A stretch of 64,000 nucleotides of DNA, from contig NZ_JAQV02000007.1 of the NCBI RefSeq assembly GCF_000732485.2, positions 1 through 64,000 on the forward strand, given 5' to 3'. Position 1 is the stretch's first letter; each line of letters opens with the position of its first letter. The notes beneath the pieces were generated by a model, which searched no databases, was not told the DNA's origin, and saw nothing but the letters and a program-made list of their open reading frames with translations. This DNA is from Bacillus sp. SJS. Lineage in GTDB: Bacteria; Bacillota; Bacilli; Bacillales; Bacillaceae. The translations under genes and the position numbers were made by a program. This document shows positions 1 to 64,000 of this stretch, piece after piece.

Positions 1-74
1 CCGCTTTGTCTGACGATTTTGTCTGACAAACGACAGGATGGCCGCTTTGTCTGACGATTTTGTCTGACAAACGA
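1..74. repeat. 41-bp palindrome-bearing repeats, left group
   Basis: Two tandem copies (1-41 and 42-74) of a 41-bp unit beginning CCGCTTTGTCTGAC. Each unit contains TTTGTCTGACAAA, a perfect dyad with 6-bp arms. The same unit returns at 421-461 and partly at 462-479, so these repeats bracket the larger minisatellite at 97-400. No gene is supported here. Whether the array continues left of the window is unknown. Confidence 0.85.
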
Positions 75-96
75 TGAATCAGCCAAACTCTTTTTT

Positions 97-400
97 CCAG
101 CCGTTCCTTCTCGTTTTCCAGCCGGACTTACTTGCTTTCCGGCCACTTCACCTGATTCCAGCCGATTCCGCCACCTTTCCAGCCATACTCGTTTTTCCAG
201 CCGTTCCTTCTCGTTTCCCGGCCGAACTTGCTTACTTTCCGGCCACTTCACCCGTAATTCCAGCCGATTCTGGAGCCTTTCCAGCCAAATTCGTTTTTCC
301 AGCCGTTCCTTCTCGTTTTCCAGCCAGACTTACTTGCTTTCCGGCCACTTCACCTGTGATTCCAGCCCATTCCAGCGCCTTTCCAGCCAAACTCTATTTG
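97..400. repeat. 100/102-bp tandem minisatellite (3 units)
   Basis: Units start at 97, 197 and 299 with CCAGCCGTTCCTTCTCG. Each is built from smaller degenerate sub-units TTTCCAGCC/TTTCCGGCC. One frame stays open (74-433) and would encode a proline/phenylalanine-rich repeat peptide, but it has no ribosome binding site and the open frame is explained by the repeat period being close to a multiple of three. I treat it as noncoding repeat DNA. Confidence 0.8.
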
Positions 401-420
401 TCTGACATACGACATAATGA

Positions 421-479
421 CCGCTTTGTCTGACAATTTTGTCTGACAAACGAAGGACTGGCCGCTTTGTCTAACAAAT
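421..479. repeat. 41-bp palindrome-bearing repeats, right group
   Basis: One full copy (421-461) and one decayed copy (462-479) of the unit at 1-74, again carrying the TTTGTCTGACAAA dyad. From 480 to 660 I see no gene, repeat or structured site. Confidence 0.8.
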
Positions 480-660
480 CGGATCTATGACAAATCCCCG
501 TTCCTCTACAATTACCCCGCTTCTAAAGCTTCCCCTGTCCTGATCGTTGCTTTAAATTTCATCTTCATATATTTTCTGCTCAAATCACTTGGTCTTTCTC
601 CATCATATGAATGTCTATCATCATTGGAAAAGCTGCTTGCAAAAAAGGGCGGAATAACGA

Positions 661-701
661 GAAAAGAACGGACTCTCATCTTTTATGAGTCCGTTCTTTT
701 C
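661..701. terminator. bidirectional Rho-independent terminator
   Basis: Arms AAAAGAACGGACTC and GAGTCCGTTCTTTT flank a short loop. It lies just beyond the stop of the leftward SDR gene at 712 and has T runs on both strands. Confidence 0.85.
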
Positions 702-711
702 GTTAGTTTCC

Positions 712-1467
712 TTATTTTCGTCTAAGTACATCTGCTCCGCCATTTGCATCGATAATGGCGCCTGTGATGAAGTCCGATTGGTCGTCGCACAGGAACGTGA
801 TAATGCGGGCAATGTCTTCCCCTGTCCCAGACCGGCCGATTGGGGTATTTGGGTCATGCTGGCTGCGGGCGGAATCAATTGTGGCTTCTTTCATGTCTCC
901 CATAATATTTCCCGGGCAAATCATGTTAGCGGTGATCCCGTTTTCGGCTTCTTCGTATGCGATGGATTTCGTCAGGGAAGCAAGACCTGCTTTTGAGGCG
1001 CTGAAGGCGGACCTATGCAGCCATCCAGGCGCGCTTGCTGCGTCCTGAAATCCATATGTAATGAGGCGGCCGAATTTCTGTTCCCTCATAATGGGCACTG
1101 TTTTTCTGAAAAGGTGAAATACGGAACTTAAATTTCCTTCGATCATGCTGTACCATTCATCATCTGAGTAATCGGCCAGTTTTTTTCGTTCGAATATATA
1201 AGGCCCGGCGTTGTTGATGAGGCAGTCGATTCTTCCATAGGCTTGCATCGTCGTATCGATAATGGCATCCAAGTCGCTTTTTTTGGTTACATCTCCTTGA
1301 AGAAGAAGCAGCCTCCCGGATAGATGCTGAAACTCATTTTTTAATGCTTCTGCTGCTTCCCGATCGCTTCGGAAAGTGGCGGTAACCGAGTACCCCTTTT
1401 GAAGAAAAGCTTCAGTTACTTTTTTTCCGAGTCCCTTTGTTCCGGCGGTAATGATGGCGTGCTTCAT
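712..1467 (-). CDS. short-chain dehydrogenase/reductase-family protein (YtkK-like), catalytic residues replaced
   Basis: A 251-aa Rossmann protein of SDR family length. The cofactor motif (TAGTKGLG, residues 7-14) and the NNAG motif (85-88) are intact. The usual catalytic Tyr of YxxxK is Phe155 (FSASK, Lys159 retained), and the strand that normally carries the catalytic Ser reads ITYGF. It may therefore bind NAD(P) without ordinary SDR chemistry. Position next to argH resembles B. subtilis ytkK. AAAGGAGC precedes the ATG. It is monocistronic and divergent from the transporter at 1644. Family assignment is firm; substrate and activity are unknown. Confidence 0.85.
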   Translation of the reverse strand: MKHAIITAGTKGLGKKVTEAFLQKGYSVTATFRSDREAAEALKNEFQHLSGRLLLLQGDVTKKSDLDAIIDTTMQAYGRIDCLINNAGPYIFERKKLADYSDDEWYSMIEGNLSSVFHLFRKTVPIMREQKFGRLITYGFQDAASAPGWLHRSAFSASKAGLASLTKSIAYEEAENGITANMICPGNIMGDMKEATIDSARSQHDPNTPIGRSGTGEDIARIITFLCDDQSDFITGAIIDANGGADVLRRK

Positions 1468-1643
1468 CGTCTAAGCTCCTTTCGAGCTGTGGTTTATATA
1501 AGGAATATATTGTATCCTTTTTGCATTGCTGTAATAATAAGGTGAACCTTTTAGCAGAAGCTGCCGATGCGTTTTATATCCGCTCCCGGCTCCTCTTTAA
1601 AAATAATAAACGGTTCTAAAACATCTGGAGGCAGGTTACTGGG

Positions 1644-2957
1644 ATGATTCCAATTGATAAAAAGCCTCTGTACGGCCTTGAGCGCTTCGGACTTGAAGCG
1701 GTGCCCGCAGAGCTTAGAAAAACGGGTTGGATTGAGTATTTCATTATCCAATTTGCTTTTTCATTTAATGCCGGCAATGTTCTGCTGCCGGCTTTGGCTG
1801 TTATGGAAGGAGGGCTGAGCTTCAGTCAGGCATTCTTCAGCTGTATTGCAGGTGCCTTTTTAGCCTTTCTGCTTGTATCTTTTCTGTCATTGCCGGGTTC
1901 TGTCAGCGGTCTTCCTGCTCAGTATGCGATCCGGAGTATTCTCGGGAGCCGCCTTGGGCAATACGCCGCTTCTCCCGTTCGTTCTTTAATCTCGCTCTAC
2001 TGGTTTTCCGTTCAGACGATCGGCGGAACGTGGATGCTGATTGAAAGCTTGAAAAGATTTGGTGTTCAGAGCCTTTCTTTTCCTTTGGCTGCTGCTGGAC
2101 TTGGAGCCATAATGATCGGGATTACAATTGTAGGTTTTCATGCTGTGAAAAAGGCCACTGCCTATTTCCTTCCTTTTTTACTCGCAGGAGAAGGAATCAT
2201 TATCTATTTATACTTTACTACAAATATGAGGGTAACTGCATCTGTAAGTACTCAGAGTGCAGACAGTGCGGGAAGTTTGACGATGCTGCTGTTTGCGAGT
2301 CTTGTTTTTGTCCAGTATGTAGCCGGTGTAAGTGCTTCTGCCGATATGACCAGATATGCCAGATCGCCACTTCACGGATTTTGGGGAATGTTTGCGGGTA
2401 ACTTTATCGGGTTTTCGATGACAGCTTTTTTAGGTATCTTCAGTGCTTCTTATTTTGCTGAAATGAATCCATTTTTATCAGCATCAAGGCTTACAGAATC
2501 ATCCTTGCTTTTCTCTATTATTCTGGCTGCGTCGATCCTTTCGCTCATTTCAATCAATTTAAGCAATGCATACACGGGAAGCTTCAGCCTGCTGAATATA
2601 TTCCCTTCCCTTGGAAGAATTAAAAGTGCGGTCTTATTCGGAACAGCCGGTATTATCCTTAGTACGATGCCTGCAGTAGTTACCGAGGCAAAAAGCTGGA
2701 TTTCGATCCTCGGCAGTTTATCCATTCCGTTATCTGCTGTCATCGTATCCGATTTTCTAACGGTAAAAAAAGGAACGATATCTGATAAGGATCTTTTACA
2801 AATGGGGAGTGTTAACAGGCAGGCTGTGTTTTCTATGGCGGCAGGAATTCTTATTTACTGGCTGGTCCCTTCAGGCACTGGTCCGGGTTTTATCAGTTTT
2901 ATAGCAACATGTGTACTTTATATCTTAATCATTCAAAAAAAAGCTGGCACCGATTGA
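1644..2957 (+). CDS. NCS1-family nucleobase/cation symporter (CodB-like)
   Basis: A 437-aa polytopic membrane protein with about twelve hydrophobic segments and the N-terminal signature GWIEYFIIQFAFSFNAGN typical of nucleobase:cation symporter-1 permeases (cytosine, purine, hydantoin or thiamine-precursor uptake). GGAGG lies about 12 nt before the ATG, a slightly long spacing. It is divergent from the SDR gene and followed by its own terminator. No pathway genes are adjacent, so the substrate cannot be deduced. Confidence 0.8.
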   Translation: MIPIDKKPLYGLERFGLEAVPAELRKTGWIEYFIIQFAFSFNAGNVLLPALAVMEGGLSFSQAFFSCIAGAFLAFLLVSFLSLPGSVSGLPAQYAIRSILGSRLGQYAASPVRSLISLYWFSVQTIGGTWMLIESLKRFGVQSLSFPLAAAGLGAIMIGITIVGFHAVKKATAYFLPFLLAGEGIIIYLYFTTNMRVTASVSTQSADSAGSLTMLLFASLVFVQYVAGVSASADMTRYARSPLHGFWGMFAGNFIGFSMTAFLGIFSASYFAEMNPFLSASRLTESSLLFSIILAASILSLISINLSNAYTGSFSLLNIFPSLGRIKSAVLFGTAGIILSTMPAVVTEAKSWISILGSLSIPLSAVIVSDFLTVKKGTISDKDLLQMGSVNRQAVFSMAAGILIYWLVPSGTGPGFISFIATCVLYILIIQKKAGTD

Positions 2958-2968
2958 TGCCAGCTTTA
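2938..2968. terminator. terminator between the NCS1 transporter and the DUF4025-like gene
   Basis: Hairpin AAAGCTGGCA / TGCCAGCTTT overlapping the transporter 3' end. Symmetric enough to serve the convergent small gene as well. Confidence 0.8.
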
Positions 2969-2973
2969 CTCAT

Positions 2974-3135
2974 TTAGATTTCATCTGCTTTTTCTGCTTG
3001 ATCTTGGGTAAAATTTTCATCAAAATTCTGCTCTACGACTCCGCTTTCGTATGCATTTTTGATTTGATCTGACGTTTCCTGATCTGCTGCAGAATCATAT
3101 TGAATGGACGAGTTTTTCGGTTCTTGTTTTTTCAC
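2974..3135 (-). CDS. small DUF4025-like protein (YtzD/YozQ type)
   Basis: A 53-aa acidic, Gln/Asp-rich protein with a GTG start and a clear GAGGAGGG ribosome binding site 8-9 nt upstream. The pattern IQYDSAADQETSDQIKNAY resembles the DUF4025 family of small Bacillus proteins, and B. subtilis has such a gene next to argH. It has no membrane segment or cysteine. Function unknown. The gene is supported by its RBS, its length and its place between argH and a terminator. Confidence 0.7.
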   Translation of the reverse strand: MKKQEPKNSSIQYDSAADQETSDQIKNAYESGVVEQNFDENFTQDQAEKADEI

Positions 3136-3182
3136 AGGACAGCCCTCCTCAAGGTTAATGGGTTCCTGTCCTAGTGTTTGAG

Positions 3183-4589
3183 TTAAGTCGCGTTCGCTTG
3201 CAAGGTAACATTTTCCTTTTGGAGCTTTGAATAGGCTTTTTCAAGCGCAGCCTTCACTGCTTCAAATCCGGTTCCGCCTGCACTCATCCGTTTGGCCACC
3301 GCCTCATAGGGATCAATGGCAGCATAAAGATCTTCACTGAAAAGCCCTGACGCTTCCAGGTAATCTTCCAGCGAAAGGTCTTTTAAATAACAGCCTCTTT
3401 GAATGCATTCATATACGAGTCTTCCTGTTACTTCATGCGCCTCTCTGAATGGCATGCCTTTTTTCGCAAGATAATCGGCAAGCTCAGTGGCATTTGAAAA
3501 ATCTTTTTGAACGGCAAGGCCCATGTTTTCTTTTTTAACCGTCATGGTATCTACCATACCTGCAAAAATTTCAAGACTGCCCTCGACCGTTTTCACAGTG
3601 TCGAACATTCCCTCTTTGTCCTCCTGAAGGTCTTTATTGTACGCAAGAGGCAGCCCCTTCATCACAGTTAAAAGAGAGAAAAGGTTCCCGTAAACCCGTC
3701 CGGTTTTCCCTCTAATGAGCTCTGCCATATCCGGATTTTTCTTTTGAGGCATCATGGAGCTTCCGGTTGCATAGGTGTCATCGAGCTCCACAAACTGAAA
3801 TTCCTGAGAGCACCAAAGAATAATTTCCTCACATAATCTGGATAGGTGCATCATCATGATGGAGCTATTGTTTAGAAATTCCAGGATGAAATCACGGTCG
3901 CTGACGGCATCCAGGCTGTTTTCGTAAATCCCGTCAAATCCAAGAATTTCCGCTGTGTAGGCACGGTCGATCGGGAATGTGGTCCCAGCAAGCGCTCCAG
4001 CCCCAAGAGGCGATAGGCGAATTCTCTTTAGAGAATCACGGAAGCGCTCCTTATCTCTTTCAAGCATCCAAAAATAGGCAAGCAGATGATGAGCAAAAGA
4101 GATAGGCTGTGCTCGTTGCAAATGGGTGTAGCCCGGAAGAATCGTATATATATGTTCCTCCGCTTTTTGAACCAGCACCTGCTGAAGTGCTTCAATTTTC
4201 GTAGTGATGATTTGAACATGGTCATTCAAGTAAAGATGCATATCCGTTGCAACTTGGTCGTTCCGGCTTCTGCCGGTATGAAGTTTACCGCCAACCGGTC
4301 CAATTTCATCAATCAAGTGTTTCTCAAGGTTCAAATGAATATCTTCGTATCTGGCTGAGAAAGAAAGCTCTCCATTTTTCATTTTGTTCTGCAATGTATG
4401 AAGGCCATTCTTTATAAGCTCTGCTTCGTTTTGAGTCAAAATCCCGGTTTTTCCAAGCATTTGCACATGCGCCAGTGAGCCTTTTATATCTTCTTCAGCC
4501 AGCTGCTGATCAAACCCGATTGAAGCGCCGAACTCATCTACCCACTCTTCAGGGGTTTTCTGAAATCTGCCTCCCCATAGTTTGGTCAT
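3183..4589 (-). CDS. argH: argininosuccinate lyase
   Basis: A 468-aa enzyme of the fumarase/aspartase superfamily that splits argininosuccinate to arginine and fumarate, the last step of arginine synthesis, in the cytosol. The superfamily signature [12 protein letters not shown] is intact, as are the N-terminal substrate loop (LWGGRFQ) and [12 protein letters not shown]. Its ATG overlaps the argG stop (ATGA), so the two are translationally coupled in an argG-argH operon. Length is normal for the family. Confidence 0.97.
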
Positions 4590-5791
4590 GCTTCCACCTT
4601 CTTTTTATTTTGAACCATGCTGCTTACCTTTGTCGGAAGCCCGTAGAGAGAGATGAAGCCGACCGCAGCCTGATGATCGAAAGCATCCTCTGCTGTATAA
4701 GTAGCAAGTTTTTCATCATATAGTGAGAACTCGGATTTACGGCCTTCCACAATTGCGTGGCCTTTAAAGAGCTTCACACGCACAACCCCTGTCACATGCT
4801 TCTGAGTTTCCTTCAGGAAGCTCTCCAATGCAGGCTTAAGCGGTGAAAACCAAAGGCCATTGTAGATGAGCTCTGTCAGCTTCTGCCCAATAATCGGCTT
4901 AAAGTGGGCTACCTCTTTAACGAGCGTTAAATCTTCAAGCTCTTTATGTGCCTTCAGCAGCGTTACCGCTCCGGGACATTCATAAATTTCTCTCGATTTA
5001 ATTCCGACCAGGCGGTTTTCAACGTGATCGATTCTTCCGACACCGTGCTTTCCTGCTAATTCATTTAAATTTAGGATGATTTCAGAAAGGGAATACTCGA
5101 CTCCGTTAATCGCTGCAGGAACCCCTTTTTCAAAGGTCAGTTCGATGACATCCGGCTGATCCGGAGTTTTTTCAAGCGGAGCAGTGAGATCATAGGCCTC
5201 TTCAGGCGGCGCGGCCCAAGGATCCTCCAATACTCCGCATTCGTTGCTGCGGCCCCATAGATTTTGATCAATTGAAAACGGGCTGTCTAATTTAATGGGA
5301 ATCGGGATGTTATGCTTCTGGGCATATTCGATTTCTTCCTCACGCGACCAGCTCCACTCGCGTACCGGTGCAATAACTTCCAGGTCAGGGTTTAAAGCCT
5401 TAATAGACACTTCAAAGCGCACCTGATCATTTCCTTTCCCTGTACAGCCATGGGCTACTGCAGATGCTCCTTCTTTTTCAGCTACTTCCACAAGCTTTTT
5501 TGCAATGAGAGGGCGTGAAAGAGCGGATACGAGTGGATACTTTTCTTCGTAAAGCGCATGGGCCTGCAGGGCAAGCAGGGCATATTCTTCTGCAAATTCT
5601 TTTTTTGCATCAATGACGTACGATTCGGACGCACCGACCTCTAATGCTTTGCTTTGAATGAATGCCAGGTCTTTTCCTTCTCCAACGTCGAGGCAGCAGG
5701 CGATAACATCATAGCCGCGCTCCTGAAGCCATTTAATTGCAACGGAGGTATCCAAACCGCCGGAATATGCTAATACTACTTTTTGTTTCAT
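4586..5791 (-). CDS. argG: argininosuccinate synthase
   Basis: A 401-aa cytosolic enzyme that condenses citrulline and aspartate with ATP to argininosuccinate. The ATP pyrophosphatase P-loop [10 protein letters not shown] (residues 8-17) and the conserved STGKGN-like stretch ([13 protein letters not shown]) are present. GGGAGATTACA precedes the ATG. It is the first gene of the argGH operon, with probable ArgR operators just upstream. The moaB gene found between argG and ackA in B. subtilis is absent. Confidence 0.97.
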
Positions 5792-5818
5792 TGTAATCTC
5801 CCTCTCTGTATATCATTG

Positions 5819-5849
5819 TATAAAAATACTTTTATATTTATAAAAATAC
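5819..5849 (-). promoter_or_regulatory. candidate paired ArgR (AhrC) boxes of argGH
   Basis: Two copies of GTATTTTTATA on the minus strand (5839-5849 and 5819-5829), exactly 20 bp apart (about two helical turns) and 28-58 bp upstream of argG. AT-rich ARG-box pairs are the known mode of arginine repression in Bacillus. The match is by eye. Confidence 0.5.
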
Positions 5850-5962
5850 ATCTTAGAGAAGACTTTAACAAGGATTCGAACCTTTTTCAACCCTTAAATG
5901 CAATCTTTTCGTGAATTTTTATATAAAAGAATGTATGCTCATACAAAAGGAGGGATTTTAGT

Positions 5963-6262
5963 TTGGGACCCGATTTCATTTTTGATAACCGTCTTGGCAT
6001 TCACATTCCTTCAAAATTTCGATCAATGAAGGATCGGTCCATCATGATGGCTGAATGGGAAAAGGTGAGAGGCAAAATTCCGGATCGGATTTCGGAGTTA
6101 GAGGATTTAATTAGAGCGAAGCAAAGACTTATGGACAATGAGGAGCATTTCGAAACGGCCTGCTTATATAATTCAGAAATAGCTGGGCTCGCTTCTGTTA
6201 TTAACGATCTTTGGCTCTGGTACAGAGCTGCTGATCCTCTTGCAGGAAAAGCTCATCATTAA
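5963..6262 (+). CDS. small UVR-motif-like protein of unknown function
   Basis: A 99-aa soluble protein with a TTG start behind AAAAGGAGGG. Residues about 41-75 (ISELEDLIRAKQRLMDNEEH, then FETACLYNSEIAGL) follow the UVR helical-hairpin pattern seen in UvrB/UvrC and McsA. No catalytic domain accompanies it. It is convergent with the ancestral ackA end and shares a terminator with it. I do not recognise a named family member; regulatory or protein-binding roles are guesses. Confidence 0.65.
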   Translation: MGPDFIFDNRLGIHIPSKFRSMKDRSIMMAEWEKVRGKIPDRISELEDLIRAKQRLMDNEEHFETACLYNSEIAGLASVINDLWLWYRAADPLAGKAHH

Positions 6263-6292
6263 AAATAGCCCCCTGCAAAGGAGGCTATTTTT
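6261..6292. terminator. bidirectional terminator (ancestral ackA terminator)
   Basis: AAAAATAGCC / GGCTATTTTT. It ends the 99-aa gene on the plus strand. On the minus strand it would have ended ackA before the 18-kb element split the two apart. Confidence 0.85.
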
Positions 6293-6305
6293 ACATTATG
6301 TTAAA

Positions 6306-6368
6306 CGCATAACATCGCGTGCAATCATGACTTCTTCATTCGTCGGAATGATCATAACTTTAACCGGT
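6306..6368. repeat. attL: 63-bp duplicate of the ackA 3' end
   Basis: Perfect 63-bp copy of 24208-24270, which lies inside the end of ackA. Left of it, the minus strand reads on as Met-Arg-Leu-Thr-stop, the ancestral AckA C-terminus. It therefore marks the distal junction of the integrated element with the chromosome. Confidence 0.95.
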
Positions 6369-6450
6369 TCTAAAAACGTTGATTTATCAACCTTTATTCA
6401 TGTTTTCTAGGTTAATAATATCATTTAGGTCATGGTTAGTAAAGGAATAT

Positions 6451-7026
6451 TTATACAGTTTTGCAATTGCAAATCATCAATCCACTTTGAGTTAAATCAA
6501 TGTTTTGTACAGTCCACTTTTTATCCATACTTGGAAACTTAAAATTAATTTTAATCTTTTCCTTATTAACTTTATTGTCCTGAAGCACTAGGATTATTTC
6601 ATTCACTGGTACTCTGATTGCATCTGTAGAATTTACAGAGAACGATTTATTATCAACAATTGCATGAACATAAGTTGGTTCACCAACAATCTCCTCAAAT
6701 ACAGCCCTTCCTAAATCATCATATCCTAGAAATTTACCGTTTGTTATTTCTCCAGGGAATTCAATTACATGATTACACTGTCTCATAAGGGCTTTATACT
6801 TGGCTGTACGCATAGATGAACTCTCGGTAATTGTAAGATATTTAAAGGTCTTATAATCGACTACAGAGCCTCTAGGCACGTTTTGAACCGTATGTATATA
6901 TCTTTCTTCCTGTTCACTTATTAATGGATTAGTAATTATTGCTTCTGTTTCTTTGTCATTAACTTTAACTTGTTCTCCATAGTCCATTATTATAGAAGAA
7001 ACTAATGATTCATCAATGAGTTTCAC
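6451..7026 (-). CDS. probable phage head closure/head-tail joining protein
   Basis: A 191-aa protein with a GTG start behind AAAGGAGG. It begins with a short helix (IDESLVSSIIMDYGEQV) and then beta-rich sequence with a small domain around YKTFKYLTITESSSM and a YKALMRQCNHVIEF stretch, a pattern I associate with head-tail joining or stopper proteins of Bacillus siphophages. It is the last gene before attL and follows two genes of similar type. Recognition is by pattern only; a minor head protein is also possible. Confidence 0.5.
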   Translation of the reverse strand: MKLIDESLVSSIIMDYGEQVKVNDKETEAIITNPLISEQEERYIHTVQNVPRGSVVDYKTFKYLTITESSSMRTAKYKALMRQCNHVIEFPGEITNGKFLGYDDLGRAVFEEIVGEPTYVHAIVDNKSFSVNSTDAIRVPVNEIILVLQDNKVNKEKIKINFKFPSMDKKWTVQNIDLTQSGLMICNCKTV

Positions 7027-7044
7027 TATGAAACCTCCTTTCTA

Positions 7045-7389
7045 TTACCCGTTGAACAGCATAAAGAAATTGGATTCATTATTGACCTGTTCATCCGTCT
7101 TCATTTTTCTAATTTTACTTTCCAATTGATCAATACGAGCCATTAAATTTTCATGAAAGTCAGAAACCGTCATATCGTCTACTTTTACTGTTCTCATAAG
7201 GGATGGATTATTTGCAATTGATTCTAGGATAGATAGTGCTGCAGAGTAGATATTTTTCTTATTAGTGGCTGATTGAGGATTATATTCAGTTAGAGAATCA
7301 ATGTCATTCTCTTGAAGATAAATAACTTTCTCACTTTGATCTAATTCAATCCCTTTGATTTCTAAATCCAATCGTTCTAAATTAATCAT
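7045..7389 (-). CDS. putative head-tail connector/adaptor protein
   Basis: A 114-aa helical protein. I place the start at ATG 7389, behind AAAGGGA and overlapping the previous stop by 8 nt; a longer frame reaches 7422. The run YSAALSILESIANNPSLMR followed by VDDMTVSDFHENLMARI is the helical layout of small phage connector/adaptor proteins that bind the portal. It belongs with the genes on either side in a head-completion cassette. Structural role is inferred. Confidence 0.55.
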   Translation of the reverse strand: MINLERLDLEIKGIELDQSEKVIYLQENDIDSLTEYNPQSATNKKNIYSAALSILESIANNPSLMRTVKVDDMTVSDFHENLMARIDQLESKIRKMKTDEQVNNESNFFMLFNG

Positions 7390-7831
7390 TAATATCATTC
7401 CCTTTGTTATATTGGTAATCATGTTTAATATCTACTGCAAATGCTTCAAGCGTTTCATCTGTTACTGGAAAACCTAGTGATGGATTTTCAGCCCTGTCTA
7501 CCTCATACCATATACCGTCATTATCAAGTAAATATTTTCTGACGATATTCTTAGAGTGCCTTTTCATAAAACCTGAAATGTAACCTGCTCCAGATACTTT
7601 TCTGAAACTTTGATGTTCGATTTTAGATGTACATTCTTGATATGGTAAGTGTTTATGGAAATAAGTTGATAAGCGACCAATGAATTCATCATATTTAACT
7701 TTGTACATTGCATCATATTGATATTGTTGCATTCTTAACATCTCCTTTGAAATTTGATTTTGTTCTTGCGGTGAATAGTTTCGTGATACTCTTCTTCGGT
7801 AAACATCATGATAATTTGAAAAATCTTTCAT
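7382..7831 (-). CDS. phage-type hypothetical protein in the connector cassette
   Basis: A 149-aa basic, Tyr-rich protein. ATG at 7831 has a perfect GGAGGG site 7 nt upstream, which overrules the in-frame GTG 5 codons earlier. The N-terminus (YRRRVSRNYSPQEQNQISKE) is charged and helical, and the centre has a HQSFRKVSGAGYISGF stretch. No family recognised. Tight coupling to the two downstream genes suggests a head-assembly or minor structural role. Confidence 0.55.
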   Translation of the reverse strand: MKDFSNYHDVYRRRVSRNYSPQEQNQISKEMLRMQQYQYDAMYKVKYDEFIGRLSTYFHKHLPYQECTSKIEHQSFRKVSGAGYISGFMKRHSKNIVRKYLLDNDGIWYEVDRAENPSLGFPVTDETLEAFAVDIKHDYQYNKGNDIND

Positions 7832-7851
7832 TGTTTTTCCCTCCACAAAAT

Positions 7852-7875
7852 AAAAAAGCGTCCGAAGACACTTTC
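7852..7875 (-). terminator. terminator after the FxLYD gene
   Basis: Minus strand GTGTC-TTCG-GACGC followed by TTTTTT: a UUCG-capped stem directly after the stop at 7877. It separates the FxLYD gene from the connector cassette, which needs its own promoter or read-through. Confidence 0.75.
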
Positions 7876-7876
7876 A

Positions 7877-8728
7877 TTAGTTAAAATCCATTACATCTAC
7901 TTTACACCTTTTGTATTTGACAGAACTTCTTAATTTAGTCATAACTTCAAATGCTTTTTCTTCACCTGGCAAAATACCCTCATCACCTGCTGCATAAGTA
8001 GTATCCGTGTCAATTACGTTGTTTGATTCATCCAAATAACTAACTTTCAATTGTATAAATGAATATTTCTTATCTCCATTATTTCTAACAGCACCAGTTA
8101 CAATGTTATAATCACCATCTAATTTATAATCCACATCTGTAACTTGGAGAATAGGTGTAGTTTTTGCTGAAGTTGTTTCAACTTTATCTGACCCTGATTT
8201 TTCAATAGCAGAAGCATTCAATTTTTCTTCTTTACCGTGTCCATCATTATAAGTTATCACGTAGTCTTCAGGTTGATATGAACGATCATAATCCGTTGTG
8301 TAGTAACCATCTTTTTTCCATTCAAAGAGACTAATACCATCTAAACTACAATACTTTTTATAACCACACGCAAAATTAATTCCATCATTATTTTCTGTAA
8401 CCATCATTGCTGCTTTACTAATCAAAGAAGCCTTTTGACTGTTATCTAATTCCGAAAAATTTGCATTTACAGATGATAATAAATTGTAAGGGTATGAGGT
8501 CAAGCCATTATATTCAACTGATTCTGCGTTCTCATCTTTAGAAAATTCAAATGAAGAAAAATACTTGCTTAATTCTTTATCTTTGTTTAATTTTTCTTCA
8601 ATTTTGTCCAATGTAGACTCATTAATCGCTACATACGTGTAGTAATACCAGAATCCTACACCTATCAGTCCTATAATAGTAAAAACACCAAGGGTACTCC
8701 TATATTTTCTAAATAACTTTCCCATCAT
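7877..8728 (-). CDS. membrane-anchored FxLYD-domain protein
   Basis: About 283 aa, with tandem ATGs at 8728/8725 behind AGGGGGTG. Residues 9-31 form one transmembrane helix (LGVFTIIGLIGVGFWYYYTY) after a basic N-terminus. The remainder is extracellular by the positive-inside rule. The C-terminal 90 residues (VTDVDYKLDGDYNIVTGAV, then GILPGEEKAFEV) match the FxLYD beta-sandwich of Firmicute surface proteins. Not a virion component by appearance: surface cargo, possibly immunity or superinfection exclusion, which is speculation. Confidence 0.7.
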   Translation of the reverse strand: MMGKLFRKYRSTLGVFTIIGLIGVGFWYYYTYVAINESTLDKIEEKLNKDKELSKYFSSFEFSKDENAESVEYNGLTSYPYNLLSSVNANFSELDNSQKASLISKAAMMVTENNDGINFACGYKKYCSLDGISLFEWKKDGYYTTDYDRSYQPEDYVITYNDGHGKEEKLNASAIEKSGSDKVETTSAKTTPILQVTDVDYKLDGDYNIVTGAVRNNGDKKYSFIQLKVSYLDESNNVIDTDTTYAAGDEGILPGEEKAFEVMTKLRSSVKYKRCKVDVMDFN

Positions 8729-8803
8729 ACACCCCCTATAATTTAACAGTTAAATAATACCATGAAATTATATGGAATATTCATTATTTTCCAATTAAAT
8801 GCA

Positions 8804-8830
8804 CAAAAAGACACTCAAATGATGAGTGCC
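8804..8830 (-). terminator. terminator after the 46-aa gene
   Basis: GCACTCATCATTTGAGTGTC stem on the minus strand followed by TTTTTG, immediately downstream of the stop at 8838. Confidence 0.8.
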
Positions 8831-8837
8831 TAGAGTT

Positions 8838-8978
8838 TTATTTCTTACCTTCTTTTTCTCTCTCTTCCCTTTTACGTTGTTCTCTTTCTCTATTAGCCTT
8901 TTCCTCTTGCTCTCGTCTTTGCCTAATTAACTCCTGTTGTTGTCTTGATAAATGTTGAGTGTCATATCCAAATCCCAT
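8838..8978 (-). CDS. 46-aa highly charged helical protein
   Basis: ATG preceded by GGGAGGTGATATC, an ideal ribosome binding site, and followed at once by a terminator, so this is a genuine small gene. After a short Gly/Tyr start (MGFGYDTQHLSRQQQ) it is almost entirely Arg, Lys, Glu and Gln, predicting a single long helix. No family recognised. It has its own transcription unit between the DUF4145 and FxLYD genes. A nucleic-acid-binding or inhibitor peptide is conceivable. Confidence 0.7.
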   Translation of the reverse strand: MGFGYDTQHLSRQQQELIRQRREQEEKANREREQRKREEREKEGKK

Positions 8979-9048
8979 GATATCACCTCCCTCTGTCCAA
9001 TTTATTTCGACATTTAGGGAGAAAATACCTTGTTAAAAATAGGTAATT

Positions 9049-9906
9049 TTATTTATCCTTTATAAAATCATGATGTTTTAACTCATATATGTCATATAAA
9101 ACTCTATTAATGATTTCAATAATTTCAAATAATTTACTGTACCCTGGACTTTGAATATTATGTATGGCGTTATTTCCAAATTTGATAACACCTTGTAAAA
9201 CTAATGCTTGAGGAAGTAAAATTAACCCGTTCTCGAACAAACCAAAAATTCTCCCACCAAGACTTGTATGTTCTCGTATTATATCTTTATTGTCAGGTAA
9301 CTTTACACCGTTTTTATCATACAAGTGCCCGCCTTTTATATCTAAGTGTGAGCAAATTCCCTCAAGTAATGTTCTTAGCCCTGCAGTACATAAAATAGCA
9401 TGTTTAAAAGAATAAGATTCTATTATTTGATCATATAAATTAGATAAATTTTTAGGAACATTTCTAAATTCTTGAGGGGTAATTTTAAAAGGCCCTTCCA
9501 TTGTTTCAAGTATAGGCTCAGGAGGATACACAGTATATAACCTACCCCAAACGATTTCATCACCGTTCCATTCTGAAGTCTCATCACCCTGAAAATCCTC
9601 AACAAAAGAAATAGAATCACAACCTAAACATTTAGTAATGTGATACTTACATATCCAGTGTTCATGAGATTCTTCATCTGCATATTCCTCATAAGTATTA
9701 ATTACCGACATATTCCTTTTTCCTTTACATTTCCTGCAATAAATCTTTTCACTAAGAATATCCATAGTTTCACATCCGTAAAATTTATGTAACCATTTTA
9801 CTATATTTTCCTTGGGTGTGTAAAAGGGTATGTTACGGCACTCTTTTTTTCGATTAGGGGTATTTATATAAGCAATCCTCATACATTTTATGTATATTTC
9901 ATTCAA
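9049..9906 (-). CDS. zinc-ribbon plus DUF4145 protein, possible defence cargo
   Basis: About 285 aa; no ribosome binding site is visible, so the start (TTG 9906 or ATG 9882) is uncertain. A four-cysteine zinc ribbon occupies residues about 57-100 (CRKCKG ... CLGCDS). The C-terminal half (about 165-275, with LRTLLEGICSHL and GNNAIHNI) matches DUF4145, a HEPN-like helical domain often carried by restriction-associated or other anti-phage proteins. It is isolated between noncoding DNA and a small gene. DUF4145 is likely; a defence role is inference from family and from its position as satellite cargo. Confidence 0.65.
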   Translation of the reverse strand: MNEIYIKCMRIAYINTPNRKKECRNIPFYTPKENIVKWLHKFYGCETMDILSEKIYCRKCKGKRNMSVINTYEEYADEESHEHWICKYHITKCLGCDSISFVEDFQGDETSEWNGDEIVWGRLYTVYPPEPILETMEGPFKITPQEFRNVPKNLSNLYDQIIESYSFKHAILCTAGLRTLLEGICSHLDIKGGHLYDKNGVKLPDNKDIIREHTSLGGRIFGLFENGLILLPQALVLQGVIKFGNNAIHNIQSPGYSKLFEIIEIINRVLYDIYELKHHDFIKDK

Positions 9907-10257
9907 ATTTGGTTTACATAATAGCAGGAATAGTCAGTAACTAATTTCCATAAATCCTTATATATCAACGTTTGTAGCACTTGAATTTTTTCTCAATTAT
10001 ACGCTATTTTATACACCCTTGATATATCAACGTTTGTGGCTCATAAGGTGCATGAAATAGTGAATAAAACTTTTCTTTTATTAGGTTTCATAAATCTTAA
10101 AAAATGAGCCGTTATCTCAAATTTGTGATATCTTTTTGCTGACCCCTGTATTCCATTCTAAGCCTCGGCTGCACTGACCTCTGTATAACAATGTAAGCGC
10201 AAAGCAACATATACTCTACGCTCACAAACCCTTGCTATACCTATGTTTTCATTAACT
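9907..10257. other. noncoding gap with two 20-bp direct repeats
   Basis: No gene. On the minus strand ACAAACGTTGATATAT occurs twice, about 61 bp apart (right ends near 10035 and 9975), with a TATAAT-like hexamer between them. This is a plausible promoter/operator region for the DUF4145 gene. A TATCAAGGGT motif here resembles one repeat family of 20.1-22.2 kb. Confidence 0.45.
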
Positions 10258-11619
10258 TTACACTTCTTCTTCCATATCTTTACCAACTTTATCCACACTA
10301 TCCACAACTTGTTTTCCTCTGTCCTCACTCTTAATCTTATTCAATTCCATCTGGACATCAGTTGTATATGGACTATGAGACAAAATACTCTCTAAACTAA
10401 TCGCTGCCATCTCATTCAATGACTTCAGATTTTCAATAATCTCTTTATCATTAGCCGGTCTAGCATACTGGAATACGCAATCTAGGCTCTCATATTCGTC
10501 TTCATTAAATTTGATACCTTTGTATCCAAGTAATTTTCTAACCTTCTCAAAACGCTCTTCTAGTCCCTCACGCATGTACTGTTCATTCATTCCCGCTTTA
10601 ATATCAGCCAATGAGAACAATAATTTAATACTTACCTCAGACAAGTTACTAATGTCTGTCTTATTCATACTGACTGCAGGTGTATTGCTTATATCTAATA
10701 AGGATTGAACCAACGTCTTATAAATGGTTTGGAATGATTGGTAATCCAATTGATTACTTACCATCTTGAAGTCACTACCATCATCCAATTGAATCCCTTG
10801 ACCAACAATATAAGATGAGATACCTTCACCCTTTAACTGCTGTCCAATGGCTACAGGGATAGGATTGTGATGCTTATAGAAGGAATCAGTAAACTTACTA
10901 ATCAAATCCTCCATTGAATCAAGAATAGTTATCCAATCCTCTAACTCTGATCTACCTTCATTAGTATCTAACTCATTTAAGTTATGATAAACAATCGGTA
11001 ATCCACTTAGATTCGCATATTGTCCTATCGACTTTAAGTTTCCACCTAGATTGCTGTACTTATAAACAACCTCATCAGTGAATACTGTATGGTAATCTAC
11101 TCCATCAAGCACATAACTCTCAATAAAGCAGAGTAAGTTATTCTCGTTATCATAAATAGGAAAGGAAGTAGATGGATCAATTAATTTACTTTTAATTACA
11201 CCTTTATCCATATAGACATATTCAGCACACATGCCATACTTATTTACCTTATCAAGTATCTGAAGGTTTAATCTGTCATATTTACCTTTCTTACTCACCT
11301 TTTGATATTCCTTTACTACTCTTTCATTACCAGTAAGCGTAATAGGATTCTGAAGCAAGTAAGACGTTTGGAAGTTAAGTAAAGTCTTAGCATATTGAAG
11401 AACAATCTTTCTCGGCTCAAACTCTTTACCATTGTAGTTATAAGAAGGTGATTGAAGAATCTTATGCTTACCACTTAAATAATCCTTCAAATTCATCACT
11501 TCGTTAACTCTTGTTTGTGCTGCTACAGTACTAACTTCTTCTAAGAACCATTCAGGACGGTTCTCATGATAAACTCTTACATACTGTTCAAATTTACTTT
11601 GTAACTCGCTTTTCACCAC
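10258..11619 (-). CDS. phage portal protein (SPP1 gp6-like)
   Basis: 453 aa. The start is one of two adjacent GTGs (11619 or 11616) behind AGGAGG. The N-terminal part (LQYAKTLLNFQTSYLLQNPI) and the stem/clip region with NTPAVSMNKTDISNLSE are typical of Gram-positive siphophage portals, which form the dodecameric ring at the capsid vertex through which DNA is packaged. It directly follows TerL, as in most tailed phages. Length is normal. Confidence 0.88.
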   Translation of the reverse strand: MVKSELQSKFEQYVRVYHENRPEWFLEEVSTVAAQTRVNEVMNLKDYLSGKHKILQSPSYNYNGKEFEPRKIVLQYAKTLLNFQTSYLLQNPITLTGNERVVKEYQKVSKKGKYDRLNLQILDKVNKYGMCAEYVYMDKGVIKSKLIDPSTSFPIYDNENNLLCFIESYVLDGVDYHTVFTDEVVYKYSNLGGNLKSIGQYANLSGLPIVYHNLNELDTNEGRSELEDWITILDSMEDLISKFTDSFYKHHNPIPVAIGQQLKGEGISSYIVGQGIQLDDGSDFKMVSNQLDYQSFQTIYKTLVQSLLDISNTPAVSMNKTDISNLSEVSIKLLFSLADIKAGMNEQYMREGLEERFEKVRKLLGYKGIKFNEDEYESLDCVFQYARPANDKEIIENLKSLNEMAAISLESILSHSPYTTDVQMELNKIKSEDRGKQVVDSVDKVGKDMEEEV

Positions 11620-11664
11620 TTAACCTCCTAATTGAAAGAAGGTCAGGTTCACCAAGAACCTAAC

Positions 11665-13269
11665 CTAAATCTCAACATAATATTTTGCTTGTTTCATTGC
11701 CTGACAACTCATAGCGACACTAATTACTAAGTCATCATGGAGATTCTTGCCCTTTTTATTGCCTAGTTTCCCTTGATTTTCTTGGTAAATTTTCATCTCT
11801 TCAAGCGTCTGGATACATTCTATATTGATGAGTCCTAACTCGAAGTTTTCCTTTAAATCATTTATTAAAATAGGCTTAGTTGCTGTAGTAGTCATAAAGC
11901 CTAATTGAAGTTTCTTTTTGCCCTTCTGATCAAATATCTTCTGCTTCAAGAGATTCATGTATCCATACTCTTTCCTTAACTTCTCAAGCAATGGCAATCC
12001 GTAACTGTTTCTCTCAACGCAAATGTAAGCATAATTAAAAAACCTGCCTAACTCGTTCACTAATTCAGCGAACCTGTAGACAGGAATATCATTTGCATAT
12101 AAAGAAGCCATTTGTTGCCCCTCTGAATTGAATATACTCATGGTTGAATTATCATTATCCCCACCAGTACCCGAAGCAACGTCAACGCCTCCATAGTGCC
12201 TTAATGAGCGTTTAGGAAGGTGATAGATAAACAGATTCTTGTTGATCAGAGGCTTTAATTTGTCAGGTAAATCATTATAAATTTCTTTCGTTTCCATCGG
12301 TTGAATAGCAAACTGCAACCGTTCAATAATCTTCTTAGTATCAAATACGGCATTATTACTTTCTGCAAAGGCTTCATCAGGGGTTGTAGGGAATTCCCTT
12401 TGAAACTTTTCTAATGAATTCGTCTCTATGTAATACCTTCTAAACATCAATTGTCTGAAGTTTGCTTTGTATTCTTCATACAATATTTTCTCATCGTGTT
12501 CAAGGTCGTTCTTGGACATTCTGCGCCCTTTATTATGAACTTTAAACCATTCCTCTGCTTCATCAAAAGAGTGCTTAAATTGCTTACTGTAAGCCTCTGC
12601 AAGCCATGAATAGAAGTGTGCCTTCCATACGCTCTCACGTCCTCTGTAAGCCTTCTTAAACATCTCCTGATATGTATTGAACCCTAGTGCTGTAGACTCG
12701 ATAATAATCTTACTGTACGGGTTCTTAGCAAGTGCTGGAATGGCTGTTGCAATAATTTCTTCCTGGGCTTCATTTGGATACTTAGCCATCTCTGAAAAAT
12801 GGATTAACTCAAATGTATTCCCTGAAATACTATCCTCTCCACCTGCTGTAGCAACTACAATCCTTGAGCCATTTACCATATAGATTTCATCTCGGTTGCT
12901 GATTTCTAACTTAGGAAATAGAGTGGGGTATTTATCATGAGGAAGTGAATTATACATCTTTTTAATCCGTCTTAACAAACTCTGAGTAACCTTATTATGC
13001 TGAGTCATAATCATATATGAGGTATCAGGTTTAGTGATTGCTGAATACAACATATAAGCCAGTGACCACGTAGTGAAGCCTATTTGCCGCCCTTTGAGAA
13101 TGATATTATATTTAGTCATTTCTTTTGTGAATTGTTCCTGTTCTGGATTAAGGATGAATGGAACACTTTCACCATTATTATCTATGATTTTAATGAAATT
13201 CTTTGCAAATAAAGGAAATGAGTCCATTACCTTTTTCAATTTTTCTTTGTTAGATTTTATAATAGCCAT
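11665..13269 (-). CDS. phage terminase large subunit
   Basis: 534 aa, ATG behind GGGGGTG. The N-terminal ATPase has a Walker A-like loop KGRQIGFTT (59-67) and a Walker B/catalytic glutamate at IHFSE (156-160). The C-terminal half carries an RNase H-like nuclease domain starting at GGVDVASGTGGDND. It packages DNA into preformed heads together with TerS and the portal, and cuts concatemers. The motifs are intact, so the element can probably package its own DNA. Confidence 0.92.
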   Translation of the reverse strand: MAIIKSNKEKLKKVMDSFPLFAKNFIKIIDNNGESVPFILNPEQEQFTKEMTKYNIILKGRQIGFTTWSLAYMLYSAITKPDTSYMIMTQHNKVTQSLLRRIKKMYNSLPHDKYPTLFPKLEISNRDEIYMVNGSRIVVATAGGEDSISGNTFELIHFSEMAKYPNEAQEEIIATAIPALAKNPYSKIIIESTALGFNTYQEMFKKAYRGRESVWKAHFYSWLAEAYSKQFKHSFDEAEEWFKVHNKGRRMSKNDLEHDEKILYEEYKANFRQLMFRRYYIETNSLEKFQREFPTTPDEAFAESNNAVFDTKKIIERLQFAIQPMETKEIYNDLPDKLKPLINKNLFIYHLPKRSLRHYGGVDVASGTGGDNDNSTMSIFNSEGQQMASLYANDIPVYRFAELVNELGRFFNYAYICVERNSYGLPLLEKLRKEYGYMNLLKQKIFDQKGKKKLQLGFMTTTATKPILINDLKENFELGLINIECIQTLEEMKIYQENQGKLGNKKGKNLHDDLVISVAMSCQAMKQAKYYVEI

Positions 13270-13312
13270 TTATTCACCCCCAATATCAAAGGAGGACTTA
13301 GAATCGTCCTCC

Positions 13313-13708
13313 TCAATCAAGCATTAATCCGTCATCTTCTTCTATTTCATCTTCTACACTGTTAAATGTTTTGGCTGCCATTTTAGCATTGGCCTGTATA
13401 TCCTTTTGCAAAGTTAAAAAGAGACGAATTGATTTCTCGTCTCCCTCTTTGGCTTTATTCACCGTTATTTTATATATCTCGTCAAAATCATCAGCAATCT
13501 TACTTTCCAGAAGTAGCATGAGCAAGTTTTTATATTGTGCTGTCCGTTCCCATTTAACAAATCCATCAAGGCTCTTCCTGTTTACTTCTCTCATAAAGTC
13601 CTCTGCTGACTTCTTAGGCAGATCACGTTTAAATCTAATGTCATGTTTCCATGAGAAATATAATTTCTTTTCATTGGGTAACTGTTCCAATGCCTCGTAT
13701 ATATTCAT
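13313..13708 (-). CDS. probable terminase small subunit
   Basis: 131-aa charged helical protein directly upstream of TerL. No ribosome binding site: the ATG overlaps the stop of a 45-aa gene (ATGA), so translation is coupled. The middle contains a helix-rich segment FMREVNRKSLDGFVKWERTA, and the C-terminus is very acidic (EDEIEEDDG), both common in TerS, which recognises pac or cos DNA. The call rests mainly on position, size and charge. Confidence 0.65.
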   Translation of the reverse strand: MNIYEALEQLPNEKKLYFSWKHDIRFKRDLPKKSAEDFMREVNRKSLDGFVKWERTAQYKNLLMLLLESKIADDFDEIYKITVNKAKEGDEKSIRLFLTLQKDIQANAKMAAKTFNSVEDEIEEDDGLMLD

Positions 13709-13842
13709 TCTGAATCACCATCTTCAAATTTCTCAAATTTACCTGTTAACTTCATTATTGAAAATTGCATAGATTCAATCAACGATACAAACTTTTCAAC
13801 GTCTTTCTTAATATCAGTCATAGATTGGTTAGTTGTTTTCAT
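13705..13842 (-). CDS. 45-aa peptide translationally coupled to terS
   Basis: ATG at 13842 follows CGGAGGAA with good spacing. The 45-aa product is a short amphipathic helix with an acidic tail (EKFEDGDSE). It ends in an ATGA overlap with terS and so probably supplies the ribosome loading for it. No family recognised. Confidence 0.65.
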   Translation of the reverse strand: MKTTNQSMTDIKKDVEKFVSLIESMQFSIMKLTGKFEKFEDGDSE

Positions 13843-13869
13843 AATAAATTCCTCCGATTGTTTTATAGA

Positions 13870-13900
13870 ATATAAATAGGACTAGGATTAACCTAGCCCA
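13870..13900 (-). terminator. terminator between the Rep-like region and the packaging operon
   Basis: GGGCTAGG / CCTAGTCC with a 5-nt loop on the minus strand, followed by TATTTATATTC. The U tract is imperfect. Confidence 0.55.
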
Positions 13901-13918
13901 TAAAGTTGAATTTTCTAG

Positions 13919-14066
13919 AAACCCCTTTTTTCGCGGTACTTTTTACATAGATAAGAAATATTGTAGATTATTATTAATTGTTAACTATTAGATAATATAT
14001 ATAACAAAAAGTTGAATTAAAAATTTGCCAACTCTATGTTATATGTTCCGCAAAAAACGGGGTTTG
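13919..14066. other. AT-rich region enclosed by a long inverted repeat; candidate replication origin
   Basis: Arms AAACCCCTTTTTTCGCGG (from 13919) and CCGCAAAAAACGGGGTTT (to 14066) are complementary except for small bulges. They enclose about 110 bp of almost pure A/T with several AGTTGAATT and TTAACTATTAG-like words. It lies directly 3' of the Rep-like gene. An origin is inferred from the Rep-like neighbour and composition; a large terminator or pac region is also possible. Confidence 0.45.
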
Positions 14067-14073
14067 TGTATTT

Positions 14074-15024
14074 TTAGAAATTTGACGGTAAACCCTGCAA
14101 AGCATCTTCAACCATTGCATCTTGTAACAGAGATTCTTCTTTCTTTTTATAAAATGCTTTTTCATTGGTTACTTTACGCTTAATGTAAGTCTGTTCTGTA
14201 TCACTAAAAGCAATATAATCTTTAGTTATGTATGTATTGGCAAGTCTTTCACTTTCCTTCAGTCCAATAACAAATTCCTGGTTAACTATACACAGAATCA
14301 TCCTGTGCTTTTTTAAGGCATCCAAGTATTTATCCAAAGTACGAGGTTTTAACCCTGTTTCTTTGGCAAGATTCGTTAGTGAAACATCATATCCACTCTT
14401 AAATATTTGATTTTTACTTTTCAAATAAGAATACAAGAAAAATCCAGTACAACCTATTTCACTTTTGCTCATAGAGAAAAGAAATACTTCTGATGGGATC
14501 ATATGAGTTTTTTCTACATCATAGAAAACCCCATTTGGATGACCTTCCTCATATGCTTCTGCATCTCTGTGAAAGTGTTTGACCGGAAACTTTATTTTAA
14601 TGTTTCTTCTTTTACCGTAAAGTACTGTTTCCTTATCATCTGGATCAACATCACTTACCATATAAAATTCTATTTCATCATTTTCATACTTTTTATACGT
14701 CCAAGATAAAGGATAGTCACTTACAGTCATGGTATACCCCATTTGATCCAAAAGACCGTTCTTCTTGATAATGTAATCTATTTTTTCATAATTAGGTTTG
14801 TACCCTAATATTTGCTTAATAGTTTTTACACTTATCTCAAATTGTCCATATTTAGCATACCTAAACAGCCAAGTAATAAGATAAATATAAGCATATGCAA
14901 AATAGATATGTGCTGAAGAAGTAAAATCACTTTCCTTCAAGTCATCAAATATTTCATTTGGCATAAACAATTTATCCTCGTTTTCATTCCAGTTAGTTAT
15001 TCTAGCAATTTCTTCAAATGTCAT
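14074..15024 (-). CDS. Rep-like winged-helix replication initiator
   Basis: 316 aa, ATG behind ATCGGAGGAAA. The C-terminal part contains a clear helix-turn-helix (VSLTNLAKETGLKPRTLDKYLDAL... given in two parts: VSLTNLAKETGL, KPRTLDKYLDAL) near residues 223-246. A second helical region near 60-90 (SVKTIKQILGYKPNYEKID) could be another winged helix, giving the two-WH plan of plasmid/satellite initiators or DnaD-like proteins. No helicase or primase accompanies it. A transcription factor is the alternative. Confidence 0.55.
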   Translation of the reverse strand: MTFEEIARITNWNENEDKLFMPNEIFDDLKESDFTSSAHIYFAYAYIYLITWLFRYAKYGQFEISVKTIKQILGYKPNYEKIDYIIKKNGLLDQMGYTMTVSDYPLSWTYKKYENDEIEFYMVSDVDPDDKETVLYGKRRNIKIKFPVKHFHRDAEAYEEGHPNGVFYDVEKTHMIPSEVFLFSMSKSEIGCTGFFLYSYLKSKNQIFKSGYDVSLTNLAKETGLKPRTLDKYLDALKKHRMILCIVNQEFVIGLKESERLANTYITKDYIAFSDTEQTYIKRKVTNEKAFYKKKEESLLQDAMVEDALQGLPSNF

Positions 15025-15067
15025 GGTATTTCCTCCGATTACTTTTTAGATTATTTATTGGATTGAA

Positions 15068-15247
15068 TTAGTTTTTGTATTGCTTGTACTCTTCAAGTGC
15101 TTGCTGCAACTCACTATTGATGTAATAAAGTGAGAACATTTTTTGTGATTTTGGCTCAATTGCCACGCAAATGAAGTTGATTCCTTTGGATTTAAGGAAA
15201 TCCGACACGTTTTTGTTATAAACAAAATGAAAATTTGATCTGTTCAC
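15068..15247 (-). CDS. 59-aa phage protein (DUF5659-like)
   Basis: GTG start behind GAGGAGGTAGCAAG. The product runs from a short N-terminal beta segment (FHFVYNKNVSDFLKSKGINF) to YYINSELQQALEEYKQ. This lay-out, in which a short sheet is followed by one helix, resembles the DUF5659 family of small phage proteins. It sits between the DHH-like and Rep-like genes, suggesting an early-gene role. The family call is tentative. Confidence 0.6.
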   Translation of the reverse strand: MNRSNFHFVYNKNVSDFLKSKGINFICVAIEPKSQKMFSLYYINSELQQALEEYKQYKN

Positions 15248-15259
15248 CTTGCTACCTCC

Positions 15260-16099
<840 letters not shown>

Positions 16100-16136
16100 C
16101 TATCCTTCAGTTGTGTTAATCCTATGTAATTTGTAT

Positions 16137-16233
16137 CGCTTATACTCCTACTTAACAAATTTAAGTAGAGTCCTCCTTTTAATCCTCAGTAATCCTTATT
16201 ACTGACGCTAAAAGAAGGAGTTGTGGTATAGCG
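16137..16233 (-). ncRNA. candidate three-way-junction structured RNA or cis element
   Basis: An outer stem (CGCTTATAC 16137-16145 with GTATAGCG 16226-16233, one bulge) encloses two hairpins: CTACTTAA/TTAAGTAG (16148-16168) and a longer arm joining CTCCTTTTA (16173-16181) to 16209-16220 with CAGTAAT/ATTACTG at its tip (16187-16204). The whole fills the gap between the Xre gene and the DHH-like gene. It matches no riboswitch I know. It could be an RNA, a pac/cos site or an origin cruciform. Confidence 0.5.
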
Positions 16234-16275
16234 AATTTCTTTGTAATTCTTTCACTTTTTCACCTCATCTTTCGA

Positions 16276-16455
16276 TTATTTTTTAGAATCTATAATTTCT
16301 CTATATCTATGTAATTTTGTTTCTGATAATTCACATTCACCTAATTCATAACGACTCAATAATGACTGGCTACACCCTATTTGACTCGCTAGTTTAGTCA
16401 GGGTTAATTTCTTACGCCTCCTTCTCAGCAAGTATTCTTCCTTTTGGTTAATCAC
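16276..16455 (-). CDS. small Xre-family HTH regulator
   Basis: 59 aa from a GTG start behind AAAGGGGTG (8-nt spacing); the nearby ATG is followed by a stop. The sequence LTLTKLASQIGCSQSLLSRY is a canonical lambda-repressor-type helix-turn-helix, and little else is present, so the protein is a bare DNA-binding domain. It lies just after the capsid terminator and before the structured element at 16137-16233. It may control the early or packaging genes. Confidence 0.75.
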   Translation of the reverse strand: MINQKEEYLLRRRRKKLTLTKLASQIGCSQSLLSRYELGECELSETKLHRYREIIDSKK

Positions 16456-16484
16456 ATCTTATTCACCCCTTTCATTTAATTTTG

Positions 16485-16525
16485 TATATAAAAAGAGGAT
16501 ACAAGCCATAAGGCAAGTACCCCCT
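16485..16525 (-). terminator. terminator of the capsid operon
   Basis: Minus strand GGGGGTAC-TT-GCC / GGC-TT-GTATCCTC, paired throughout apart from a TT/TT internal loop, followed by TTTTTATAT. It lies 14 nt beyond the major capsid stop. Confidence 0.75.
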
Positions 16526-16538
16526 TCTTGTTATGTAA

Positions 16539-17399
16539 TTAAGCAGTTACTACTTCAAAAGAAGCAGCCGCTTTATCGTTAAGAAGATTAATTCCTGCTT
16601 GAGTTTCAAGGAATACAGATTGCTTAGAACCACTTACTGCTTCCACTTGAGCATGGAAAGGAATAAGTACAGGCATTTCAAGGTAATCAGGATTTACAAC
16701 AAACATTTTATTGTTGCCTAGTTCTTCACATAGAGCAAAGCGTACAGTACCGAAAACAGTAATGTATTCCTCAATGTCAAATCCTAAGAATTTATCACGA
16801 GCGAAGAATTCTACAGAACCAGTTTCATTAAGTGCTTTTTTCAAACGTGCTGGAAGGAAACAGATAAGGTTCTCAGAAACACCTGCATCATAAAGTTTTC
16901 CAATCATTTCTTCAAATGCGTCACCAGTTAATGCACTTTTAACTTTATGTGCTGCATTGATTTGTGTAAGGATACCATCAGTTGTATAAGTAGCAGTAGC
17001 AGAGTTATAACCTTTTGTACCATGTAGAAGTTTATTTTCCATTCTGCGCTTGATTGCTTTAGACTTCTTATCAACTTCATGAGCCAATAGATCAGAAATA
17101 CCTTTAGCATTTGAATATTGAGCAGTATTAGTAACACTAGCAAGATTAGCGAAAATCTCAAGGTAGTTATCTCTTGGAGCAAGAGTGTCTTTCTTAAATA
17201 CAGGTGCATCTCCACCTTCTGCAAGTGTTACCGCAGAATCACCAATCTCTTCTGTAATCCAGTGTACTTGAGGTGCTGTAGCCTTTACTGCTTTTGATAG
17301 CATAAAAGTTGTAAACGGATTTTGCTTTTTATTTACCTCAATTAGAACGTCTTTCAAATCATAATTCTGGCCTGCTGCGAAATCTTTACTTGTAAACAT
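16539..17399 (-). CDS. major capsid protein (DUF5309/SU10-like HK97 fold)
   Basis: 286 aa, ATG after AAGGGAGAATGATTAT. The sequence pattern (FMLSKAVKATAPQVHWITEEIG near 32-53, KAIKRRMENKLLHG near 113-126, MFVVNPDYLEMPVLIPF near 228) matches the short HK97-type capsid proteins grouped under DUF5309. It forms the capsid shell and is encoded right after its scaffold. The small size suggests no covalent delta domain. I see no separate prohead protease gene in the element. Confidence 0.82.
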   Translation of the reverse strand: MFTSKDFAAGQNYDLKDVLIEVNKKQNPFTTFMLSKAVKATAPQVHWITEEIGDSAVTLAEGGDAPVFKKDTLAPRDNYLEIFANLASVTNTAQYSNAKGISDLLAHEVDKKSKAIKRRMENKLLHGTKGYNSATATYTTDGILTQINAAHKVKSALTGDAFEEMIGKLYDAGVSENLICFLPARLKKALNETGSVEFFARDKFLGFDIEEYITVFGTVRFALCEELGNNKMFVVNPDYLEMPVLIPFHAQVEAVSGSKQSVFLETQAGINLLNDKAAASFEVVTA

Positions 17400-17456
17400 A
17401 TAATCATTCTCCCTTATAGTTAGTTTTATTTTTTATAAAAAAGTCACTAATCAGAA

Positions 17457-17864
17457 TCAAATTCCGAAAAGCGACTTAATCATTCCTTTTGTATTACCTG
17501 TTTGTTTTGCCTGGTCATATTGAGTTGTTTGCTTATGGTCGCTTGGCACATAACCATTGGCAACTTTAAACTCATCCATTAAGATATTGAACTTCTCAAT
17601 CTTTTCTTTGAGTTGATCAGTATTTTCAGCCACAAAAAAATCAGCAAACTTTTCAAGCCCTGCTGATTTCAACTCAATATTAACTTCTTTATTCCATAGT
17701 TCTTGTTGCTTTTCTTGTAATGCTTTTTCTGCTTCTGATACTTCTTTAGGTTTGAATTGTAAAAGTTCATCCCTTTCAGATTGAATAGGGTTTAATTCCT
17801 TTTCAATCCACTCTTGCTTTAATGAATCTAATTGCTCTTGAGTAAAACTAATTAGTTCTGACAT
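17457..17864 (-). CDS. phage scaffolding protein (DUF4355-like)
   Basis: 135 aa, ATG behind GAGGAGGTTAAAAA. Residues about 5-70 are a continuous Glu/Lys/Gln-rich coiled coil, and the C-terminus is short and polar (KGMIKSLFGI), as in small scaffolding proteins that direct HK97 capsid assembly and bind the shell through their C-terminus. It lies immediately upstream of the capsid gene. Family membership is by composition and position. Confidence 0.8.
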   Translation of the reverse strand: MSELISFTQEQLDSLKQEWIEKELNPIQSERDELLQFKPKEVSEAEKALQEKQQELWNKEVNIELKSAGLEKFADFFVAENTDQLKEKIEKFNILMDEFKVANGYVPSDHKQTTQYDQAKQTGNTKGMIKSLFGI

Positions 17865-17880
17865 TTTTTAACCTCCTCGA

Positions 17881-18168
17881 TTATTTACTGAATTGAACTT
17901 TCACCTTTCCTCTGGCTAGGATAGGTTTATTGTTGTAACTGCCAGCAAACTCGAATACAAATGACTCGTTCAATCCACTGGCAGTAGTTTCATAGTCATA
18001 AAAATAGACACCAACTTTTTCTCTGTTGCTGTCTGCAATAGGTATAGTTTCAAGATGTAATCCTGTCATGTCATAAATACATAACTCAACATTCTCAGGA
18101 TCAACTAAATTCCCTGAAAATGATTTAAATTCTACCTTTAATCTAACTGTGTCACCTGAAAGTACCAT
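17881..18168 (-). CDS. small capsid-accessory (Ig-like) protein
   Basis: 95 aa; start overlaps the previous stop (TAATG). It is all-beta in appearance: GDTVRLKVEFKSFSGNLVDP, then FYDYETTASGL and ARGKVKVQFSK at the end. This pattern occurs in head-associated or fibre-linked beta-sandwich proteins of Bacillus phages. Its place between a GLUG fibre-like gene and the scaffold suggests a capsid decoration or fibre-attachment role. Confidence 0.6.
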   Translation of the reverse strand: MVLSGDTVRLKVEFKSFSGNLVDPENVELCIYDMTGLHLETIPIADSNREKVGVYFYDYETTASGLNESFVFEFAGSYNNKPILARGKVKVQFSK

Positions 18169-19472
18169 TAATCAATCACCTCCCAAGAAGAAGGATTTTC
18201 CATATACGATACTTTACTTATATTTTCAATCATATAAGCCCTAGACGGGGTTTCTAGAGCATATACATGAGCATTAATAACTCTAGTACTAAGAGGATAA
18301 AGGACGCTTATATCGCTTCCTAGAGGGCTTAACGAGGACAATAAATGCTTAAAGGTTTTACTTTTTCTTTCAACTGATGATGAAATTGGATTTATAAAAG
18401 TTATCACGTTGAACTGACCACTTCTAACAGTTCTAGTGGACTTCTCAGCGACTGAAAATATAGGCAATCCATAACTCTCAGACAATCTTAAAGTCGCTAT
18501 ATGACGCTCAGAATTAGTGTAAACAGGTTGTTGGAATGTCTCTAATTGTTTAACAGATTTCTGGCTTTTGGCTGCTAGAGAATTTGTAGAATTTGTATAG
18601 GCATTAACAGAAATTGTTCCCTTGTTTGCAACTATAGGTACTCCAAACGCTCTCAATGAAGGGTAATCATTTTTGATTAACCATGTGTTTGTAAAATCCC
18701 AATTTGTATATGTGGATTGGTTTTTCATTTCAATAGTTGTCTTTCCGGAAATACCTATTGTAGGTGAAGTTTCTTGGTTAGAAGATTGTTTATCAAAAAA
18801 GCAGTTTTCAAACAAAATATTCGAATTACTTCTGATAAAACCTGCAAAGCCACTTTTACCGTTATAAGAAGATGAATTAGTGTATATTACTCTTCCAGAA
18901 CTGTAGGAATTCCTAACAACACTATTACTATCTACTGACCCTATTAAGCCCCCACCATAATACTCTGAAGTGATTGTTACTTGATTACTTGAGTAACAAT
19001 TGTGAACTATTCCTGTATCAATCTTACCGATCAATCCACCAGACTCATCTTTTGCTTTAACACTTCCATTGATGGAAAAGCAGTTCTTTATAGTTGCTCC
19101 ATAAGAGAAACCTACTAACGATCCTGCATAACTACAATTCCCTGCATTATTAGTATTTATTTGAACATTCTCCATACCAACATTTTGTAAAGTTCCGTTA
19201 TGGAATTGTCCAAACAAACCTAAATAAATTTCATTATTGTTCTTGTTTACAGTTAAGTTTTTAATTCTAAATCCCTTACCATCAAAGTTTCCAGAAAAAC
19301 CATTAACCCAGTTATTCCCGTCATAAAAAGAGATAGGATTCCAATTTCCCCAACTACTCATATCTATATCGTTGCCTAATTGATATGAAGCCGTTAAGTT
19401 ATTCCTTACATTGTTTAAGTCGTCTGGTGTTTTTACTATGTAAGGATCAGATTGTGTTCCTGCACCTAACAT
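18168..19472 (-). CDS. GLUG-repeat head-fibre/adhesin-like protein
   Basis: 434 aa, ATG behind TAGGTGG. Residues about 60-235 contain at least four GLUG-type repeats (GLFGQ, GSLVGFSYGATIKNCF, GGLIGKIDTGIVHNCY, GGLIGSVDSNSVVRNSY), which fold as a beta solenoid in adhesins. The C-terminal 170 residues are Ser/Thr/Asn-rich without repeats. There is no signal peptide, so in this operon it is best read as a virion surface fibre. Without a tail module it would decorate the head. Confidence 0.7.
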   Translation of the reverse strand: MLGAGTQSDPYIVKTPDDLNNVRNNLTASYQLGNDIDMSSWGNWNPISFYDGNNWVNGFSGNFDGKGFRIKNLTVNKNNNEIYLGLFGQFHNGTLQNVGMENVQINTNNAGNCSYAGSLVGFSYGATIKNCFSINGSVKAKDESGGLIGKIDTGIVHNCYSSNQVTITSEYYGGGLIGSVDSNSVVRNSYSSGRVIYTNSSSYNGKSGFAGFIRSNSNILFENCFFDKQSSNQETSPTIGISGKTTIEMKNQSTYTNWDFTNTWLIKNDYPSLRAFGVPIVANKGTISVNAYTNSTNSLAAKSQKSVKQLETFQQPVYTNSERHIATLRLSESYGLPIFSVAEKSTRTVRSGQFNVITFINPISSSVERKSKTFKHLLSSLSPLGSDISVLYPLSTRVINAHVYALETPSRAYMIENISKVSYMENPSSWEVID

Positions 19473-19481
19473 TTAAACCAC

Positions 19482-19832
19482 CTAAACTTTCGGTACTTGA
19501 ATAGAATGAATAACTGTAAGTTCATCTTGTGCTGTTTCCATTGTAAAAGGTGAAAAGGATTCTACACTGTAAGCATTACCACCTGAAGCCACACTGTAAA
19601 TGGCACTAGAAGCAAAAGTCTTAGGAAGAGTCATTCCTGAATCAGAACCTTTAACTATCACTTGAAGTTTAAGGGTTTGACTTCCTGCAGTATGTTGCCA
19701 TGTCACTCGACTATCTGTTGGAGACAGACGTATAATTGCAACTCCTGAATTATCTCTTAATTCTATGTACTTCCAATTACTTTGAATAAAATCTCTGATA
19801 CTCTGATAACCTTGTATATTTATTTCTGCCAT
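19482..19832 (-). CDS. beta-rich phage structural protein
   Basis: 116 aa; its ATG overlaps the holin-like stop (TAATG) and has GAAGGGGG upstream. The first 25 residues are amphipathic (YQSIRDFIQSNWKYIELRD), and the rest alternates hydrophobic and Ser/Thr residues as in beta sandwiches of fibre or decoration proteins. No family named with confidence. It is co-transcribed with the GLUG, scaffold and capsid genes. Confidence 0.55.
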   Translation of the reverse strand: MAEINIQGYQSIRDFIQSNWKYIELRDNSGVAIIRLSPTDSRVTWQHTAGSQTLKLQVIVKGSDSGMTLPKTFASSAIYSVASGGNAYSVESFSPFTMETAQDELTVIHSIQVPKV

Positions 19833-20047
19833 TATTTAACCCCCTTCAATTGTGTAATTTGGCTTTCTAATCGTTCAAGTGAATGAACAATGCGATCCTG
19901 TGCTTCATTTTGTTTCTCAATTTGAGCAATTAACTTTTGTTCCCTTTCAATCGCTTCTTTTCTCGTACTAGTTAGCAGCCATATAAATAAAACTGCAAAC
20001 ACCCCTTGTGAAGCAAATTGTTCGATAGGAATGGTAGTTAAATCCAT
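19832..20047 (-). CDS. BhlA/UviB-family holin-like peptide
   Basis: 71 aa from ATG 20047, which has GGGAGGTG 6 nt upstream; a longer frame to 20095 lacks a site. One N-terminal membrane helix (QGVFAVLFIWLLTSTRKEAI, residues 12-31) is followed by a charged coiled coil, the BhlA/UviB plan found in bacteriocin and phage lysis regions. No endolysin is nearby. As first gene of the capsid operon it could be a lysis aid or an unrelated membrane peptide. Confidence 0.75.
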   Translation of the reverse strand: MDLTTIPIEQFASQGVFAVLFIWLLTSTRKEAIEREQKLIAQIEKQNEAQDRIVHSLERLESQITQLKGVK

Positions 20048-20110
20048 TTTAAACACCTCCCTGGGCGGATTAATCGAAGACATACGAGGACTCATGTATA
20101 ATTATGAGTA

Positions 20111-20142
20111 AAAAAATAGGAGTAGCCCTTGATGGACTACTC
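20111..20142 (-). terminator. terminator closing the repeat-rich region
   Basis: GAGTAGTCC / GGGCTACTC (one G-U pair) with a 5-nt loop and CTATTTTTTTA following on the minus strand, upstream of the holin-like gene. Confidence 0.8.
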
Positions 20143-20389
20143 AGAAAGAGGAGGTTGTAAAAATGAAAGAACCGTAAACTAGGCTCTAGATACTGGAAGG
20201 GGAATACCCTTCATTCACTGTCATTGTTTAATGGCAGCCAATGAAACTTACTCTATATTCATAAGTACTGTTTACCTGAATTCCTTACAGTTACACTGAT
20301 ATCAAGGGTTTAAAGGCTTGTCTAAAACTCGAGAAATATATTTTCTTTTGTACTTGTATATCCACCCTGATAAATACCACAGAACTACT

Positions 20390-20602
20390 TCACACACTTG
20401 CTTCCATATACAAAAATAGACTCATAGTCTTATAAATGTTGATTTTAAAGGGTTCGTGACTAATTCTATTTGGTAAAGTTTTCTTACTCCCCAATAGGGA
20501 ACCAATTTCTTCATGTGAAAAACTCATTAAATCCTTGCTACTATTGAGTTTATCATCAGTGAGTAATAAACTTTTGTGACTTTTTCGGTTTATTTTAACC
20601 AC
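20390..20602 (-). CDS. 70-aa hypothetical protein
   Basis: GTG start with AAGGGAAGG about 10 nt upstream, inside a family D repeat. The product is Ser/Lys-rich with a possible short helix (MSFSHEEIGSLLGSKKTLP). Its 3' third overlaps one copy of the 50-bp repeat also found at 20793-20840 outside any gene, so the coding status is doubtful. No family recognised. Confidence 0.35.
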   Translation of the reverse strand: MVKINRKSHKSLLLTDDKLNSSKDLMSFSHEEIGSLLGSKKTLPNRISHEPFKINIYKTMSLFLYMEASV

Positions 20603-20610
20603 TATTTTAT

Positions 20611-21665
20611 TACCTTCCCTTAAAGACGATTATCTCTAAGAAGAGAATATGCCCCAAAAACCCTTTACTATCAAGGTATGAAGGCATCTTGTTCTATTTA
20701 GATTAAGATTTATTTTTGCTATTCAGCGTTACAACTCATATCCACCCTGATAAATACGTTCTATTTGCTAACATTTTTCTTTCTTCCATATTACAAAAAT
20801 AGACCCATATGCCTATAAGTGTTGGTATTAAAGGGTTTTTAGCGAACTCTAAGTGTCCACATTATTTTTATCGTTTTTTACTTCTGTATCCCTTCCCTTA
20901 AAGACAATTATCTAGATTACGCAAATCCCTTGCAAACCGTTGGTACATAAAGGGTTTTAATATCTTCATGAAAAATCATGGTGTTCGTTTTGCTAACCTT
21001 CCTTTATAGGAAATTATCTTTATAACTATAAGATGTTAGAAACACTGATATAGCACCGTTTCTACTAAAATGAAAATTTAATCATGTTTATTTTCGCTAG
21101 TCTTCCTTTATAGGCAATTATAAGAATTAAAAGAAAGGTCATAAACCTTGATATAATAGGAATAGCGACCCATGAATGGAACGCTGAGTTTCATGAACCA
21201 CTATTCTTCTTATTAAATTTTATTTTCCTTAATTTAGCCTTTTCTTTTTTTATCTCTTCTTGACACTCTAAACATTGCGCCTGTCTTTGTTTGGTAGGTT
21301 CAAATCTTTCATTACACCTGTCGCAAAGAATACTATTTCCTAAATTCTGTTTTAAGTTTGAAACCATTACATCACCAAAACTATTCCATAAAGTAGTTTT
21401 ATGACTTGATTTCTTTTGGTTATACAAATACTCCACTAACACATTAGTTACATGCACCGGATCATTAAATACTTTTAGGATTTCTTCTCTTATGACTTGA
21501 TAAACATAGGTATAATTTTCTGAACCGCCATCTGACTTATTCATCATAAACCGCTTTTTCTTATCTAATTCTTCGTATTTTTCTATGATTTTCAAATTAA
21601 TATTTTGCAATTCTAATGGACTTTTCTCCACTTTCTCACTACCTTTCCCTTATGACGATTATATG
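20611..21665 (-). repeat. repeat family D, leader/SD module
   Basis: Minus-strand ATAATCGTCTTTAAGGGAAG-type words at 20611-20635, 20890-20913, 20996-21019, 21100-21122 and 21641-21665. The AAGGGAAGG part serves as Shine-Dalgarno for the two genes starting at 20602 and 21631. The other three copies precede only very short open frames. Confidence 0.7.
21191..21631 (-). CDS. zinc-ribbon protein of the satellite
   Basis: 146 aa from a GTG with AAGGGAAAGG upstream (family D leader). The N-terminal 95 residues are helical; residues about 103-124 hold a four-cysteine zinc ribbon (CDRCNERF ... CLECQ), followed by a very basic tail (KKEKAKLRKIKFNKK). That combination suggests DNA or RNA binding. It is the only robust gene between int and the holin-like gene, so an early regulatory or replication role is likely. 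Confidence 0.65.
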   Translation of the reverse strand: MEKSPLELQNINLKIIEKYEELDKKKRFMMNKSDGGSENYTYVYQVIREEILKVFNDPVHVTNVLVEYLYNQKKSSHKTTLWNSFGDVMVSNLKQNLGNSILCDRCNERFEPTKQRQAQCLECQEEIKKEKAKLRKIKFNKKNSGS

Positions 21666-22363
21666 CAATTAAGTAGTAACCACCAGAAAGCCTTATTCTA
21701 TACTGTTTTGTGTAGCATACCACTGAAACTGGTTATTATTATTTTCGCTACTTCTTCATAAGTACTATTTACCTGAATATCTTATAAACCCATTAGTATC
21801 AATATCTTAAAGAGTTTTCTATTTAGGTAGCATGGTTCTTTTACTCCACTCTGATAAATACGTCCTAATGCGTTACATCTCTAAATTTCTTCTCTTTATC
21901 ATAAGTACTGATTACCAACTTTGCAACTGAACTCAATAATATCAAGGGTTTGGAGTGTTTTCTATTTATACACGCTTTCTCATTTGTCTGTACTTAATAT
22001 CCACCCTGATAAATACCATCAACTGTCCACACAGTCACTTTGTACCCACCCTGATAAATACCACTCTATTATTGGACATTCCTAGTTCTTCTTTTACTGT
22101 CTCTCCATAAGTACTCTTTACCTCAATTGCTCAGAAATCTCTATATATCAACTGGTTTCGCAGTGAAGTTTGTGTCCACGTTTTCCTTTTGAACCATTTA
22201 AAAACTCCTGCTCTGATCCTTGCCTTCACATTAACCCTTTTCCAATATTCCAGTAAAAGTTTTCCTTATCTTTATCACGTTTTTTCGCCTTAAAATTTGA
22301 CTTGGCACTTAGGCTCTTTTACTTTTGGTTGAGGTGTATGGACAACGGCTTGGAGGCAAAGTT

Positions 22364-22408
22364 GTTGCCTATGTTCAAATGACAAAAAATCAAATGAACA
22401 TAGACAAC
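22364..22408. repeat. 14-bp inverted repeat
   Basis: GTTGCCTATGTTCA (22364-22377) and TGAACATAGACAAC (22395-22408), one mismatch, 17-bp spacer. Possible operator or hairpin in the intergenic region left of int. A second pair, AGCCCCTT / AAGGGGCT, lies at 22743-22786. Confidence 0.6.
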
Positions 22409-22829
22409 GACACTTTTGTATATCGGGTTATGGAATCCGTATTGTATAGCCCCTATTTGTCGAGGATATTAATCCTAACAAGCCTACTGTCAAAAGTTTG
22501 CCCATGACAGGAAAATGTGGCTTGTCTTGCTGGTATATCTACCTCAAACTTTCCACCGAACCGTTAAAGGTCGTTCGCACCATTCAGCAACAGACATAAA
22601 TAGGGAAATGTCACTTGTTGCCTATCTCCATTTCTTCGCTTTGGCTGGATCAATACCTGACGTAAGTTATTTACTTGTGCTTAACGGCTACTCACAAGGG
22701 AAATCCCCTTCATGCTTCCTAAAAAAAGACAATAGGAAACTAAGCCCCTTGATAATCTATTTTTAAAATTTTATAATAAAGGGGCTGAAAGGTGTATTCC
22801 TATTCAGTTTTAAGTGAATGAAACAAACA

Positions 22830-22866
22830 GAGGCTTGGTGCAGCGAACACCTTGCCTCATTTTTTA
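22830..22866. terminator. terminator at the end of the int operon
   Basis: GAGGC-TT-GGTG / CACC-TT-GCCTC. On the plus strand it is followed by ATTTTTT; on the minus strand it begins right after the stop at 22864 but has a weaker TTTGTTT tract. Probably bidirectional. Confidence 0.65.
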
Positions 22867-23058
22867 TTCTGGAAAGAAAGTCTTCACTTCATTTCTGAAA
22901 TAATCAAAGAAAACAGCCATTTCCTCCCCGTTTCTATCTACAATACGCTTACCATAGGGAAGTACTTTAAAGTCCACTACTACCACACTAGACACGTCAA
23001 AATTAGCGTTAATCCAGTCCATTACCTTCATTTCATACTCATTTATAGTTGCGATCAT
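22864..23058 (-). CDS. 64-aa protein coupled to integrase
   Basis: The ATG overlaps the int stop (ATGA), and AAGGAGG lies at the right distance inside the end of int. The product is acidic with an alternating hydrophobic centre (VSSVVVVDFKVLPYGKRI). It has no evident HTH. Co-translation with integrase makes a recombination-directionality or accessory role possible, but the sequence does not show it. Confidence 0.65.
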   Translation of the reverse strand: MIATINEYEMKVMDWINANFDVSSVVVVDFKVLPYGKRIVDRNGEEMAVFFDYFRNEVKTFFPE

Positions 23059-24080
23059 TTTTTAGTCCTCCTTGTTTTCCTTTTATCTGATTCCTCAATT
23101 AAATTTAATGGTGAGTATTGTGCATGTTGCTGTTTAACTGTCTGATCCAAGATGTGAGCATATCGAGAAGTAGTAGTTAAATCTGCATGACCTAAAATCG
23201 TTTGTAATACACGCATTGATCCATTTTGTCTAAGAAACATTTCTGATGCCGTATGGCGAAATAAATGGGGATGTATTCTTTTCTCAAATCCTGCCCGTTT
23301 AACAATTTCTCGAAAATGCTTTCTGAATGTATCTGGCTTCAAAGGTTTACCATGATTGGTAAGGAAGATATATTGACTGGCAAACTCTTCTGTTTCCTCA
23401 TTCAGTTCATGAATTAGTTTCAATGTTTTTCTAGTAACAGGTACAATTCTCACTTTGCCATTTTTGGTTTGCTGAAAAGTAACAAACTTCTGTTCATGGC
23501 TAACATCTTCTTTTTTGAGGGAAAGAACCTCATTAATTCTTCCAAAGGAATCAAGGAGAACATGTAAAATGACGTACTCTCTAAAATCGCTGTATAACCC
23601 CTTATTTAATACTTTGAAGAGTTTCTTTATTTCAGGAATAGACAGGGTTTCGATTTTCTTTTCTCTTTCCTTTAAGTTGTTCATACTCTCAAAGATGTTC
23701 TCTTCTACAACTTCTTCACCAACTAAAATGTTAAACGCTGCCTTTGCATAGCCAATATAGGTATTAACTGTCCCCTTAGAAACACCTTTTGGCTTCGACT
23801 TACGGTACTTGTGATTCTTAAACTGAATCTTTTCATTCAACTGCCAATACACAAACTCTCTAGCATCATCAGCCGTTAACATGGCAATATCCGTTTTCTC
23901 TCCAAAGAATTGATCAAAGTCATTGAACACTTTTTCATAATTCATAATGGAATTTGGACTTAACCCTTCAAGTTGTTTAATTTTCAAAACAATATTTCTT
24001 GCGTCATCAATGCTAAAAACCTTTGATGCTAATTGATTAGTGTATCTCTTTGTTTTTCTATAAATTGGATTTTTAGACAC
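23055..24080 (-). CDS. int: tyrosine recombinase/integrase
   Basis: 341 aa from GTG 24080, chosen because GGGAGG lies 11-12 nt upstream and because a terminator hairpin occupies the longer frame (to 24164). It has an N-terminal SAM-like core-binding domain (about 25-125) and a C-terminal catalytic domain with all residues: Arg181 (GRINE), Lys206, His272-x-x-Arg275 (HLFR), His298 (LGHAD) and Tyr307. It lies about 130 bp from attR, as expected for an integrase acting on the adjacent site. It probably recombines attP with the 63-bp ackA core. Confidence 0.93.
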   Translation of the reverse strand: MSKNPIYRKTKRYTNQLASKVFSIDDARNIVLKIKQLEGLSPNSIMNYEKVFNDFDQFFGEKTDIAMLTADDAREFVYWQLNEKIQFKNHKYRKSKPKGVSKGTVNTYIGYAKAAFNILVGEEVVEENIFESMNNLKEREKKIETLSIPEIKKLFKVLNKGLYSDFREYVILHVLLDSFGRINEVLSLKKEDVSHEQKFVTFQQTKNGKVRIVPVTRKTLKLIHELNEETEEFASQYIFLTNHGKPLKPDTFRKHFREIVKRAGFEKRIHPHLFRHTASEMFLRQNGSMRVLQTILGHADLTTTSRYAHILDQTVKQQHAQYSPLNLIEESDKRKTRRTKK

Positions 24081-24086
24081 TAAAAA

Positions 24087-24130
24087 AAGCAACCTCCCTT
24101 CATGTTTAGAACACGAAAAAAGGTTGCTTT
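24087..24130 (-). terminator. terminator/attenuator hairpin overlapping the int ribosome binding site
   Basis: Minus strand AAAGCAACCT (24130-24121) pairs with AGGTTGCTTT (24096-24087), followed by TTTTT. The 3' arm includes most of the int Shine-Dalgarno sequence (24093-24098). It can end ackA transcription and at the same time block int translation. Confidence 0.75.
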
Positions 24131-24194
24131 CATTTGTTTTTAGGTAATGGTTAGTCAGACGCAATAATTTGCAAGAAAGCCTCTACAAAGCCTA

Positions 24195-25382
24195 TTATAG
24201 AGCCATTCGCATAACATCGCGTGCAATCATGACTTCTTCATTCGTCGGAATGATCATAACTTTAACCGGTGAATGAGGATAGCTTACGAAGCGATCGTCG
24301 CCGAATGTGTCGTTCAGGGCTGGATCCCAGTAAATACCCATGAATTCAAGGCCGCGCAGCACGCGAGCACGCACCTCTGCACTGTTTTCCCCGATTCCGG
24401 CAGTAAAGATAATCGCATCCACTCCGCTCATGCGGGCAGCGTAGGAACCGATGTATTTATGGATACGGCTTGCAAACACCTCAAGAGCCGTCTCCGCCCG
24501 CTCGTTTCCTTCTTTTGCGGCCGTCGTGATGTCGCGAAGGTCGCTTGATAATCCGGAAACTCCAAGCAGTCCGCTTTTCTTGTTCAGGATATTCAATACT
24601 TCATCTGCAGAAGATCCTGTTTTTTCCATGATGAATGGGATAAGCGCCGGATCGATATTTCCTGACCGTGTTCCCATTGCAACACCTGCCAAAGGGGTGA
24701 AGCCCATTGACGTATCAATAGATTTCCCGCCTTCAATGGCTGCAATACTTGCACCGTTTCCAAGGTGGCAGGAAATCAGGCGCAAATGCTCAAGAGGTCT
24801 GCCGAGCATTTCGGATGCACGTTCAGAAACGTATTTATGAGATGTTCCGTGAAATCCGTATTTACGAATGCCGTATTTTTCATAATACTCGTATGGCAAG
24901 CTGTAAAGGAAGGATTGATCAGGCATCGTCTGATGAAAAGCCGTATCAAATACTGCTACAGCCGGTACGTTTGGCAGAACTTCCTGGAATGCTTTAATTC
25001 CAACAATATTGGCAGGGTTGTGAAGAGGCGCCAAGTCGGAAAGTTCTTCAATTGCAGCTAACGTTTCTTCCGTTATTGGAGCAGAATCGCTGAATTTTTC
25101 GCCGCCATGTACAACCCGGTGGCCGATTCCTTCAATTTCAGAAAGAGAAGAAATGATATGAAGATCCGTTAGCTTGGAAAGAAGAATTTTAACCGCAACC
25201 GCGTGGTCCGGGATATTTGTTGTTTCTGTTTGCTTTTCGCCATTTACAGTAATGGTAAATGTAGCATTTTCAAGACCGATTCTTTCTACAAGCCCTTTCG
25301 TTACTACATCTTCGCTGGGCATATCAAACAGCTGGAATTTAAGAGAAGAACTCCCAGCGTTAATCGCAATTATTTTAGCCAT
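24195..25382 (-). CDS. ackA: acetate kinase with element-supplied C-terminus
   Basis: 395 aa; reversibly converts acetyl phosphate and ADP to acetate and ATP in overflow metabolism. The ASKHA signature NAGSSSLKF (residues 7-15), HRVVHGGE and the [10 protein letters not shown] segment are intact, and length is normal. The last 21 codons lie in the 63-bp attR core. Past it the reading frame ends Met-Ala-Leu-stop, whereas the attL side keeps the ancestral Leu-Thr-stop, so integration replaced only the final residues. The enzyme should stay functional. A cre-like site lies upstream. Confidence 0.96.
24208..24270. repeat. attR: 63-bp core within the ackA 3' end
   Basis: Identical over all 63 bp to 6306-6368. 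Sequences diverge at both ends. It encodes the stretch ending VMIARDVMR of AckA. Confidence 0.95.
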
Positions 25383-25510
25383 TATTACCGCTCCTTTAAG
25401 TAATCGTACAAGTTGAACGATCTATTCTTATCATTCGTTAAAGATCCGAAAAATATCTGACTTTTCCATTTAAACATTGCCCGGAACACAATGCAATATA
25501 AACCGGTACA

Positions 25511-25524
25511 TGCAATCGTTTACA
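25511..25524 (-). promoter_or_regulatory. cre-like CcpA site upstream of ackA
   Basis: TGCAATCGTTTACA matches the cre consensus TGWNANCGNTNWCA at all but one position. It lies about 130 bp upstream of ackA; B. subtilis ackA is activated by CcpA from an upstream cre. Confidence 0.55.
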
Positions 25525-25570
25525 GATAAAAGTCATTGTTTTCGGACTTTTCCTGATATTTGGGACAAGT

Positions 25571-25606
25571 AAAAAAGCAGCTTGAGGGATTTCCCAAACT
25601 GCCTTT
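25571..25606 (-). terminator. terminator of the pxp operon
   Basis: Minus strand GGCAGTTTGGGA / TCCCTCAAGCTGC with TTTTTT following, directly after the ycsG stop at 25612. Confidence 0.7.
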
Positions 25607-25611
25607 ATGAA

Positions 25612-26802
25612 TCAGAAAAGCTTTGAAAAGTTTGCTGTTATCGTAGAAATGCTTAAGAAAGCCATAACAATAACGATAATAACACCGAATATCGTAAGGA
25701 CAATAGGATGTTTATAATCCCCTACTATTGTCTTTTTGTATGCTGCTATAAGCATTACAGCCAATGTTATCGGCAAAATGAGACCATTTAATGCCCCTGC
25801 CAGCAAAAGAAGCTGAACTGGATTTCCGAGGGCAACAAAAACGGTTGCAGAAATTAAAATAAAAACAATGATCGTTGATTTTTGGTATTTCTGAATAACA
25901 GGACTGAAGGTTTGGATAAAGGAAACAGACGTATAAGCTGCACCGATAACCGAAGTGATGGCCGCTGCCAGCAGGACAACACCGAAGAATTTATATCCCA
26001 TATCTCCTGCAGCATGCTGAAACACAGATGCCGGCGGATTGTCTTTGCTGATTGTAAGTCCCTGTGCAACAATTCCAAGAGATGCAAGAAAAAGGAAAAT
26101 CCTCATAAGTGATGCTACTGCGATCCCTGTAACAGCACTTTGATTTACTTGGTTCAGGGCATTTCTACCTTTAATACCTGCGTCTAGAAGGCGATGTCCT
26201 CCTGCAAATGTAATATAGCCTCCCACTGTTCCCCCTACAAGAGTAACAATAGCGATAAAATAATCTTTTTCGGTATCCGGCATGAATGTTTTCGTCACGG
26301 CTTCGCCAATTGGCGGCTGGCTTGAGAACGCTACATAAATCGTAAGAAGGATCATCATGAAGCCCATTACTTGGGCAAACTTGTCCATAAGCTTGCCGGC
26401 TTCTTTAAACACAAAGACCATAATGGCAATCGCGGCTGCTATGATAGCGCCGAGCTTCTGGTCAATTCCGAAAAGCACGTTGAACCCAAGTCCTGCTCCC
26501 CCTATATTTCCAATATTAAAGGCAAGCCCGCCAAATACGATGAGAACGGCTACAAAAATCCCAAGACCTGGAAGTACCATATTAGCAATGTCCTGCGCCC
26601 TCTTTTCAGAAACGGCAATAATCCGCCATACATTCAGCTGCACCCCAATATCCAGGATGATGGTAATTAAAATAACAAACCCAAACGAAGCAGCTAATGT
26701 TTCCGTATAAAAGGTTGTCTGGGTTAAAAACCCAGGCCCGATTGCTGAGGTTGCCATTAGAAAGGCAGCCCCCATTAGTACACTTAAACGATTTTCTTTC
26801 AT
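25612..26802 (-). CDS. ycsG: NRAMP-family transporter (YcsG-like)
   Basis: 396 aa from ATG 26802, which has GAGGGA upstream; a longer frame to 26904 overlaps pxpA and is rejected. About eleven membrane helices. The first contains SAIGPGFLTQTTFYTE, lacking the DPGN metal motif of true Mn/Fe NRAMPs, as in the YcsG branch. It ends the pxpB-pxpC-pxpA operon, as ycsG accompanies ycsF in B. subtilis. Import of 5-oxoproline or a related substrate is inferred from context. Confidence 0.82.
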   Translation of the reverse strand: MKENRLSVLMGAAFLMATSAIGPGFLTQTTFYTETLAASFGFVILITIILDIGVQLNVWRIIAVSEKRAQDIANMVLPGLGIFVAVLIVFGGLAFNIGNIGGAGLGFNVLFGIDQKLGAIIAAAIAIMVFVFKEAGKLMDKFAQVMGFMMILLTIYVAFSSQPPIGEAVTKTFMPDTEKDYFIAIVTLVGGTVGGYITFAGGHRLLDAGIKGRNALNQVNQSAVTGIAVASLMRIFLFLASLGIVAQGLTISKDNPPASVFQHAAGDMGYKFFGVVLLAAAITSVIGAAYTSVSFIQTFSPVIQKYQKSTIIVFILISATVFVALGNPVQLLLLAGALNGLILPITLAVMLIAAYKKTIVGDYKHPIVLTIFGVIIVIVMAFLSISTITANFSKLF

Positions 26803-26818
26803 ATAAATCCCTCCCTCG

Positions 26819-27571
26819 TTACATCGTTTTAATTTGAATACCTGATTCCTGGAGCTCTTTTCTAATTTTTTTAGCAAATTCCAGAGCGTGTGCTCCATCG
26901 CCATGTATACAAACAGTATCTGCAGTCAATGAGATTTCTTCCCCATCTGTGCTGATCACTTTTTGTTCGGTAATCATTTTCTTCACCTGATCAATGGCCG
27001 TTTGATCATCTTTAATCAGGGCATTGGATTGACTTCTTGGAGTTAATGCTCCGTTATTTTGATAGGTACGGTCAGCAAAAACCTCGCTTGCTGTTTTTAA
27101 TCCGATGTCCTGTCCGGCTTTTATCAGCTCGCTTCCGGAAAGACCATACAGGATTAACGATGAATCATATGTATAAATGGCTTTCGCTATCGCTCCAGCC
27201 AGGGATGCATCAGCAGCAGCCATGTTATAAAGTGCTCCATGGGGCTTCACGTGATGCAGAGCTCCTCCCTCGGAACGGACAAATCCGTCAAGCGCCCCAA
27301 TCTGATACAGGACGATGTCATATGCTTCCTGCGCGGAAATGGCCAAAGCCCTTCTCCCAAAACCCTGAAGATCAGGAAAACCTGGATGGGCACCGATTGC
27401 TGTATGATTAGCCAATGCTTGTCCTACCGTCCTTCTCATTACGGACGGATCTCCCGCATGAAAGCCGCAGGCAATATTAACGGATGAAACAAGAGGAAGG
27501 ATTTCCTCATCGTTTCCGATTGTGTAGGATCCAAAGCTTTCCCCCAGATCGCAGTTTAAATCGGCGCGCAT
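26819..27571 (-). CDS. pxpA: 5-oxoprolinase subunit PxpA (LamB/YcsF family)
   Basis: 250 aa with the family N-terminus [11 protein letters not shown], then [11 protein letters not shown] and GAHPGFPD. Together with PxpB and PxpC it forms the ATP-dependent enzyme that opens pyroglutamate (5-oxoproline) to glutamate, a metabolite-repair function. It is separated from pxpC by 1 nt and from ycsG by 16 nt. Full length. Confidence 0.95.
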
Positions 27572-27572
27572 G

Positions 27573-28565
27573 TTAAAGAACCCCCTTTTCGAACTTGTCC
27601 CTCACCATGTTTCGGATAAAATCAATACCCTTTTCCCTTTGAACGAAAAGCTTTTGGGCTTCTTCAATGGTGGTCTTTTCAAACTTAATCTTTTCACCCG
27701 GTTTTAGCTGTGCCAGGTGCGGCAGGTCAACCGCGATTACCTGCCCCATTTTCGGATAGCCGCCAGTCGTCTGGTGATCGGCCATTAAAATGATCGGCTG
27801 TCCTCCTGCAGGTACCTGGATGGTTCCAAATCCCACTGCTTCAGACAGGAGTTCCCTTTTTTCTTTTAATGCTAAAACAGGTCCCTCTATCCGGTATCCC
27901 ATTCTGTCGGATTGGCTCGTCAGCGTAAATTCCTCCGTGTTAAAAACGGATTGCGAATCCTCTGTAAACCACTCATATTCTCTGCCTTCTATGTATCTGA
28001 CCGTTTTGTTTACTACGTTATAGTCCGGCTTCATATACCAGCTTGCCGGAATGGCTTTGGCTTCTGAATTCCTGATGGCTGCCTTGCCGATCAAATCGGA
28101 TTCTCTAATATTCAGCTCGTCATTTTCTGTTAGCGCGCGTCCATTCACTCCGCCTATTCGTGCCTTTAGATAAGTTGAACGGCTGCCAAGCTCCGGCTCC
28201 AGGTCATAGCCTCCTGATGCAGCCATATACGTTCTGCAGCCTGAGACAGGTGCACCGAATTCGAGCTTTGCTCCTGATCTTACAAAGACGGGTCTCCATA
28301 GCGGAATGGGCTGCCCGTTAACTTTCGGAGAAAGATTGCCTCCTGTAAGGGCAATTATGGTATCCTCCGTAAACTCAATGGAAGGCCCGAGCAGGGTCAT
28401 CTCAAGGGTTGCTTCATCATCTGGATTTCCGGCTAAAATGTTTGCAAGGCGGTGTGCATAAAGATCCATTGCTCCGCTTTTAATTACACCATACTTCTGA
28501 AAGCCGAATCTGCCATTATCCTGAATCGTGCTCAGCAGACCGGATTGGAGGATTTTCAAGCTCAT
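27573..28565 (-). CDS. pxpC: 5-oxoprolinase subunit PxpC (KipA/biotin-dependent carboxylase-like)
   Basis: 330 aa with the carboxyltransferase-like pattern: [16 protein letters not shown] near the N-terminus, [12 protein letters not shown] in the middle and [14 protein letters not shown] toward the C-terminus. In B. subtilis the orthologue KipA was first described as antagonist of the sporulation-kinase inhibitor KipI and later as a 5-oxoprolinase subunit. It is one base from pxpB and pxpA, so the three are co-translated. Confidence 0.94.
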
Positions 28566-28566
28566 G

Positions 28567-29274
28567 CTATAACTCCTTTAAACGGTTATATTCTTCTTTG
28601 CTAATCCGGTAAAACTGAACGGAATCCCCTGCCTTTAAGAGTGCTGGCGGTTGTTTGGCGGCATCGAACAATGAGAGCGGTGTCCTGCCGATGATTTGCC
28701 AGCCTCCGGGTGTCTCAAGAGGATATACCCCTGTCTGAGTTCCTGCGATGCCTACAGAGCCGGCCGGTATTTTCGGTCTCGGTTTCTCTTTTCTAGGTGC
28801 TGCTATTTTCTCAGTCATTCCCCCCAAGTAAGGAAACCCCGGTGAAAAGCCAATCATGTATACGGGGTATACGCCTTCAGTATGGAGAGCAATGACCTCC
28901 TCTTTGCTTATACCATTGTGATTTGCTACTTCATCCAGATCCATTCCAAAATCTTCGTCATAGCACACTGGAATTTTTACCGGCTCAGAGCCTGGAGTTT
29001 TCACGCTTTCCTGCTCCATTGAGGAAATGATTTTCTCGATTTCTTCCTGGATCCTTTCATGGGATTGGCCAGGGCTTTCCTTAAAATAAAGCAAATCAAA
29101 AATGATGGTTACATTTGTAAATGCAGGTATGTATTCTGTCAGCCATGGAAAATCACCCTGATCCAGCTGATCCGTTAATAATCTGATTTTTATCCGAAGG
29201 TCTTCACTTATTTCTTGCCCAAGTTCTACAAGCAAGGCTTGTTCGCTTATTGGAAAGTAAGCTGCTCTTTTCAT
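28567..29274 (-). CDS. pxpB: 5-oxoprolinase subunit PxpB (KipI)
   Basis: 235 aa from ATG 29274 behind GGGGGGAAGGAA; the longer frame to 29337 has no site. The cyclophilin-like C-terminal domain shows the family block MIGFSPGFPYLGGM and RTPLSLFDAAKQPPALL. It heads the pxpB-pxpC-pxpA-ycsG operon. Besides pyroglutamate hydrolysis, the B. subtilis orthologue KipI inhibits KinA. The kipR repressor gene that accompanies it in B. subtilis is absent here. Confidence 0.94.
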   Translation of the reverse strand: MKRAAYFPISEQALLVELGQEISEDLRIKIRLLTDQLDQGDFPWLTEYIPAFTNVTIIFDLLYFKESPGQSHERIQEEIEKIISSMEQESVKTPGSEPVKIPVCYDEDFGMDLDEVANHNGISKEEVIALHTEGVYPVYMIGFSPGFPYLGGMTEKIAAPRKEKPRPKIPAGSVGIAGTQTGVYPLETPGGWQIIGRTPLSLFDAAKQPPALLKAGDSVQFYRISKEEYNRLKEL

Positions 29275-29298
29275 TTCCTTCCCCCCTTCTGCCTGATT

Positions 29299-29315
29299 GT
29301 TATATTGTACATAAC
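29299..29315. promoter_or_regulatory. candidate operator/promoter of the pxp operon
   Basis: GTTATATTGTACATAAC is a 5-bp-arm dyad 25-41 bp upstream of pxpB. On the minus strand a TTGTGC-17-TACAAT promoter-like pair overlaps it. The rest of 29275-29585 shows no gene. Confidence 0.4.
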
Positions 29316-29585
29316 CAATTTTTTTAGCACAAATCAAATTTTGTCAAATGAATAGGAGATGGTATTCATTTCTGAGCTGTACCAGCAATTACTATTTTTC
29401 GTCCCTTTTACTAAAACATGCAGACAATACAAGATCAACTCTTATATAATTGAAAAAAATGGAACGGATGCGAGGTCGTTAACGATGTAAGATTTTCAAT
29501 CAATCATCATATTCCACTCGAAAGGAGCTCGTCCGATGTAAAGGTACAATCCTTCCTAAAAATAACGATAAGGGGATGTGCCTAT

Positions 29586-30785
29586 ATGAAAACTGCAAAC
29601 TTCCGCTACTTATGGATTGGACAGACGATCGCAAATGCAGGCGATATTTTTTATGCAGTAGGGCTGATTGCCCTGCTTTACGAAGCGACTGGATCGGCAT
29701 TTTATTTAGCAGCCGTTCCTTTTGCCATTACGGCTTCTAAATTTTCAAGCGGGCTTGCCGCGCCTCTCCTTCTTGACCGCTGGAAATTAGATGGGGTTCT
29801 AGTTTTTTCCCAGGCAGCAAAAACGCTCTTCCTTCTCCTGCTGGCGCTTGGAATAACTTCAGGACATTCGGGGAATTTACTCTTTATGTTCCTATGCATT
29901 ATCATAATCTCTATTTTGGATGGATGGTCGGCCCCTGCCAAAAATGCTATGCTTCCCGGCCTGGTACCTTCGGATGATCTCGTAAAAGCGAACAGCTTTA
30001 CCGCGAGTATGGATCAAAGCGTACAGCTTGGAGGCTGGGCGGCAGGCGGAGTGCTGGCTGCTTTAATCGGGTCCATGAGTTTAATTTGGATGTCCGCTGG
30101 ATTATATGCTTTCTCAACTATTCTGCTAAAGAGAATTAAGCTTCAGCCTATCCCTATTGAAAGCAGTTTGAAGGAGGAAGAAATATGGAGCCGCTTGAAG
30201 GAAGGATGGATTAGAATTTGGAAGAGTCCATCTCTAAGGGCCATCCATTTCATCCTGCTTCTTGAAACAGCGGCAGGAGCCGTATGGATTGCCGCCATCC
30301 TTTATGTTTATGTTAAAGATCAGCTGCAGATGGGAGAAGAATGGTGGGGATATATTAATGCCAGCTTTTTCGCAGGACTGATTGCCGGAGGACTCTTAGG
30401 TGTCCGGTATGCTTCATGGATTGACCGGAACAGCCGGAAGGTGCTGATCACTGGCGCATTTGGAGTCAGTGCTGCAGCCTTTACTTTCGGAATAACCGCA
30501 GTACCTTGGCTTGCATTGGCAGCATCTGCTTTTTTCGGGATGATGGAGCAGCTTAAAAATGTATGTCTGCAGACAGCTGTTCAGCGATTTACACCTGCCG
30601 CGCTCCTATCCAAGGTTTATTCAGCCCAAAGCTCTATGCTCGCTCTTACCTTCGGACTAGGATCGCTTGCTGTAGGAGCTGCGGCGGAGAGGCTTCCGAT
30701 TTATTTGGTTTTTATGCTGTCCTCAGGAATTCTGCTTCTATCAGCAGGATACACCATTCTGCGGAAAAACAGACTTTCCTCCTGA
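29586..30785 (+). CDS. MFS transporter
   Basis: 399 aa with about twelve membrane helices in two halves. MKTANFRYLWIGQTIANAGD at the start and the loop after helix 2 (LLLDRW-K) fit the MFS drug/siderophore exporter-like group (EntS/YfmI type). AAGGGGATGTG precedes the ATG. It is monocistronic, divergent from the pxp operon, and absent from this locus in B. subtilis. Substrate unknown. Confidence 0.8.
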   Translation: MKTANFRYLWIGQTIANAGDIFYAVGLIALLYEATGSAFYLAAVPFAITASKFSSGLAAPLLLDRWKLDGVLVFSQAAKTLFLLLLALGITSGHSGNLLFMFLCIIIISILDGWSAPAKNAMLPGLVPSDDLVKANSFTASMDQSVQLGGWAAGGVLAALIGSMSLIWMSAGLYAFSTILLKRIKLQPIPIESSLKEEEIWSRLKEGWIRIWKSPSLRAIHFILLLETAAGAVWIAAILYVYVKDQLQMGEEWWGYINASFFAGLIAGGLLGVRYASWIDRNSRKVLITGAFGVSAAAFTFGITAVPWLALAASAFFGMMEQLKNVCLQTAVQRFTPAALLSKVYSAQSSMLALTFGLGSLAVGAAAERLPIYLVFMLSSGILLLSAGYTILRKNRLSS

Positions 30786-30815
30786 GAATAAAAGAGCATA
30801 TCCTTTGCACCAATT

Positions 30816-30860
30816 AAAAAATAGACCGGTCTGGCACCTGCCAGAACCGGTCTATTTTTA
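30816..30860. terminator. bidirectional terminator
   Basis: AAAAATAGACCGGT(TC) and its complement, with T runs on both sides, between the convergent MFS and ytxK genes. Confidence 0.88.
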
Positions 30861-31847
30861 GCGGCTTTTTTCAAACCATTCATTAATCTGCTTCATCATC
30901 GCCTGCATTCCTTCAAAATTAGAGAATTTCGGCAGGTCAGCAAGCATCGCCTGCTTAGGTGGGGCAGCCCCTTCCCCTTTTTTCTGGAGAATAAAAATGC
31001 TCTTGGCATGCTGTTCTCCCTGGAACATAGACAAAGGCAGCTGCAATAACCCTTGTATATAGGCCTGCTCCTTTATAAATGCATTCAGTTTAGGAGCTTC
31101 CTTGGAACTGAAAAGCTGATTAGGGATAATGAAAAACAGGTATCCACCCGGTTTTGCATGGTTCATGCTTTGTTCAATAAAGAGATGGTGAGCATACGAG
31201 TGGCCTTCATCTGCTTTGAGCGAAAAGGCTGACGCTCCTTCATCATTTGGATAGTAACCTACAGGCAAATCGCAAATGACAGCATCGGCAGGATCAACAA
31301 ATAAATTTTGGAGACTGTCCTGGTTATAAAATTGAACGGGATGCTTTTGAAGATTCGCGTTTATATAAGATAGCTGAATCAGGAGATCATCTACATCCAC
31401 CCCTGAGCTTTCCACTTTATGATCCTTAAGCTGATTTAAAACAGCTGTAAGCAGGTTGCCGGTTCCGACTGCCGGATCCAAGAGTGAAAAGGAAGGCTTA
31501 TTACTCATGAAGCGCTGAACGAGATACCCAACAAAAATCCCTACTGAATCCGGAGTCATCTGGTGGTTTGGATGGGCGCCTTCCTTCAGGCCCTTTAGCA
31601 CACACAATTGGAACGCTTTTCTAATCTCTTCTGATTCATATGTATCAAGCTGGATGTCAGCATAAAGTTTTTTTACTTTTTTCTTAGCCAATTCACTTAA
31701 CTCATCCTGCAGCACATCACCGTGAAATAAGTTCTCCCCGGTTTCGGCTACTGCTTCTATATAGGATAATTGCAATTCTTCGGCCAGCTGTTCAGATGAT
31801 TCATTTAAAGCAGTAAACAGCTTTTCCATATTTGAAACGGTTTGCAT
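30858..31847 (-). CDS. ytxK: class I SAM-dependent methyltransferase (YtxK)
   Basis: 329 aa, N6-adenine-methyltransferase-like. Motif I is LLDPAVGTGNLL (about 142-153). The catalytic NPPY position reads DLPVGYYP, so target-base catalysis may be altered; this variant is usual as far as I know for the YtxK group. ATG behind AGGAGGAG. It lies upstream of tpx in reverse order, as in B. subtilis. Not adjacent to any restriction gene, so an orphan housekeeping methyltransferase. Confidence 0.85.
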   Translation of the reverse strand: MQTVSNMEKLFTALNESSEQLAEELQLSYIEAVAETGENLFHGDVLQDELSELAKKKVKKLYADIQLDTYESEEIRKAFQLCVLKGLKEGAHPNHQMTPDSVGIFVGYLVQRFMSNKPSFSLLDPAVGTGNLLTAVLNQLKDHKVESSGVDVDDLLIQLSYINANLQKHPVQFYNQDSLQNLFVDPADAVICDLPVGYYPNDEGASAFSLKADEGHSYAHHLFIEQSMNHAKPGGYLFFIIPNQLFSSKEAPKLNAFIKEQAYIQGLLQLPLSMFQGEQHAKSIFILQKKGEGAAPPKQAMLADLPKFSNFEGMQAMMKQINEWFEKSR

Positions 31848-32004
31848 CCACTTCTCCTCCTAGAGCATACTTCCTACCATTTTAGATAAGCTCTGGCTGA
31901 AAGACAAGGCTTATGCCTGAAAAAAAGCGCAAGCGCCTTGAAGGAATGAAGGTCTGGGCAGTGCAAAACGTCCTGTTGAAGGGCGGAACTGACCGCATGG
32001 CGGG

Positions 32005-32032
32005 GGCCTCCGGAAAAATTAACCGGAGGCTT
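32005..32032 (-). terminator. tpx terminator
   Basis: GCCTCCGG / CCGGAGGC with a T-rich loop and following T tract, 12 nt after the tpx stop. Upstream, 31921-31935 carries an AAGCGCAAGCGCC word, a motif common in intergenic regions of Bacillus. Confidence 0.65.
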
Positions 32033-32043
32033 TAGGAACAATA

Positions 32044-32544
32044 TTATTTGGCAGCCTTAGCGGCTTCAATTGCTGCTTCATAATCAGGATGATTCGTAGC
32101 TTCACTAACATATTCAGCGTGTACCACTTCGTTATTGCTGTCGATAACGAAAACGGAACGAGCAAGAAGGCGGAGTTCTTTAATCGCCACTCCATATGCC
32201 TCTCCAAAGCTAAGATCGCGGTGATCGGAAAGTGTCACGACATTCTCCAGTCCGTTTGCAGCACACCAGCGTTTTTGAGCAAATGGAAGGTCATTACTGA
32301 TTGTTAAAACCGTAACATTTTCAAGCTTCGCTGCTTCTTCATTGAATTTTCTTGTCTGTGCATCGCATACCCCTGTATCAATAGACGGAACGACTGAAAC
32401 AATGCGGATTTTACCTTTTGAGTCCTCAAGTTTTACTTCAGACAAGTCGTTGGCCAAGACGCGGAAATCTGGTGCTTTGTCCCCTTTTTTCACTTCTTTA
32501 TTCGGCAAGGTTACAGGATTGCCTTTAAACGTAATATTCGCCAT
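32044..32544 (-). CDS. tpx: thiol peroxidase (atypical 2-Cys peroxiredoxin)
   Basis: 166 aa. Peroxidatic Cys60 in [12 protein letters not shown] and resolving Cys94 in KRWCAANG are both present at the usual spacing. It reduces hydrogen peroxide and alkyl peroxides with thioredoxin in the cytosol. GAGGAGG precedes the ATG. Its place beside ytxK and ytfJ is conserved in Bacillus. Confidence 0.96.
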
Positions 32545-32694
32545 GTTTATTCCTCCTCTATCATCTATGGATCTATGTACAATTTCATGATAGCTTGTCC
32601 CGGGAGGCTTTGCAAACTTAACCTCATTCTATTTACTGAATTTTACAAAATTTAAAAAATCGCAGATAACTTTGGAGGCATAACGAGGCGAATT

Positions 32695-32720
32695 AAAAAA
32701 GGCCTGTACTCAGACCTTTT
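32695..32720 (-). terminator. terminator after the 206-aa gene
   Basis: AAAAGGTCT / AGGCCTTTT (one G-U pair) followed by TTTTTT on the minus strand. Confidence 0.6.
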
Positions 32721-32755
32721 ATAACGCTTAGAGGACCGTGAAGATGTAAGCTTCA

Positions 32756-33376
32756 TTAACGGAACCAAGTACGAAGCAAGCTTCCGATTAATTCCAAATC
32801 ACTAATTGCTTTATTTAATGCTGCGGGGTTAATCATTGTACTTAGAGTATCCCTTAATTGACCATCTGCCTTCCAGCCAGCTTTGGAAGAGCTTGTTTCC
32901 TGATCATCTAAAGTGAATTTTGCTATTGCATGACCTTCTCCAATATCCTTAAAACGCTGAGTTAGGAGATCCATAGCTGAATCCAAGGCTTCTTCCCCGT
33001 TCATGACGTTTCTCCGGTTATTTGCCCATTCTCTGAAGCTTTGAGAAAAAGGTCCTAAACCTGCATTCAAATCGATATTTTTTATAAAATCGATATTTTT
33101 TACAAGTCTGGATTGAACCGAAGCAGTTCCTGCTGATAAAGTCCCGGCAGCCGCTTTTTCTTCGTAGAACTCCTGCCAAAAACTTATGACACCGGCGATT
33201 GTCTGTGTAATTCTTGATTTTTGTTCCTCCGAGAAACAATTGTCCAAATAAAATAATAGGCATTGCGGCAATGAGTCCAAACCGGGCAGTGCAGGCAACT
33301 CGATGGTGATTGGTTCGTACGTCGTTGTACACGTGCATTTTTTTAGAAGACAAATCAAACAGCAGCCATATACCAA
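32756..33376 (-). CDS. 206-aa hypothetical protein with Cys-rich N-terminus
   Basis: Starts at TTG 33376 with AGGAGG 8 nt upstream. The first 16 residues contain five cysteines (CCLICLLKKCTC); the rest is mostly helical, with a repeated KNID word (RLVKNIDFIKNIDLNAG near 92). There is no membrane helix or clear signal peptide. It is inserted between tpx and ytfJ, a position empty in B. subtilis. No family recognised. The N-terminus could suit a spore-coat or metal-binding protein, but that is a guess. Confidence 0.6.
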   Translation of the reverse strand: MVYGCCLICLLKKCTCTTTYEPITIELPALPGLDSLPQCLLFYLDNCFSEEQKSRITQTIAGVISFWQEFYEEKAAAGTLSAGTASVQSRLVKNIDFIKNIDLNAGLGPFSQSFREWANNRRNVMNGEEALDSAMDLLTQRFKDIGEGHAIAKFTLDDQETSSSKAGWKADGQLRDTLSTMINPAALNKAISDLELIGSLLRTWFR

Positions 33377-33470
33377 ATCGCTTTCCTCCTACAATCAAGA
33401 TAATCCAGTATATGGTTTCAATTTTTTTTTGATTGGACATCCTCCCTGAATTTATCGAACGGCTTAATAC

Positions 33471-33509
33471 AAAAAGGGAACCCGCTGCCAATCAGCGGGT
33501 TCCCTTTTG
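33471..33509. terminator. strong bidirectional terminator after ytfJ
   Basis: AAAGGGAACCCGCTG / CAGCGGGTTCCCTTTT, 4 nt from the ytfJ stop. Confidence 0.88.
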
Positions 33510-33512
33510 CTA

Positions 33513-33992
33513 TTAAAAGTCAATATCATCTCTCATAGAAGAAGGATGACCGTTTGATCCGGAATCATTTTTTTTAAACATTTTCTGGATTTTCTCGATC
33601 GTTTGCGGTGCAGATTCCAGAATTCTTTCATATAAATGGGTGCTTTCATCCAGATGAAGCATTTTCACTCCATTATGGCCGACAATGAGGAAGGCAATTG
33701 GTGTGATGGAAACTCCGCCTCCGCTCCCTCCGCCAAAAGGCATTCTGCTGCGACTGCTGTTTCCGGACACATGTCCTGCCTGAGGCTGGGCAAAAGATTG
33801 ATCCTCGCCTGAACCTGCCTGGCCGAATTCACTGCCGCCTGCAGCAAAACCAAATCCAACCTTTGATACCGTTAAGATCACGCTTCCATCAGGAGTCTCG
33901 ACTGGATCTCCAATGATCGTATTTACATCTACCATTTGCTTTAAATTTTCCATAGCCGTTTTCATTAGACCTTGAATTGGATGGTCGCTCAT
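33513..33992 (-). CDS. ytfJ: GerW-family sporulation protein YtfJ
   Basis: 159 aa. The N-terminus (HPIQGLMKTAMENLKQMVDVN) and the glycine-rich centre (FGGGSGGGVSITPIAFLIV) define the GerW/YtfJ family, whose members are linked to spore germination. It follows ytfI by 11 nt in a two-gene unit and is presumably expressed in the forespore, as in B. subtilis. Confidence 0.92.
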   Translation of the reverse strand: MSDHPIQGLMKTAMENLKQMVDVNTIIGDPVETPDGSVILTVSKVGFGFAAGGSEFGQAGSGEDQSFAQPQAGHVSGNSSRSRMPFGGGSGGGVSITPIAFLIVGHNGVKMLHLDESTHLYERILESAPQTIEKIQKMFKKNDSGSNGHPSSMRDDIDF

Positions 33993-34003
33993 AATGTTGC
34001 CCC

Positions 34004-34699
34004 CTATGCAGTATTATTGTGTTCTCCAAATATTTTGGATAAAGGCTTATTGCCAAAGGATGGCTTTCCGCCCTTCCAATATTTAACGAATCGCAATCCA
34101 CCGATAATAGCATGCCCGATTCGAAACCGGACCATACCTGTTACCATCGTATCCAGACAAAGACCTTGAAAAATCGGAACAATTGATAGAACCGGCTGTG
34201 TTTTGAGCTTCATATAGTTTCCTGCCGCTCCGCACATTAAACCCTTTATAGTCCAAAGCATTCCGGCAGTGCTGCCTGTAGAAGCAGAATCCCCTAACCC
34301 GAATCTGGTATGCCATTCAAATTGTGTAATTTCAATATGCTTTAGAAATTTTCTTGCAATGGTATGAAGACCTGTAATATGCCCTGCCAGTTCTTTGAAA
34401 TCACGAATTCCCGTTTTCACATCACTTTCTGTAATATGATCTTCCTGTGATTTCCCGCTGTTCTTTTCTTGGCCCATATTGGATTCCTTAACTACGCTTA
34501 CACTCATATCCTTCTCATTTGCTTTTATAACAGGAACCTTGAATGTATAGCGAAGCAATCCGCCCCATGCTCTTACCTTTACTTTCAAGTCATCATTTTT
34601 TCCAATCCGGCAATATTCAACGGTGATGGTCAGCTTCGTAAAGGCAATAAGCAGCATAAAAAGAAAAAGAAATAAAAGAATTCCATAAACCCAAATCAT
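34004..34699 (-). CDS. ytfI: DUF2953 membrane protein YtfI
   Basis: 231 aa. One N-terminal membrane helix (residues 2-20) is followed by a soluble domain with the DUF2953 end pattern (VRFRIGHAIIGGLRFVKYW). GGAGC precedes the ATG. Co-transcribed with ytfJ, which suggests a sporulation role. Function otherwise unknown. Confidence 0.88.
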   Translation of the reverse strand: MIWVYGILLFLFLFMLLIAFTKLTITVEYCRIGKNDDLKVKVRAWGGLLRYTFKVPVIKANEKDMSVSVVKESNMGQEKNSGKSQEDHITESDVKTGIRDFKELAGHITGLHTIARKFLKHIEITQFEWHTRFGLGDSASTGSTAGMLWTIKGLMCGAAGNYMKLKTQPVLSIVPIFQGLCLDTMVTGMVRFRIGHAIIGGLRFVKYWKGGKPSFGNKPLSKIFGEHNNTA

Positions 34700-34854
34700 C
34701 TATACCGCTCCTTTCAGCAATTAAGTATCGCCCAGTACGCCTTTCTTTAATCGAAAGTCTGTAAACTTGCCTATTGGACTGGACTTAAAAGGGGAGATTG
34801 AACATTTAACTCCATGTCCGGCCCCTCCCGCTCCCATCTCTAGCAGAGCAAAAA

Positions 34855-34888
34855 AAAGCTGCTTCCCAATACGATAGGAAGCAGCTTT
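34855..34888 (-). terminator. yteJ terminator
   Basis: AAAGCTGCTTCC / GGAAGCAGCTTT with TTTTTT following on the minus strand. Confidence 0.85.
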
Positions 34889-34893
34889 CAATA

Positions 34894-35385
34894 CTAATTT
34901 CTATACATGTTTTCATGAACGACTGCAGTATCCGCAAACAGATCATGCAGTGCCTGTTTTTTGGGAGTAAATCCCGCTACAATGTAAGCGATCCACACCG
35001 TTTTACTGATAAATCGCCCGACAAGTTCTCTAAAAAGGATCGTTCCCCATGATAGTGGTTTTTCTTGATTTAGTGAAACCACCCGGATGCCGAATATCAT
35101 TTTACCAAGCGTCTGATTTAGAAATTTCGTCATCAGCACGAAGTATAGAAAGAAAATAAGCAATTCCAGAAGCGGTTTAGGAGAGAACATCGAACTTCCT
35201 CCATCACTTCCCGAAAAGATAAATATGGGTTTGATCAATATAGCATTGATCCCTGCGATAACAGCAAGGTCAACAAGATAAGCCCAAAAACGAATCCAAA
35301 ACCCTCCATAAACCGGTTCTGAGCGAACGGGTTCCGATGTAAGGACAGAGGGCCGTTCCACTGTATCGTCAAATGTCGTGTCCAT
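34894..35385 (-). CDS. yteJ: RDD-family membrane protein YteJ
   Basis: 163 aa with the RDD signature: FWIRFWAYLVDLAVI (Arg, Asp) near 29-43, then QTLGKMIFGIRVV (Gly, Lys, Arg) near 108. Three to four membrane helices. It follows sppA by 13 nt; the B. subtilis orthologue is co-expressed with SppA in lantibiotic resistance and inhibits it. That role is likely here too. Confidence 0.9.
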   Translation of the reverse strand: MDTTFDDTVERPSVLTSEPVRSEPVYGGFWIRFWAYLVDLAVIAGINAILIKPIFIFSGSDGGSSMFSPKPLLELLIFFLYFVLMTKFLNQTLGKMIFGIRVVSLNQEKPLSWGTILFRELVGRFISKTVWIAYIVAGFTPKKQALHDLFADTAVVHENMYRN

Positions 35386-35398
35386 TAAACGCCCTCCT

Positions 35399-36394
35399 TT
35401 ATTTTGAATACATGTACATCAAACGGCTATTAGCCGGTTTAGAAAATAGTTCGAATAAGCCAAACATCTGATACTCATCACTGAATACCTTTTTAGCTCC
35501 CAAGGAAAGCAGAGAATCAAAGCCTGAGCTTTGTTTATATTCAAAAACTTCAGCATTCTCGATTTTTAGATCCTTTTCCATTGCAGCTACAGTGTCATCA
35601 ATGTATCCCAGTTCATCGACAAGCTTTTTTTCTTTCGCCTGGCGTCCGTCATAGATGCGTCCGTCCGCGATTTTTTTTACATCTTCACGAGTCATTTTCC
35701 GGCCTTCAGAAATAACATCCACAAATCCTTCGTAGGCGTTGTTTACCATACCTTGAAGGATATTGCGCTCTTCTTTTGTCATATCACGCGATGGAGACAT
35801 AATGTCCTTATATGGACCGCTTTTAATCGTTTCGAACTTCACGCCATATTGCTTCGCGAGCTCACCATAGTTTACACCTTCCATAATGACTCCAAGTGAC
35901 CCGGTAAGCGTATCAGGAGCAGCGAAAACTTTATCTGCTGCCGTTGAAATATAGTAGCCTCCTGAAGCAGCCGTTGTTCCCATGGACACATATAGCGGTT
36001 TTTTCGTTTTCTTTTTTAATTCCATTAAATGCTTATGTATTTCTGCACTCTCAACTACTCCGCCGCCAGGAGAATTCACTTTCAGTATAACTCCCTGAAC
36101 GGAATCATCCTTTTGAACCTCTTCAATTTTTTTCAGAAACTCCTGATGATTGTATCCAGAGCTTTGAAAATAAGAAGCCGACTCTCCCGTATCCTGAATA
36201 ACCCCATCTACTTCCAGGACAGCAATTCTATTTTCTGCAGAACCCTCCTGAATGATTTCTTCACCGAATTCTGAATCATTCATTGCAAACATTTCATTTG
36301 CAGCGCTTTGGAACGTCGTAACCGTATTGAAGATTGCTGAAACGATCACTAATACAAGGGCGATGCCTAGCGCAGCCCACCTTTTTCCATTCAT
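35399..36394 (-). CDS. sppA: signal peptide peptidase SppA
   Basis: 331 aa from ATG 36394 behind GAAGGAGG; the longer frame to 36439 has no site. An N-terminal membrane helix (7-24) anchors the external protease. The Ser/Lys dyad is visible: Ser144 in TAASGGYY and Lys196 in GPYKDIM, 52 residues apart as in the B. subtilis enzyme. It cleaves remnant signal peptides in the membrane. Operon with yteJ. Confidence 0.95.
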   Translation of the reverse strand: MNGKRWAALGIALVLVIVSAIFNTVTTFQSAANEMFAMNDSEFGEEIIQEGSAENRIAVLEVDGVIQDTGESASYFQSSGYNHQEFLKKIEEVQKDDSVQGVILKVNSPGGGVVESAEIHKHLMELKKKTKKPLYVSMGTTAASGGYYISTAADKVFAAPDTLTGSLGVIMEGVNYGELAKQYGVKFETIKSGPYKDIMSPSRDMTKEERNILQGMVNNAYEGFVDVISEGRKMTREDVKKIADGRIYDGRQAKEKKLVDELGYIDDTVAAMEKDLKIENAEVFEYKQSSGFDSLLSLGAKKVFSDEYQMFGLFELFSKPANSRLMYMYSK

Positions 36395-36567
36395 TCCATA
36401 TCCTCCTTCAGTTTCATTTACTTTCATTTCTATCGTCAAAAATGTTCCCTGGTATCAGTAAAAAAGAACATGACTTAAGGGATAAATGGTAAAATAAACA
36501 ACATAACACATTGTATCATAATTTTACTCTTCAAGGATAACATTTCCATTTCAAGGGAGGATGTACC

Positions 36568-37368
36568 ATGACCAATCGCCGCAATGTATTTTTTTATTAT
36601 CGGAACTCGGATGATATAGGTGCCAAAGTAGAATCATTGACGAAGCTTGCTGAAAAATACGGGTTTACGGTTGTATCTCATTCAAAGGATGCAAACATTA
36701 TTGCAAGCATCGGAGGAGACGGTACATTCCTGCAGGCTGTCAGGAAAACAAATTTTAGAGATGACTGCCTGTATGTAGGAATCAGCACAAAAGGGTCCGC
36801 CAGCGTTTATTGCGATTTTGTATTGGATGATACAGAAAAAATTATTGAAGCGATTACGACGGAGCAGGTTGAAGTCCGTAAATACCCTGTTATCGATGTA
36901 AAAATTGATGAATCCGCTTCTTTTAAATGCTTAAATGAATGCACAATCCGATCAGGGATTATTAAAACTTTTGTCATCGACGTGCATATTGATGAAATCC
37001 ATTTTGAAACGTTCCGCGGAGATGGAATGATTATTTCCACACCAACGGGAAGTACAGCTTACAGCAAATCAGTAAACGGGGCTGTCATCGATCCGCTTTT
37101 GCCTTGTTTCCAAGTAAGCGAGCTTGCTTCTCTCAACAATAACCGATATCGAACATTAGGTTCTTCTTTTGTATTAAGCGGCAGCAGAAGATTAAGATTA
37201 GAGGTAGCTCAAGATGGAAATGACTATCCAGTAATCGGGATGGATAATGAAGCACTGAGCATCCGCAGCGTGCAGCAGATTGAAGTGACATTAAGCCCTT
37301 CTATCATTAAAACGGTAAAATTGAAGGACAACTCCTTCTGGGAAAAAGTGAAACGCAGCTTTTTGTAA
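36568..37368 (+). CDS. nadK: NAD kinase (second paralogue type, YtdI)
   Basis: 266 aa; phosphorylates NAD to NADP. The GGDGTFL motif (49-55) and STPTGSTAYS are intact, and LNECTIRS provides the NE motif. GGGAGGATG precedes the ATG. Monocistronic with its own terminator. Bacillus genomes have two NAD kinases; the neighbourhood (sppA, ytcJ) identifies this as the ytdI/nadK2 copy. Confidence 0.94.
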   Translation: MTNRRNVFFYYRNSDDIGAKVESLTKLAEKYGFTVVSHSKDANIIASIGGDGTFLQAVRKTNFRDDCLYVGISTKGSASVYCDFVLDDTEKIIEAITTEQVEVRKYPVIDVKIDESASFKCLNECTIRSGIIKTFVIDVHIDEIHFETFRGDGMIISTPTGSTAYSKSVNGAVIDPLLPCFQVSELASLNNNRYRTLGSSFVLSGSRRLRLEVAQDGNDYPVIGMDNEALSIRSVQQIEVTLSPSIIKTVKLKDNSFWEKVKRSFL

Positions 37369-37376
37369 GCAATAGC

Positions 37377-37406
37377 AAGGCCGTCCCCAGATTGGGGGCG
37401 GCCTTT
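37377..37406 (+). terminator. nadK terminator
   Basis: AAGGCCGTCCCC / GGGGGCGGCCTT hairpin followed by TGTTCTT, a short U tract. Confidence 0.75.
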
Positions 37407-37456
37407 GTTCTTGATTCAGAGCCAGTTAAGTGAACATATCTGAGCAGATCCTGGAT

Positions 37457-39055
37457 TTAGAAATCTGCCTTTTCATAAACAACCTTTCCTTCTGCGACTG
37501 TCATTGCCACCTTCGTTTTGAGGAGCTCATCCGGATCTTCCATTGTAAAGGGATTGCAATCGAGAATGGTAAAATCTGCGTCAAACCCGGGCTGAATTTT
37601 TCCTCTTTCGTGTTCCTTATGGATTGCGGCTGCACTGCCTATTGTATAAAGATTAATCGCTTCATACATGGAAAGTGCTTCTTTCATGAAGTATCCCGGC
37701 TCCTCTGGTGTATGGATGCTTTTCCTTGTTACAGCTGCATGAATCCCTAAGAGCGGATCAATCGGTTCAATCGGTGCGTCTGATCCCCCGGCACATGGGA
37801 TTCCACGGTCTATAAGAGTTTTCCAGGCGAAGGATGTTTTTACCCTTTCTTCTCCAAGCCTCTCTATAATCCAAGGGAAATCACTGGCTGTAAATCTTGG
37901 CTGGATATCAAGGATGATCGGCATATTCTGCAGCCGTTCGATGAGATCAGGCCGGAGAATTTGTGCATGAATGAAACGGTCTCTCTTTCCAATGGCGGGA
38001 GGATGCAATTCGACTGCATTCAGAGCCATCTCAAATGCTTGATCTCCAATTACATGGATGGCAATTTCCCTATTATAGGATCTTGCTTTTACTATTAGTT
38101 CATTCAATTCTTTTTGAGTATGGACGGCAACTCCCTTTACATGGGGATCATCCGAATACGGCTCGCTTAATAGCGCTGTCCTGCCGCCAAGTGCTCCATC
38201 TGCAAAGATTTTCATAGCCCCAAATTCAATAAATCTTTGATCCTCTATGCGGTTCTGCTCAAACTCGTCTATTACAAGATGATGGATAAGCAGGTGCGCC
38301 TTAAATGGGTTGTCTTCGGACAGCACTTCATTATAGGCATCAATCGGAAGCTGCATGGCTCCGTAATAGGACAAGTCTTCGGAATGCCCCCCGGTTAAAC
38401 CATACGTGAAGCAGTCCTGAACAGCTTTGCTGAGCGCCTTTTTCAGGTATTCCTTTGAAACAGGAGGAATCGTTTCAAACAATACGATATCCTGAGCTCT
38501 GTCCATCAAAAATCCAGAAAGTGAACCGTCTTCCCTGCGGCCAATAATTCCTCCTGCCGGATCCGCCGTTTCTTCCTCAATTCCTGCAAGCTTTAGTGCA
38601 GCAGAATTTGCTAAAATAGCGTGCCGGCATATCCTTTTTAAGACAATTGGATGCTCTGCGGACATTTCATCAAGAACCTTCCTGTCAAACATCGATCCTT
38701 CACCCAGCTGATTTTCATTCCACCCTTCACCGATCACCCATTCTCCCGGCGGAGTTTCTGCAATTTTCCCTGCAAGTGCTGCTTTAATGGCTTCGTGGCT
38801 TTCCATATCAGAAAAATCAAGCCTCATCAATTTCTCACCATGACCTATTAAATGGAGATGACTGTCCACAAAGCCAGGAAACACGGTTTTTCCTTTTAGA
38901 TATATTTCTTCATCAATGGTATCCGCATATGCAGCTCTGATTGATTTTTCATCGCCTGCTGCCTCAATTTTATTTCCTGCTGTATAGATGGCCTCTACCT
39001 GTTTGTTTTCGCCTTCCATTGTATAGATCGTGCCGCCGTGCCATAACGTTCCCAT
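37457..39055 (-). CDS. ytcJ: amidohydrolase family 3 protein (YtcJ)
   Basis: 532 aa with the metal motif HLHLIGHG near residue 65 (GFVDSHLH), a carboxylated-lysine-type region, AIHVIGDQAFEMAL and the GGSDAPIEP aspartate motif near 418. These are the amidohydrolase_3 marks. Hydrolyses an unidentified C-N bond in the cytosol. Its synteny with nadK and ytcI is conserved in Bacillus. Confidence 0.9.
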   Translation of the reverse strand: MGTLWHGGTIYTMEGENKQVEAIYTAGNKIEAAGDEKSIRAAYADTIDEEIYLKGKTVFPGFVDSHLHLIGHGEKLMRLDFSDMESHEAIKAALAGKIAETPPGEWVIGEGWNENQLGEGSMFDRKVLDEMSAEHPIVLKRICRHAILANSAALKLAGIEEETADPAGGIIGRREDGSLSGFLMDRAQDIVLFETIPPVSKEYLKKALSKAVQDCFTYGLTGGHSEDLSYYGAMQLPIDAYNEVLSEDNPFKAHLLIHHLVIDEFEQNRIEDQRFIEFGAMKIFADGALGGRTALLSEPYSDDPHVKGVAVHTQKELNELIVKARSYNREIAIHVIGDQAFEMALNAVELHPPAIGKRDRFIHAQILRPDLIERLQNMPIILDIQPRFTASDFPWIIERLGEERVKTSFAWKTLIDRGIPCAGGSDAPIEPIDPLLGIHAAVTRKSIHTPEEPGYFMKEALSMYEAINLYTIGSAAAIHKEHERGKIQPGFDADFTILDCNPFTMEDPDELLKTKVAMTVAEGKVVYEKADF

Positions 39056-39116
39056 GATTATCCTCTCTTTCTATGTATTTCATTGAAATATGGAAATTCT
39101 AGCATACCGCCGCCAT

Positions 39117-39143
39117 AAAGAAAACCAGGCGTCTGCCCGGCTC
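39117..39143 (-). terminator. terminator after the acyl-CoA synthetase gene
   Basis: GCCGGGC / GCCTGGT with an AGAC loop and TTTTC on the minus strand. Confidence 0.6.
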
Positions 39144-39163
39144 CTTTATTTTACCTATGAAAT

Positions 39164-40741
39164 TTAAACACTTTCTCTCATTTGCTCTTTTTGACGGAGC
39201 TCGACTCTCCGGATTTTTCCGGAAGCGGTTTTTGGCAGGTCTGTTACAAATTCTATTTTACGAGGATATTTATAAGGCGCTGTCAATTTCTTAACGTGCT
39301 CCTGCAGAACCTTCACAAGACCAGGATCTTCAGCATCTGCACCGTCACCGAGCACTACATATGCCTTTACCACACTACCTCTAATTTCATCCGGACTCGC
39401 AACAACAGCACACTCTCTTACAAACGGATGTTTTATAAGCGCATCCTCCACTTCAAAGGGTCCTATCGTATAGCCCGAGCTGATGATAATATCATCAGAA
39501 CGTCCTTCGAACCAGAAATAACCGTCCGCATCCATTCTCGCCCTGTCGCCTGTCAAGTAATAATCCCCTCTGAATTGCATTGCCGTCCTCTCCGGATCTT
39601 TGTAATATTCCTTAAAAAGGGCTGGAGTGGAGCGATGTACCGCAATGTCTCCTACTTCATTTTCCTTGCAAACCTCACCATTGCCGTTAATGATTGCTAC
39701 CGTGTTGCCCGGCGTAGGTTTTCCCATTGATCCCGCTTTAATCTCCATTCCCTTCATTACCCCGACCAGAAGCGTATTCTCGGTTTGTCCGTATCCATCG
39801 CGCACTTCAATTCCAAAGTGCTTCCTGAAAATGTCTATAACTTCCCTGTTCAAAGGCTCTCCTGCGGAAACGGCGCTGTGCAGGCTGGAAAGGTTGAAAC
39901 GGGATAAATCCTGTTCTTTTGCCATCAGTCTATATTCTGTGGGAGTACAGCATAAAACATTAATTTGCTGATCCTGAAGCAGCTGCAGATAGTGAGACGC
40001 TTCAAACTTACCATGGTAGATAAAGCCGGTTGCCCCCATTCCAAGTACGGATAAAAACGGACTCCAAATCCATTTTTGCCAGCCTGGTCCGGCTGTAGCC
40101 CAAACCTTGTCCTCTTTACGAATGGAGAGCCAGTTGGCAGCAGCCGTCCTAAGATGTGCATACGCCCATCCATGTGTATGGATAACGCCTTTAGGATTGC
40201 CGGTCGTACCGGATGTATAAGAAAGAAAGGCAGTGCTGTCATTTTTGGTGTCTGCAAATTCTAATTCACCAGATTGCCTGCTCATCTCTTCCGTCAGCGA
40301 GCGCCAGCCAGGCTGAGGCTTTCTTATCACCCATTTAAGTAAATCTTGTGCTTCCTCTACTTCATTGGTTTGTTCTGTGAATTGCTCATAGCAGATGATC
40401 CCTTTTACTTCACCATGGGTAATTCTGTAGCGGAGATCCTTAGGTCTTAGCAATTCAGAACTCGGAATGACAACTATTCCCGCTTTTAAAGCACCCATAT
40501 AAACGGCATAGGCTTCCACAATACGCGGTGTCATGATTAGGAGCTTGTCCCCCTGGCGTAAACCCGCTTCTATTAAAGCGCTTCCAATTTTGTTTGCTTC
40601 CGTTATTAATTCGCCATATGTAAGTTCTCTGCGCTGAATCCCGTCTTCCCAAATAAGTGCCGTTTTCCCGGCATCTGCATTTTTCTCTATTTCGCTAACC
40701 AAATTGTAATAATCAGGTGCAAGTAAGCTCTCCCGTTTCAT
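39164..40741 (-). CDS. ytcI: acyl-CoA synthetase of the ANL/MACS group (YtcI)
   Basis: 525 aa from ATG 40741 behind GGGGGAG. The AMP-binding P-loop SYTSGTTGNPKG, the DGYGQTE motif and YLTGDRARMD are present. The C-terminal PKTASGKIRR contains the adenylate-forming lysine that acetylation usually controls. It activates a short or medium carboxylic acid with ATP and CoA. Similar to YtcI near sspA in B. subtilis; exact substrate unknown. Confidence 0.88.
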   Translation of the reverse strand: MKRESLLAPDYYNLVSEIEKNADAGKTALIWEDGIQRRELTYGELITEANKIGSALIEAGLRQGDKLLIMTPRIVEAYAVYMGALKAGIVVIPSSELLRPKDLRYRITHGEVKGIICYEQFTEQTNEVEEAQDLLKWVIRKPQPGWRSLTEEMSRQSGELEFADTKNDSTAFLSYTSGTTGNPKGVIHTHGWAYAHLRTAAANWLSIRKEDKVWATAGPGWQKWIWSPFLSVLGMGATGFIYHGKFEASHYLQLLQDQQINVLCCTPTEYRLMAKEQDLSRFNLSSLHSAVSAGEPLNREVIDIFRKHFGIEVRDGYGQTENTLLVGVMKGMEIKAGSMGKPTPGNTVAIINGNGEVCKENEVGDIAVHRSTPALFKEYYKDPERTAMQFRGDYYLTGDRARMDADGYFWFEGRSDDIIISSGYTIGPFEVEDALIKHPFVRECAVVASPDEIRGSVVKAYVVLGDGADAEDPGLVKVLQEHVKKLTAPYKYPRKIEFVTDLPKTASGKIRRVELRQKEQMRESV

Positions 40742-40870
40742 ATCCTGACTCCCCCTTTGCATTCTTCTTTTTAATTATACAAAATTTTTATAAATTTTTG
40801 AATAATAACAATTTATTCAGCGCTAATAGGGGATGCTGTTCTTTAGGGGCTGAATACATTTCAGAATTCA

Positions 40871-40900
40871 AAAAAAATAGAGCAGGGTTGCCCCTGCTCC
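40871..40900 (-). terminator. sspA terminator
   Basis: GAGCAGGG / CCCTGCTC followed by TATTTTTTTT on the minus strand, 20 nt past the stop. Confidence 0.85.
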
Positions 40901-40919
40901 TGTAGCCATGTTTTATTTA

Positions 40920-41123
40920 TTATTTTTTGTAACCGCCGCCCAAGTTTGATTGTGCGTAAGAAACTAGACGCTTAGTGATCTCTCCACCTACAGATCCGTT
41001 AGCGCGTGCAGTAGTTTCTGCTCCAAGGTTTACACCGAATTCAGAAGCGATTTCGTATTTCATTTGGTCGATCGCTTGTTGTGCGCCTGGAACTACTAGT
41101 TGGTTTTGTCTGCTTTGTGCCAT
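40920..41123 (-). CDS. sspA: alpha/beta-type small acid-soluble spore protein
   Basis: 67 aa. It has the GPR-protease recognition sequence EIASEFG and the conserved DNA-binding halves [18 protein letters not shown] and [12 protein letters not shown]. It coats and protects DNA in the spore core and is degraded at germination. GGAGGTG precedes the ATG. Neighbours thiI and ytcI match the B. subtilis sspA locus. Confidence 0.96.
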
Positions 41124-41225
41124 GTGTTCTCACCTCCTTGTGAATATAGAGTGTGTAATAACACATGTCTTCATTCTTCAAATCTTTCTGGTAATTGTTA
41201 CTAACAATTTCCCTGATTTAAAGGT

Positions 41226-42437
41226 TCAGAGCAGACTGTCCAAACTTTTGTCTGCCGCATCCGTTTTATCCGTAAAATCAATGGTTACGGTGTGATCGAC
41301 CGCTTCCTGTGTCAAGCTGTCAAAGTCTACAAAACTTTCGTATCTGTTGGCTTTATCAAGCTTCGGTCTCGTTTTTGGCGCTGCCGGAGTAAATATTGTA
41401 CAGCAATCTTCATATGGACGAATGGAAATATCGTGTGTCCCGATCTCTTTAGCAATCTTGATAATTTCCGGTTTATCAAATGAAACGAGCGGTCTGATGA
41501 CCGGTGTCGCTGTTACATCATTAATAGCAAACAGACTTTCAAGCGTTTGGCTTGCCACTTGTCCTAAGCTCTCACCTGTAACAATTGCAAGCCCTCCATT
41601 TTTAATCCGGAGCTGATCCGTAATTCGCAGCATCATTCTTCTTGTAGAAGTCATCGTATAGTTTTCAGGCACCTGCTGTTGAATCTGTTCCTGAATCGCT
41701 GTGAAAGGAACGATATGAAGCTTCATTTTCCCTCCATAATTGGAAAGCTGTTCGACGAGGTCAATGACTTTTTGTTTCGCTCTTTCACTTGTATAAGGGG
41801 GACTGAAAAAATGGACAGCCTCCAATTCAACCCCTTTTTTCATCGTCATATAAGCAGCAACAGGGCTATCCAATCCTCCTGAAAGCATAAGCATCGCTTT
41901 CCCGCTGATTCCCGCAGGCAGGCCTCCCGGACCGAACGTATCCTGAAACATAATGTATGTTCCTTCTGTACGAACTTCTACTTTAATCTCATGATCGGGC
42001 TTCCGTACATTTACGGTGAGCTCTTCAGTATTTGAAAGAATATGTCCTCCAAGAATGCCGTTCATCTGGTCAGATGGCACAGCAAAGGTCTTATCCGCTC
42101 TCCTTGCACTGATCTTAAAGGTGTCACCGGGCTGGTATACAGAATTGATAGCTTCCAAAGCTGTCTTTTTAATTTCTTCAACATCACTCTCGCACTTCGC
42201 TGCAAGGCTAAAAGAATGAATACCAAAAATGCCTGTCAGTCTTTTCGAAATTTCCTGATGAGGCTCCCCGTTTAACTGAATGTAGATCCGGTCCCGGTTT
42301 GACTGAAATCGGATAGCAGGAAAGTCTTTTAATACTTCTTTTATATTTCTTCTAAGTCTTTCAACAAATTTGCTGCGGTTTTTCCCTTTAGTGGAAATCT
42401 CCCCGAACCGCACGAGTATATGTTCAAATCGCATCAT
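41226..42437 (-). CDS. thiI: tRNA 4-thiouridine synthetase ThiI
   Basis: 403 aa: an N-terminal ferredoxin-like and THUMP region (about 1-165), then a PP-loop ATPase domain with MLSGGLDSPVAAY. As in other Bacillus ThiI proteins the C-terminal rhodanese domain is absent, so the sulfur is received from the adjacent cysteine desulfurase. It starts 2 nt after that gene ends. Makes s4U8 in tRNA. Confidence 0.96.
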   Translation of the reverse strand: MMRFEHILVRFGEISTKGKNRSKFVERLRRNIKEVLKDFPAIRFQSNRDRIYIQLNGEPHQEISKRLTGIFGIHSFSLAAKCESDVEEIKKTALEAINSVYQPGDTFKISARRADKTFAVPSDQMNGILGGHILSNTEELTVNVRKPDHEIKVEVRTEGTYIMFQDTFGPGGLPAGISGKAMLMLSGGLDSPVAAYMTMKKGVELEAVHFFSPPYTSERAKQKVIDLVEQLSNYGGKMKLHIVPFTAIQEQIQQQVPENYTMTSTRRMMLRITDQLRIKNGGLAIVTGESLGQVASQTLESLFAINDVTATPVIRPLVSFDKPEIIKIAKEIGTHDISIRPYEDCCTIFTPAAPKTRPKLDKANRYESFVDFDSLTQEAVDHTVTIDFTDKTDAADKSLDSLL

Positions 42438-42438
42438 T

Positions 42439-43584
42439 CTACCTCTTCATTTTCATAATATGCTTAATGGCCTGCTCGAGAGCTGTAAACATGCTTTCCA
42501 GCTGCGAACGGTCTGTATGGATATCCAGGCTGATTCTAATTCCGCTTTCAGCTTCTTCCTTGCTTTTGCCCATCGCCAGAAGGGTTTTGCTCGGTAAACT
42601 CTTTTTAGAAGAACAGGCAGATGTGGTCGATACGTAAATCCCGCTCTCCTCCAGCCTATGAACGAGAACTTCAGATTTAACCCCTGGAACAGAGAAGTGA
42701 ATGATGTGCGGGGCTGAATGACCTTTAGTGGTATTCAGTACAACACCTTCCATTGTGCTCAGCCTTTTCATAATCTGCATTTTCGTTTCTTCAAGAGCCT
42801 TTCCAAACCGCGCATAGTCCTCCTTAGCCATTCGAAGCGCTTTTGCGGCTGCCGCGATTCCGGGTACGTTTTCCGTACCGGACCGATAGTGATTTTCCTG
42901 TTCGCCTCCCGAAAGAAGCGGTGTTAGACGGATGCCTTTTCTTACATATAAAATTCCAGTACCTTTGAGACCATGGAACTTATGGGCTGAAAGGGAACAT
43001 AAATCAATACCTGCCCCTTTCAGATCCAGCGGAATCTTTGCCGCTCCCTGAACATGGTCCGTATGGAATGAAATGTTAGGATACTCTTCAAGTAACGCTC
43101 CAATTTCTTCAATTGGCTGGATGGTTCCTACTTCATTATTAACGTGCATGACAGATACTAAAATCGTATCTTCCCTTATTTCGTTTTCTAATTGCGAGGG
43201 GCTGACTCTTCCTTCTTCATTAACGGCAAGGATTGTCAAATCAAAGCCGAAATCCTTTTCCAGCTGCAAACAGGCTTCCATTACAGATGGATGCTCAACA
43301 GCAGATACAATAATATGCTTGCCTCTATGCTTTTTCATAAAAGCCGTACCTTTAATGGCAAGATTATTGGCTTCCGTTCCTCCTGAGGTAAACACGATTT
43401 CATCTTCTTCAGCGCCAAGGAGATTCGCTGTCTGCTTTCGTGCCTGCCTCATAAGATTTTCAGCCATGCTCCCCATTTTATGAAGAGATGAAGGGTTGCC
43501 GAAAAAATCATTGGTGACTTGTATATAGGATGCCAGAACCTCTGGATATGGTTTTGTTGTGGCACTGTTGTCTAAATATAGCAT
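42439..43584 (-). CDS. nifZ: cysteine desulfurase (NifZ/IscS-like, ThiI partner)
   Basis: 381 aa from ATG 43584 (GGAGG 7 nt upstream). PLP-binding Lys in SLSAHKFHGLKGTG and the active-site Cys in TTSACSSKK are present. It supplies persulfide sulfur to ThiI, with which it forms an operon; in B. subtilis this pair is dedicated to tRNA thiolation. Confidence 0.93.
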   Translation of the reverse strand: MLYLDNSATTKPYPEVLASYIQVTNDFFGNPSSLHKMGSMAENLMRQARKQTANLLGAEEDEIVFTSGGTEANNLAIKGTAFMKKHRGKHIIVSAVEHPSVMEACLQLEKDFGFDLTILAVNEEGRVSPSQLENEIREDTILVSVMHVNNEVGTIQPIEEIGALLEEYPNISFHTDHVQGAAKIPLDLKGAGIDLCSLSAHKFHGLKGTGILYVRKGIRLTPLLSGGEQENHYRSGTENVPGIAAAAKALRMAKEDYARFGKALEETKMQIMKRLSTMEGVVLNTTKGHSAPHIIHFSVPGVKSEVLVHRLEESGIYVSTTSACSSKKSLPSKTLLAMGKSKEEAESGIRISLDIHTDRSQLESMFTALEQAIKHIMKMKR

Positions 43585-43783
43585 TTTCATTCCTCCATGG
43601 ATAAATGCACACATCGTAATATGTTATCATATAGGCCGGAATATTGAAATGGAGAAATCTATCCGTTGACGGGTTAAATTTTTTGAATATAATTAAAATT
43701 AAAACAGTTGAACAATTCGACATTTTTCATAAAGCTGTGGTAATATCTTACCGGTATGTATTGTCAGAGTCAGGAGGCTTATC

Positions 43784-45127
43784 ATGAAACAAGGTTTATC
43801 AACTAAAGAAACGTTTGTCGTTGGACTCATGCTGTTTGCCTTATTTTTCGGAGGCGGAAACATGATTTTCCCCCCGTCGCTAGGACAGGCAGCAGGCACA
43901 AACGTATGGATTGCCATAGCCGGATTCCTTATAACAGGTGTGGGGCTGCCATTGCTTGGAGTGATTGCGATTGGTTTAACAGGCTCTGATGTCCAAACAT
44001 TAGGGAGCCGGATTCATCCCATTTTCGGGATCGTCTTTACCATTGTTCTCTATTTAGCAATTGGTCCGCTATTCGGCATTCCGAGAACAGGAACCGTCGC
44101 CTATGAAATAGGCGTTACACCATTTCTTCCAGAGGGGATGGCTAAAAACGGAATGTCCTTATTCATTTACACCCTGCTATTTTTCGGTGTAACGTACTGG
44201 CTTTCACTAAATCCAAGCAAGCTTGTAGACAGAATTGGAAAGCTCTTAACCCCTGCTTTGCTGGCAATTCTCGCATTGCTTGCCATTAAAACATTTGCTA
44301 CGCCGATGGGAGCTGCAAAAGCCCCGCAGCCTGCTTATCAGGATAGTCCATTTTTCAAAGGATTTTTAGAGGGTTACTTAACGATGGACACACTTGCCGC
44401 CCTCGTATTCGGGATAGTTGTCATTAACGCTGTTCGGGACAAGGGAATAACGAACAGCAAATCCATTACAAAGGTTTGCATACAGTCAGGCCTCATTGCA
44501 GCTGCCGGATTGGCACTGGTTTATCTTTCTCTTGCCTACATGGGAGCAACAAGCGTCGACGCCGTCGGGCTTCAAAGCAATGGAGGACTCATATTATCCA
44601 AATCAGCCAATGTCCTCTTTGGTTCATTAGGAAACATTGTCCTCACACTTGCGATTACATTTGCATGTCTAACAACCAGCGTTGGACTTGTATCAGCTTG
44701 CGGGCAATATTTTTCGAAAATTCTACCAAAGGTTTCGTACAGTGTTATTATTCTCATACTGACCATTTTCTCTACAGTAATAGCGAACTTTGGCCTAACA
44801 CAGCTCATTGCATTTTCGGTACCTCTTCTGACAGCGATTTATCCGCTTGCGATCGTTCTGATTTTGCTGTCACTCATTGACAAGATCTTTAACAGGGCTC
44901 CGGAAGTATACGCTGTTAGCCTGTTCTTAACAGGAATCATCAGTATCGCCGACGGTTTAAAAGCAGCAAAAATACAATTGGGTTCTCTCTATGAGCTTTT
45001 CGATGCCTTTGTTCCATTATTCTCAAAAGGCATCGGATGGGTTGTACCCGCTATAATCGGTGCCCTTATCGGATATGTAATTGCTCTAATCCGCAGGCCA
45101 AATCTTAAAACAAAAGAGAGTCATTAA
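43784..45127 (+). CDS. braB: branched-chain amino acid transporter BraB (LIVCS family)
   Basis: 447 aa, about twelve membrane helices. Early motif LFFGGGNMIFPPSLGQ marks the LIVCS carriers that import Leu, Ile and Val with a cation. AGGAGGC precedes the ATG. It sits between nifZ and ezrA as in B. subtilis. Confidence 0.93.
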   Translation: MKQGLSTKETFVVGLMLFALFFGGGNMIFPPSLGQAAGTNVWIAIAGFLITGVGLPLLGVIAIGLTGSDVQTLGSRIHPIFGIVFTIVLYLAIGPLFGIPRTGTVAYEIGVTPFLPEGMAKNGMSLFIYTLLFFGVTYWLSLNPSKLVDRIGKLLTPALLAILALLAIKTFATPMGAAKAPQPAYQDSPFFKGFLEGYLTMDTLAALVFGIVVINAVRDKGITNSKSITKVCIQSGLIAAAGLALVYLSLAYMGATSVDAVGLQSNGGLILSKSANVLFGSLGNIVLTLAITFACLTTSVGLVSACGQYFSKILPKVSYSVIILILTIFSTVIANFGLTQLIAFSVPLLTAIYPLAIVLILLSLIDKIFNRAPEVYAVSLFLTGIISIADGLKAAKIQLGSLYELFDAFVPLFSKGIGWVVPAIIGALIGYVIALIRRPNLKTKESH

Positions 45128-45160
45128 AAAAGGACAGATCCAATGGATCTGTCCTTTTTT
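45126..45160. terminator. bidirectional terminator between braB and ezrA
   Basis: AAAAAAGGACAGATCC / GGATCTGTCCTTTTTT between convergent genes. Confidence 0.9.
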
Positions 45161-45166
45161 CCGTCT

Positions 45167-46876
45167 CTATTTGTTTTTCAATTCTTCTAAATCTTCTTCA
45201 ACAAGCGTTCCAATTTTTTCAAAGGAACCCGGTTCTACATGTTCAATAGCCGTTGCCGCCTTCTTTAATGAGCTTTCATATTCATAATGCCGGAAGAGAT
45301 TCTCTGCTTCATGCAGATCTTTTGAAAGCCTTTCATTCCGGCTTCTGAACCGGTTCCCATACTGGATAATCCTTTCAACATAATATACTTGTTCAATCAT
45401 ATCTTCTGTTTGCTGATGCACTTTAGCAGAAGCAGAGACGGCATCTTCAAGCAGGATATTGACCGCTACCATATCCAGCGGAATTTCATCCAGCTTCTCA
45501 GATACATAAGCGATTGTTCTCTGAGCCTCTTTTAACAGGTCGGAGTAAGCAGCTGGCAAACCAGGCACATTGCTCTTGCTGATCGATCTTGCAGATTCAT
45601 TAAGCAAACGCCTTGCCTCTGTTAACTGCTCGCGTGCCAGCAGCTCTTCTTTTCGAAGGGCATGAAGCATCTCCCGGTACTCGTTATGGTCTTTGCGAAC
45701 TTCAGATGTTTGTTTTTCAAGCTCCAGCAGTTCTTCTTTCAGAAGGGAATAAGCAATTTTTTCACTCGCCATTTTATCCTGAATGTGATGGAAGCGCTTT
45801 TGAAGCGCCGCTACTTGTTTATCAATGCTGCGCAGTCTGGATGTTTCCTCTTCGCTTAGATGATAGCTTTTCTTTACCGTGTCCGTTTCTTCCTTTGAAA
45901 TAAGCTTAGCAGCTGTTAATTCATGAAGTGCTCCCTCTGTCTTCACTGTTTCAGATAACACAAAGTGGTGGGCGTGCACTTCCTTTTCAAGAAGATCATA
46001 CATCGTCTCAATCGATTCATGGATCTCTTGGAGACTTTCGCTGATTCCGTCCAATTCAAGTTCGCAAATCTTTTCCTGGAAAATGATGAGCGTCCCGGAT
46101 ATCCGCTCCGCTTCACTTTGAATTTGAATATGTTCAAGAAAATATCCCTGTTCTGCCATTTCCTTGTATCCATCCGAAATTTCAGCCAGCTGGTTCGGTA
46201 TTGCACTCTGACAGTCTGCAAGCATGGCAGGGATGAGCTCTATTTTGGCGCATAGCTCATCCAAAATAACATTCTGTTTTGTAAGGATTTCTCTAGCAGC
46301 CAAATAATTGCCTGCGTCTGTCTCTGCTTCAAACCGCTTTAGTTCTTCATACACTTCATAAAGCGCTGTCTCGAGCTTTGCATGCGCTCTTCCAAACGTA
46401 TGACTGTGGGCAAGCAGAGTCTTTTTCGCTTTTTTAAATTTCTCTTTTACATCTTCAATTTCAATGCTGTTTCTCTCTTCGCTCGTTACAAGCTCATAGA
46501 TTTCTTCGATGATCTGTTCAATGTTCTGATCGGCTGCCTCAAGCATCCTCTCAATATGGGCGAGTACCTCTTTTGATTTCTTGAATCGGTACTTGTCCGC
46601 ATGGTCTTCTGCATCGAATAGCAGTTCTTCTACTTCAGGAAGCTGGGACGTAATGATTTCATCCCATTCCTGTCTCCATTTTTCAAATAACTCTTCCGCT
46701 TGTCCAGTCATTTTTAGTTCTTTTACTCTGGACATCTCGTCTGCGAGCGACCGGTTCATAATTTCAATTTTTCTCGCTTCAAGCCGGTCGACTTCCCGGT
46801 ATATATTTTTCCTGATAAAATAACCGACTGCGAAAAAGATAACGAGTGCAGCCAGTAAACCAATAACGACTTCCAT
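45167..46876 (-). CDS. ezrA: septation ring regulator EzrA
   Basis: 569 aa from ATG 46876 behind AAGGGGG; the longer frame to 46927 is rejected. One N-terminal membrane helix (2-20) is followed by an all-helical cytoplasmic rod of coiled coils, the spectrin-like EzrA plan. It tempers FtsZ assembly and coordinates the divisome with wall synthesis. Length agrees with other EzrA proteins. Confidence 0.95.
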   Translation of the reverse strand: MEVVIGLLAALVIFFAVGYFIRKNIYREVDRLEARKIEIMNRSLADEMSRVKELKMTGQAEELFEKWRQEWDEIITSQLPEVEELLFDAEDHADKYRFKKSKEVLAHIERMLEAADQNIEQIIEEIYELVTSEERNSIEIEDVKEKFKKAKKTLLAHSHTFGRAHAKLETALYEVYEELKRFEAETDAGNYLAAREILTKQNVILDELCAKIELIPAMLADCQSAIPNQLAEISDGYKEMAEQGYFLEHIQIQSEAERISGTLIIFQEKICELELDGISESLQEIHESIETMYDLLEKEVHAHHFVLSETVKTEGALHELTAAKLISKEETDTVKKSYHLSEEETSRLRSIDKQVAALQKRFHHIQDKMASEKIAYSLLKEELLELEKQTSEVRKDHNEYREMLHALRKEELLAREQLTEARRLLNESARSISKSNVPGLPAAYSDLLKEAQRTIAYVSEKLDEIPLDMVAVNILLEDAVSASAKVHQQTEDMIEQVYYVERIIQYGNRFRSRNERLSKDLHEAENLFRHYEYESSLKKAATAIEHVEPGSFEKIGTLVEEDLEELKNK

Positions 46877-47274
46877 AATGGGCCCCCTTGCTGTATATAA
46901 GAAAAGCACAAGCTCTGATAGCCCCATGAGCTGCTTGCGGCTTACGTCTGCTCAAGCGTTCAAAACCGCACGCCGGAAAAAGAATCATGAGACGGCTGGT
47001 CCGCTGCTTTATCAGTTTCAAGAATTGTTTATAATAATGCTGTGTCAGTACACAGACTTTTCTCATTGAAAAAAAAACGGTTTGCCGCTGTCATGTTAGA
47101 ATCTACTGACTCGTTCCATACCCTTCATTTGTCACATGCACATTCTATGTATAACACTTGCAAAAGTTATGTTATTTCAATGTTTTTATGATACCATGTT
47201 AACGATATTTTTTGACCAGTTTTTTTAATTTTTTACATGCTATTATCCTGCTTTATACCAAGGGGGAAAAGAAT
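46877..47274. other. 398-bp divergent intergenic region, ezrA/hisJ
   Basis: No gene or repeat seen. It must hold the promoters of ezrA (leftward) and hisJ (rightward); I could not choose reliable -35/-10 pairs. Confidence 0.5.
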
Positions 47275-48099
47275 TTGATAAAAATAGACGGTCATGTCCA
47301 TACTCCTTTTTGCCCTCACGGCTCCCCGGACAGTCTTAAAAGCTATGCCGAAAGAGCTATTGAGCTTGGGTTTAAAGAGATTTCATTCACTGAACACGCT
47401 CCGCTTCCTGAAGGATTTTCCGATCCTGTACCTGAGAAGGACAGCGCTTTGCCAATGGAACAGCTTGAACTCTACATCCATTCCATTCTGGAAATTAAAA
47501 AAGCTTACTCGAAGGAAATTAGAATTAATCTGGGGTTTGAAATAGATTATATCGAGGGATTTGAAGCAGCCACATCCAAATTCCTGAACAATTATGGAGA
47601 AATAATGGACGATTCCATTCTTTCCGTTCATTTTCTGCTGAATAACGGAAACTACTACTGCTTGGACTACAGTGAAGAGGGTTTTGCCGAGATATGCCAG
47701 GCGGCAGGCTCTGTTGAGGATACCTATAATCTTTATTACCGGACAGTTGAAAAATCCATTCTTTCCGATTTGGGCAGCTGGAAGCCTAAACGAATCGGCC
47801 ATATCACACTCGCTCATAAATTCCAGCTGCTGTTCCCTGCACCCTGTCAGGACTTGGAACGAATCAGCAGCCTGCTTGATTTAATAAAAGCGGGGGGCTA
47901 TGAGCTTGATTACAATACGGCGGGCTTGAGAAAAAAACATTGCCAAAATCCCTATCCATATGACAGTGCGGCAAGGCTTGCCATCGAAAAGGGCATTCCG
48001 CTTTTGTACGGTTCAGATGCCCATATGGCTGAAGATACGGGAGCAGATTATCAAGCCTTTGAAAGATTGATTACAGGATTGCCTCTTTCTTCGGAGTAA
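47275..48099 (+). CDS. hisJ: histidinol-phosphatase, PHP family
   Basis: 274 aa from TTG 47275, which has AAGGGGG 6 nt upstream; longer frames lack a site. The PHP metal ligands are seen in GHVHTPFCPHG at the start and in YGSDAHMAED near the end. It removes phosphate from histidinol phosphate in histidine synthesis. The 3' end overlaps the convergent refZ gene by 29 nt. Confidence 0.9.
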   Translation: MIKIDGHVHTPFCPHGSPDSLKSYAERAIELGFKEISFTEHAPLPEGFSDPVPEKDSALPMEQLELYIHSILEIKKAYSKEIRINLGFEIDYIEGFEAATSKFLNNYGEIMDDSILSVHFLLNNGNYYCLDYSEEGFAEICQAAGSVEDTYNLYYRTVEKSILSDLGSWKPKRIGHITLAHKFQLLFPAPCQDLERISSLLDLIKAGGYELDYNTAGLRKKHCQNPYPYDSAARLAIEKGIPLLYGSDAHMAEDTGADYQAFERLITGLPLSSE

Positions 48100-48703
48100 G
48101 CAATGAAATCATCCAGCTTTCAAGCTCATGGAAATACTGCTTAACAAAGTAATCTTCATGCGGCTGAAGGTAAAGAACTTCCGCAATATACTGGGGCTGA
48201 AGGAAAGGCATTGTCAGCATCCCTTTCAGCTGGACAATGAAATGGCCAATCGGTATTTTATTCAGGCTTCCGTCACCCATACCCTCTTCCAGCAATGAAG
48301 CCAGTAAAAACTTTTCTTTCAGCATATACGTACTCATCACTTCTCTGATCAGCATCGTATCCAATGTAATTTCCCGATATACAAACCGGGTTAATTGACG
48401 CCGTTCATGCTGATAGCTTAAAATGTTAAAAACTAAACGGGTCAGCCTGCTCACCGGACTTTTATCAAGATCAGCCAGAATGGCCCCGTCCATGGCATTT
48501 AAATATCCTTCGTAAAAATCGGAAACAAGATATTCCATCAATCCGGTTTTGCCGTTGAAATAATACGAAATATGAGCAACATTGACGCCTGCTTTCTTGG
48601 CAATTGCCCTGACGGAAGTACCAGTGAAGCCATTCGTATTAAACAGAGAAATAGCTGATTGAATGATTTTTTCCTTTGTCAGATTAAAGGTTTCCTGTTT
48701 CAT
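48071..48703 (-). CDS. refZ: TetR-family FtsZ-ring regulator RefZ
   Basis: 210 aa from ATG 48703 (AGGGGTG upstream). Residues about 9-55 form a TetR DNA-binding domain (GFTGTSVRAIAKKAGVNVAHI). Size and the hisJ-ytsP neighbourhood identify it as RefZ (YttP), which binds sites near the origin and adjusts Z-ring position at sporulation. No RefZ motif was recognised in this window. Confidence 0.9.
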   Translation of the reverse strand: MKQETFNLTKEKIIQSAISLFNTNGFTGTSVRAIAKKAGVNVAHISYYFNGKTGLMEYLVSDFYEGYLNAMDGAILADLDKSPVSRLTRLVFNILSYQHERRQLTRFVYREITLDTMLIREVMSTYMLKEKFLLASLLEEGMGDGSLNKIPIGHFIVQLKGMLTMPFLQPQYIAEVLYLQPHEDYFVKQYFHELESWMISLLTPKKEAIL

Positions 48704-48834
48704 CCGGCTCACCCCTTGTATTCTTTCCTACTTCTTTCCATAGAAGAAGGGGGAATCCTTTATGATCTTCTCGACAAAGTTCCTTTTGCAGAAGATCCCG
48801 TTCGTTATATTTGAATGAAAGAGGGAGATAAATC

Positions 48835-49314
48835 ATGTTTCATGTCGAAAAATACTCAAATAACACGAAAGAAAATTACGAGCTTGTTATAAAACAGCTG
48901 AAGGCTCTTCTCGAAGGGGAACCGGACCAGATTGCCAATCTGTCTAACGCTTCCGCATTGCTGAACCAGTTTCTTACAGAGGTTAATTGGGTCGGCTTTT
49001 ATTTAATGAAAGAAGGAGAACTCGTTCTCGGCCCATTTCAGGGACTGCCCGCTTGTGTGAGAATTCCTGTTGGCAAAGGGGTCTGCGGAACGGCCGCGGC
49101 GTCTGGTGAAACCCAGCTCGTTGAAGACGTACATCAATTTCCCGGCCACATCGCCTGTGATGGAGCAACCAATTCTGAAATCGTCGTACCTTTAGTAAAA
49201 AACGGAGAAGTCATTGGTGTCCTCGATATCGACAGCCCTGTTAAAAACCGGTTTAATGAGCTGGACAAAGAATATATTGAACTTTTTGCAGAAGCACTGC
49301 TGCCGTTTATTTAA
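48835..49314 (+). CDS. ytsP: GAF-domain free methionine-(R)-sulfoxide reductase (YtsP)
   Basis: 159-aa single GAF domain with the conserved cysteines of fRMsr enzymes (GLPACVRIPVGKGVCG and HIACDGATNSE). It reduces free Met-R-sulfoxide. GGGAGAT precedes the ATG. Divergent from refZ; the next gene (GGDEF) is convergent. Confidence 0.9.
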   Translation: MFHVEKYSNNTKENYELVIKQLKALLEGEPDQIANLSNASALLNQFLTEVNWVGFYLMKEGELVLGPFQGLPACVRIPVGKGVCGTAAASGETQLVEDVHQFPGHIACDGATNSEIVVPLVKNGEVIGVLDIDSPVKNRFNELDKEYIELFAEALLPFI

Positions 49315-49399
49315 CAAATGAGCTCTTGTTTAATTAGGTTCTATAAATAATACCTGTCCATGCTAATTGGAGCGGAGGATGAGGTAATACAGCCAGCTG

Positions 49400-49437
49400 A
49401 AAAAAGCGCCTGGATTTATGTCCGGGCGCTTTTTTTA
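49400..49437. terminator. terminator between ytsP and the GGDEF gene
   Basis: AAAAAAGCGCC / GGGCGCTTTTTTT. The short open frame across it (49360-49551) is not a gene. Confidence 0.8.
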
Positions 49438-49529
49438 TTTCTGTTATACTTGGCTCTTGATTGGCGCTGCAGGCGTTCGCTCCAATCAACAGGTGTAAAA
49501 AAATCAACCTCATGCTTTAACATAGCCTA

Positions 49530-51359
49530 TTATTTATCAGAATCCGCCTGAATGACCACTTGATCTTTGCCATTGCTTTTCGCTTTGTAAAGAGCCCTGT
49601 CTGCTCTTAAGAACAGCTGTTTAGGTGTATCCTCCCGGTCCGCTTCCCACCAGGAAATTCCGCAGGATACAGTAATGGAAGGAGACGTAATTTCTCTTAC
49701 CCGTTCCACAAGGCGGTTCGCAACCGCAATACCAGACTCGATTTCCACCTGCGGCAGGTAAATTGCGAGTTCTTCTCCGCCCCATCTTGCTCCAACATCA
49801 TGCTCTCTCACATTGCTTTTAATAATGTTTCCTACTTGAATAAGAACCTCATCGCCTGTCTGATGACCATAGGTGTCATTGATGTTTTTGAAATTATCAA
49901 TGTCTATTAACAGGAAGACCCCATTTCTTTCCTGACTCATTGATTGCCGGATCCGTTCATTTAAATAGTTTCTCGAAAACAGCTTTGTCAGGTTATCCGT
50001 CTTAACAAGTGCCTCCAGTTCTTCGCGCAGCATTGAATTTGTCAGGGCAAGTGTGGAATGGTGAATCAGCGATTGAAGAAGCTTAAAAGTTTCAAATGTA
50101 AAATGGTATGGCGTTTCATGTACAGCAATAGCAAAACCTCTGACCTGCTCATTCTCCATCATCGGAACGGCCATCAGGCATTTGTAAAGCCCTGGTATGT
50201 TTTGAGCAGAAAGGTTCCCTATGAAAATTCCTTCCTTCTCATTAATAATCTTTGTCCTTACGAAGGAAAGATAAGACTCTGCTTCGGGAGTAATAAAGAA
50301 GCCTGTACTGCCGGGCAAAAGCTGGTAGCTTCCGGACGAATCTTTGTAAAAGAAACCTGCTTCCTGTGCATTAAAGGAATGGATAATCCGTTCTGAAAGA
50401 AATTTCATCGTATCTTTAAGCGGCATGTTTTTATTTAGCTGATGAGATGTTTCATTGATTAGCCTCAGATCCTCTATCACTTTTTTAGACTGCTGATAAA
50501 GCTGGGCATTCTCCATCGCGTTTCCAGCCGCATTCGCCAGCATCATAATAAACTTAATTTCCGATTCCTTGAGAGGACTTATTTTGTCAGAGATGACCTC
50601 GAGCACTCCGTATATTCCCTGCCTCCCTTTGAGAGGAACGAATACATGGATATTTTCAGAGGAGGCTCTGTCCATTTTAATGGTCCCCGTTAAAAAAGCT
50701 TCCATCGCACAGTCCGTAGAACCTTTTTCATCGAAATATAAATCCTTTGTCGGCAGTTCAAGTCTGCTGTCATTGTCATGTGAAAGAAATAAATAGAAAA
50801 TGTAGGAAGAATACATGCTTTGAAGGGCTTCAATAAGTTCAAAAAGAACCTGATCCTTATCCATTGAGGAATGGAACCGCTCAGTCAGCTCATAAAGATG
50901 AGTATGCTTTCTTGAATTCAACACACTCGTTTCAATCTCTCTGCAATAAAAAAGAAACTGGCTGCATGCATGGCTTACTTCATTAAGATCATCGGTACCT
51001 GTCAATTCAGCTCCAATCATCTCAAGGACCGCAAACCATTCTTTCTGAGGATCACCGATCAGCATCCTGCATTGGTCAGTCTTTTTGGAAAAGCCATTCT
51101 CAAACAATTCATCCCGGTCTTCCTCTGTAGAAGAAACAGGGGATTGAAAGGATGAAGTGCTCGCCGTAAAATAGGGCAGCAATGGAACATTTGCAGAATA
51201 ATAGCAGTAAATTGCTGCTTGGTCAGCATTAAATACAGATTTCAATTCAGAGGCTAGCCACCTTGACGCCTTCTCAATGGAATGATCTGTTCTTTCATTA
51301 TATAAATAGGCAAAAAAACGGCCGTTCAGTGATGCAGCCTTGCTGATGATTTCTTGCAT
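49530..51359 (-). CDS. ytrP: GAF-GGDEF diguanylate cyclase (YtrP)
   Basis: 609 aa. Two or three GAF-like sensor domains fill residues about 1-430, then a GGDEF domain. The active-site motif is GGEEL (527-531) and the product-inhibition I-site RxxD (REHD) lies five residues before it. It should make c-di-GMP and be feedback-inhibited. No membrane helix. GGGTGG precedes the ATG. The pel operon at the right end of the window is the obvious c-di-GMP-controlled output. Confidence 0.93.
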   Translation of the reverse strand: MQEIISKAASLNGRFFAYLYNERTDHSIEKASRWLASELKSVFNADQAAIYCYYSANVPLLPYFTASTSSFQSPVSSTEEDRDELFENGFSKKTDQCRMLIGDPQKEWFAVLEMIGAELTGTDDLNEVSHACSQFLFYCREIETSVLNSRKHTHLYELTERFHSSMDKDQVLFELIEALQSMYSSYIFYLFLSHDNDSRLELPTKDLYFDEKGSTDCAMEAFLTGTIKMDRASSENIHVFVPLKGRQGIYGVLEVISDKISPLKESEIKFIMMLANAAGNAMENAQLYQQSKKVIEDLRLINETSHQLNKNMPLKDTMKFLSERIIHSFNAQEAGFFYKDSSGSYQLLPGSTGFFITPEAESYLSFVRTKIINEKEGIFIGNLSAQNIPGLYKCLMAVPMMENEQVRGFAIAVHETPYHFTFETFKLLQSLIHHSTLALTNSMLREELEALVKTDNLTKLFSRNYLNERIRQSMSQERNGVFLLIDIDNFKNINDTYGHQTGDEVLIQVGNIIKSNVREHDVGARWGGEELAIYLPQVEIESGIAVANRLVERVREITSPSITVSCGISWWEADREDTPKQLFLRADRALYKAKSNGKDQVVIQADSDK

Positions 51360-51475
51360 GTTTGGACCACCCGTTAAATTCCAAATTAAGTAAATTTTAA
51401 TGATTTTATTATATCATAAAACTAGCTCTTTCCATAGATTAACTTTCCCTGTCAGCCTATCAAATAAACGCACAG

Positions 51476-51504
51476 TTGACATCATCGCCACTACGTCATA
51501 TAAT
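51476..51504 (+). promoter_or_regulatory. sigma-A promoter of rpsD
   Basis: TTGACA, a 17-bp spacer and TATAAT, all consensus. Predicted start near 51511, leaving a leader of about 190 nt before rpsD. Confidence 0.88.
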
Positions 51505-51510
51505 GTTCTT

Positions 51511-51699
51511 TGTTGTGTAAAATATTGCAGCCTCAGAATCGCATAGATGTCCCCATTTTGTTCCCGTGCCTGACACGAGGTGCATCGAGTAACTCCCTGC
51601 TGCTGGAGCGAGGATGCATGAAAACATAATGGTCATACATGTAAGGTTCGGTCTGGTTTTTATTTTATACAAAATAAAAACACAAGGAGGAGTCATATA
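51511..51699 (+). promoter_or_regulatory. rpsD leader, probable S4 autoregulatory region
   Basis: A long, potentially folded leader with no open frame. In B. subtilis S4 represses its own gene through such a leader. I see complementary words (e.g. GTGCCTGACAC) but did not fit the published S4 structure. Confidence 0.5.
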
Positions 51700-52302
51700 A
51701 TGTCTCGTTATACTGGCCCTAGCTGGAAACTATCCCGCCGTCTTGGAATCTCTCTAAGCGGTACAGGTAAAGAATTAGAAAAACGCCCTTACGCTCCTGG
51801 ACAACACGGTCCTGGACAACGTAAAAAACTTTCTGAGTACGGTCTTCAATTGCAAGAAAAACAAAAACTTCGTCACATGTACGGAGTAAACGAGCGCCAG
51901 TTCCGCAACACGTTCGTTAAAGCTGGAAAAATGAAAGGGATCCTTGGTGAAAGCTTCATGGCTTTGCTTGAATCCCGCCTTGACAACGTTGTTTACCGTC
52001 TTGGTCTTGCGCGCACACGCCGCCAAGCACGCCAATTGGTAAACCACGGTCACATCATGGTTGACAACGGCCGCGTTGACATTCCATCTTTCCAAGTTAA
52101 AACTGGTCAAGTTATCACTTTGCGCGAAAAATCCCGCAACCTTGATATCGTGAAAGAAGCTCTAGAAGTAAACAGCTTCGTTCCAGAATACTTGACTTTT
52201 GATGCTGACAAGCTTGAAGGAACTTACACTCGTCTTCCTGAGCGTTCTGAGCTTCCAGCTGAAATTAACGAATCTCTTATCGTTGAGTTCTACTCTCGTT
52301 AA
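51700..52302 (+). CDS. rpsD: 30S ribosomal protein S4
   Basis: 200 aa with the S4 N-terminal domain and a C-terminal S4 RNA-binding fold ([20 protein letters not shown], then [19 protein letters not shown]). Binds 16S rRNA early in 30S assembly and controls its own synthesis. AAGGAGGAG precedes the ATG. Codon use is strongly biased (CGT, GGT, CTT), as expected of a highly expressed gene. Monocistronic. Confidence 0.98.
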
Positions 52303-52304
52303 TC

Positions 52305-52349
52305 GATTTGAAGAAAAAACCGCTGAACTTTTGTTCGGCGGTTTTTTTG
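52305..52349 (+). terminator. rpsD terminator
   Basis: AAAAAACCGCTGAAC / GTTCGGCGGTTTTTTT with a TTTT loop. Confidence 0.92.
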
Positions 52350-52365
52350 TTTTGGTTAATTGTTT

Positions 52366-52618
52366 GCACTGACCCCCAGTGCAGCAACGCGCTGGGGGAA
52401 CGGGCAAGAAGCGGACGAACCCTTATCCCGCAACGGCTTTCTACTAACGGGGACGGAGGTTTAGTGCTTTAGTAGAGCGGGGGTCAGTGCACAGCACTGA
52501 CCCTCAGTAAAGTAAAGCGTTGGGGGAATGAGCAAGAAGCGGACGAACCCTTATCCCCCAACGGCTTTCTACTAACGGGGACGGAGGTTTAGTGCTTTAG
52601 CAGAGCGGGGGTCAGTGC
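52366..52618. repeat. two tandem 125-bp elements with terminal inverted repeats
   Basis: Copies at 52366-52490 and 52494-52618, both exactly 125 bp and separated by 3 bp. Each begins GCACTGACCC and ends with GGGGGTCAGTGC, a 12-bp inverted end. Central parts are almost identical; the left subterminal parts differ. Copy 1 has an additional CCCCCAG/CTGGGGG hairpin. No open frame. It fills the rpsD-tyrS gap and looks like a MITE-like or RNA-forming repeat. Confidence 0.85.
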
Positions 52619-52636
52619 AAGGCCCCCGCAAAAACT

Positions 52637-52670
52637 GAAAAAAAGCGCCCAAAACTATGGGCGCTTTTTT
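52637..52670. terminator. tyrS terminator
   Basis: AAAAAAGCGCCC / GGGCGCTTTTTT, 9 nt from the tyrS stop; bidirectional. Confidence 0.88.
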
Positions 52671-52678
52671 CCAACCGA

Positions 52679-54212
<1,534 letters not shown>

Positions 54213-54341
54213 CTCAATATTCACATATTGAATTTTTACCACAATACAGGCCATTATGTCAAATCTGTTTTTGCGACAAATGATACAAATTTTCAGTTAA
54301 TTTTGTGTTATAATATTTTTGCTTCAAGGGGGAGGATTGGA

Positions 54342-57164
54342 ATGGAGAAATGGATACAGAAATGGTCTTGGGATTCTGCTAAACAGGAAATTTTGAAAAA
54401 AAGACTGCGGATTGCTTACGGGGTTTTATGGAATATGACCCTCATCGCCCTTATACTAATTGGTACTTTCGTCATTTTCGCCGGAAGCGCAGGAGCCGGT
54501 TACTTTGCCTCTCTTGTAAAGAATGAAGATATTATTAGCTACAATGAATTGAAAAAAGACATCAATAATTATGAAGAAACGACAGAAGTTTATTTTGATA
54601 ACAATGAATTGGTTGGTAAGCTAAGATCTGATCTTTTCAGAACAAAAGTAAAACTTCATGATATTTCTCCTCATTTAAAAGACGCCATCATTGCAACTGA
54701 GGATGAATTTTTTTATGAACATGATGGAGTGGTTCCGAAAGCGATTTTCAGAGCACTTTATCAGGAATTTACGAACGCCAATATGCAGAGCGGCGGAAGC
54801 ACACTGACTCAGCAGCTGATTAAGAATCAGGTTCTTACGAATGAAGTTTCTTTTGACCGTAAAGCAAAAGAAATTTTGCTTGCCCTTCGCTTAGAGCGTT
54901 TTTTTGAAAAAGAAGAAATTCTCGAAGCCTATTTAAATATGGCGGATTTCGGGCGGGATAACTCAGGACGCAACATTGCGGGAGCCGAAACGGCTGCCCA
55001 GGGAATATTTGGTGTGAGCGCAAAGAATCTTAGTATTGCTCAAGCGGCATTTATTGCCGGAATGCCTCAAAGTCCCTTTGCTTATACACCTTATACGAAT
55101 GAAGGAACTTTGAAAAAAGATCTGTCTCCAGGCATCAATCGCATGAAAACCGTCCTTCGCCGGATGCTTAGCGAAAAAGCTATTACCATGAGTGAATATG
55201 AAAGCGCTTCTTCAGAGGATATCTCTTCACAGTTTAAAAAAGGGAATGAAAACCGCCATCGTCAGCAATATCCTTTCCTGACAGACGAAATTGAGAAACG
55301 GGCAAAAGAGATTTTGATGGAGCATCTAGCGGATGAAGATGGCTTTCTGCCTGAGGATCTTTCACGTAATTCAAAATTAAAGAGTGACTACCTGACTCTT
55401 GCTGATCGCGAGCTAAGACAAAACGGCTACCGCATTCACACAACCATCAATAAAGATATATATGAAGCGATGCAGCAGGCAGCAAAAAATTATAAAGACT
55501 ACGGCAAGGTCAATACCGTGCAAAAGAAAAATCCTGATACAGGGCAGCAGGAGTCAGTAAATGAACCGATAGAACTTGGCGCTTTGCTGCTGGAAAACAA
55601 AACAGGAAAAATTCTTAGTTTCGTCGGTGGCCGCGATTATGAGAGGGAACAAGTTAACCATGCCACTTCAACCCTAAGATCCATCGGGTCAACCATGAAA
55701 CCCCTCGTATTTTACGGGCCTGCGATCGAAGAAGGATTTCTGCAGCCCGGAAGCTATTTGGCTGACCTTCCCTATGAGAAAAAGCAAGTAAAGGGTGACT
55801 CTTACAAGCCTAATAACTTTGACCGAAAATTCCATGGACTGGTAAGTGCAAGGGAAGCATTGGCCAAATCCTATAACGTAGCGGTTGTCAGAGGCTATGA
55901 GAAGCTGATGCCTTCAAAGCCGATCAAGTATTTAAAGAAGATGGGCATCACATCAATTCCTGACGAAAAAAACGATTTCGCTTCTTTTCCACTTGGCGGA
56001 GGCGGTGATGTCTCCGTCGAAGAAAACGTGAATGCCTATTCAACCTTTGCCAACAACGGAAAATTTATTAATGCGTACCTGATTGAGAGTATCGAGAGAA
56101 CAGATGGAACGGTTATTTATCAGCATGAAATGGATACTGAAGATGTATTTTCCCCTCAGACTGCCTATCTGACAATTGACATGCTTAGAGATGTGCTGTC
56201 AGATGGTACAGGAAAAAGTGTACCACGTCTCTTAAATTTCAAGGCTGATTGGGCAGGAAAAACGGGAACGAGCCAGGATATAAAGGACTCCTGGTTTGTT
56301 GCATCCAACCCGAACGTAACATTTGGGACATGGATCGGCTATGACACCAATGCAACAATTGGTACGTACCGAGGGAAAACCTACAGCCAGCGTGGCCAGG
56401 AAATCTGGGCATCGCTTATGAATGCTGCATATGAAAAGAATCCGGAACTGATTGCACCGGAGGAGCCATTCAGTATGCCAAAAGGAATTGCTGAATTCTC
56501 CTATTGCGCCTTATCCGGAGCCCTTCCTTCTGATCTTTGCCGTCAGGCAGGCTTGGTTAAATCTGATTTGTTCAATGTAAAATATGCGCCAGGCACTGTA
56601 GATGACAGCCTGAAAACGGGAAAGTACGTTCTTAAGGATGGTGTAGCCTTTGAAGTTCCAGCAAGTGCACCAGCAGATTTTGTATACGAGGGTCCTATGA
56701 TCAAACAAGACCTTCTAGACCGGCTCGGATTCCAATCCCCTGAAGACCTATATAAGTATTCAAGCGACTTAGGAGGTCTGGTTGTCTATTCAGGCAGTAC
56801 GCTTCAGGAGGATGGACTCCAGCCATCCAAAATTACCGGAGTATCCATAGACGGCGCCACCCTGAATTGGAGCCGCTCCAATAACTCTGATGTTCTCGGA
56901 TATCGAGTCTATATGTCCACTGGCGGAACCGGCAGCTTCGTAAAAATCGCCAGTTTAGCTGCTTCAGATGGAACAGGTCTCACAATAGGTACAGCAGGAG
57001 CCTCATACTATGTAACTGCGGTTGATTCTTCAGGAAACGAATCGCCCCCTTCCAGAATTGCCGGTAATCCCGCTCCTGAGGAAGCAAAGCCGGATGATGA
57101 AAAAGAAGCGAAGAACGCTGAAACGAACGACGCAGCCGCTTTACAGGATGCTTCAGCCGGATGA
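54342..57164 (+). CDS. class A penicillin-binding protein (PBP1A family)
   Basis: 940 aa from ATG 54342 (GGGGGAGGA upstream); the open frame to 54210 overlaps the tyrS leader. One membrane helix (about 30-55) precedes a GT51 transglycosylase domain with catalytic Glu120 (TEDEFFYEHDG) and GGSTLTQQL. The transpeptidase domain has Ser450-x-x-Lys453 (STMK), Ser510-Tyr-Asn512 and Lys640-Thr-Gly. A fibronectin III-like domain and an acidic Glu/Ala-rich tail end the protein. It polymerises and crosslinks peptidoglycan. Gene name not assigned; it resembles Bacillus PBP4/PBP1-type enzymes. Confidence 0.93.
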   Translation: MEKWIQKWSWDSAKQEILKKRLRIAYGVLWNMTLIALILIGTFVIFAGSAGAGYFASLVKNEDIISYNELKKDINNYEETTEVYFDNNELVGKLRSDLFRTKVKLHDISPHLKDAIIATEDEFFYEHDGVVPKAIFRALYQEFTNANMQSGGSTLTQQLIKNQVLTNEVSFDRKAKEILLALRLERFFEKEEILEAYLNMADFGRDNSGRNIAGAETAAQGIFGVSAKNLSIAQAAFIAGMPQSPFAYTPYTNEGTLKKDLSPGINRMKTVLRRMLSEKAITMSEYESASSEDISSQFKKGNENRHRQQYPFLTDEIEKRAKEILMEHLADEDGFLPEDLSRNSKLKSDYLTLADRELRQNGYRIHTTINKDIYEAMQQAAKNYKDYGKVNTVQKKNPDTGQQESVNEPIELGALLLENKTGKILSFVGGRDYEREQVNHATSTLRSIGSTMKPLVFYGPAIEEGFLQPGSYLADLPYEKKQVKGDSYKPNNFDRKFHGLVSAREALAKSYNVAVVRGYEKLMPSKPIKYLKKMGITSIPDEKNDFASFPLGGGGDVSVEENVNAYSTFANNGKFINAYLIESIERTDGTVIYQHEMDTEDVFSPQTAYLTIDMLRDVLSDGTGKSVPRLLNFKADWAGKTGTSQDIKDSWFVASNPNVTFGTWIGYDTNATIGTYRGKTYSQRGQEIWASLMNAAYEKNPELIAPEEPFSMPKGIAEFSYCALSGALPSDLCRQAGLVKSDLFNVKYAPGTVDDSLKTGKYVLKDGVAFEVPASAPADFVYEGPMIKQDLLDRLGFQSPEDLYKYSSDLGGLVVYSGSTLQEDGLQPSKITGVSIDGATLNWSRSNNSDVLGYRVYMSTGGTGSFVKIASLAASDGTGLTIGTAGASYYVTAVDSSGNESPPSRIAGNPAPEEAKPDDEKEAKNAETNDAAALQDASAG

Positions 57165-57191
57165 ATTGTACAGACAGACCATTAAACTCCG

Positions 57192-57270
57192 GATGTCTAA
57201 TAAGTCCTGCTGAGAAGAATTAAATGAACTTGAAATCCCCGGAACGCTGTGTGAGCATTCCGGGGATTTG
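57192..57270. repeat. intergenic terminator-bearing repeat, copy 1
   Basis: Shares with 58510-58586 the blocks AATAAGTCCTGCTGAGA and ACGC(n)GTGAGCATTCCGGGG. Ends in a hairpin AAATCCCCGGAA / TTCCGGGGATTT (57232-57270) that terminates the PBP transcript. Confidence 0.75.
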
Positions 57271-57330
57271 TTTATAAAACATATTCAGCTTTAAAAACTT
57301 GTATACTGTAAAGCTCCATGCTCTTACAAA

Positions 57331-57483
57331 TTACCAGCCGTATCCTCCGCCGTATCCACCACAAGTTCCGCAAGATCCACAAGATCCGCCACCGACGTAA
57401 GAAGCTCCGATGATAATCAAAAGAATAAACAGAACTACTACTAAAGCAAATCCGTTATTTCCGCAATATCCGCCATCACTCAT
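57331..57483 (-). CDS. YjcZ-family small sporulation membrane peptide
   Basis: 50 aa, ATG preceded by GAAGGGAGGC. A single hydrophobic helix ([20 protein letters not shown]) is followed by a Gly/Cys/Tyr-rich tail ([13 protein letters not shown] and YGGGYGW). This is the YjcZ/YhcZ-type plan of small Bacillus sporulation peptides. Monocistronic, opposite in direction to its neighbours. Confidence 0.8.
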
Positions 57484-57646
57484 TTTGTTAGCCTCCCTTC
57501 TGTATATTCAAAATAGTATATGGCCCTCCCTATAAATGTGGAACAGTTCACATCCCCCAATTATCCGTACAAAAGCCAGCATAGGTTTCAAAATGATTTT
57601 CCACAGGGTAACATAAGCATAAGAACCCTACTACAGGAGGCCAGAT

Positions 57647-58498
57647 ATGACATTCATCAAGGAACTTATTCATCGAATTCAAAAGCACGAATTAGGGGAT
57701 TTGGCAGCCGTTCTTGCCTATTATTTCCTGCTGTCCCTTTTCCCGCTTCTTATTTTTTCACTTACTCTGCTTCCCTATTTTTCAATTGATCCGCAAACCG
57801 TAGGGAAGTTTGTTCAGGAATTTGCACCTGGAGAGTCCGGCCAGCTGCTAGAGGAGCAAATCACATCTCTCCTTTCAACACCCAACGGGGGCCTGCTTTC
57901 CTTAGGAATCATCGGTACACTCTGGTCCGCATCGAATGCAACAAATGCTGTGATGAGATCATTAAATAAAGCGCATATGGTGGAGGAATCAAGAGCATTC
58001 TGGAAGGTTAGAGGGATGGCTATTCTTTTAACCATCGGCCTTGTGCTTGGTTTAGTGGTTACGCTTGTCCTTCCTATTTTCGGGGATGTCCTTCTTTCCG
58101 GAATTAAAAGCATATTTCCGGATACCGCATTGACTGACAGTTTATTTACAGTCATTCGATGGCTGATTGCCTTTGTATTGATGGCATTAATTCTTGGCAT
58201 CATTTATTACTTTTCGCCAAACCTTGGTCTTAGGCCGAGGGACGTCATTCCAGGGGCCATTGTCGGAACGCTGCTCTGGCAGCTGATATCGTTCGGTTTC
58301 TCTCTTTATGTCAGCCAATTCGGGAACTACCAGGCGACATACGGAAGTGTCGGAGGAGTGATTGTGCTAATGACCTGGCTGTATTTATCAGGCTTTGTCA
58401 TTCTCATAGGGGGAGAAATTAATGCGATCCGTTTTTGCAAAAGGACGAGTGAGCATTGTTACACAGAGGAAACAGATGATAAAAAAGCATCTTTATAA
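57647..58498 (+). CDS. YihY/BrkB-family inner membrane protein
   Basis: 283 aa with six membrane helices and the family N-terminus DLAAVLAYYFLLSLFPLLIF, then GSVGGVIVLMTWLYLSGF near the end. Once called ribonuclease BN, this family has no known nuclease activity; roles in envelope or transport are suggested. AGGAGGCC precedes the ATG. Ends in an intergenic repeat with a terminator. Confidence 0.88.
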   Translation: MTFIKELIHRIQKHELGDLAAVLAYYFLLSLFPLLIFSLTLLPYFSIDPQTVGKFVQEFAPGESGQLLEEQITSLLSTPNGGLLSLGIIGTLWSASNATNAVMRSLNKAHMVEESRAFWKVRGMAILLTIGLVLGLVVTLVLPIFGDVLLSGIKSIFPDTALTDSLFTVIRWLIAFVLMALILGIIYYFSPNLGLRPRDVIPGAIVGTLLWQLISFGFSLYVSQFGNYQATYGSVGGVIVLMTWLYLSGFVILIGGEINAIRFCKRTSEHCYTEETDDKKASL

Positions 58499-58509
58499 GA
58501 AAAATGGGG

Positions 58510-58586
58510 CTGTCAAATAAGTCCTGCTGAGATGAAATGATAGAAATTGAAACCCCCGGGACGCAGTGAGCATTCCGGGGGTTTTG
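58510..58586. repeat. intergenic terminator-bearing repeat, copy 2
   Basis: Second copy of the element at 57192-57270, with hairpin AACCCCCGG(GA) / (A)TTCCGGGGGTT at 58549-58586. From 58590 to 58706 nothing else is seen. Confidence 0.75.
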
Positions 58587-58706
58587 TATGTTTAAAAAGG
58601 TAATTTGAACAATTATGAGTTAGTCTGATTGGTGGAAGGTCCAACACTGCAGCCGCAGCACTTTTGAAAACTGAATTTCTAAACAGTCCTTTTTTTGGAG
58701 AATGCA

Positions 58707-60167
58707 TTATTCAGCACCTGTCAATCGGTTTAACCGGCGGGACAGATTGTGGAAAGGGCCTTCAATACGAGAATGGCGGGATTTGCAGAAAGCGTAATAA
58801 TCCGCCTTAGAAACATATTGGAACAGTCTGAACGCTGAGTAAACAAAGCTGAGCAGACTGCCCACTGTAAAACCGACTCCATAGGCTGCTTCCCCTGCTG
58901 GAAGCATGAGCAGCGTAAACAGGGCAATCCCCCCGAAGAAGGCAGCGGAAGTGAATAGAGCACCCTTCCGGTCATCAAAATAAAGCAGCAGAAGCATCAT
59001 GATCATGGTCATTCCGTTGCAAAAAGCCCCAATCAGTGTAATCCGGAATATGCCTAATATGAGGTCTGCATTAAAAAACAGCGGGAATATAAAGAGAGCT
59101 AAAAAAAGAACCGCCAGGGAAATAAACCCTTGATTTCTGACAAGCCTCTCAATCTCCTGTTTAAGCACAAGCAGCATTTTTGCTTTTGACTTTCTGATCT
59201 GAGTCAACGTCCCCCCATCATTTATGAAGGAAAAGAAATCCCGGTATCTCTCATAAAATCTTGTTTCAATGGAAACGACGAAAATGACATATGACGGCAA
59301 TATCGTTAAGTAAGCATAAAACACGGCCGTATCATATCCCGGGTGGTAACGAAAGGTATCTAAAAGCCATTGCCCGCCCGATACCCATATAATCCAATTG
59401 CTCACCCATAACCCGGCATTATAAAAAATCCCTGTAAACGCAAGCTGCGGATACTTATCAAAATAAGTTAAGTATTCAAATGGCATGGACGCAGCCCGAT
59501 TTGGGAAAGTTTTCAGCATAGCATTCACGAGCCAGAGAAAGGTCACTGCGATTCCAGCCGTAAAACTGCCCATCATAATCCATGCCGGCGTCCATTCTCC
59601 TTGAGGGAATGGATTCCATTTCAGCAATATAAACATGCAGCTGACTGACAAGACCCCCCCCGCCAGAAAGGCTAAGGCAATGGATTGATAATTCTTGGCG
59701 CCCGATAGGTAAAGCAGCATAATCCATATTAAGTTAAGAAGTAAAAATAACCCCAGCATCATAAATTTATATTCCCACTCGAGAGGTGACAGCAAGGCAA
59801 ATATAAGCCATAAAAGGATGGCGGCGGCAGCCGTCACCGCCGAAAAACCAAGATAAGAGGAAAATACCTTTTCTTCTTTTTTTTCGTAAAGGCAATCAGC
59901 CGTATACCTCGTTACAACGAGCTGCTGAAAACCAAATAGAACCTGAGAAAACATAAAGCAGTAAGAGACAGAAATCATAAACAGCTGTTTATTAAGCGCG
60001 TTAACCCCAGGGACTGTCTTCAGCAGGACCTGCAGCATAAGAATGGTGAAAATAACAATCAGCCACGGGCCCGCGGTAACAAAAAGAGAATACAAATAGG
60101 CCTTTAGCCTGGAAGAATAATAATCTTCTTTAAATAATTTTTGCAGCTGGAATCCGATGCCGGCCAA
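58707..60167 (-). CDS. pelG: Pel exopolysaccharide transporter PelG
   Basis: 486 aa. I start it at TTG 60167, 6 nt after AGAGAGGTG, which gives the family N-terminus Met-AGIGFQLQKLFKED; GTG 60176 is too close to the site. About twelve membrane helices of the MOP/flippase-like PelG family, which moves Pel polysaccharide across the membrane with PelF and PelE/PelD. It overlaps pelF by 38 nt and is the last gene of the operon. Confidence 0.9.
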   Translation of the reverse strand: MAGIGFQLQKLFKEDYYSSRLKAYLYSLFVTAGPWLIVIFTILMLQVLLKTVPGVNALNKQLFMISVSYCFMFSQVLFGFQQLVVTRYTADCLYEKKEEKVFSSYLGFSAVTAAAAILLWLIFALLSPLEWEYKFMMLGLFLLLNLIWIMLLYLSGAKNYQSIALAFLAGGVLSVSCMFILLKWNPFPQGEWTPAWIMMGSFTAGIAVTFLWLVNAMLKTFPNRAASMPFEYLTYFDKYPQLAFTGIFYNAGLWVSNWIIWVSGGQWLLDTFRYHPGYDTAVFYAYLTILPSYVIFVVSIETRFYERYRDFFSFINDGGTLTQIRKSKAKMLLVLKQEIERLVRNQGFISLAVLFLALFIFPLFFNADLILGIFRITLIGAFCNGMTMIMMLLLLYFDDRKGALFTSAAFFGGIALFTLLMLPAGEAAYGVGFTVGSLLSFVYSAFRLFQYVSKADYYAFCKSRHSRIEGPFHNLSRRLNRLTGAE

Positions 60168-61566
60168 CGTTTTCACCTCTCTTTACATATAAATTTCTGT
60201 AAAAAGTAATCACATCCGATAGAAGATAGTCATTCTTCACACGATTAAGTCCATTTTTCCCCATTCGTTCAAGAAGTTCCGGGTGATTCATAAACCACCT
60301 CAATCGATCCGCGAGCTCCTCGGGCTGAATCGGGGGGATGACAAAGCCGCAAGCGCCGTAAGGATCTTCTTCTCTTCCCTCGATGAGTTCTCTGCAGCTT
60401 CCTACATCCGTTGCCACCCATGGCCTGGATGCCGCCATTCCCTCTAAAATAGCCAGCGGCTGCCCCTCTGACAAACTGGTCAAAACACATACATCGAAGG
60501 ACAGCAGGTAATCCTGAACATTCACCTTGCCGGTAAACGTAACCCATTGCTCAAGCTCAAGACTGACAACTAAATCCTTGCATTCCTGTGCATACTCGGG
60601 TAATTCTTCATCTGACCCTAAAATAGACCAATGAAACGCATATCCCCATCTTCTTAACGTATTGGCCGCATAGATCATCGTTTTTATATCCTTGATCGGT
60701 ACAATTCTAACGATAGCTCCAATATGAAAAACCGGCTTCTTTCCTTGAAGAGTTAACGAGGTATTGATGTCTATTCCATTTGGAACAATCGCCGTTTTCT
60801 CAGCCGGAGCCCCGAGCTCCAGCTGATAGCCGCGGTTTTTTTCAAACAGCGTGATAACGTCCTCTGCCTGTTCGTAGGCAATCCTGGAAAGATGATGAAA
60901 AAAACGAATCCACCTTTTTTTGTATATGACTGGAATCCATGATGATTGAAGGATTTCCTCTTCCCTCTCCCTCGAATAGATTCCATGCTCCGTAATGATA
61001 AAAGGAATGTTTTGTACAATGGATATATAGGACCCGATTAACCCTCCATATCCGGTTGAAGCTGAATGAATGACATCGACTTTGCTGTAATCCTGCTGGA
61101 GAAGATGCATGACCGGTGTATACATGGATTTCCACATCCACATATAATCAAGGAATGACCCATACAGCTCCTCATATTCATAGCATTCTTGCACTAGAGT
61201 GTAAAAAGACTCGCTTTCAAAAAATTCTTCCACCGACCCCATTTTTTCCTGATTCCCAAGTATAAGCAGTGCCTTAGGATCCAGCGTTTGGAAGGTAAAC
61301 CATTTGAACAGAAGCGACAGTTCTGCTTCTGTAAGATTGGATTTTACCTTCTTATCCGGAAGATCCGTTATTAATTCCACATTTTGATGATGAACGGTAT
61401 TCTTCGTAAGTGAATATTTCAGTTCACTATTCTTTTTCTTTTCTGGAGTAATCGTAAAAAGAGAGAATTTGATATCTTCCATTCCGGTAATCAAGGTATG
61501 GATCCAGCTTGATACTCCGCCGCTTACGTAAGGATAACTCCCTTCAGCGATCATTCCTACTCTCAT
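60130..61566 (-). CDS. pelF: Pel glycosyltransferase PelF (GT4)
   Basis: 478 aa from ATG 61566, which overlaps the upstream stop (ATGA). The family start MIAEGSYPYVSGGVSSWIH and the GT-B donor site (TSLSEGQPLAILEGMAASRP) are present. PelF polymerises the amino-sugar-rich Pel polymer from UDP-sugars in the cytosol. Co-translated with the DUF2194 gene upstream and pelG downstream. Confidence 0.93.
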   Translation of the reverse strand: MRVGMIAEGSYPYVSGGVSSWIHTLITGMEDIKFSLFTITPEKKKNSELKYSLTKNTVHHQNVELITDLPDKKVKSNLTEAELSLLFKWFTFQTLDPKALLILGNQEKMGSVEEFFESESFYTLVQECYEYEELYGSFLDYMWMWKSMYTPVMHLLQQDYSKVDVIHSASTGYGGLIGSYISIVQNIPFIITEHGIYSREREEEILQSSWIPVIYKKRWIRFFHHLSRIAYEQAEDVITLFEKNRGYQLELGAPAEKTAIVPNGIDINTSLTLQGKKPVFHIGAIVRIVPIKDIKTMIYAANTLRRWGYAFHWSILGSDEELPEYAQECKDLVVSLELEQWVTFTGKVNVQDYLLSFDVCVLTSLSEGQPLAILEGMAASRPWVATDVGSCRELIEGREEDPYGACGFVIPPIQPEELADRLRWFMNHPELLERMGKNGLNRVKNDYLLSDVITFYRNLYVKRGENVGRHRIPAAKII

Positions 61567-63413
61567 TTCCTGCTCGCCTCTTCCCATTCAATGACAGCAT
61601 CCGGCTTGTTCATGTGTAATAAGTACAGTCCAGGCTGCCGCTCTTCAATTTTCCCGAACGGATAACTTCCCTCTTTCAGTTTTTTCCCCTGCTCCAGCCT
61701 TAAATAAAACAGAGAAGGCTGAGGGACGTGATAGCCGTGAATCTCCACCCCGTTTTCTTTATAGGAAATTGACCATTGACCTTCCTGATAGGCAGCCATT
61801 CGTTTTTTTGCATCTATTTGTTTATAGCCTTTTACGTATTCAAAGTTTTTTGCAAGAAACTCCTGCATATTCACATACTCTCCCTTTAAACTTTTCCAGC
61901 TTGCATTTTTGGAGCGGTCTTCATCCAGTACATCGTCCGGATGAATAAAATGGGAGAATACCCCCATGTTTGCTATAGCATCCGTCAGCTGAAACTGATC
62001 CTCTTTTGTAAACGTATAGCCGCTATTAATTCTTGGAAAATGATATAAATCCGTATAAACAGAATCATAGCCAAATTCCTGAATTAAACTCCCATTGGAA
62101 GGGTCACCAGTATAAAGACTTGAAAGGACCTCCAAATCCGGCATGGTGTGTCTTAAAGCAGAGATTCCGGATCGATTCAGCAAATTGGATGGCGGAACAT
62201 AGGTCTTTAGCTTTTGATCAGGAAAAAGCTCCTCCTGAACACCTCTAAGTTCAAGGAGCGAACTCTCCATCTCTGATTGAGACTCCCAGTAGCGGTATCC
62301 AAACTCAGAGGAAATCGGCTCTTTTTTGGTCACTAGTGCTTCATGGTTATACCCATGCAATGCAAGCTCTCCGTTTATCGATAGCAGCTGCCTGCCATAG
62401 GCAAGCAAATCCTTCTGATTCATTTCCATCAGCTGTCCGGTTAAAAGGCGGGGCTTGTCAAGGTACGTCCCGATAATGGCACCAGTGTATGGAAATTCAT
62501 AATTTTGACTGATTTCTTTCATGTCCGGCCACCATATTTTTTTATAAAATTCAGGATAGGCCATACCATATTCCTTCCTGATTTTTTTTGACTCTGCTTC
62601 AGCAATCGGGGCTGGAAAATCATCTATATACATGACTTTTCCTCCCATTTGTCCAGAGACAAATGCAGGGAAAGCGAGACTAATTGATTGAACAATCAGG
62701 CCGCGTGTACTTTTATCCTGCAGGCTTGTCCCGTTCCAGTTTACAACCCTGCCTGAGCCTGCGTCACGAGTCCACAGTAAAGGAAGCGATCCAGCGGACA
62801 TATAAGTCTTTGCATCAGGCTGCAGCTCTGTTTTCAGCATGCTGTTAGAGAAATAGTTCGAATTTGAATCCAGGTCAGGATAACCTTTAAAAAACGAATC
62901 TGAAAATGTAATGCCTTTTACTTCGTCAGCAAATCCATCCGCTTTCTTTATACCGAGCAATTCATTCCATTCAGCATCAGAAAACCGGTTTGCTAAAAAA
63001 AGCCGGCCGCCGTCATTTACAAATCGTTCAATCAAATTAAAATCCCAGCGGGCTGTATTCTCTCCCGTTAAAATAAGCAGAGTATACGGGGATGGTTTTT
63101 GGGTGCCTGCTTTTTCAGCAGCAATGACCTGATACTGAATTTTCGCATATTCCAGTGCTTTTTTTATATTGAAAAATGTTCCTTCACTTAGCTTATCTCC
63201 CTTTTCAGGCTCGGTTAAATAGATTTTCATATTCCCGGCCTTCTTATCCGGATTACTCGAATTCATATAGGAAACTTTTTCTGCCGGCTTCTCATTTGGG
63301 CTAAGCGGCAAGTTGGAATAAAAATGATCTGAATTCATAAATAAAACTCCTGCAAGCAATAGAATGACTGCTCCAAATGTAAAAATAGCAAAACGGGGAA
63401 TTCGTCCATTCAC
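61563..63413 (-). CDS. DUF2194 PelA-like deacetylase/hydrolase of the pel operon
   Basis: 616 aa. An N-terminal membrane anchor (9-26) is followed by a Rossmann-like segment (about 60-250) and a deacetylase-like barrel with DDFPAPI (near 267), HGYNHEA (near 354) and FSHFIHPDDVL (near 500), the expected metal-binding Asp and His motifs. In Gram-positive pel operons this protein takes the place of PelA for modification of Pel. ATGA overlaps couple it to both neighbours. Confidence 0.85.
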   Translation of the reverse strand: MNGRIPRFAIFTFGAVILLLAGVLFMNSDHFYSNLPLSPNEKPAEKVSYMNSSNPDKKAGNMKIYLTEPEKGDKLSEGTFFNIKKALEYAKIQYQVIAAEKAGTQKPSPYTLLILTGENTARWDFNLIERFVNDGGRLFLANRFSDAEWNELLGIKKADGFADEVKGITFSDSFFKGYPDLDSNSNYFSNSMLKTELQPDAKTYMSAGSLPLLWTRDAGSGRVVNWNGTSLQDKSTRGLIVQSISLAFPAFVSGQMGGKVMYIDDFPAPIAEAESKKIRKEYGMAYPEFYKKIWWPDMKEISQNYEFPYTGAIIGTYLDKPRLLTGQLMEMNQKDLLAYGRQLLSINGELALHGYNHEALVTKKEPISSEFGYRYWESQSEMESSLLELRGVQEELFPDQKLKTYVPPSNLLNRSGISALRHTMPDLEVLSSLYTGDPSNGSLIQEFGYDSVYTDLYHFPRINSGYTFTKEDQFQLTDAIANMGVFSHFIHPDDVLDEDRSKNASWKSLKGEYVNMQEFLAKNFEYVKGYKQIDAKKRMAAYQEGQWSISYKENGVEIHGYHVPQPSLFYLRLEQGKKLKEGSYPFGKIEERQPGLYLLHMNKPDAVIEWEEASRK

Positions 63414-64000
63414 TTTTGTTCCCCTCCTAAATATCGGATAATTTCTTGCTGATTTCCCGGGAAAGAAACCAAGTCCGGATGGTTTCTAAGCCGATCGGCC
63501 AGTTCGAAAACTCTCTCCCATCTTTCTTTTGTATAGGAAATCTTCAGCCATCCCCACATGACGTTAGCAGAATTAGGGTTTTGCTCTAGAAGCCCTTCAA
63601 AAATACGCTCTCCTTCGTCAGGATTTTTTTCGAATAAATACAAGCCAAGTGCTTCTGTATACTTTGGATCATCTGGAAATGCTTCAGCTGCCTCTCTCAA
63701 AAAAACTTCATACTCAGCCTCGGTTTTCTCTCGAATTGCAGAAGAAAGCAATTCGCTCGAAAGATAATCCTGATAGGAGTCCAGCAGCTGCCGGTAAGAG
63801 GACGGCCGGTCCGTGACCTTTTCTTTTTTTTGCTGCTGGATAAGATTTGATAACCGATCGTGAAGAACATTTGTGATGGTTGCTGCATAATGCACAGCCT
63901 CCATATCAGGATGGTTAAGACCCTTTTTAATGATTTTTTCCTGATTGACCGTATTTTCATTCGACATATGCAGCAAGAGATTTTTCATCATCCACGTATT
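63410..64000 (-). CDS. pelE: PelE-like TPR protein, 5' truncated by the window
   Basis: The last 193+ residues of a longer protein: the frame is open to the window edge. Helical repeats (FLREAAEAFPDDPKYTEALG, then GERIFEGLLEQNPNSANVMW) are TPR-like, as in the C-terminal part of PelE. Its stop overlaps the DUF2194 start (ATGA). PelE links PelD, the c-di-GMP receptor expected just outside the window, with PelG. The ATG at 63991 is not necessarily the start. Confidence 0.75.
   Translation of the reverse strand, partial: NTWMMKNLLLHMSNENTVNQEKIIKKGLNHPDMEAVHYAATITNVLHDRLSNLIQQQKKEKVTDRPSSYRQLLDSYQDYLSSELLSSAIREKTEAEYEVFLREAAEAFPDDPKYTEALGLYLFEKNPDEGERIFEGLLEQNPNSANVMWGWLKISYTKERWERVFELADRLRNHPDLVSFPGNQQEIIRYLGGEQK

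Follow-up and report, generated by a model that had tools for sequence, protein, structure and literature searches.

We analysed a stretch of 64,000 nucleotides of Bacillus sp. SJS (the window). An element of 17,902 bp was found in ackA between perfect 63-bp direct repeats. Its features are as follows (family matches with E-values in brackets).

6306..6368, no strand: left att repeat, identical at 63/63 bases to 24208-24270, flanked on its outer side by the displaced native end of ackA.
6451..7026, minus strand: p191, head-closure (stopper) neck protein by predicted fold.
7045..7422, minus strand: p125, probable head-to-tail adaptor, adjoining the stopper gene p191.
7382..9906, minus strand: variable region with p285 (phrog_1305 8.7e-19), p46, p283 and p154.
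10258..11619, minus strand: portal, SPP1 gp6-like (PF05133 2.6e-72).
11665..13269, minus strand: TerL (PF03237 7.2e-08, phrog_2 5.7e-32).
13313..13708, minus strand: probable TerS, 131 aa, immediately ahead of TerL, present in 46 fetched loci.
14074..15024, minus strand: rep316, replication-initiator-like (phrog_19047 6.2e-70, annotated as transcriptional regulator).
15068..15247, minus strand: p59b, small protein whose gene forms a pair with rep316.
15260..16072, minus strand: p270, conserved protein, in 34 fetched loci.
16276..16455, minus strand: Cro/CI-type HTH regulator (PF13560 6.5e-07).
16539..17399, minus strand: major capsid protein, SU10 type (PF17236 4.1e-59, phrog_1328 2e-35).
17457..17864, minus strand: p135, probable scaffold from its location ahead of the capsid gene.
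17881..18168, minus strand: p95, small protein belonging to the fibre-like module (phrog_18294 1.3e-10).
18168..19472, minus strand: GLUG434, surface or fibre-like protein with a conserved C-terminus (PF07581 1.6e-10).
19482..19832, minus strand: p116, fibre-anchor-like beta protein, its fold resembling fibre and collar proteins.
19832..20095, minus strand: BhlA holin-like protein (PF10960 1.5e-06, 28.5 bits against a cut-off of 22.6).
20256..22151, minus strand: repeat-rich region, candidate origin or operator array, with GTACTTATG four times and TTTATCAGRGTGG five times.
21191..21631, minus strand: p146, a separate protein homologous to the C-terminal part of RNA polymerases of the YonO type, similar to SPbeta YonO.
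22864..23058, minus strand: p64, small ORF that follows int, a candidate excisionase by position only.
23055..24164, minus strand: tyrosine integrase (PF00589 5.7e-35, phrog_1 6e-52), start codon uncertain.
24208..24270, no strand: right att repeat, within the ackA 3' end.

The identity of the att repeats did not extend past 63 bp. Three genomes were fetched for comparison with the insertion site. The joined window flanks aligned in one piece with a same-species genome (G004; 3,503 columns, 98.7%) and a same-genus genome (G001; 3,501 columns, 90.7%), indicating an empty site in both, and aligned with the third (G005) only as two pieces. The element swaps the last ackA codons, which read ...RDVMRLT* with the flanks joined and ...RDVMRMAL* as found. 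G+C was 0.31-0.36 in 2-kb steps fully within the element and about 0.40-0.48 outside. The initial annotation had described an island bounded by perfect att repeats with an intact integrase gene, and both descriptions were borne out. An integrase and an att-bounded chromosomal insertion, as expected of the islands called capsid-forming PICIs (cf-PICIs), were present.

The calls of capsid, portal, TerL and integrase were upheld by Pfam and PHROGs. Candidates for the scaffold and TerS, also named in that annotation, occupied the expected places and were identified by position: the single Pfam match of p135 was below the cut-off (DUF4355, Gp46 scaffold, E 0.41), and the probable TerS, which matched no TerS family in Pfam or PHROGs, was assigned from position and conservation. 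Of the proposed connectors, p191 has a predicted stopper fold, and p125 is a probable adaptor from its location and by resemblance. In a Foldseek comparison of the predicted p191 structure, PilZ-type proteins ranked top, phage neck chains were among those that followed, and no E-value fell below 0.001; the stopper reading came from VIA re-alignment of these lower-ranked matches. A PHROG result was also counted in its favour. PDB sequence profiles gave nothing credible for p191, p125, p116 or p95. A major capsid, portal, TerL and head-tail connector of its own, as in cf-PICIs, were found in the element.

TerL relatives were 62-83% identical to the window copy in an alignment of 24 sequences, and p125 was 56-74% identical in 28 relatives. 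Median dN/dS was 0.094 for TerL, 0.126 for the portal, 0.128 for p125 and 0.139 for the major capsid protein, with values near 1 in single pairs for the major capsid protein, p191 and p116. Against 50,697 phage records, TerL gave 830 matches, all below 60% identity (26-28% for the 30 listed), and p116, p125 and p191 gave none at E 0.01. Podovirus-style phage names appeared among the TerL and capsid matches listed.

The 20 window proteins scanned, a set without the small ORFs p46, p70, p64 and p59b, gave no good match to a tail-tube, tape-measure, baseplate or endolysin family in Pfam or PHROGs. Weak matches were those of p191 to a minor tail protein (phrog_2551, E 0.077), of one relative's p95 to a baseplate hub (phrog_196, E 0.0027) and of one relative's p125 to a tail protein (phrog_2837, E 0.024). 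The 47 unlabelled ORFs of at least 70 aa from seven bounded relatives matched 17 Pfam families, none of them named for tail or lysis; nor was any of the 25 listed of 39 PHROG families, which mostly lack a description. No HNH endonuclease or head protease family was found in the 20 window proteins or, by Pfam, in the 47 ORFs. Two tests for a helper in the window's own genome identified none: the only PF10145 tape measure lies on an 18.5-kb circular contig, and no full YonO was found. The claim that the element carries no tail or lysis gene was narrowed to tail tube, tape measure, baseplate and endolysin, because a BhlA holin-like protein and a fibre-like trio (p116, GLUG434 and p95) are present.

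The BhlA-like protein was 40% identical to SPbeta YomB. p116 was also similar to predicted minor tail proteins, and its Foldseek search against the PDB returned nothing credible. The GLUG434 profile matched PDB 3n6z (E 3.5e-29); its GLUG part was missing from four relatives in the alignment. All 26 p95 members matched phrog_18294, and a p95 homologue was close to the holin of Bacillus phage vB_BcoS-136. Since p116 and GLUG434 were not recognised in some relatives (L037, L039, L041, L203 and L204), fibres are not essential to the plan. p116 and BhlA could be part of an unrecognised minimal tail or lysis system, a point against reading the element as a satellite.

Fifteen of 20 distinct chromosomal relatives had the same plan between att repeats of 40-81 bp lying 13,994-17,049 bp apart, with a longest ORF of 550 aa; no att repeat was found in the other five. 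The plan recurred at differing insertion sites and in other Bacillales, which makes a satellite that borrows tails probable. The family comprised 18 loci in named genomes and, with the window's own record included in each count, 27 TerL loci and 73 p125 contigs in IMG/VR, p125 in 18 genomes of the order (397 searched), and TerL in 4 genomes of the family (80 searched). Among the 15 att-bounded relatives and the 73 contigs, none was found with the head module joined to a tail module. Only two of the 73 contigs exceeded 23 kb; the extra length was, in one (G461), an adjacent prophage that has an integrase and a terminase of its own and, in the other (G462), a tailed phage beside a p125 that looks decayed. 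Evidence of an excised or free form came from two metagenome contigs of relatives, not from the window copy: L089 reads through attP, and L111 has an 86-bp terminal overlap and closes as a circle. Alignment A1 held 24 sequences, with the window replacing L003 and with L017, L026 and L027 set aside; A2 to A5 held 28/32, 28/33, 21/29 and 25/31 relatives, and A6 held 16/19 plus three chosen by position.

rep316 also showed weak replication-initiator and DnaD-like matches in PHROGs and was 46% identical to a protein of Geobacillus virus E3. The p59b-rep316 pair is adjacent in that virus and in the neighbour prophage on G461, although the former is a 141-kb phage and the latter has an endolysin and its own terminase (26% identical). 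p270 matched nothing in Pfam or PHROGs, and p285, p283 and p154 nothing in PADLOC. p64 had relatives in six fetched loci (53-60%). Both repeat motifs also occurred in L011 and L031, and TTTATCAGRGTGG in L045. As SPbeta repressor sites the repeats were rejected: in SPbeta 1-90000, the part counted (90001-134416 lay outside the count), GTACTTATG occurred once and TTTATCAGRGTGG not at all, so no link to SPbeta is claimed from them. A SurA sRNA candidate at 16491-16559 was discarded (27 bits against a gathering score of 100), and promoter-like sites (81) were hardly above the mean of shuffled sequences (74.7).

p146 aligned with residues 708-819 of SPbeta YonO (36% over 113 aa, E 1e-21), carries a cysteine motif that is zinc-ribbon-like in appearance, and was matched in 24 of the 50,697 phage records. 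Its match is confined to the C-terminal part of YonO, and it lacks the full length and the catalytic aspartates of such a polymerase. In two relatives, the corresponding slot ahead of the head genes holds a full-length YonO-like polymerase, in both cases with the D.DGD motif, which is presumably catalytic. Among the 397 genomes of the order, YonO occurred in 11, with zero overlap with those carrying p125; the two counts apparently cover the same genomes, as their handles are identical, and this non-co-occurrence neither supports nor refutes either side.

We consider the element a capsid-forming phage satellite, similar in its working to cf-PICIs, which a temperate helper mobilises, and dependent on a helper for tail and lysis, with a probability of about three in four. 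This reading, proposed in the initial annotation, was supported and, as far as could be tested, stood up to the search for tail or lysis genes among its proteins and for relatives with a tail module; "PICI" in the strict sense is not claimed. Its helper and particles are inferred. Helper infection or prophage induction would lead to excision, and rep316 would start replication. TerS and TerL would pack the element's DNA into small heads, probably in the headful mode. A tail made by the helper would join the neck (portal, p125 and p191), and helper lysis would free the particles. The module of BhlA, p116, GLUG434 and p95 would form fibres on the head or neck and may help attachment. In an ancestral form, the head genes may have been transcribed by an element-encoded YonO-type polymerase, of which the window would keep the C-terminal part, p146.

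According to PMC10803314, cf-PICIs are integrated islands of about 14 kb on average, with Bacillaceae among the reported groups. PMC10690885 describes their own capsid, portal, TerS/TerL and connectors, tails supplied by the helper, and HNH endonuclease and head protease among their parts. The element, compared by description, resembles them as an integrated island with its own head, packaging and connector genes and no recognised tail tube. It differs in its SU10-type capsid and probable scaffold and adds a fibre-like module and YonO-type polymerase parts; membership is not claimed, because HNH and protease were not found. The Streptomyces satellites MulchRoom, whose small head is joined to a tail consistent with that of its helper, and MiniFlayer, with short fibres and binding to its helper's neck (both from PMC10690885), likewise have their own encapsidation genes. 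However, they lack key replication genes and use virulent helpers, whereas this family belongs to Bacillales and has an initiator-like gene. No Streptomyces phage was among the 18 capsid matches in the phage records, a collection that may lack MulchRoom and MiniFlayer. SPbeta shares with the family YonO, homologous to p146 and to the relatives' full-length proteins, and YomB, similar to the BhlA-like gene, but it is a phage of 134 kb that encodes a tape measure, its TerL similarity is not useful (E 0.27), and the repeat motifs are not common to the 90 kb read. The literature searched contained no description of this type of element, which is weak evidence of novelty as most journals lie outside its coverage; the element in PMC12324425 is a different one of 4.6 kb.

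More tentatively, and with perhaps one chance in four, the element may belong to a separate lineage of capsid-forming satellites whose ancestor had its own single-chain YonO-type polymerase for the head genes. The p146 remnant would redirect or block the YonO of an SPbeta-like helper in favour of satellite heads, and neck fibres would widen the range of cells or helpers.

It is unlikely that the element is a tail-less hitch-hiker, which would do without a helper tail and bind a helper virion or the cell through a short neck or head fibres of its own (p116, GLUG434 and p95), in the manner of MiniFlayer (PMC10690885). The fibre-like module recurs in relatives, the p116 fold resembles fibre and collar proteins, and stopper homologues of distant relatives carry, at the C-terminus, long repeats of Ig-like appearance as judged by eye; however, p116 and GLUG434 went unrecognised in the five relatives named above. 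A stopper, moreover, closes a neck that normally receives a tail.

We give slightly less credence to a minimal temperate phage that is autonomous, its short tail and lysis protein having escaped recognition. Its replication and packaging genes, holin-like protein and the podovirus-style names among the listed matches would suit such a phage, but the stopper fold predicted for p191 would not, no ORF exceeds 550 aa, and no nozzle, internal virion or endolysin family was found in the 20 window proteins or the 47 ORFs of seven relatives. The phage records also held no near relative.

A deletion derivative or decayed prophage, to which the missing tail genes and broken genes in L040 and L202 might point, is nearly refuted by 15 of the 20 relatives, in which long att repeats enclose the same compact plan, by the low median dN/dS of the head genes and by the same-species genome without the insertion, in agreement with the earlier view that the element is not decayed. 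Equally improbable is a domesticated gene-transfer particle serving the host, which the combination of head and packaging genes with no recognised tail would allow, but which the integrase, att sites, initiator-like gene, empty site and patchy distribution of TerL oppose.

Capsid-forming satellites were discovered recently. As such satellites, the family provides a compact, apparently intact and widespread Gram-positive set with clear att sites and an empty site, and with a capsid type for which neither HNH nor protease was recognised. It would be self-sufficient in head formation, replication and, in some relatives, perhaps transcription, and would borrow tail and lysis, making the question of satellite dependence testable in Bacillus. 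The link to YonO gives a concrete prediction on helper identity and late-gene control. The forms with a full, a shortened and no recognised polymerase would constitute a natural gradation of decreasing self-sufficiency.

The element measures 17,902 bp from att start to att start. The repeats that bound it were described as perfect in the initial annotation, and the two 63-bp copies are indeed identical, the right copy lying in the 3' part of ackA. When the window flanks were joined, they aligned without interruption to a genome of the same species (G004, 98.7%) and to one of the same genus (G001, 90.7%); in a third genome (G005), they aligned as two pieces, with no single uninterrupted alignment. 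The ackA product ends in ...RDVMRLT* with the flanks joined versus ...RDVMRMAL* in the window. Judged from these reading frames, the element supplies its own last ackA codons, leaving AckA whole. The TerL and capsid genes each occur once in the host genome.

Main features of the element; every named element gene is on the minus strand.
6306-6368: left att repeat, 63 bp
16539-17399, minus: capsid (PF17236, 4.1e-59)
minus: portal (PF05133, 2.6e-72)
minus: TerL (PF03237 and phrog_2)
minus: integrase (PF00589)
24208-24270: right att repeat, 63 bp

From the integrase, the order is int, p64, p146, a repeat-rich stretch, BhlA, p116, GLUG434, p95, p135, capsid, HTH, p270, p59b, rep316, p45, probable TerS, TerL, portal, a variable region, p125, p191, and att. 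In the integrase ORF as mechanically called, a strong terminator-like hairpin (24085-24131) falls among the first codons, and the gene may therefore truly start further inside. The head genes proposed earlier stood by family match for capsid, portal, and TerL, as did the integrase; TerS, the scaffold (p135), and the adaptor (p125) are probable assignments made from position. p191 is a neck protein with a predicted head-closure (stopper) fold; its homologue in distant relatives (L101, L105, L107, L085, and others) is 302-570 aa long, with C-terminal repeats of Ig-like appearance (by eye), as though on display at the neck.

The earlier statement that tail and endolysin genes are missing needs qualifying: no endolysin was recognised in the element, but BhlA is holin-like, scoring above the Pfam cut-off. 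Weak matches pointing to tail parts were given by p191 (phrog_2551, E 0.077), by p125 of one relative (phrog_2837, E 0.024), and by p95 of one relative (phrog_196, E 0.0027). We searched 47 unlabelled ORFs of at least 70 aa from seven bounded relatives against Pfam and PHROGs. None of the 17 Pfam families matched concerned tail or lysis, nor did any name among 25 listed of the 39 PHROG families, most of which are undescribed. The longest ORF in bounded relatives was TerL (550 aa), and thus no tape measure of usual size is hidden.

A TerL profile found 18 loci in named genomes, including Neobacillus, Fictibacillus, Anoxybacillus, Domibacillus, Terribacillus, Piscibacillus, Heyndrickxia, Brevibacillus, Paenibacillus, Bacillus sp. 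PAMC26568 (L045), and others; one Chryseobacterium and one Bacteroidales MAG are possible mislabels among the locus labels. In IMG/VR, TerL gave 27 loci and the p125 profile gave 73 (median contig 15.8 kb; 55 of 73 at 12-20 kb and two above 23 kb), the window's own record being included in both. Again counting the window's genome, p125 was present in 18 of 397 genomes of the order (14 of 135 genera) and TerL in 4 of 80 genomes of the family. Merging 12 and 13 regions, with five judged duplicates, left 20 distinct chromosomal relatives, 15 of which have att-like repeats of 40-81 bp spaced 13,994-17,049 bp apart. No repeats were found in L033, L045, L193, L194, and L202; some of these loci may stop short of the left end, and two of them, L193 and L202, appear disturbed. 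The recurrence supports the earlier view that the element is not a decayed prophage; it belongs to a family and is not a relic.

Several relatives show further features. The capsid proteins form two groups, with about 78-86% or about 23-26% identity to the window copy, and that of L044 has 56%; the split is not mirrored by neighbouring genes, which suggests exchange of the capsid gene. In the Heyndrickxia element (L193 and L047), large ORFs are inserted between and within head genes, and the portal is split. In the Anoxybacillus pushchinoensis element, TerL is interrupted by a group I intron (L036:10137-10371; RF00028, scoring 70.4 bits against a gathering threshold of 50); it was missing from the gathering-mode results and came up in another search. 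The TerL match is similarly longer in L026 and L027. An att-bounded Paenibacillus element contains a reverse transcriptase (L041:3182-4180, PADLOC RT_VI, 6.3e-71), possibly retron-type defence cargo.

In the metagenome contig L089, p191 is followed by a stretch resembling a tRNA 3' half (by eye) and then int, with no intervening chromosome, which reads as attP read-through. The two ends of L111 share an exact 86-bp overlap, and closing it would give a 16,269-bp circle. Apparent free forms were seen for these relatives, not for the window copy. In L153, p125 and p191 run into a YonO gene and then TerL; no integrase was recognised there.

YonO is the phage RNA polymerase responsible for transcribing the late structural and lysis genes of SPbeta (PMC5467207). 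p146 matches its residues 708-819 (36%, E 1e-21), and in a phage collection of 50,697 records p146 matched 24, of which one is a Psychrobacillus phage and the other 23 are Bacillus phages. In two relatives, the corresponding slot ahead of the head genes holds a full-length YonO-like polymerase: L153 (804 aa, with 47% identity to YonO and a profile match that starts slightly upstream, across one stop) and L106 (882 aa). Both have the D.DGD motif, which we take to be catalytic. The end of a third lies at the contig edge of L150, and L039 (Brevibacillus) has only the short C-terminal form (118 aa), as in the window. These matches come from five distinct element records; the slot was visible in 76 loci, a count that includes duplicates and one SPbeta locus, and most of the fetched relatives had no YonO match. 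No further trace was found at E <0.1 in 20096-23060, nor was YonO found elsewhere in the host genome.

A YonO phage is present on both p125 contigs above 23 kb. On one of them (G461), the element is preceded by a separate prophage that encodes an integrase, the p59b-rep pair, YonO (phrog_8308, 1.6e-149), head closure Hc3, and an endolysin; no PF10145 match was found in this prophage. The tandem of element and prophage, with a common p59b-rep pair and a prophage YonO-like polymerase, was seen in L186, L187, and L142 (G461). On the other contig (G462), a seemingly decayed p125 lies next to a phage that encodes a YonO-like protein and a tape measure. Two of two is notable because YonO was found in only 11 of the 397 genomes, although the association is post hoc and from a small sample; the p125-bearing and YonO-bearing genomes do not overlap. 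The adjacency hints at a helper type or a gene source, without proof. The host genome also has an 18,506-bp contig (L160) that, given its 170-bp terminal overlap, is probably circular at 18.3 kb. Among its products are a tape-measure protein (PF10145) and one that by eye is late-control-D-like, encoded next to replication- and resolvase-like genes; the contig is probably a plasmid-like circle with a partial tail module in the same cell.

The sequence data establish integration, the head genes, the predicted neck fold, and the existence of a family. We propose that a helper would trigger induction, that the element's DNA would be packaged by a headful mechanism, as the TerL type and the lack of a recognised HNH suggest, that the tail would be taken from the helper, and that helper lysis would free the particles. 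cf-PICIs have been reported from Bacillaceae (PMC10803314), and a capsid-forming satellite here is thus not new in kind. An HNH and a head protease are among the cf-PICI components described in PMC10690885, whereas neither was found in the element. We therefore take the element to be new as a variant, one that would work like a cf-PICI and whose membership is unproven.
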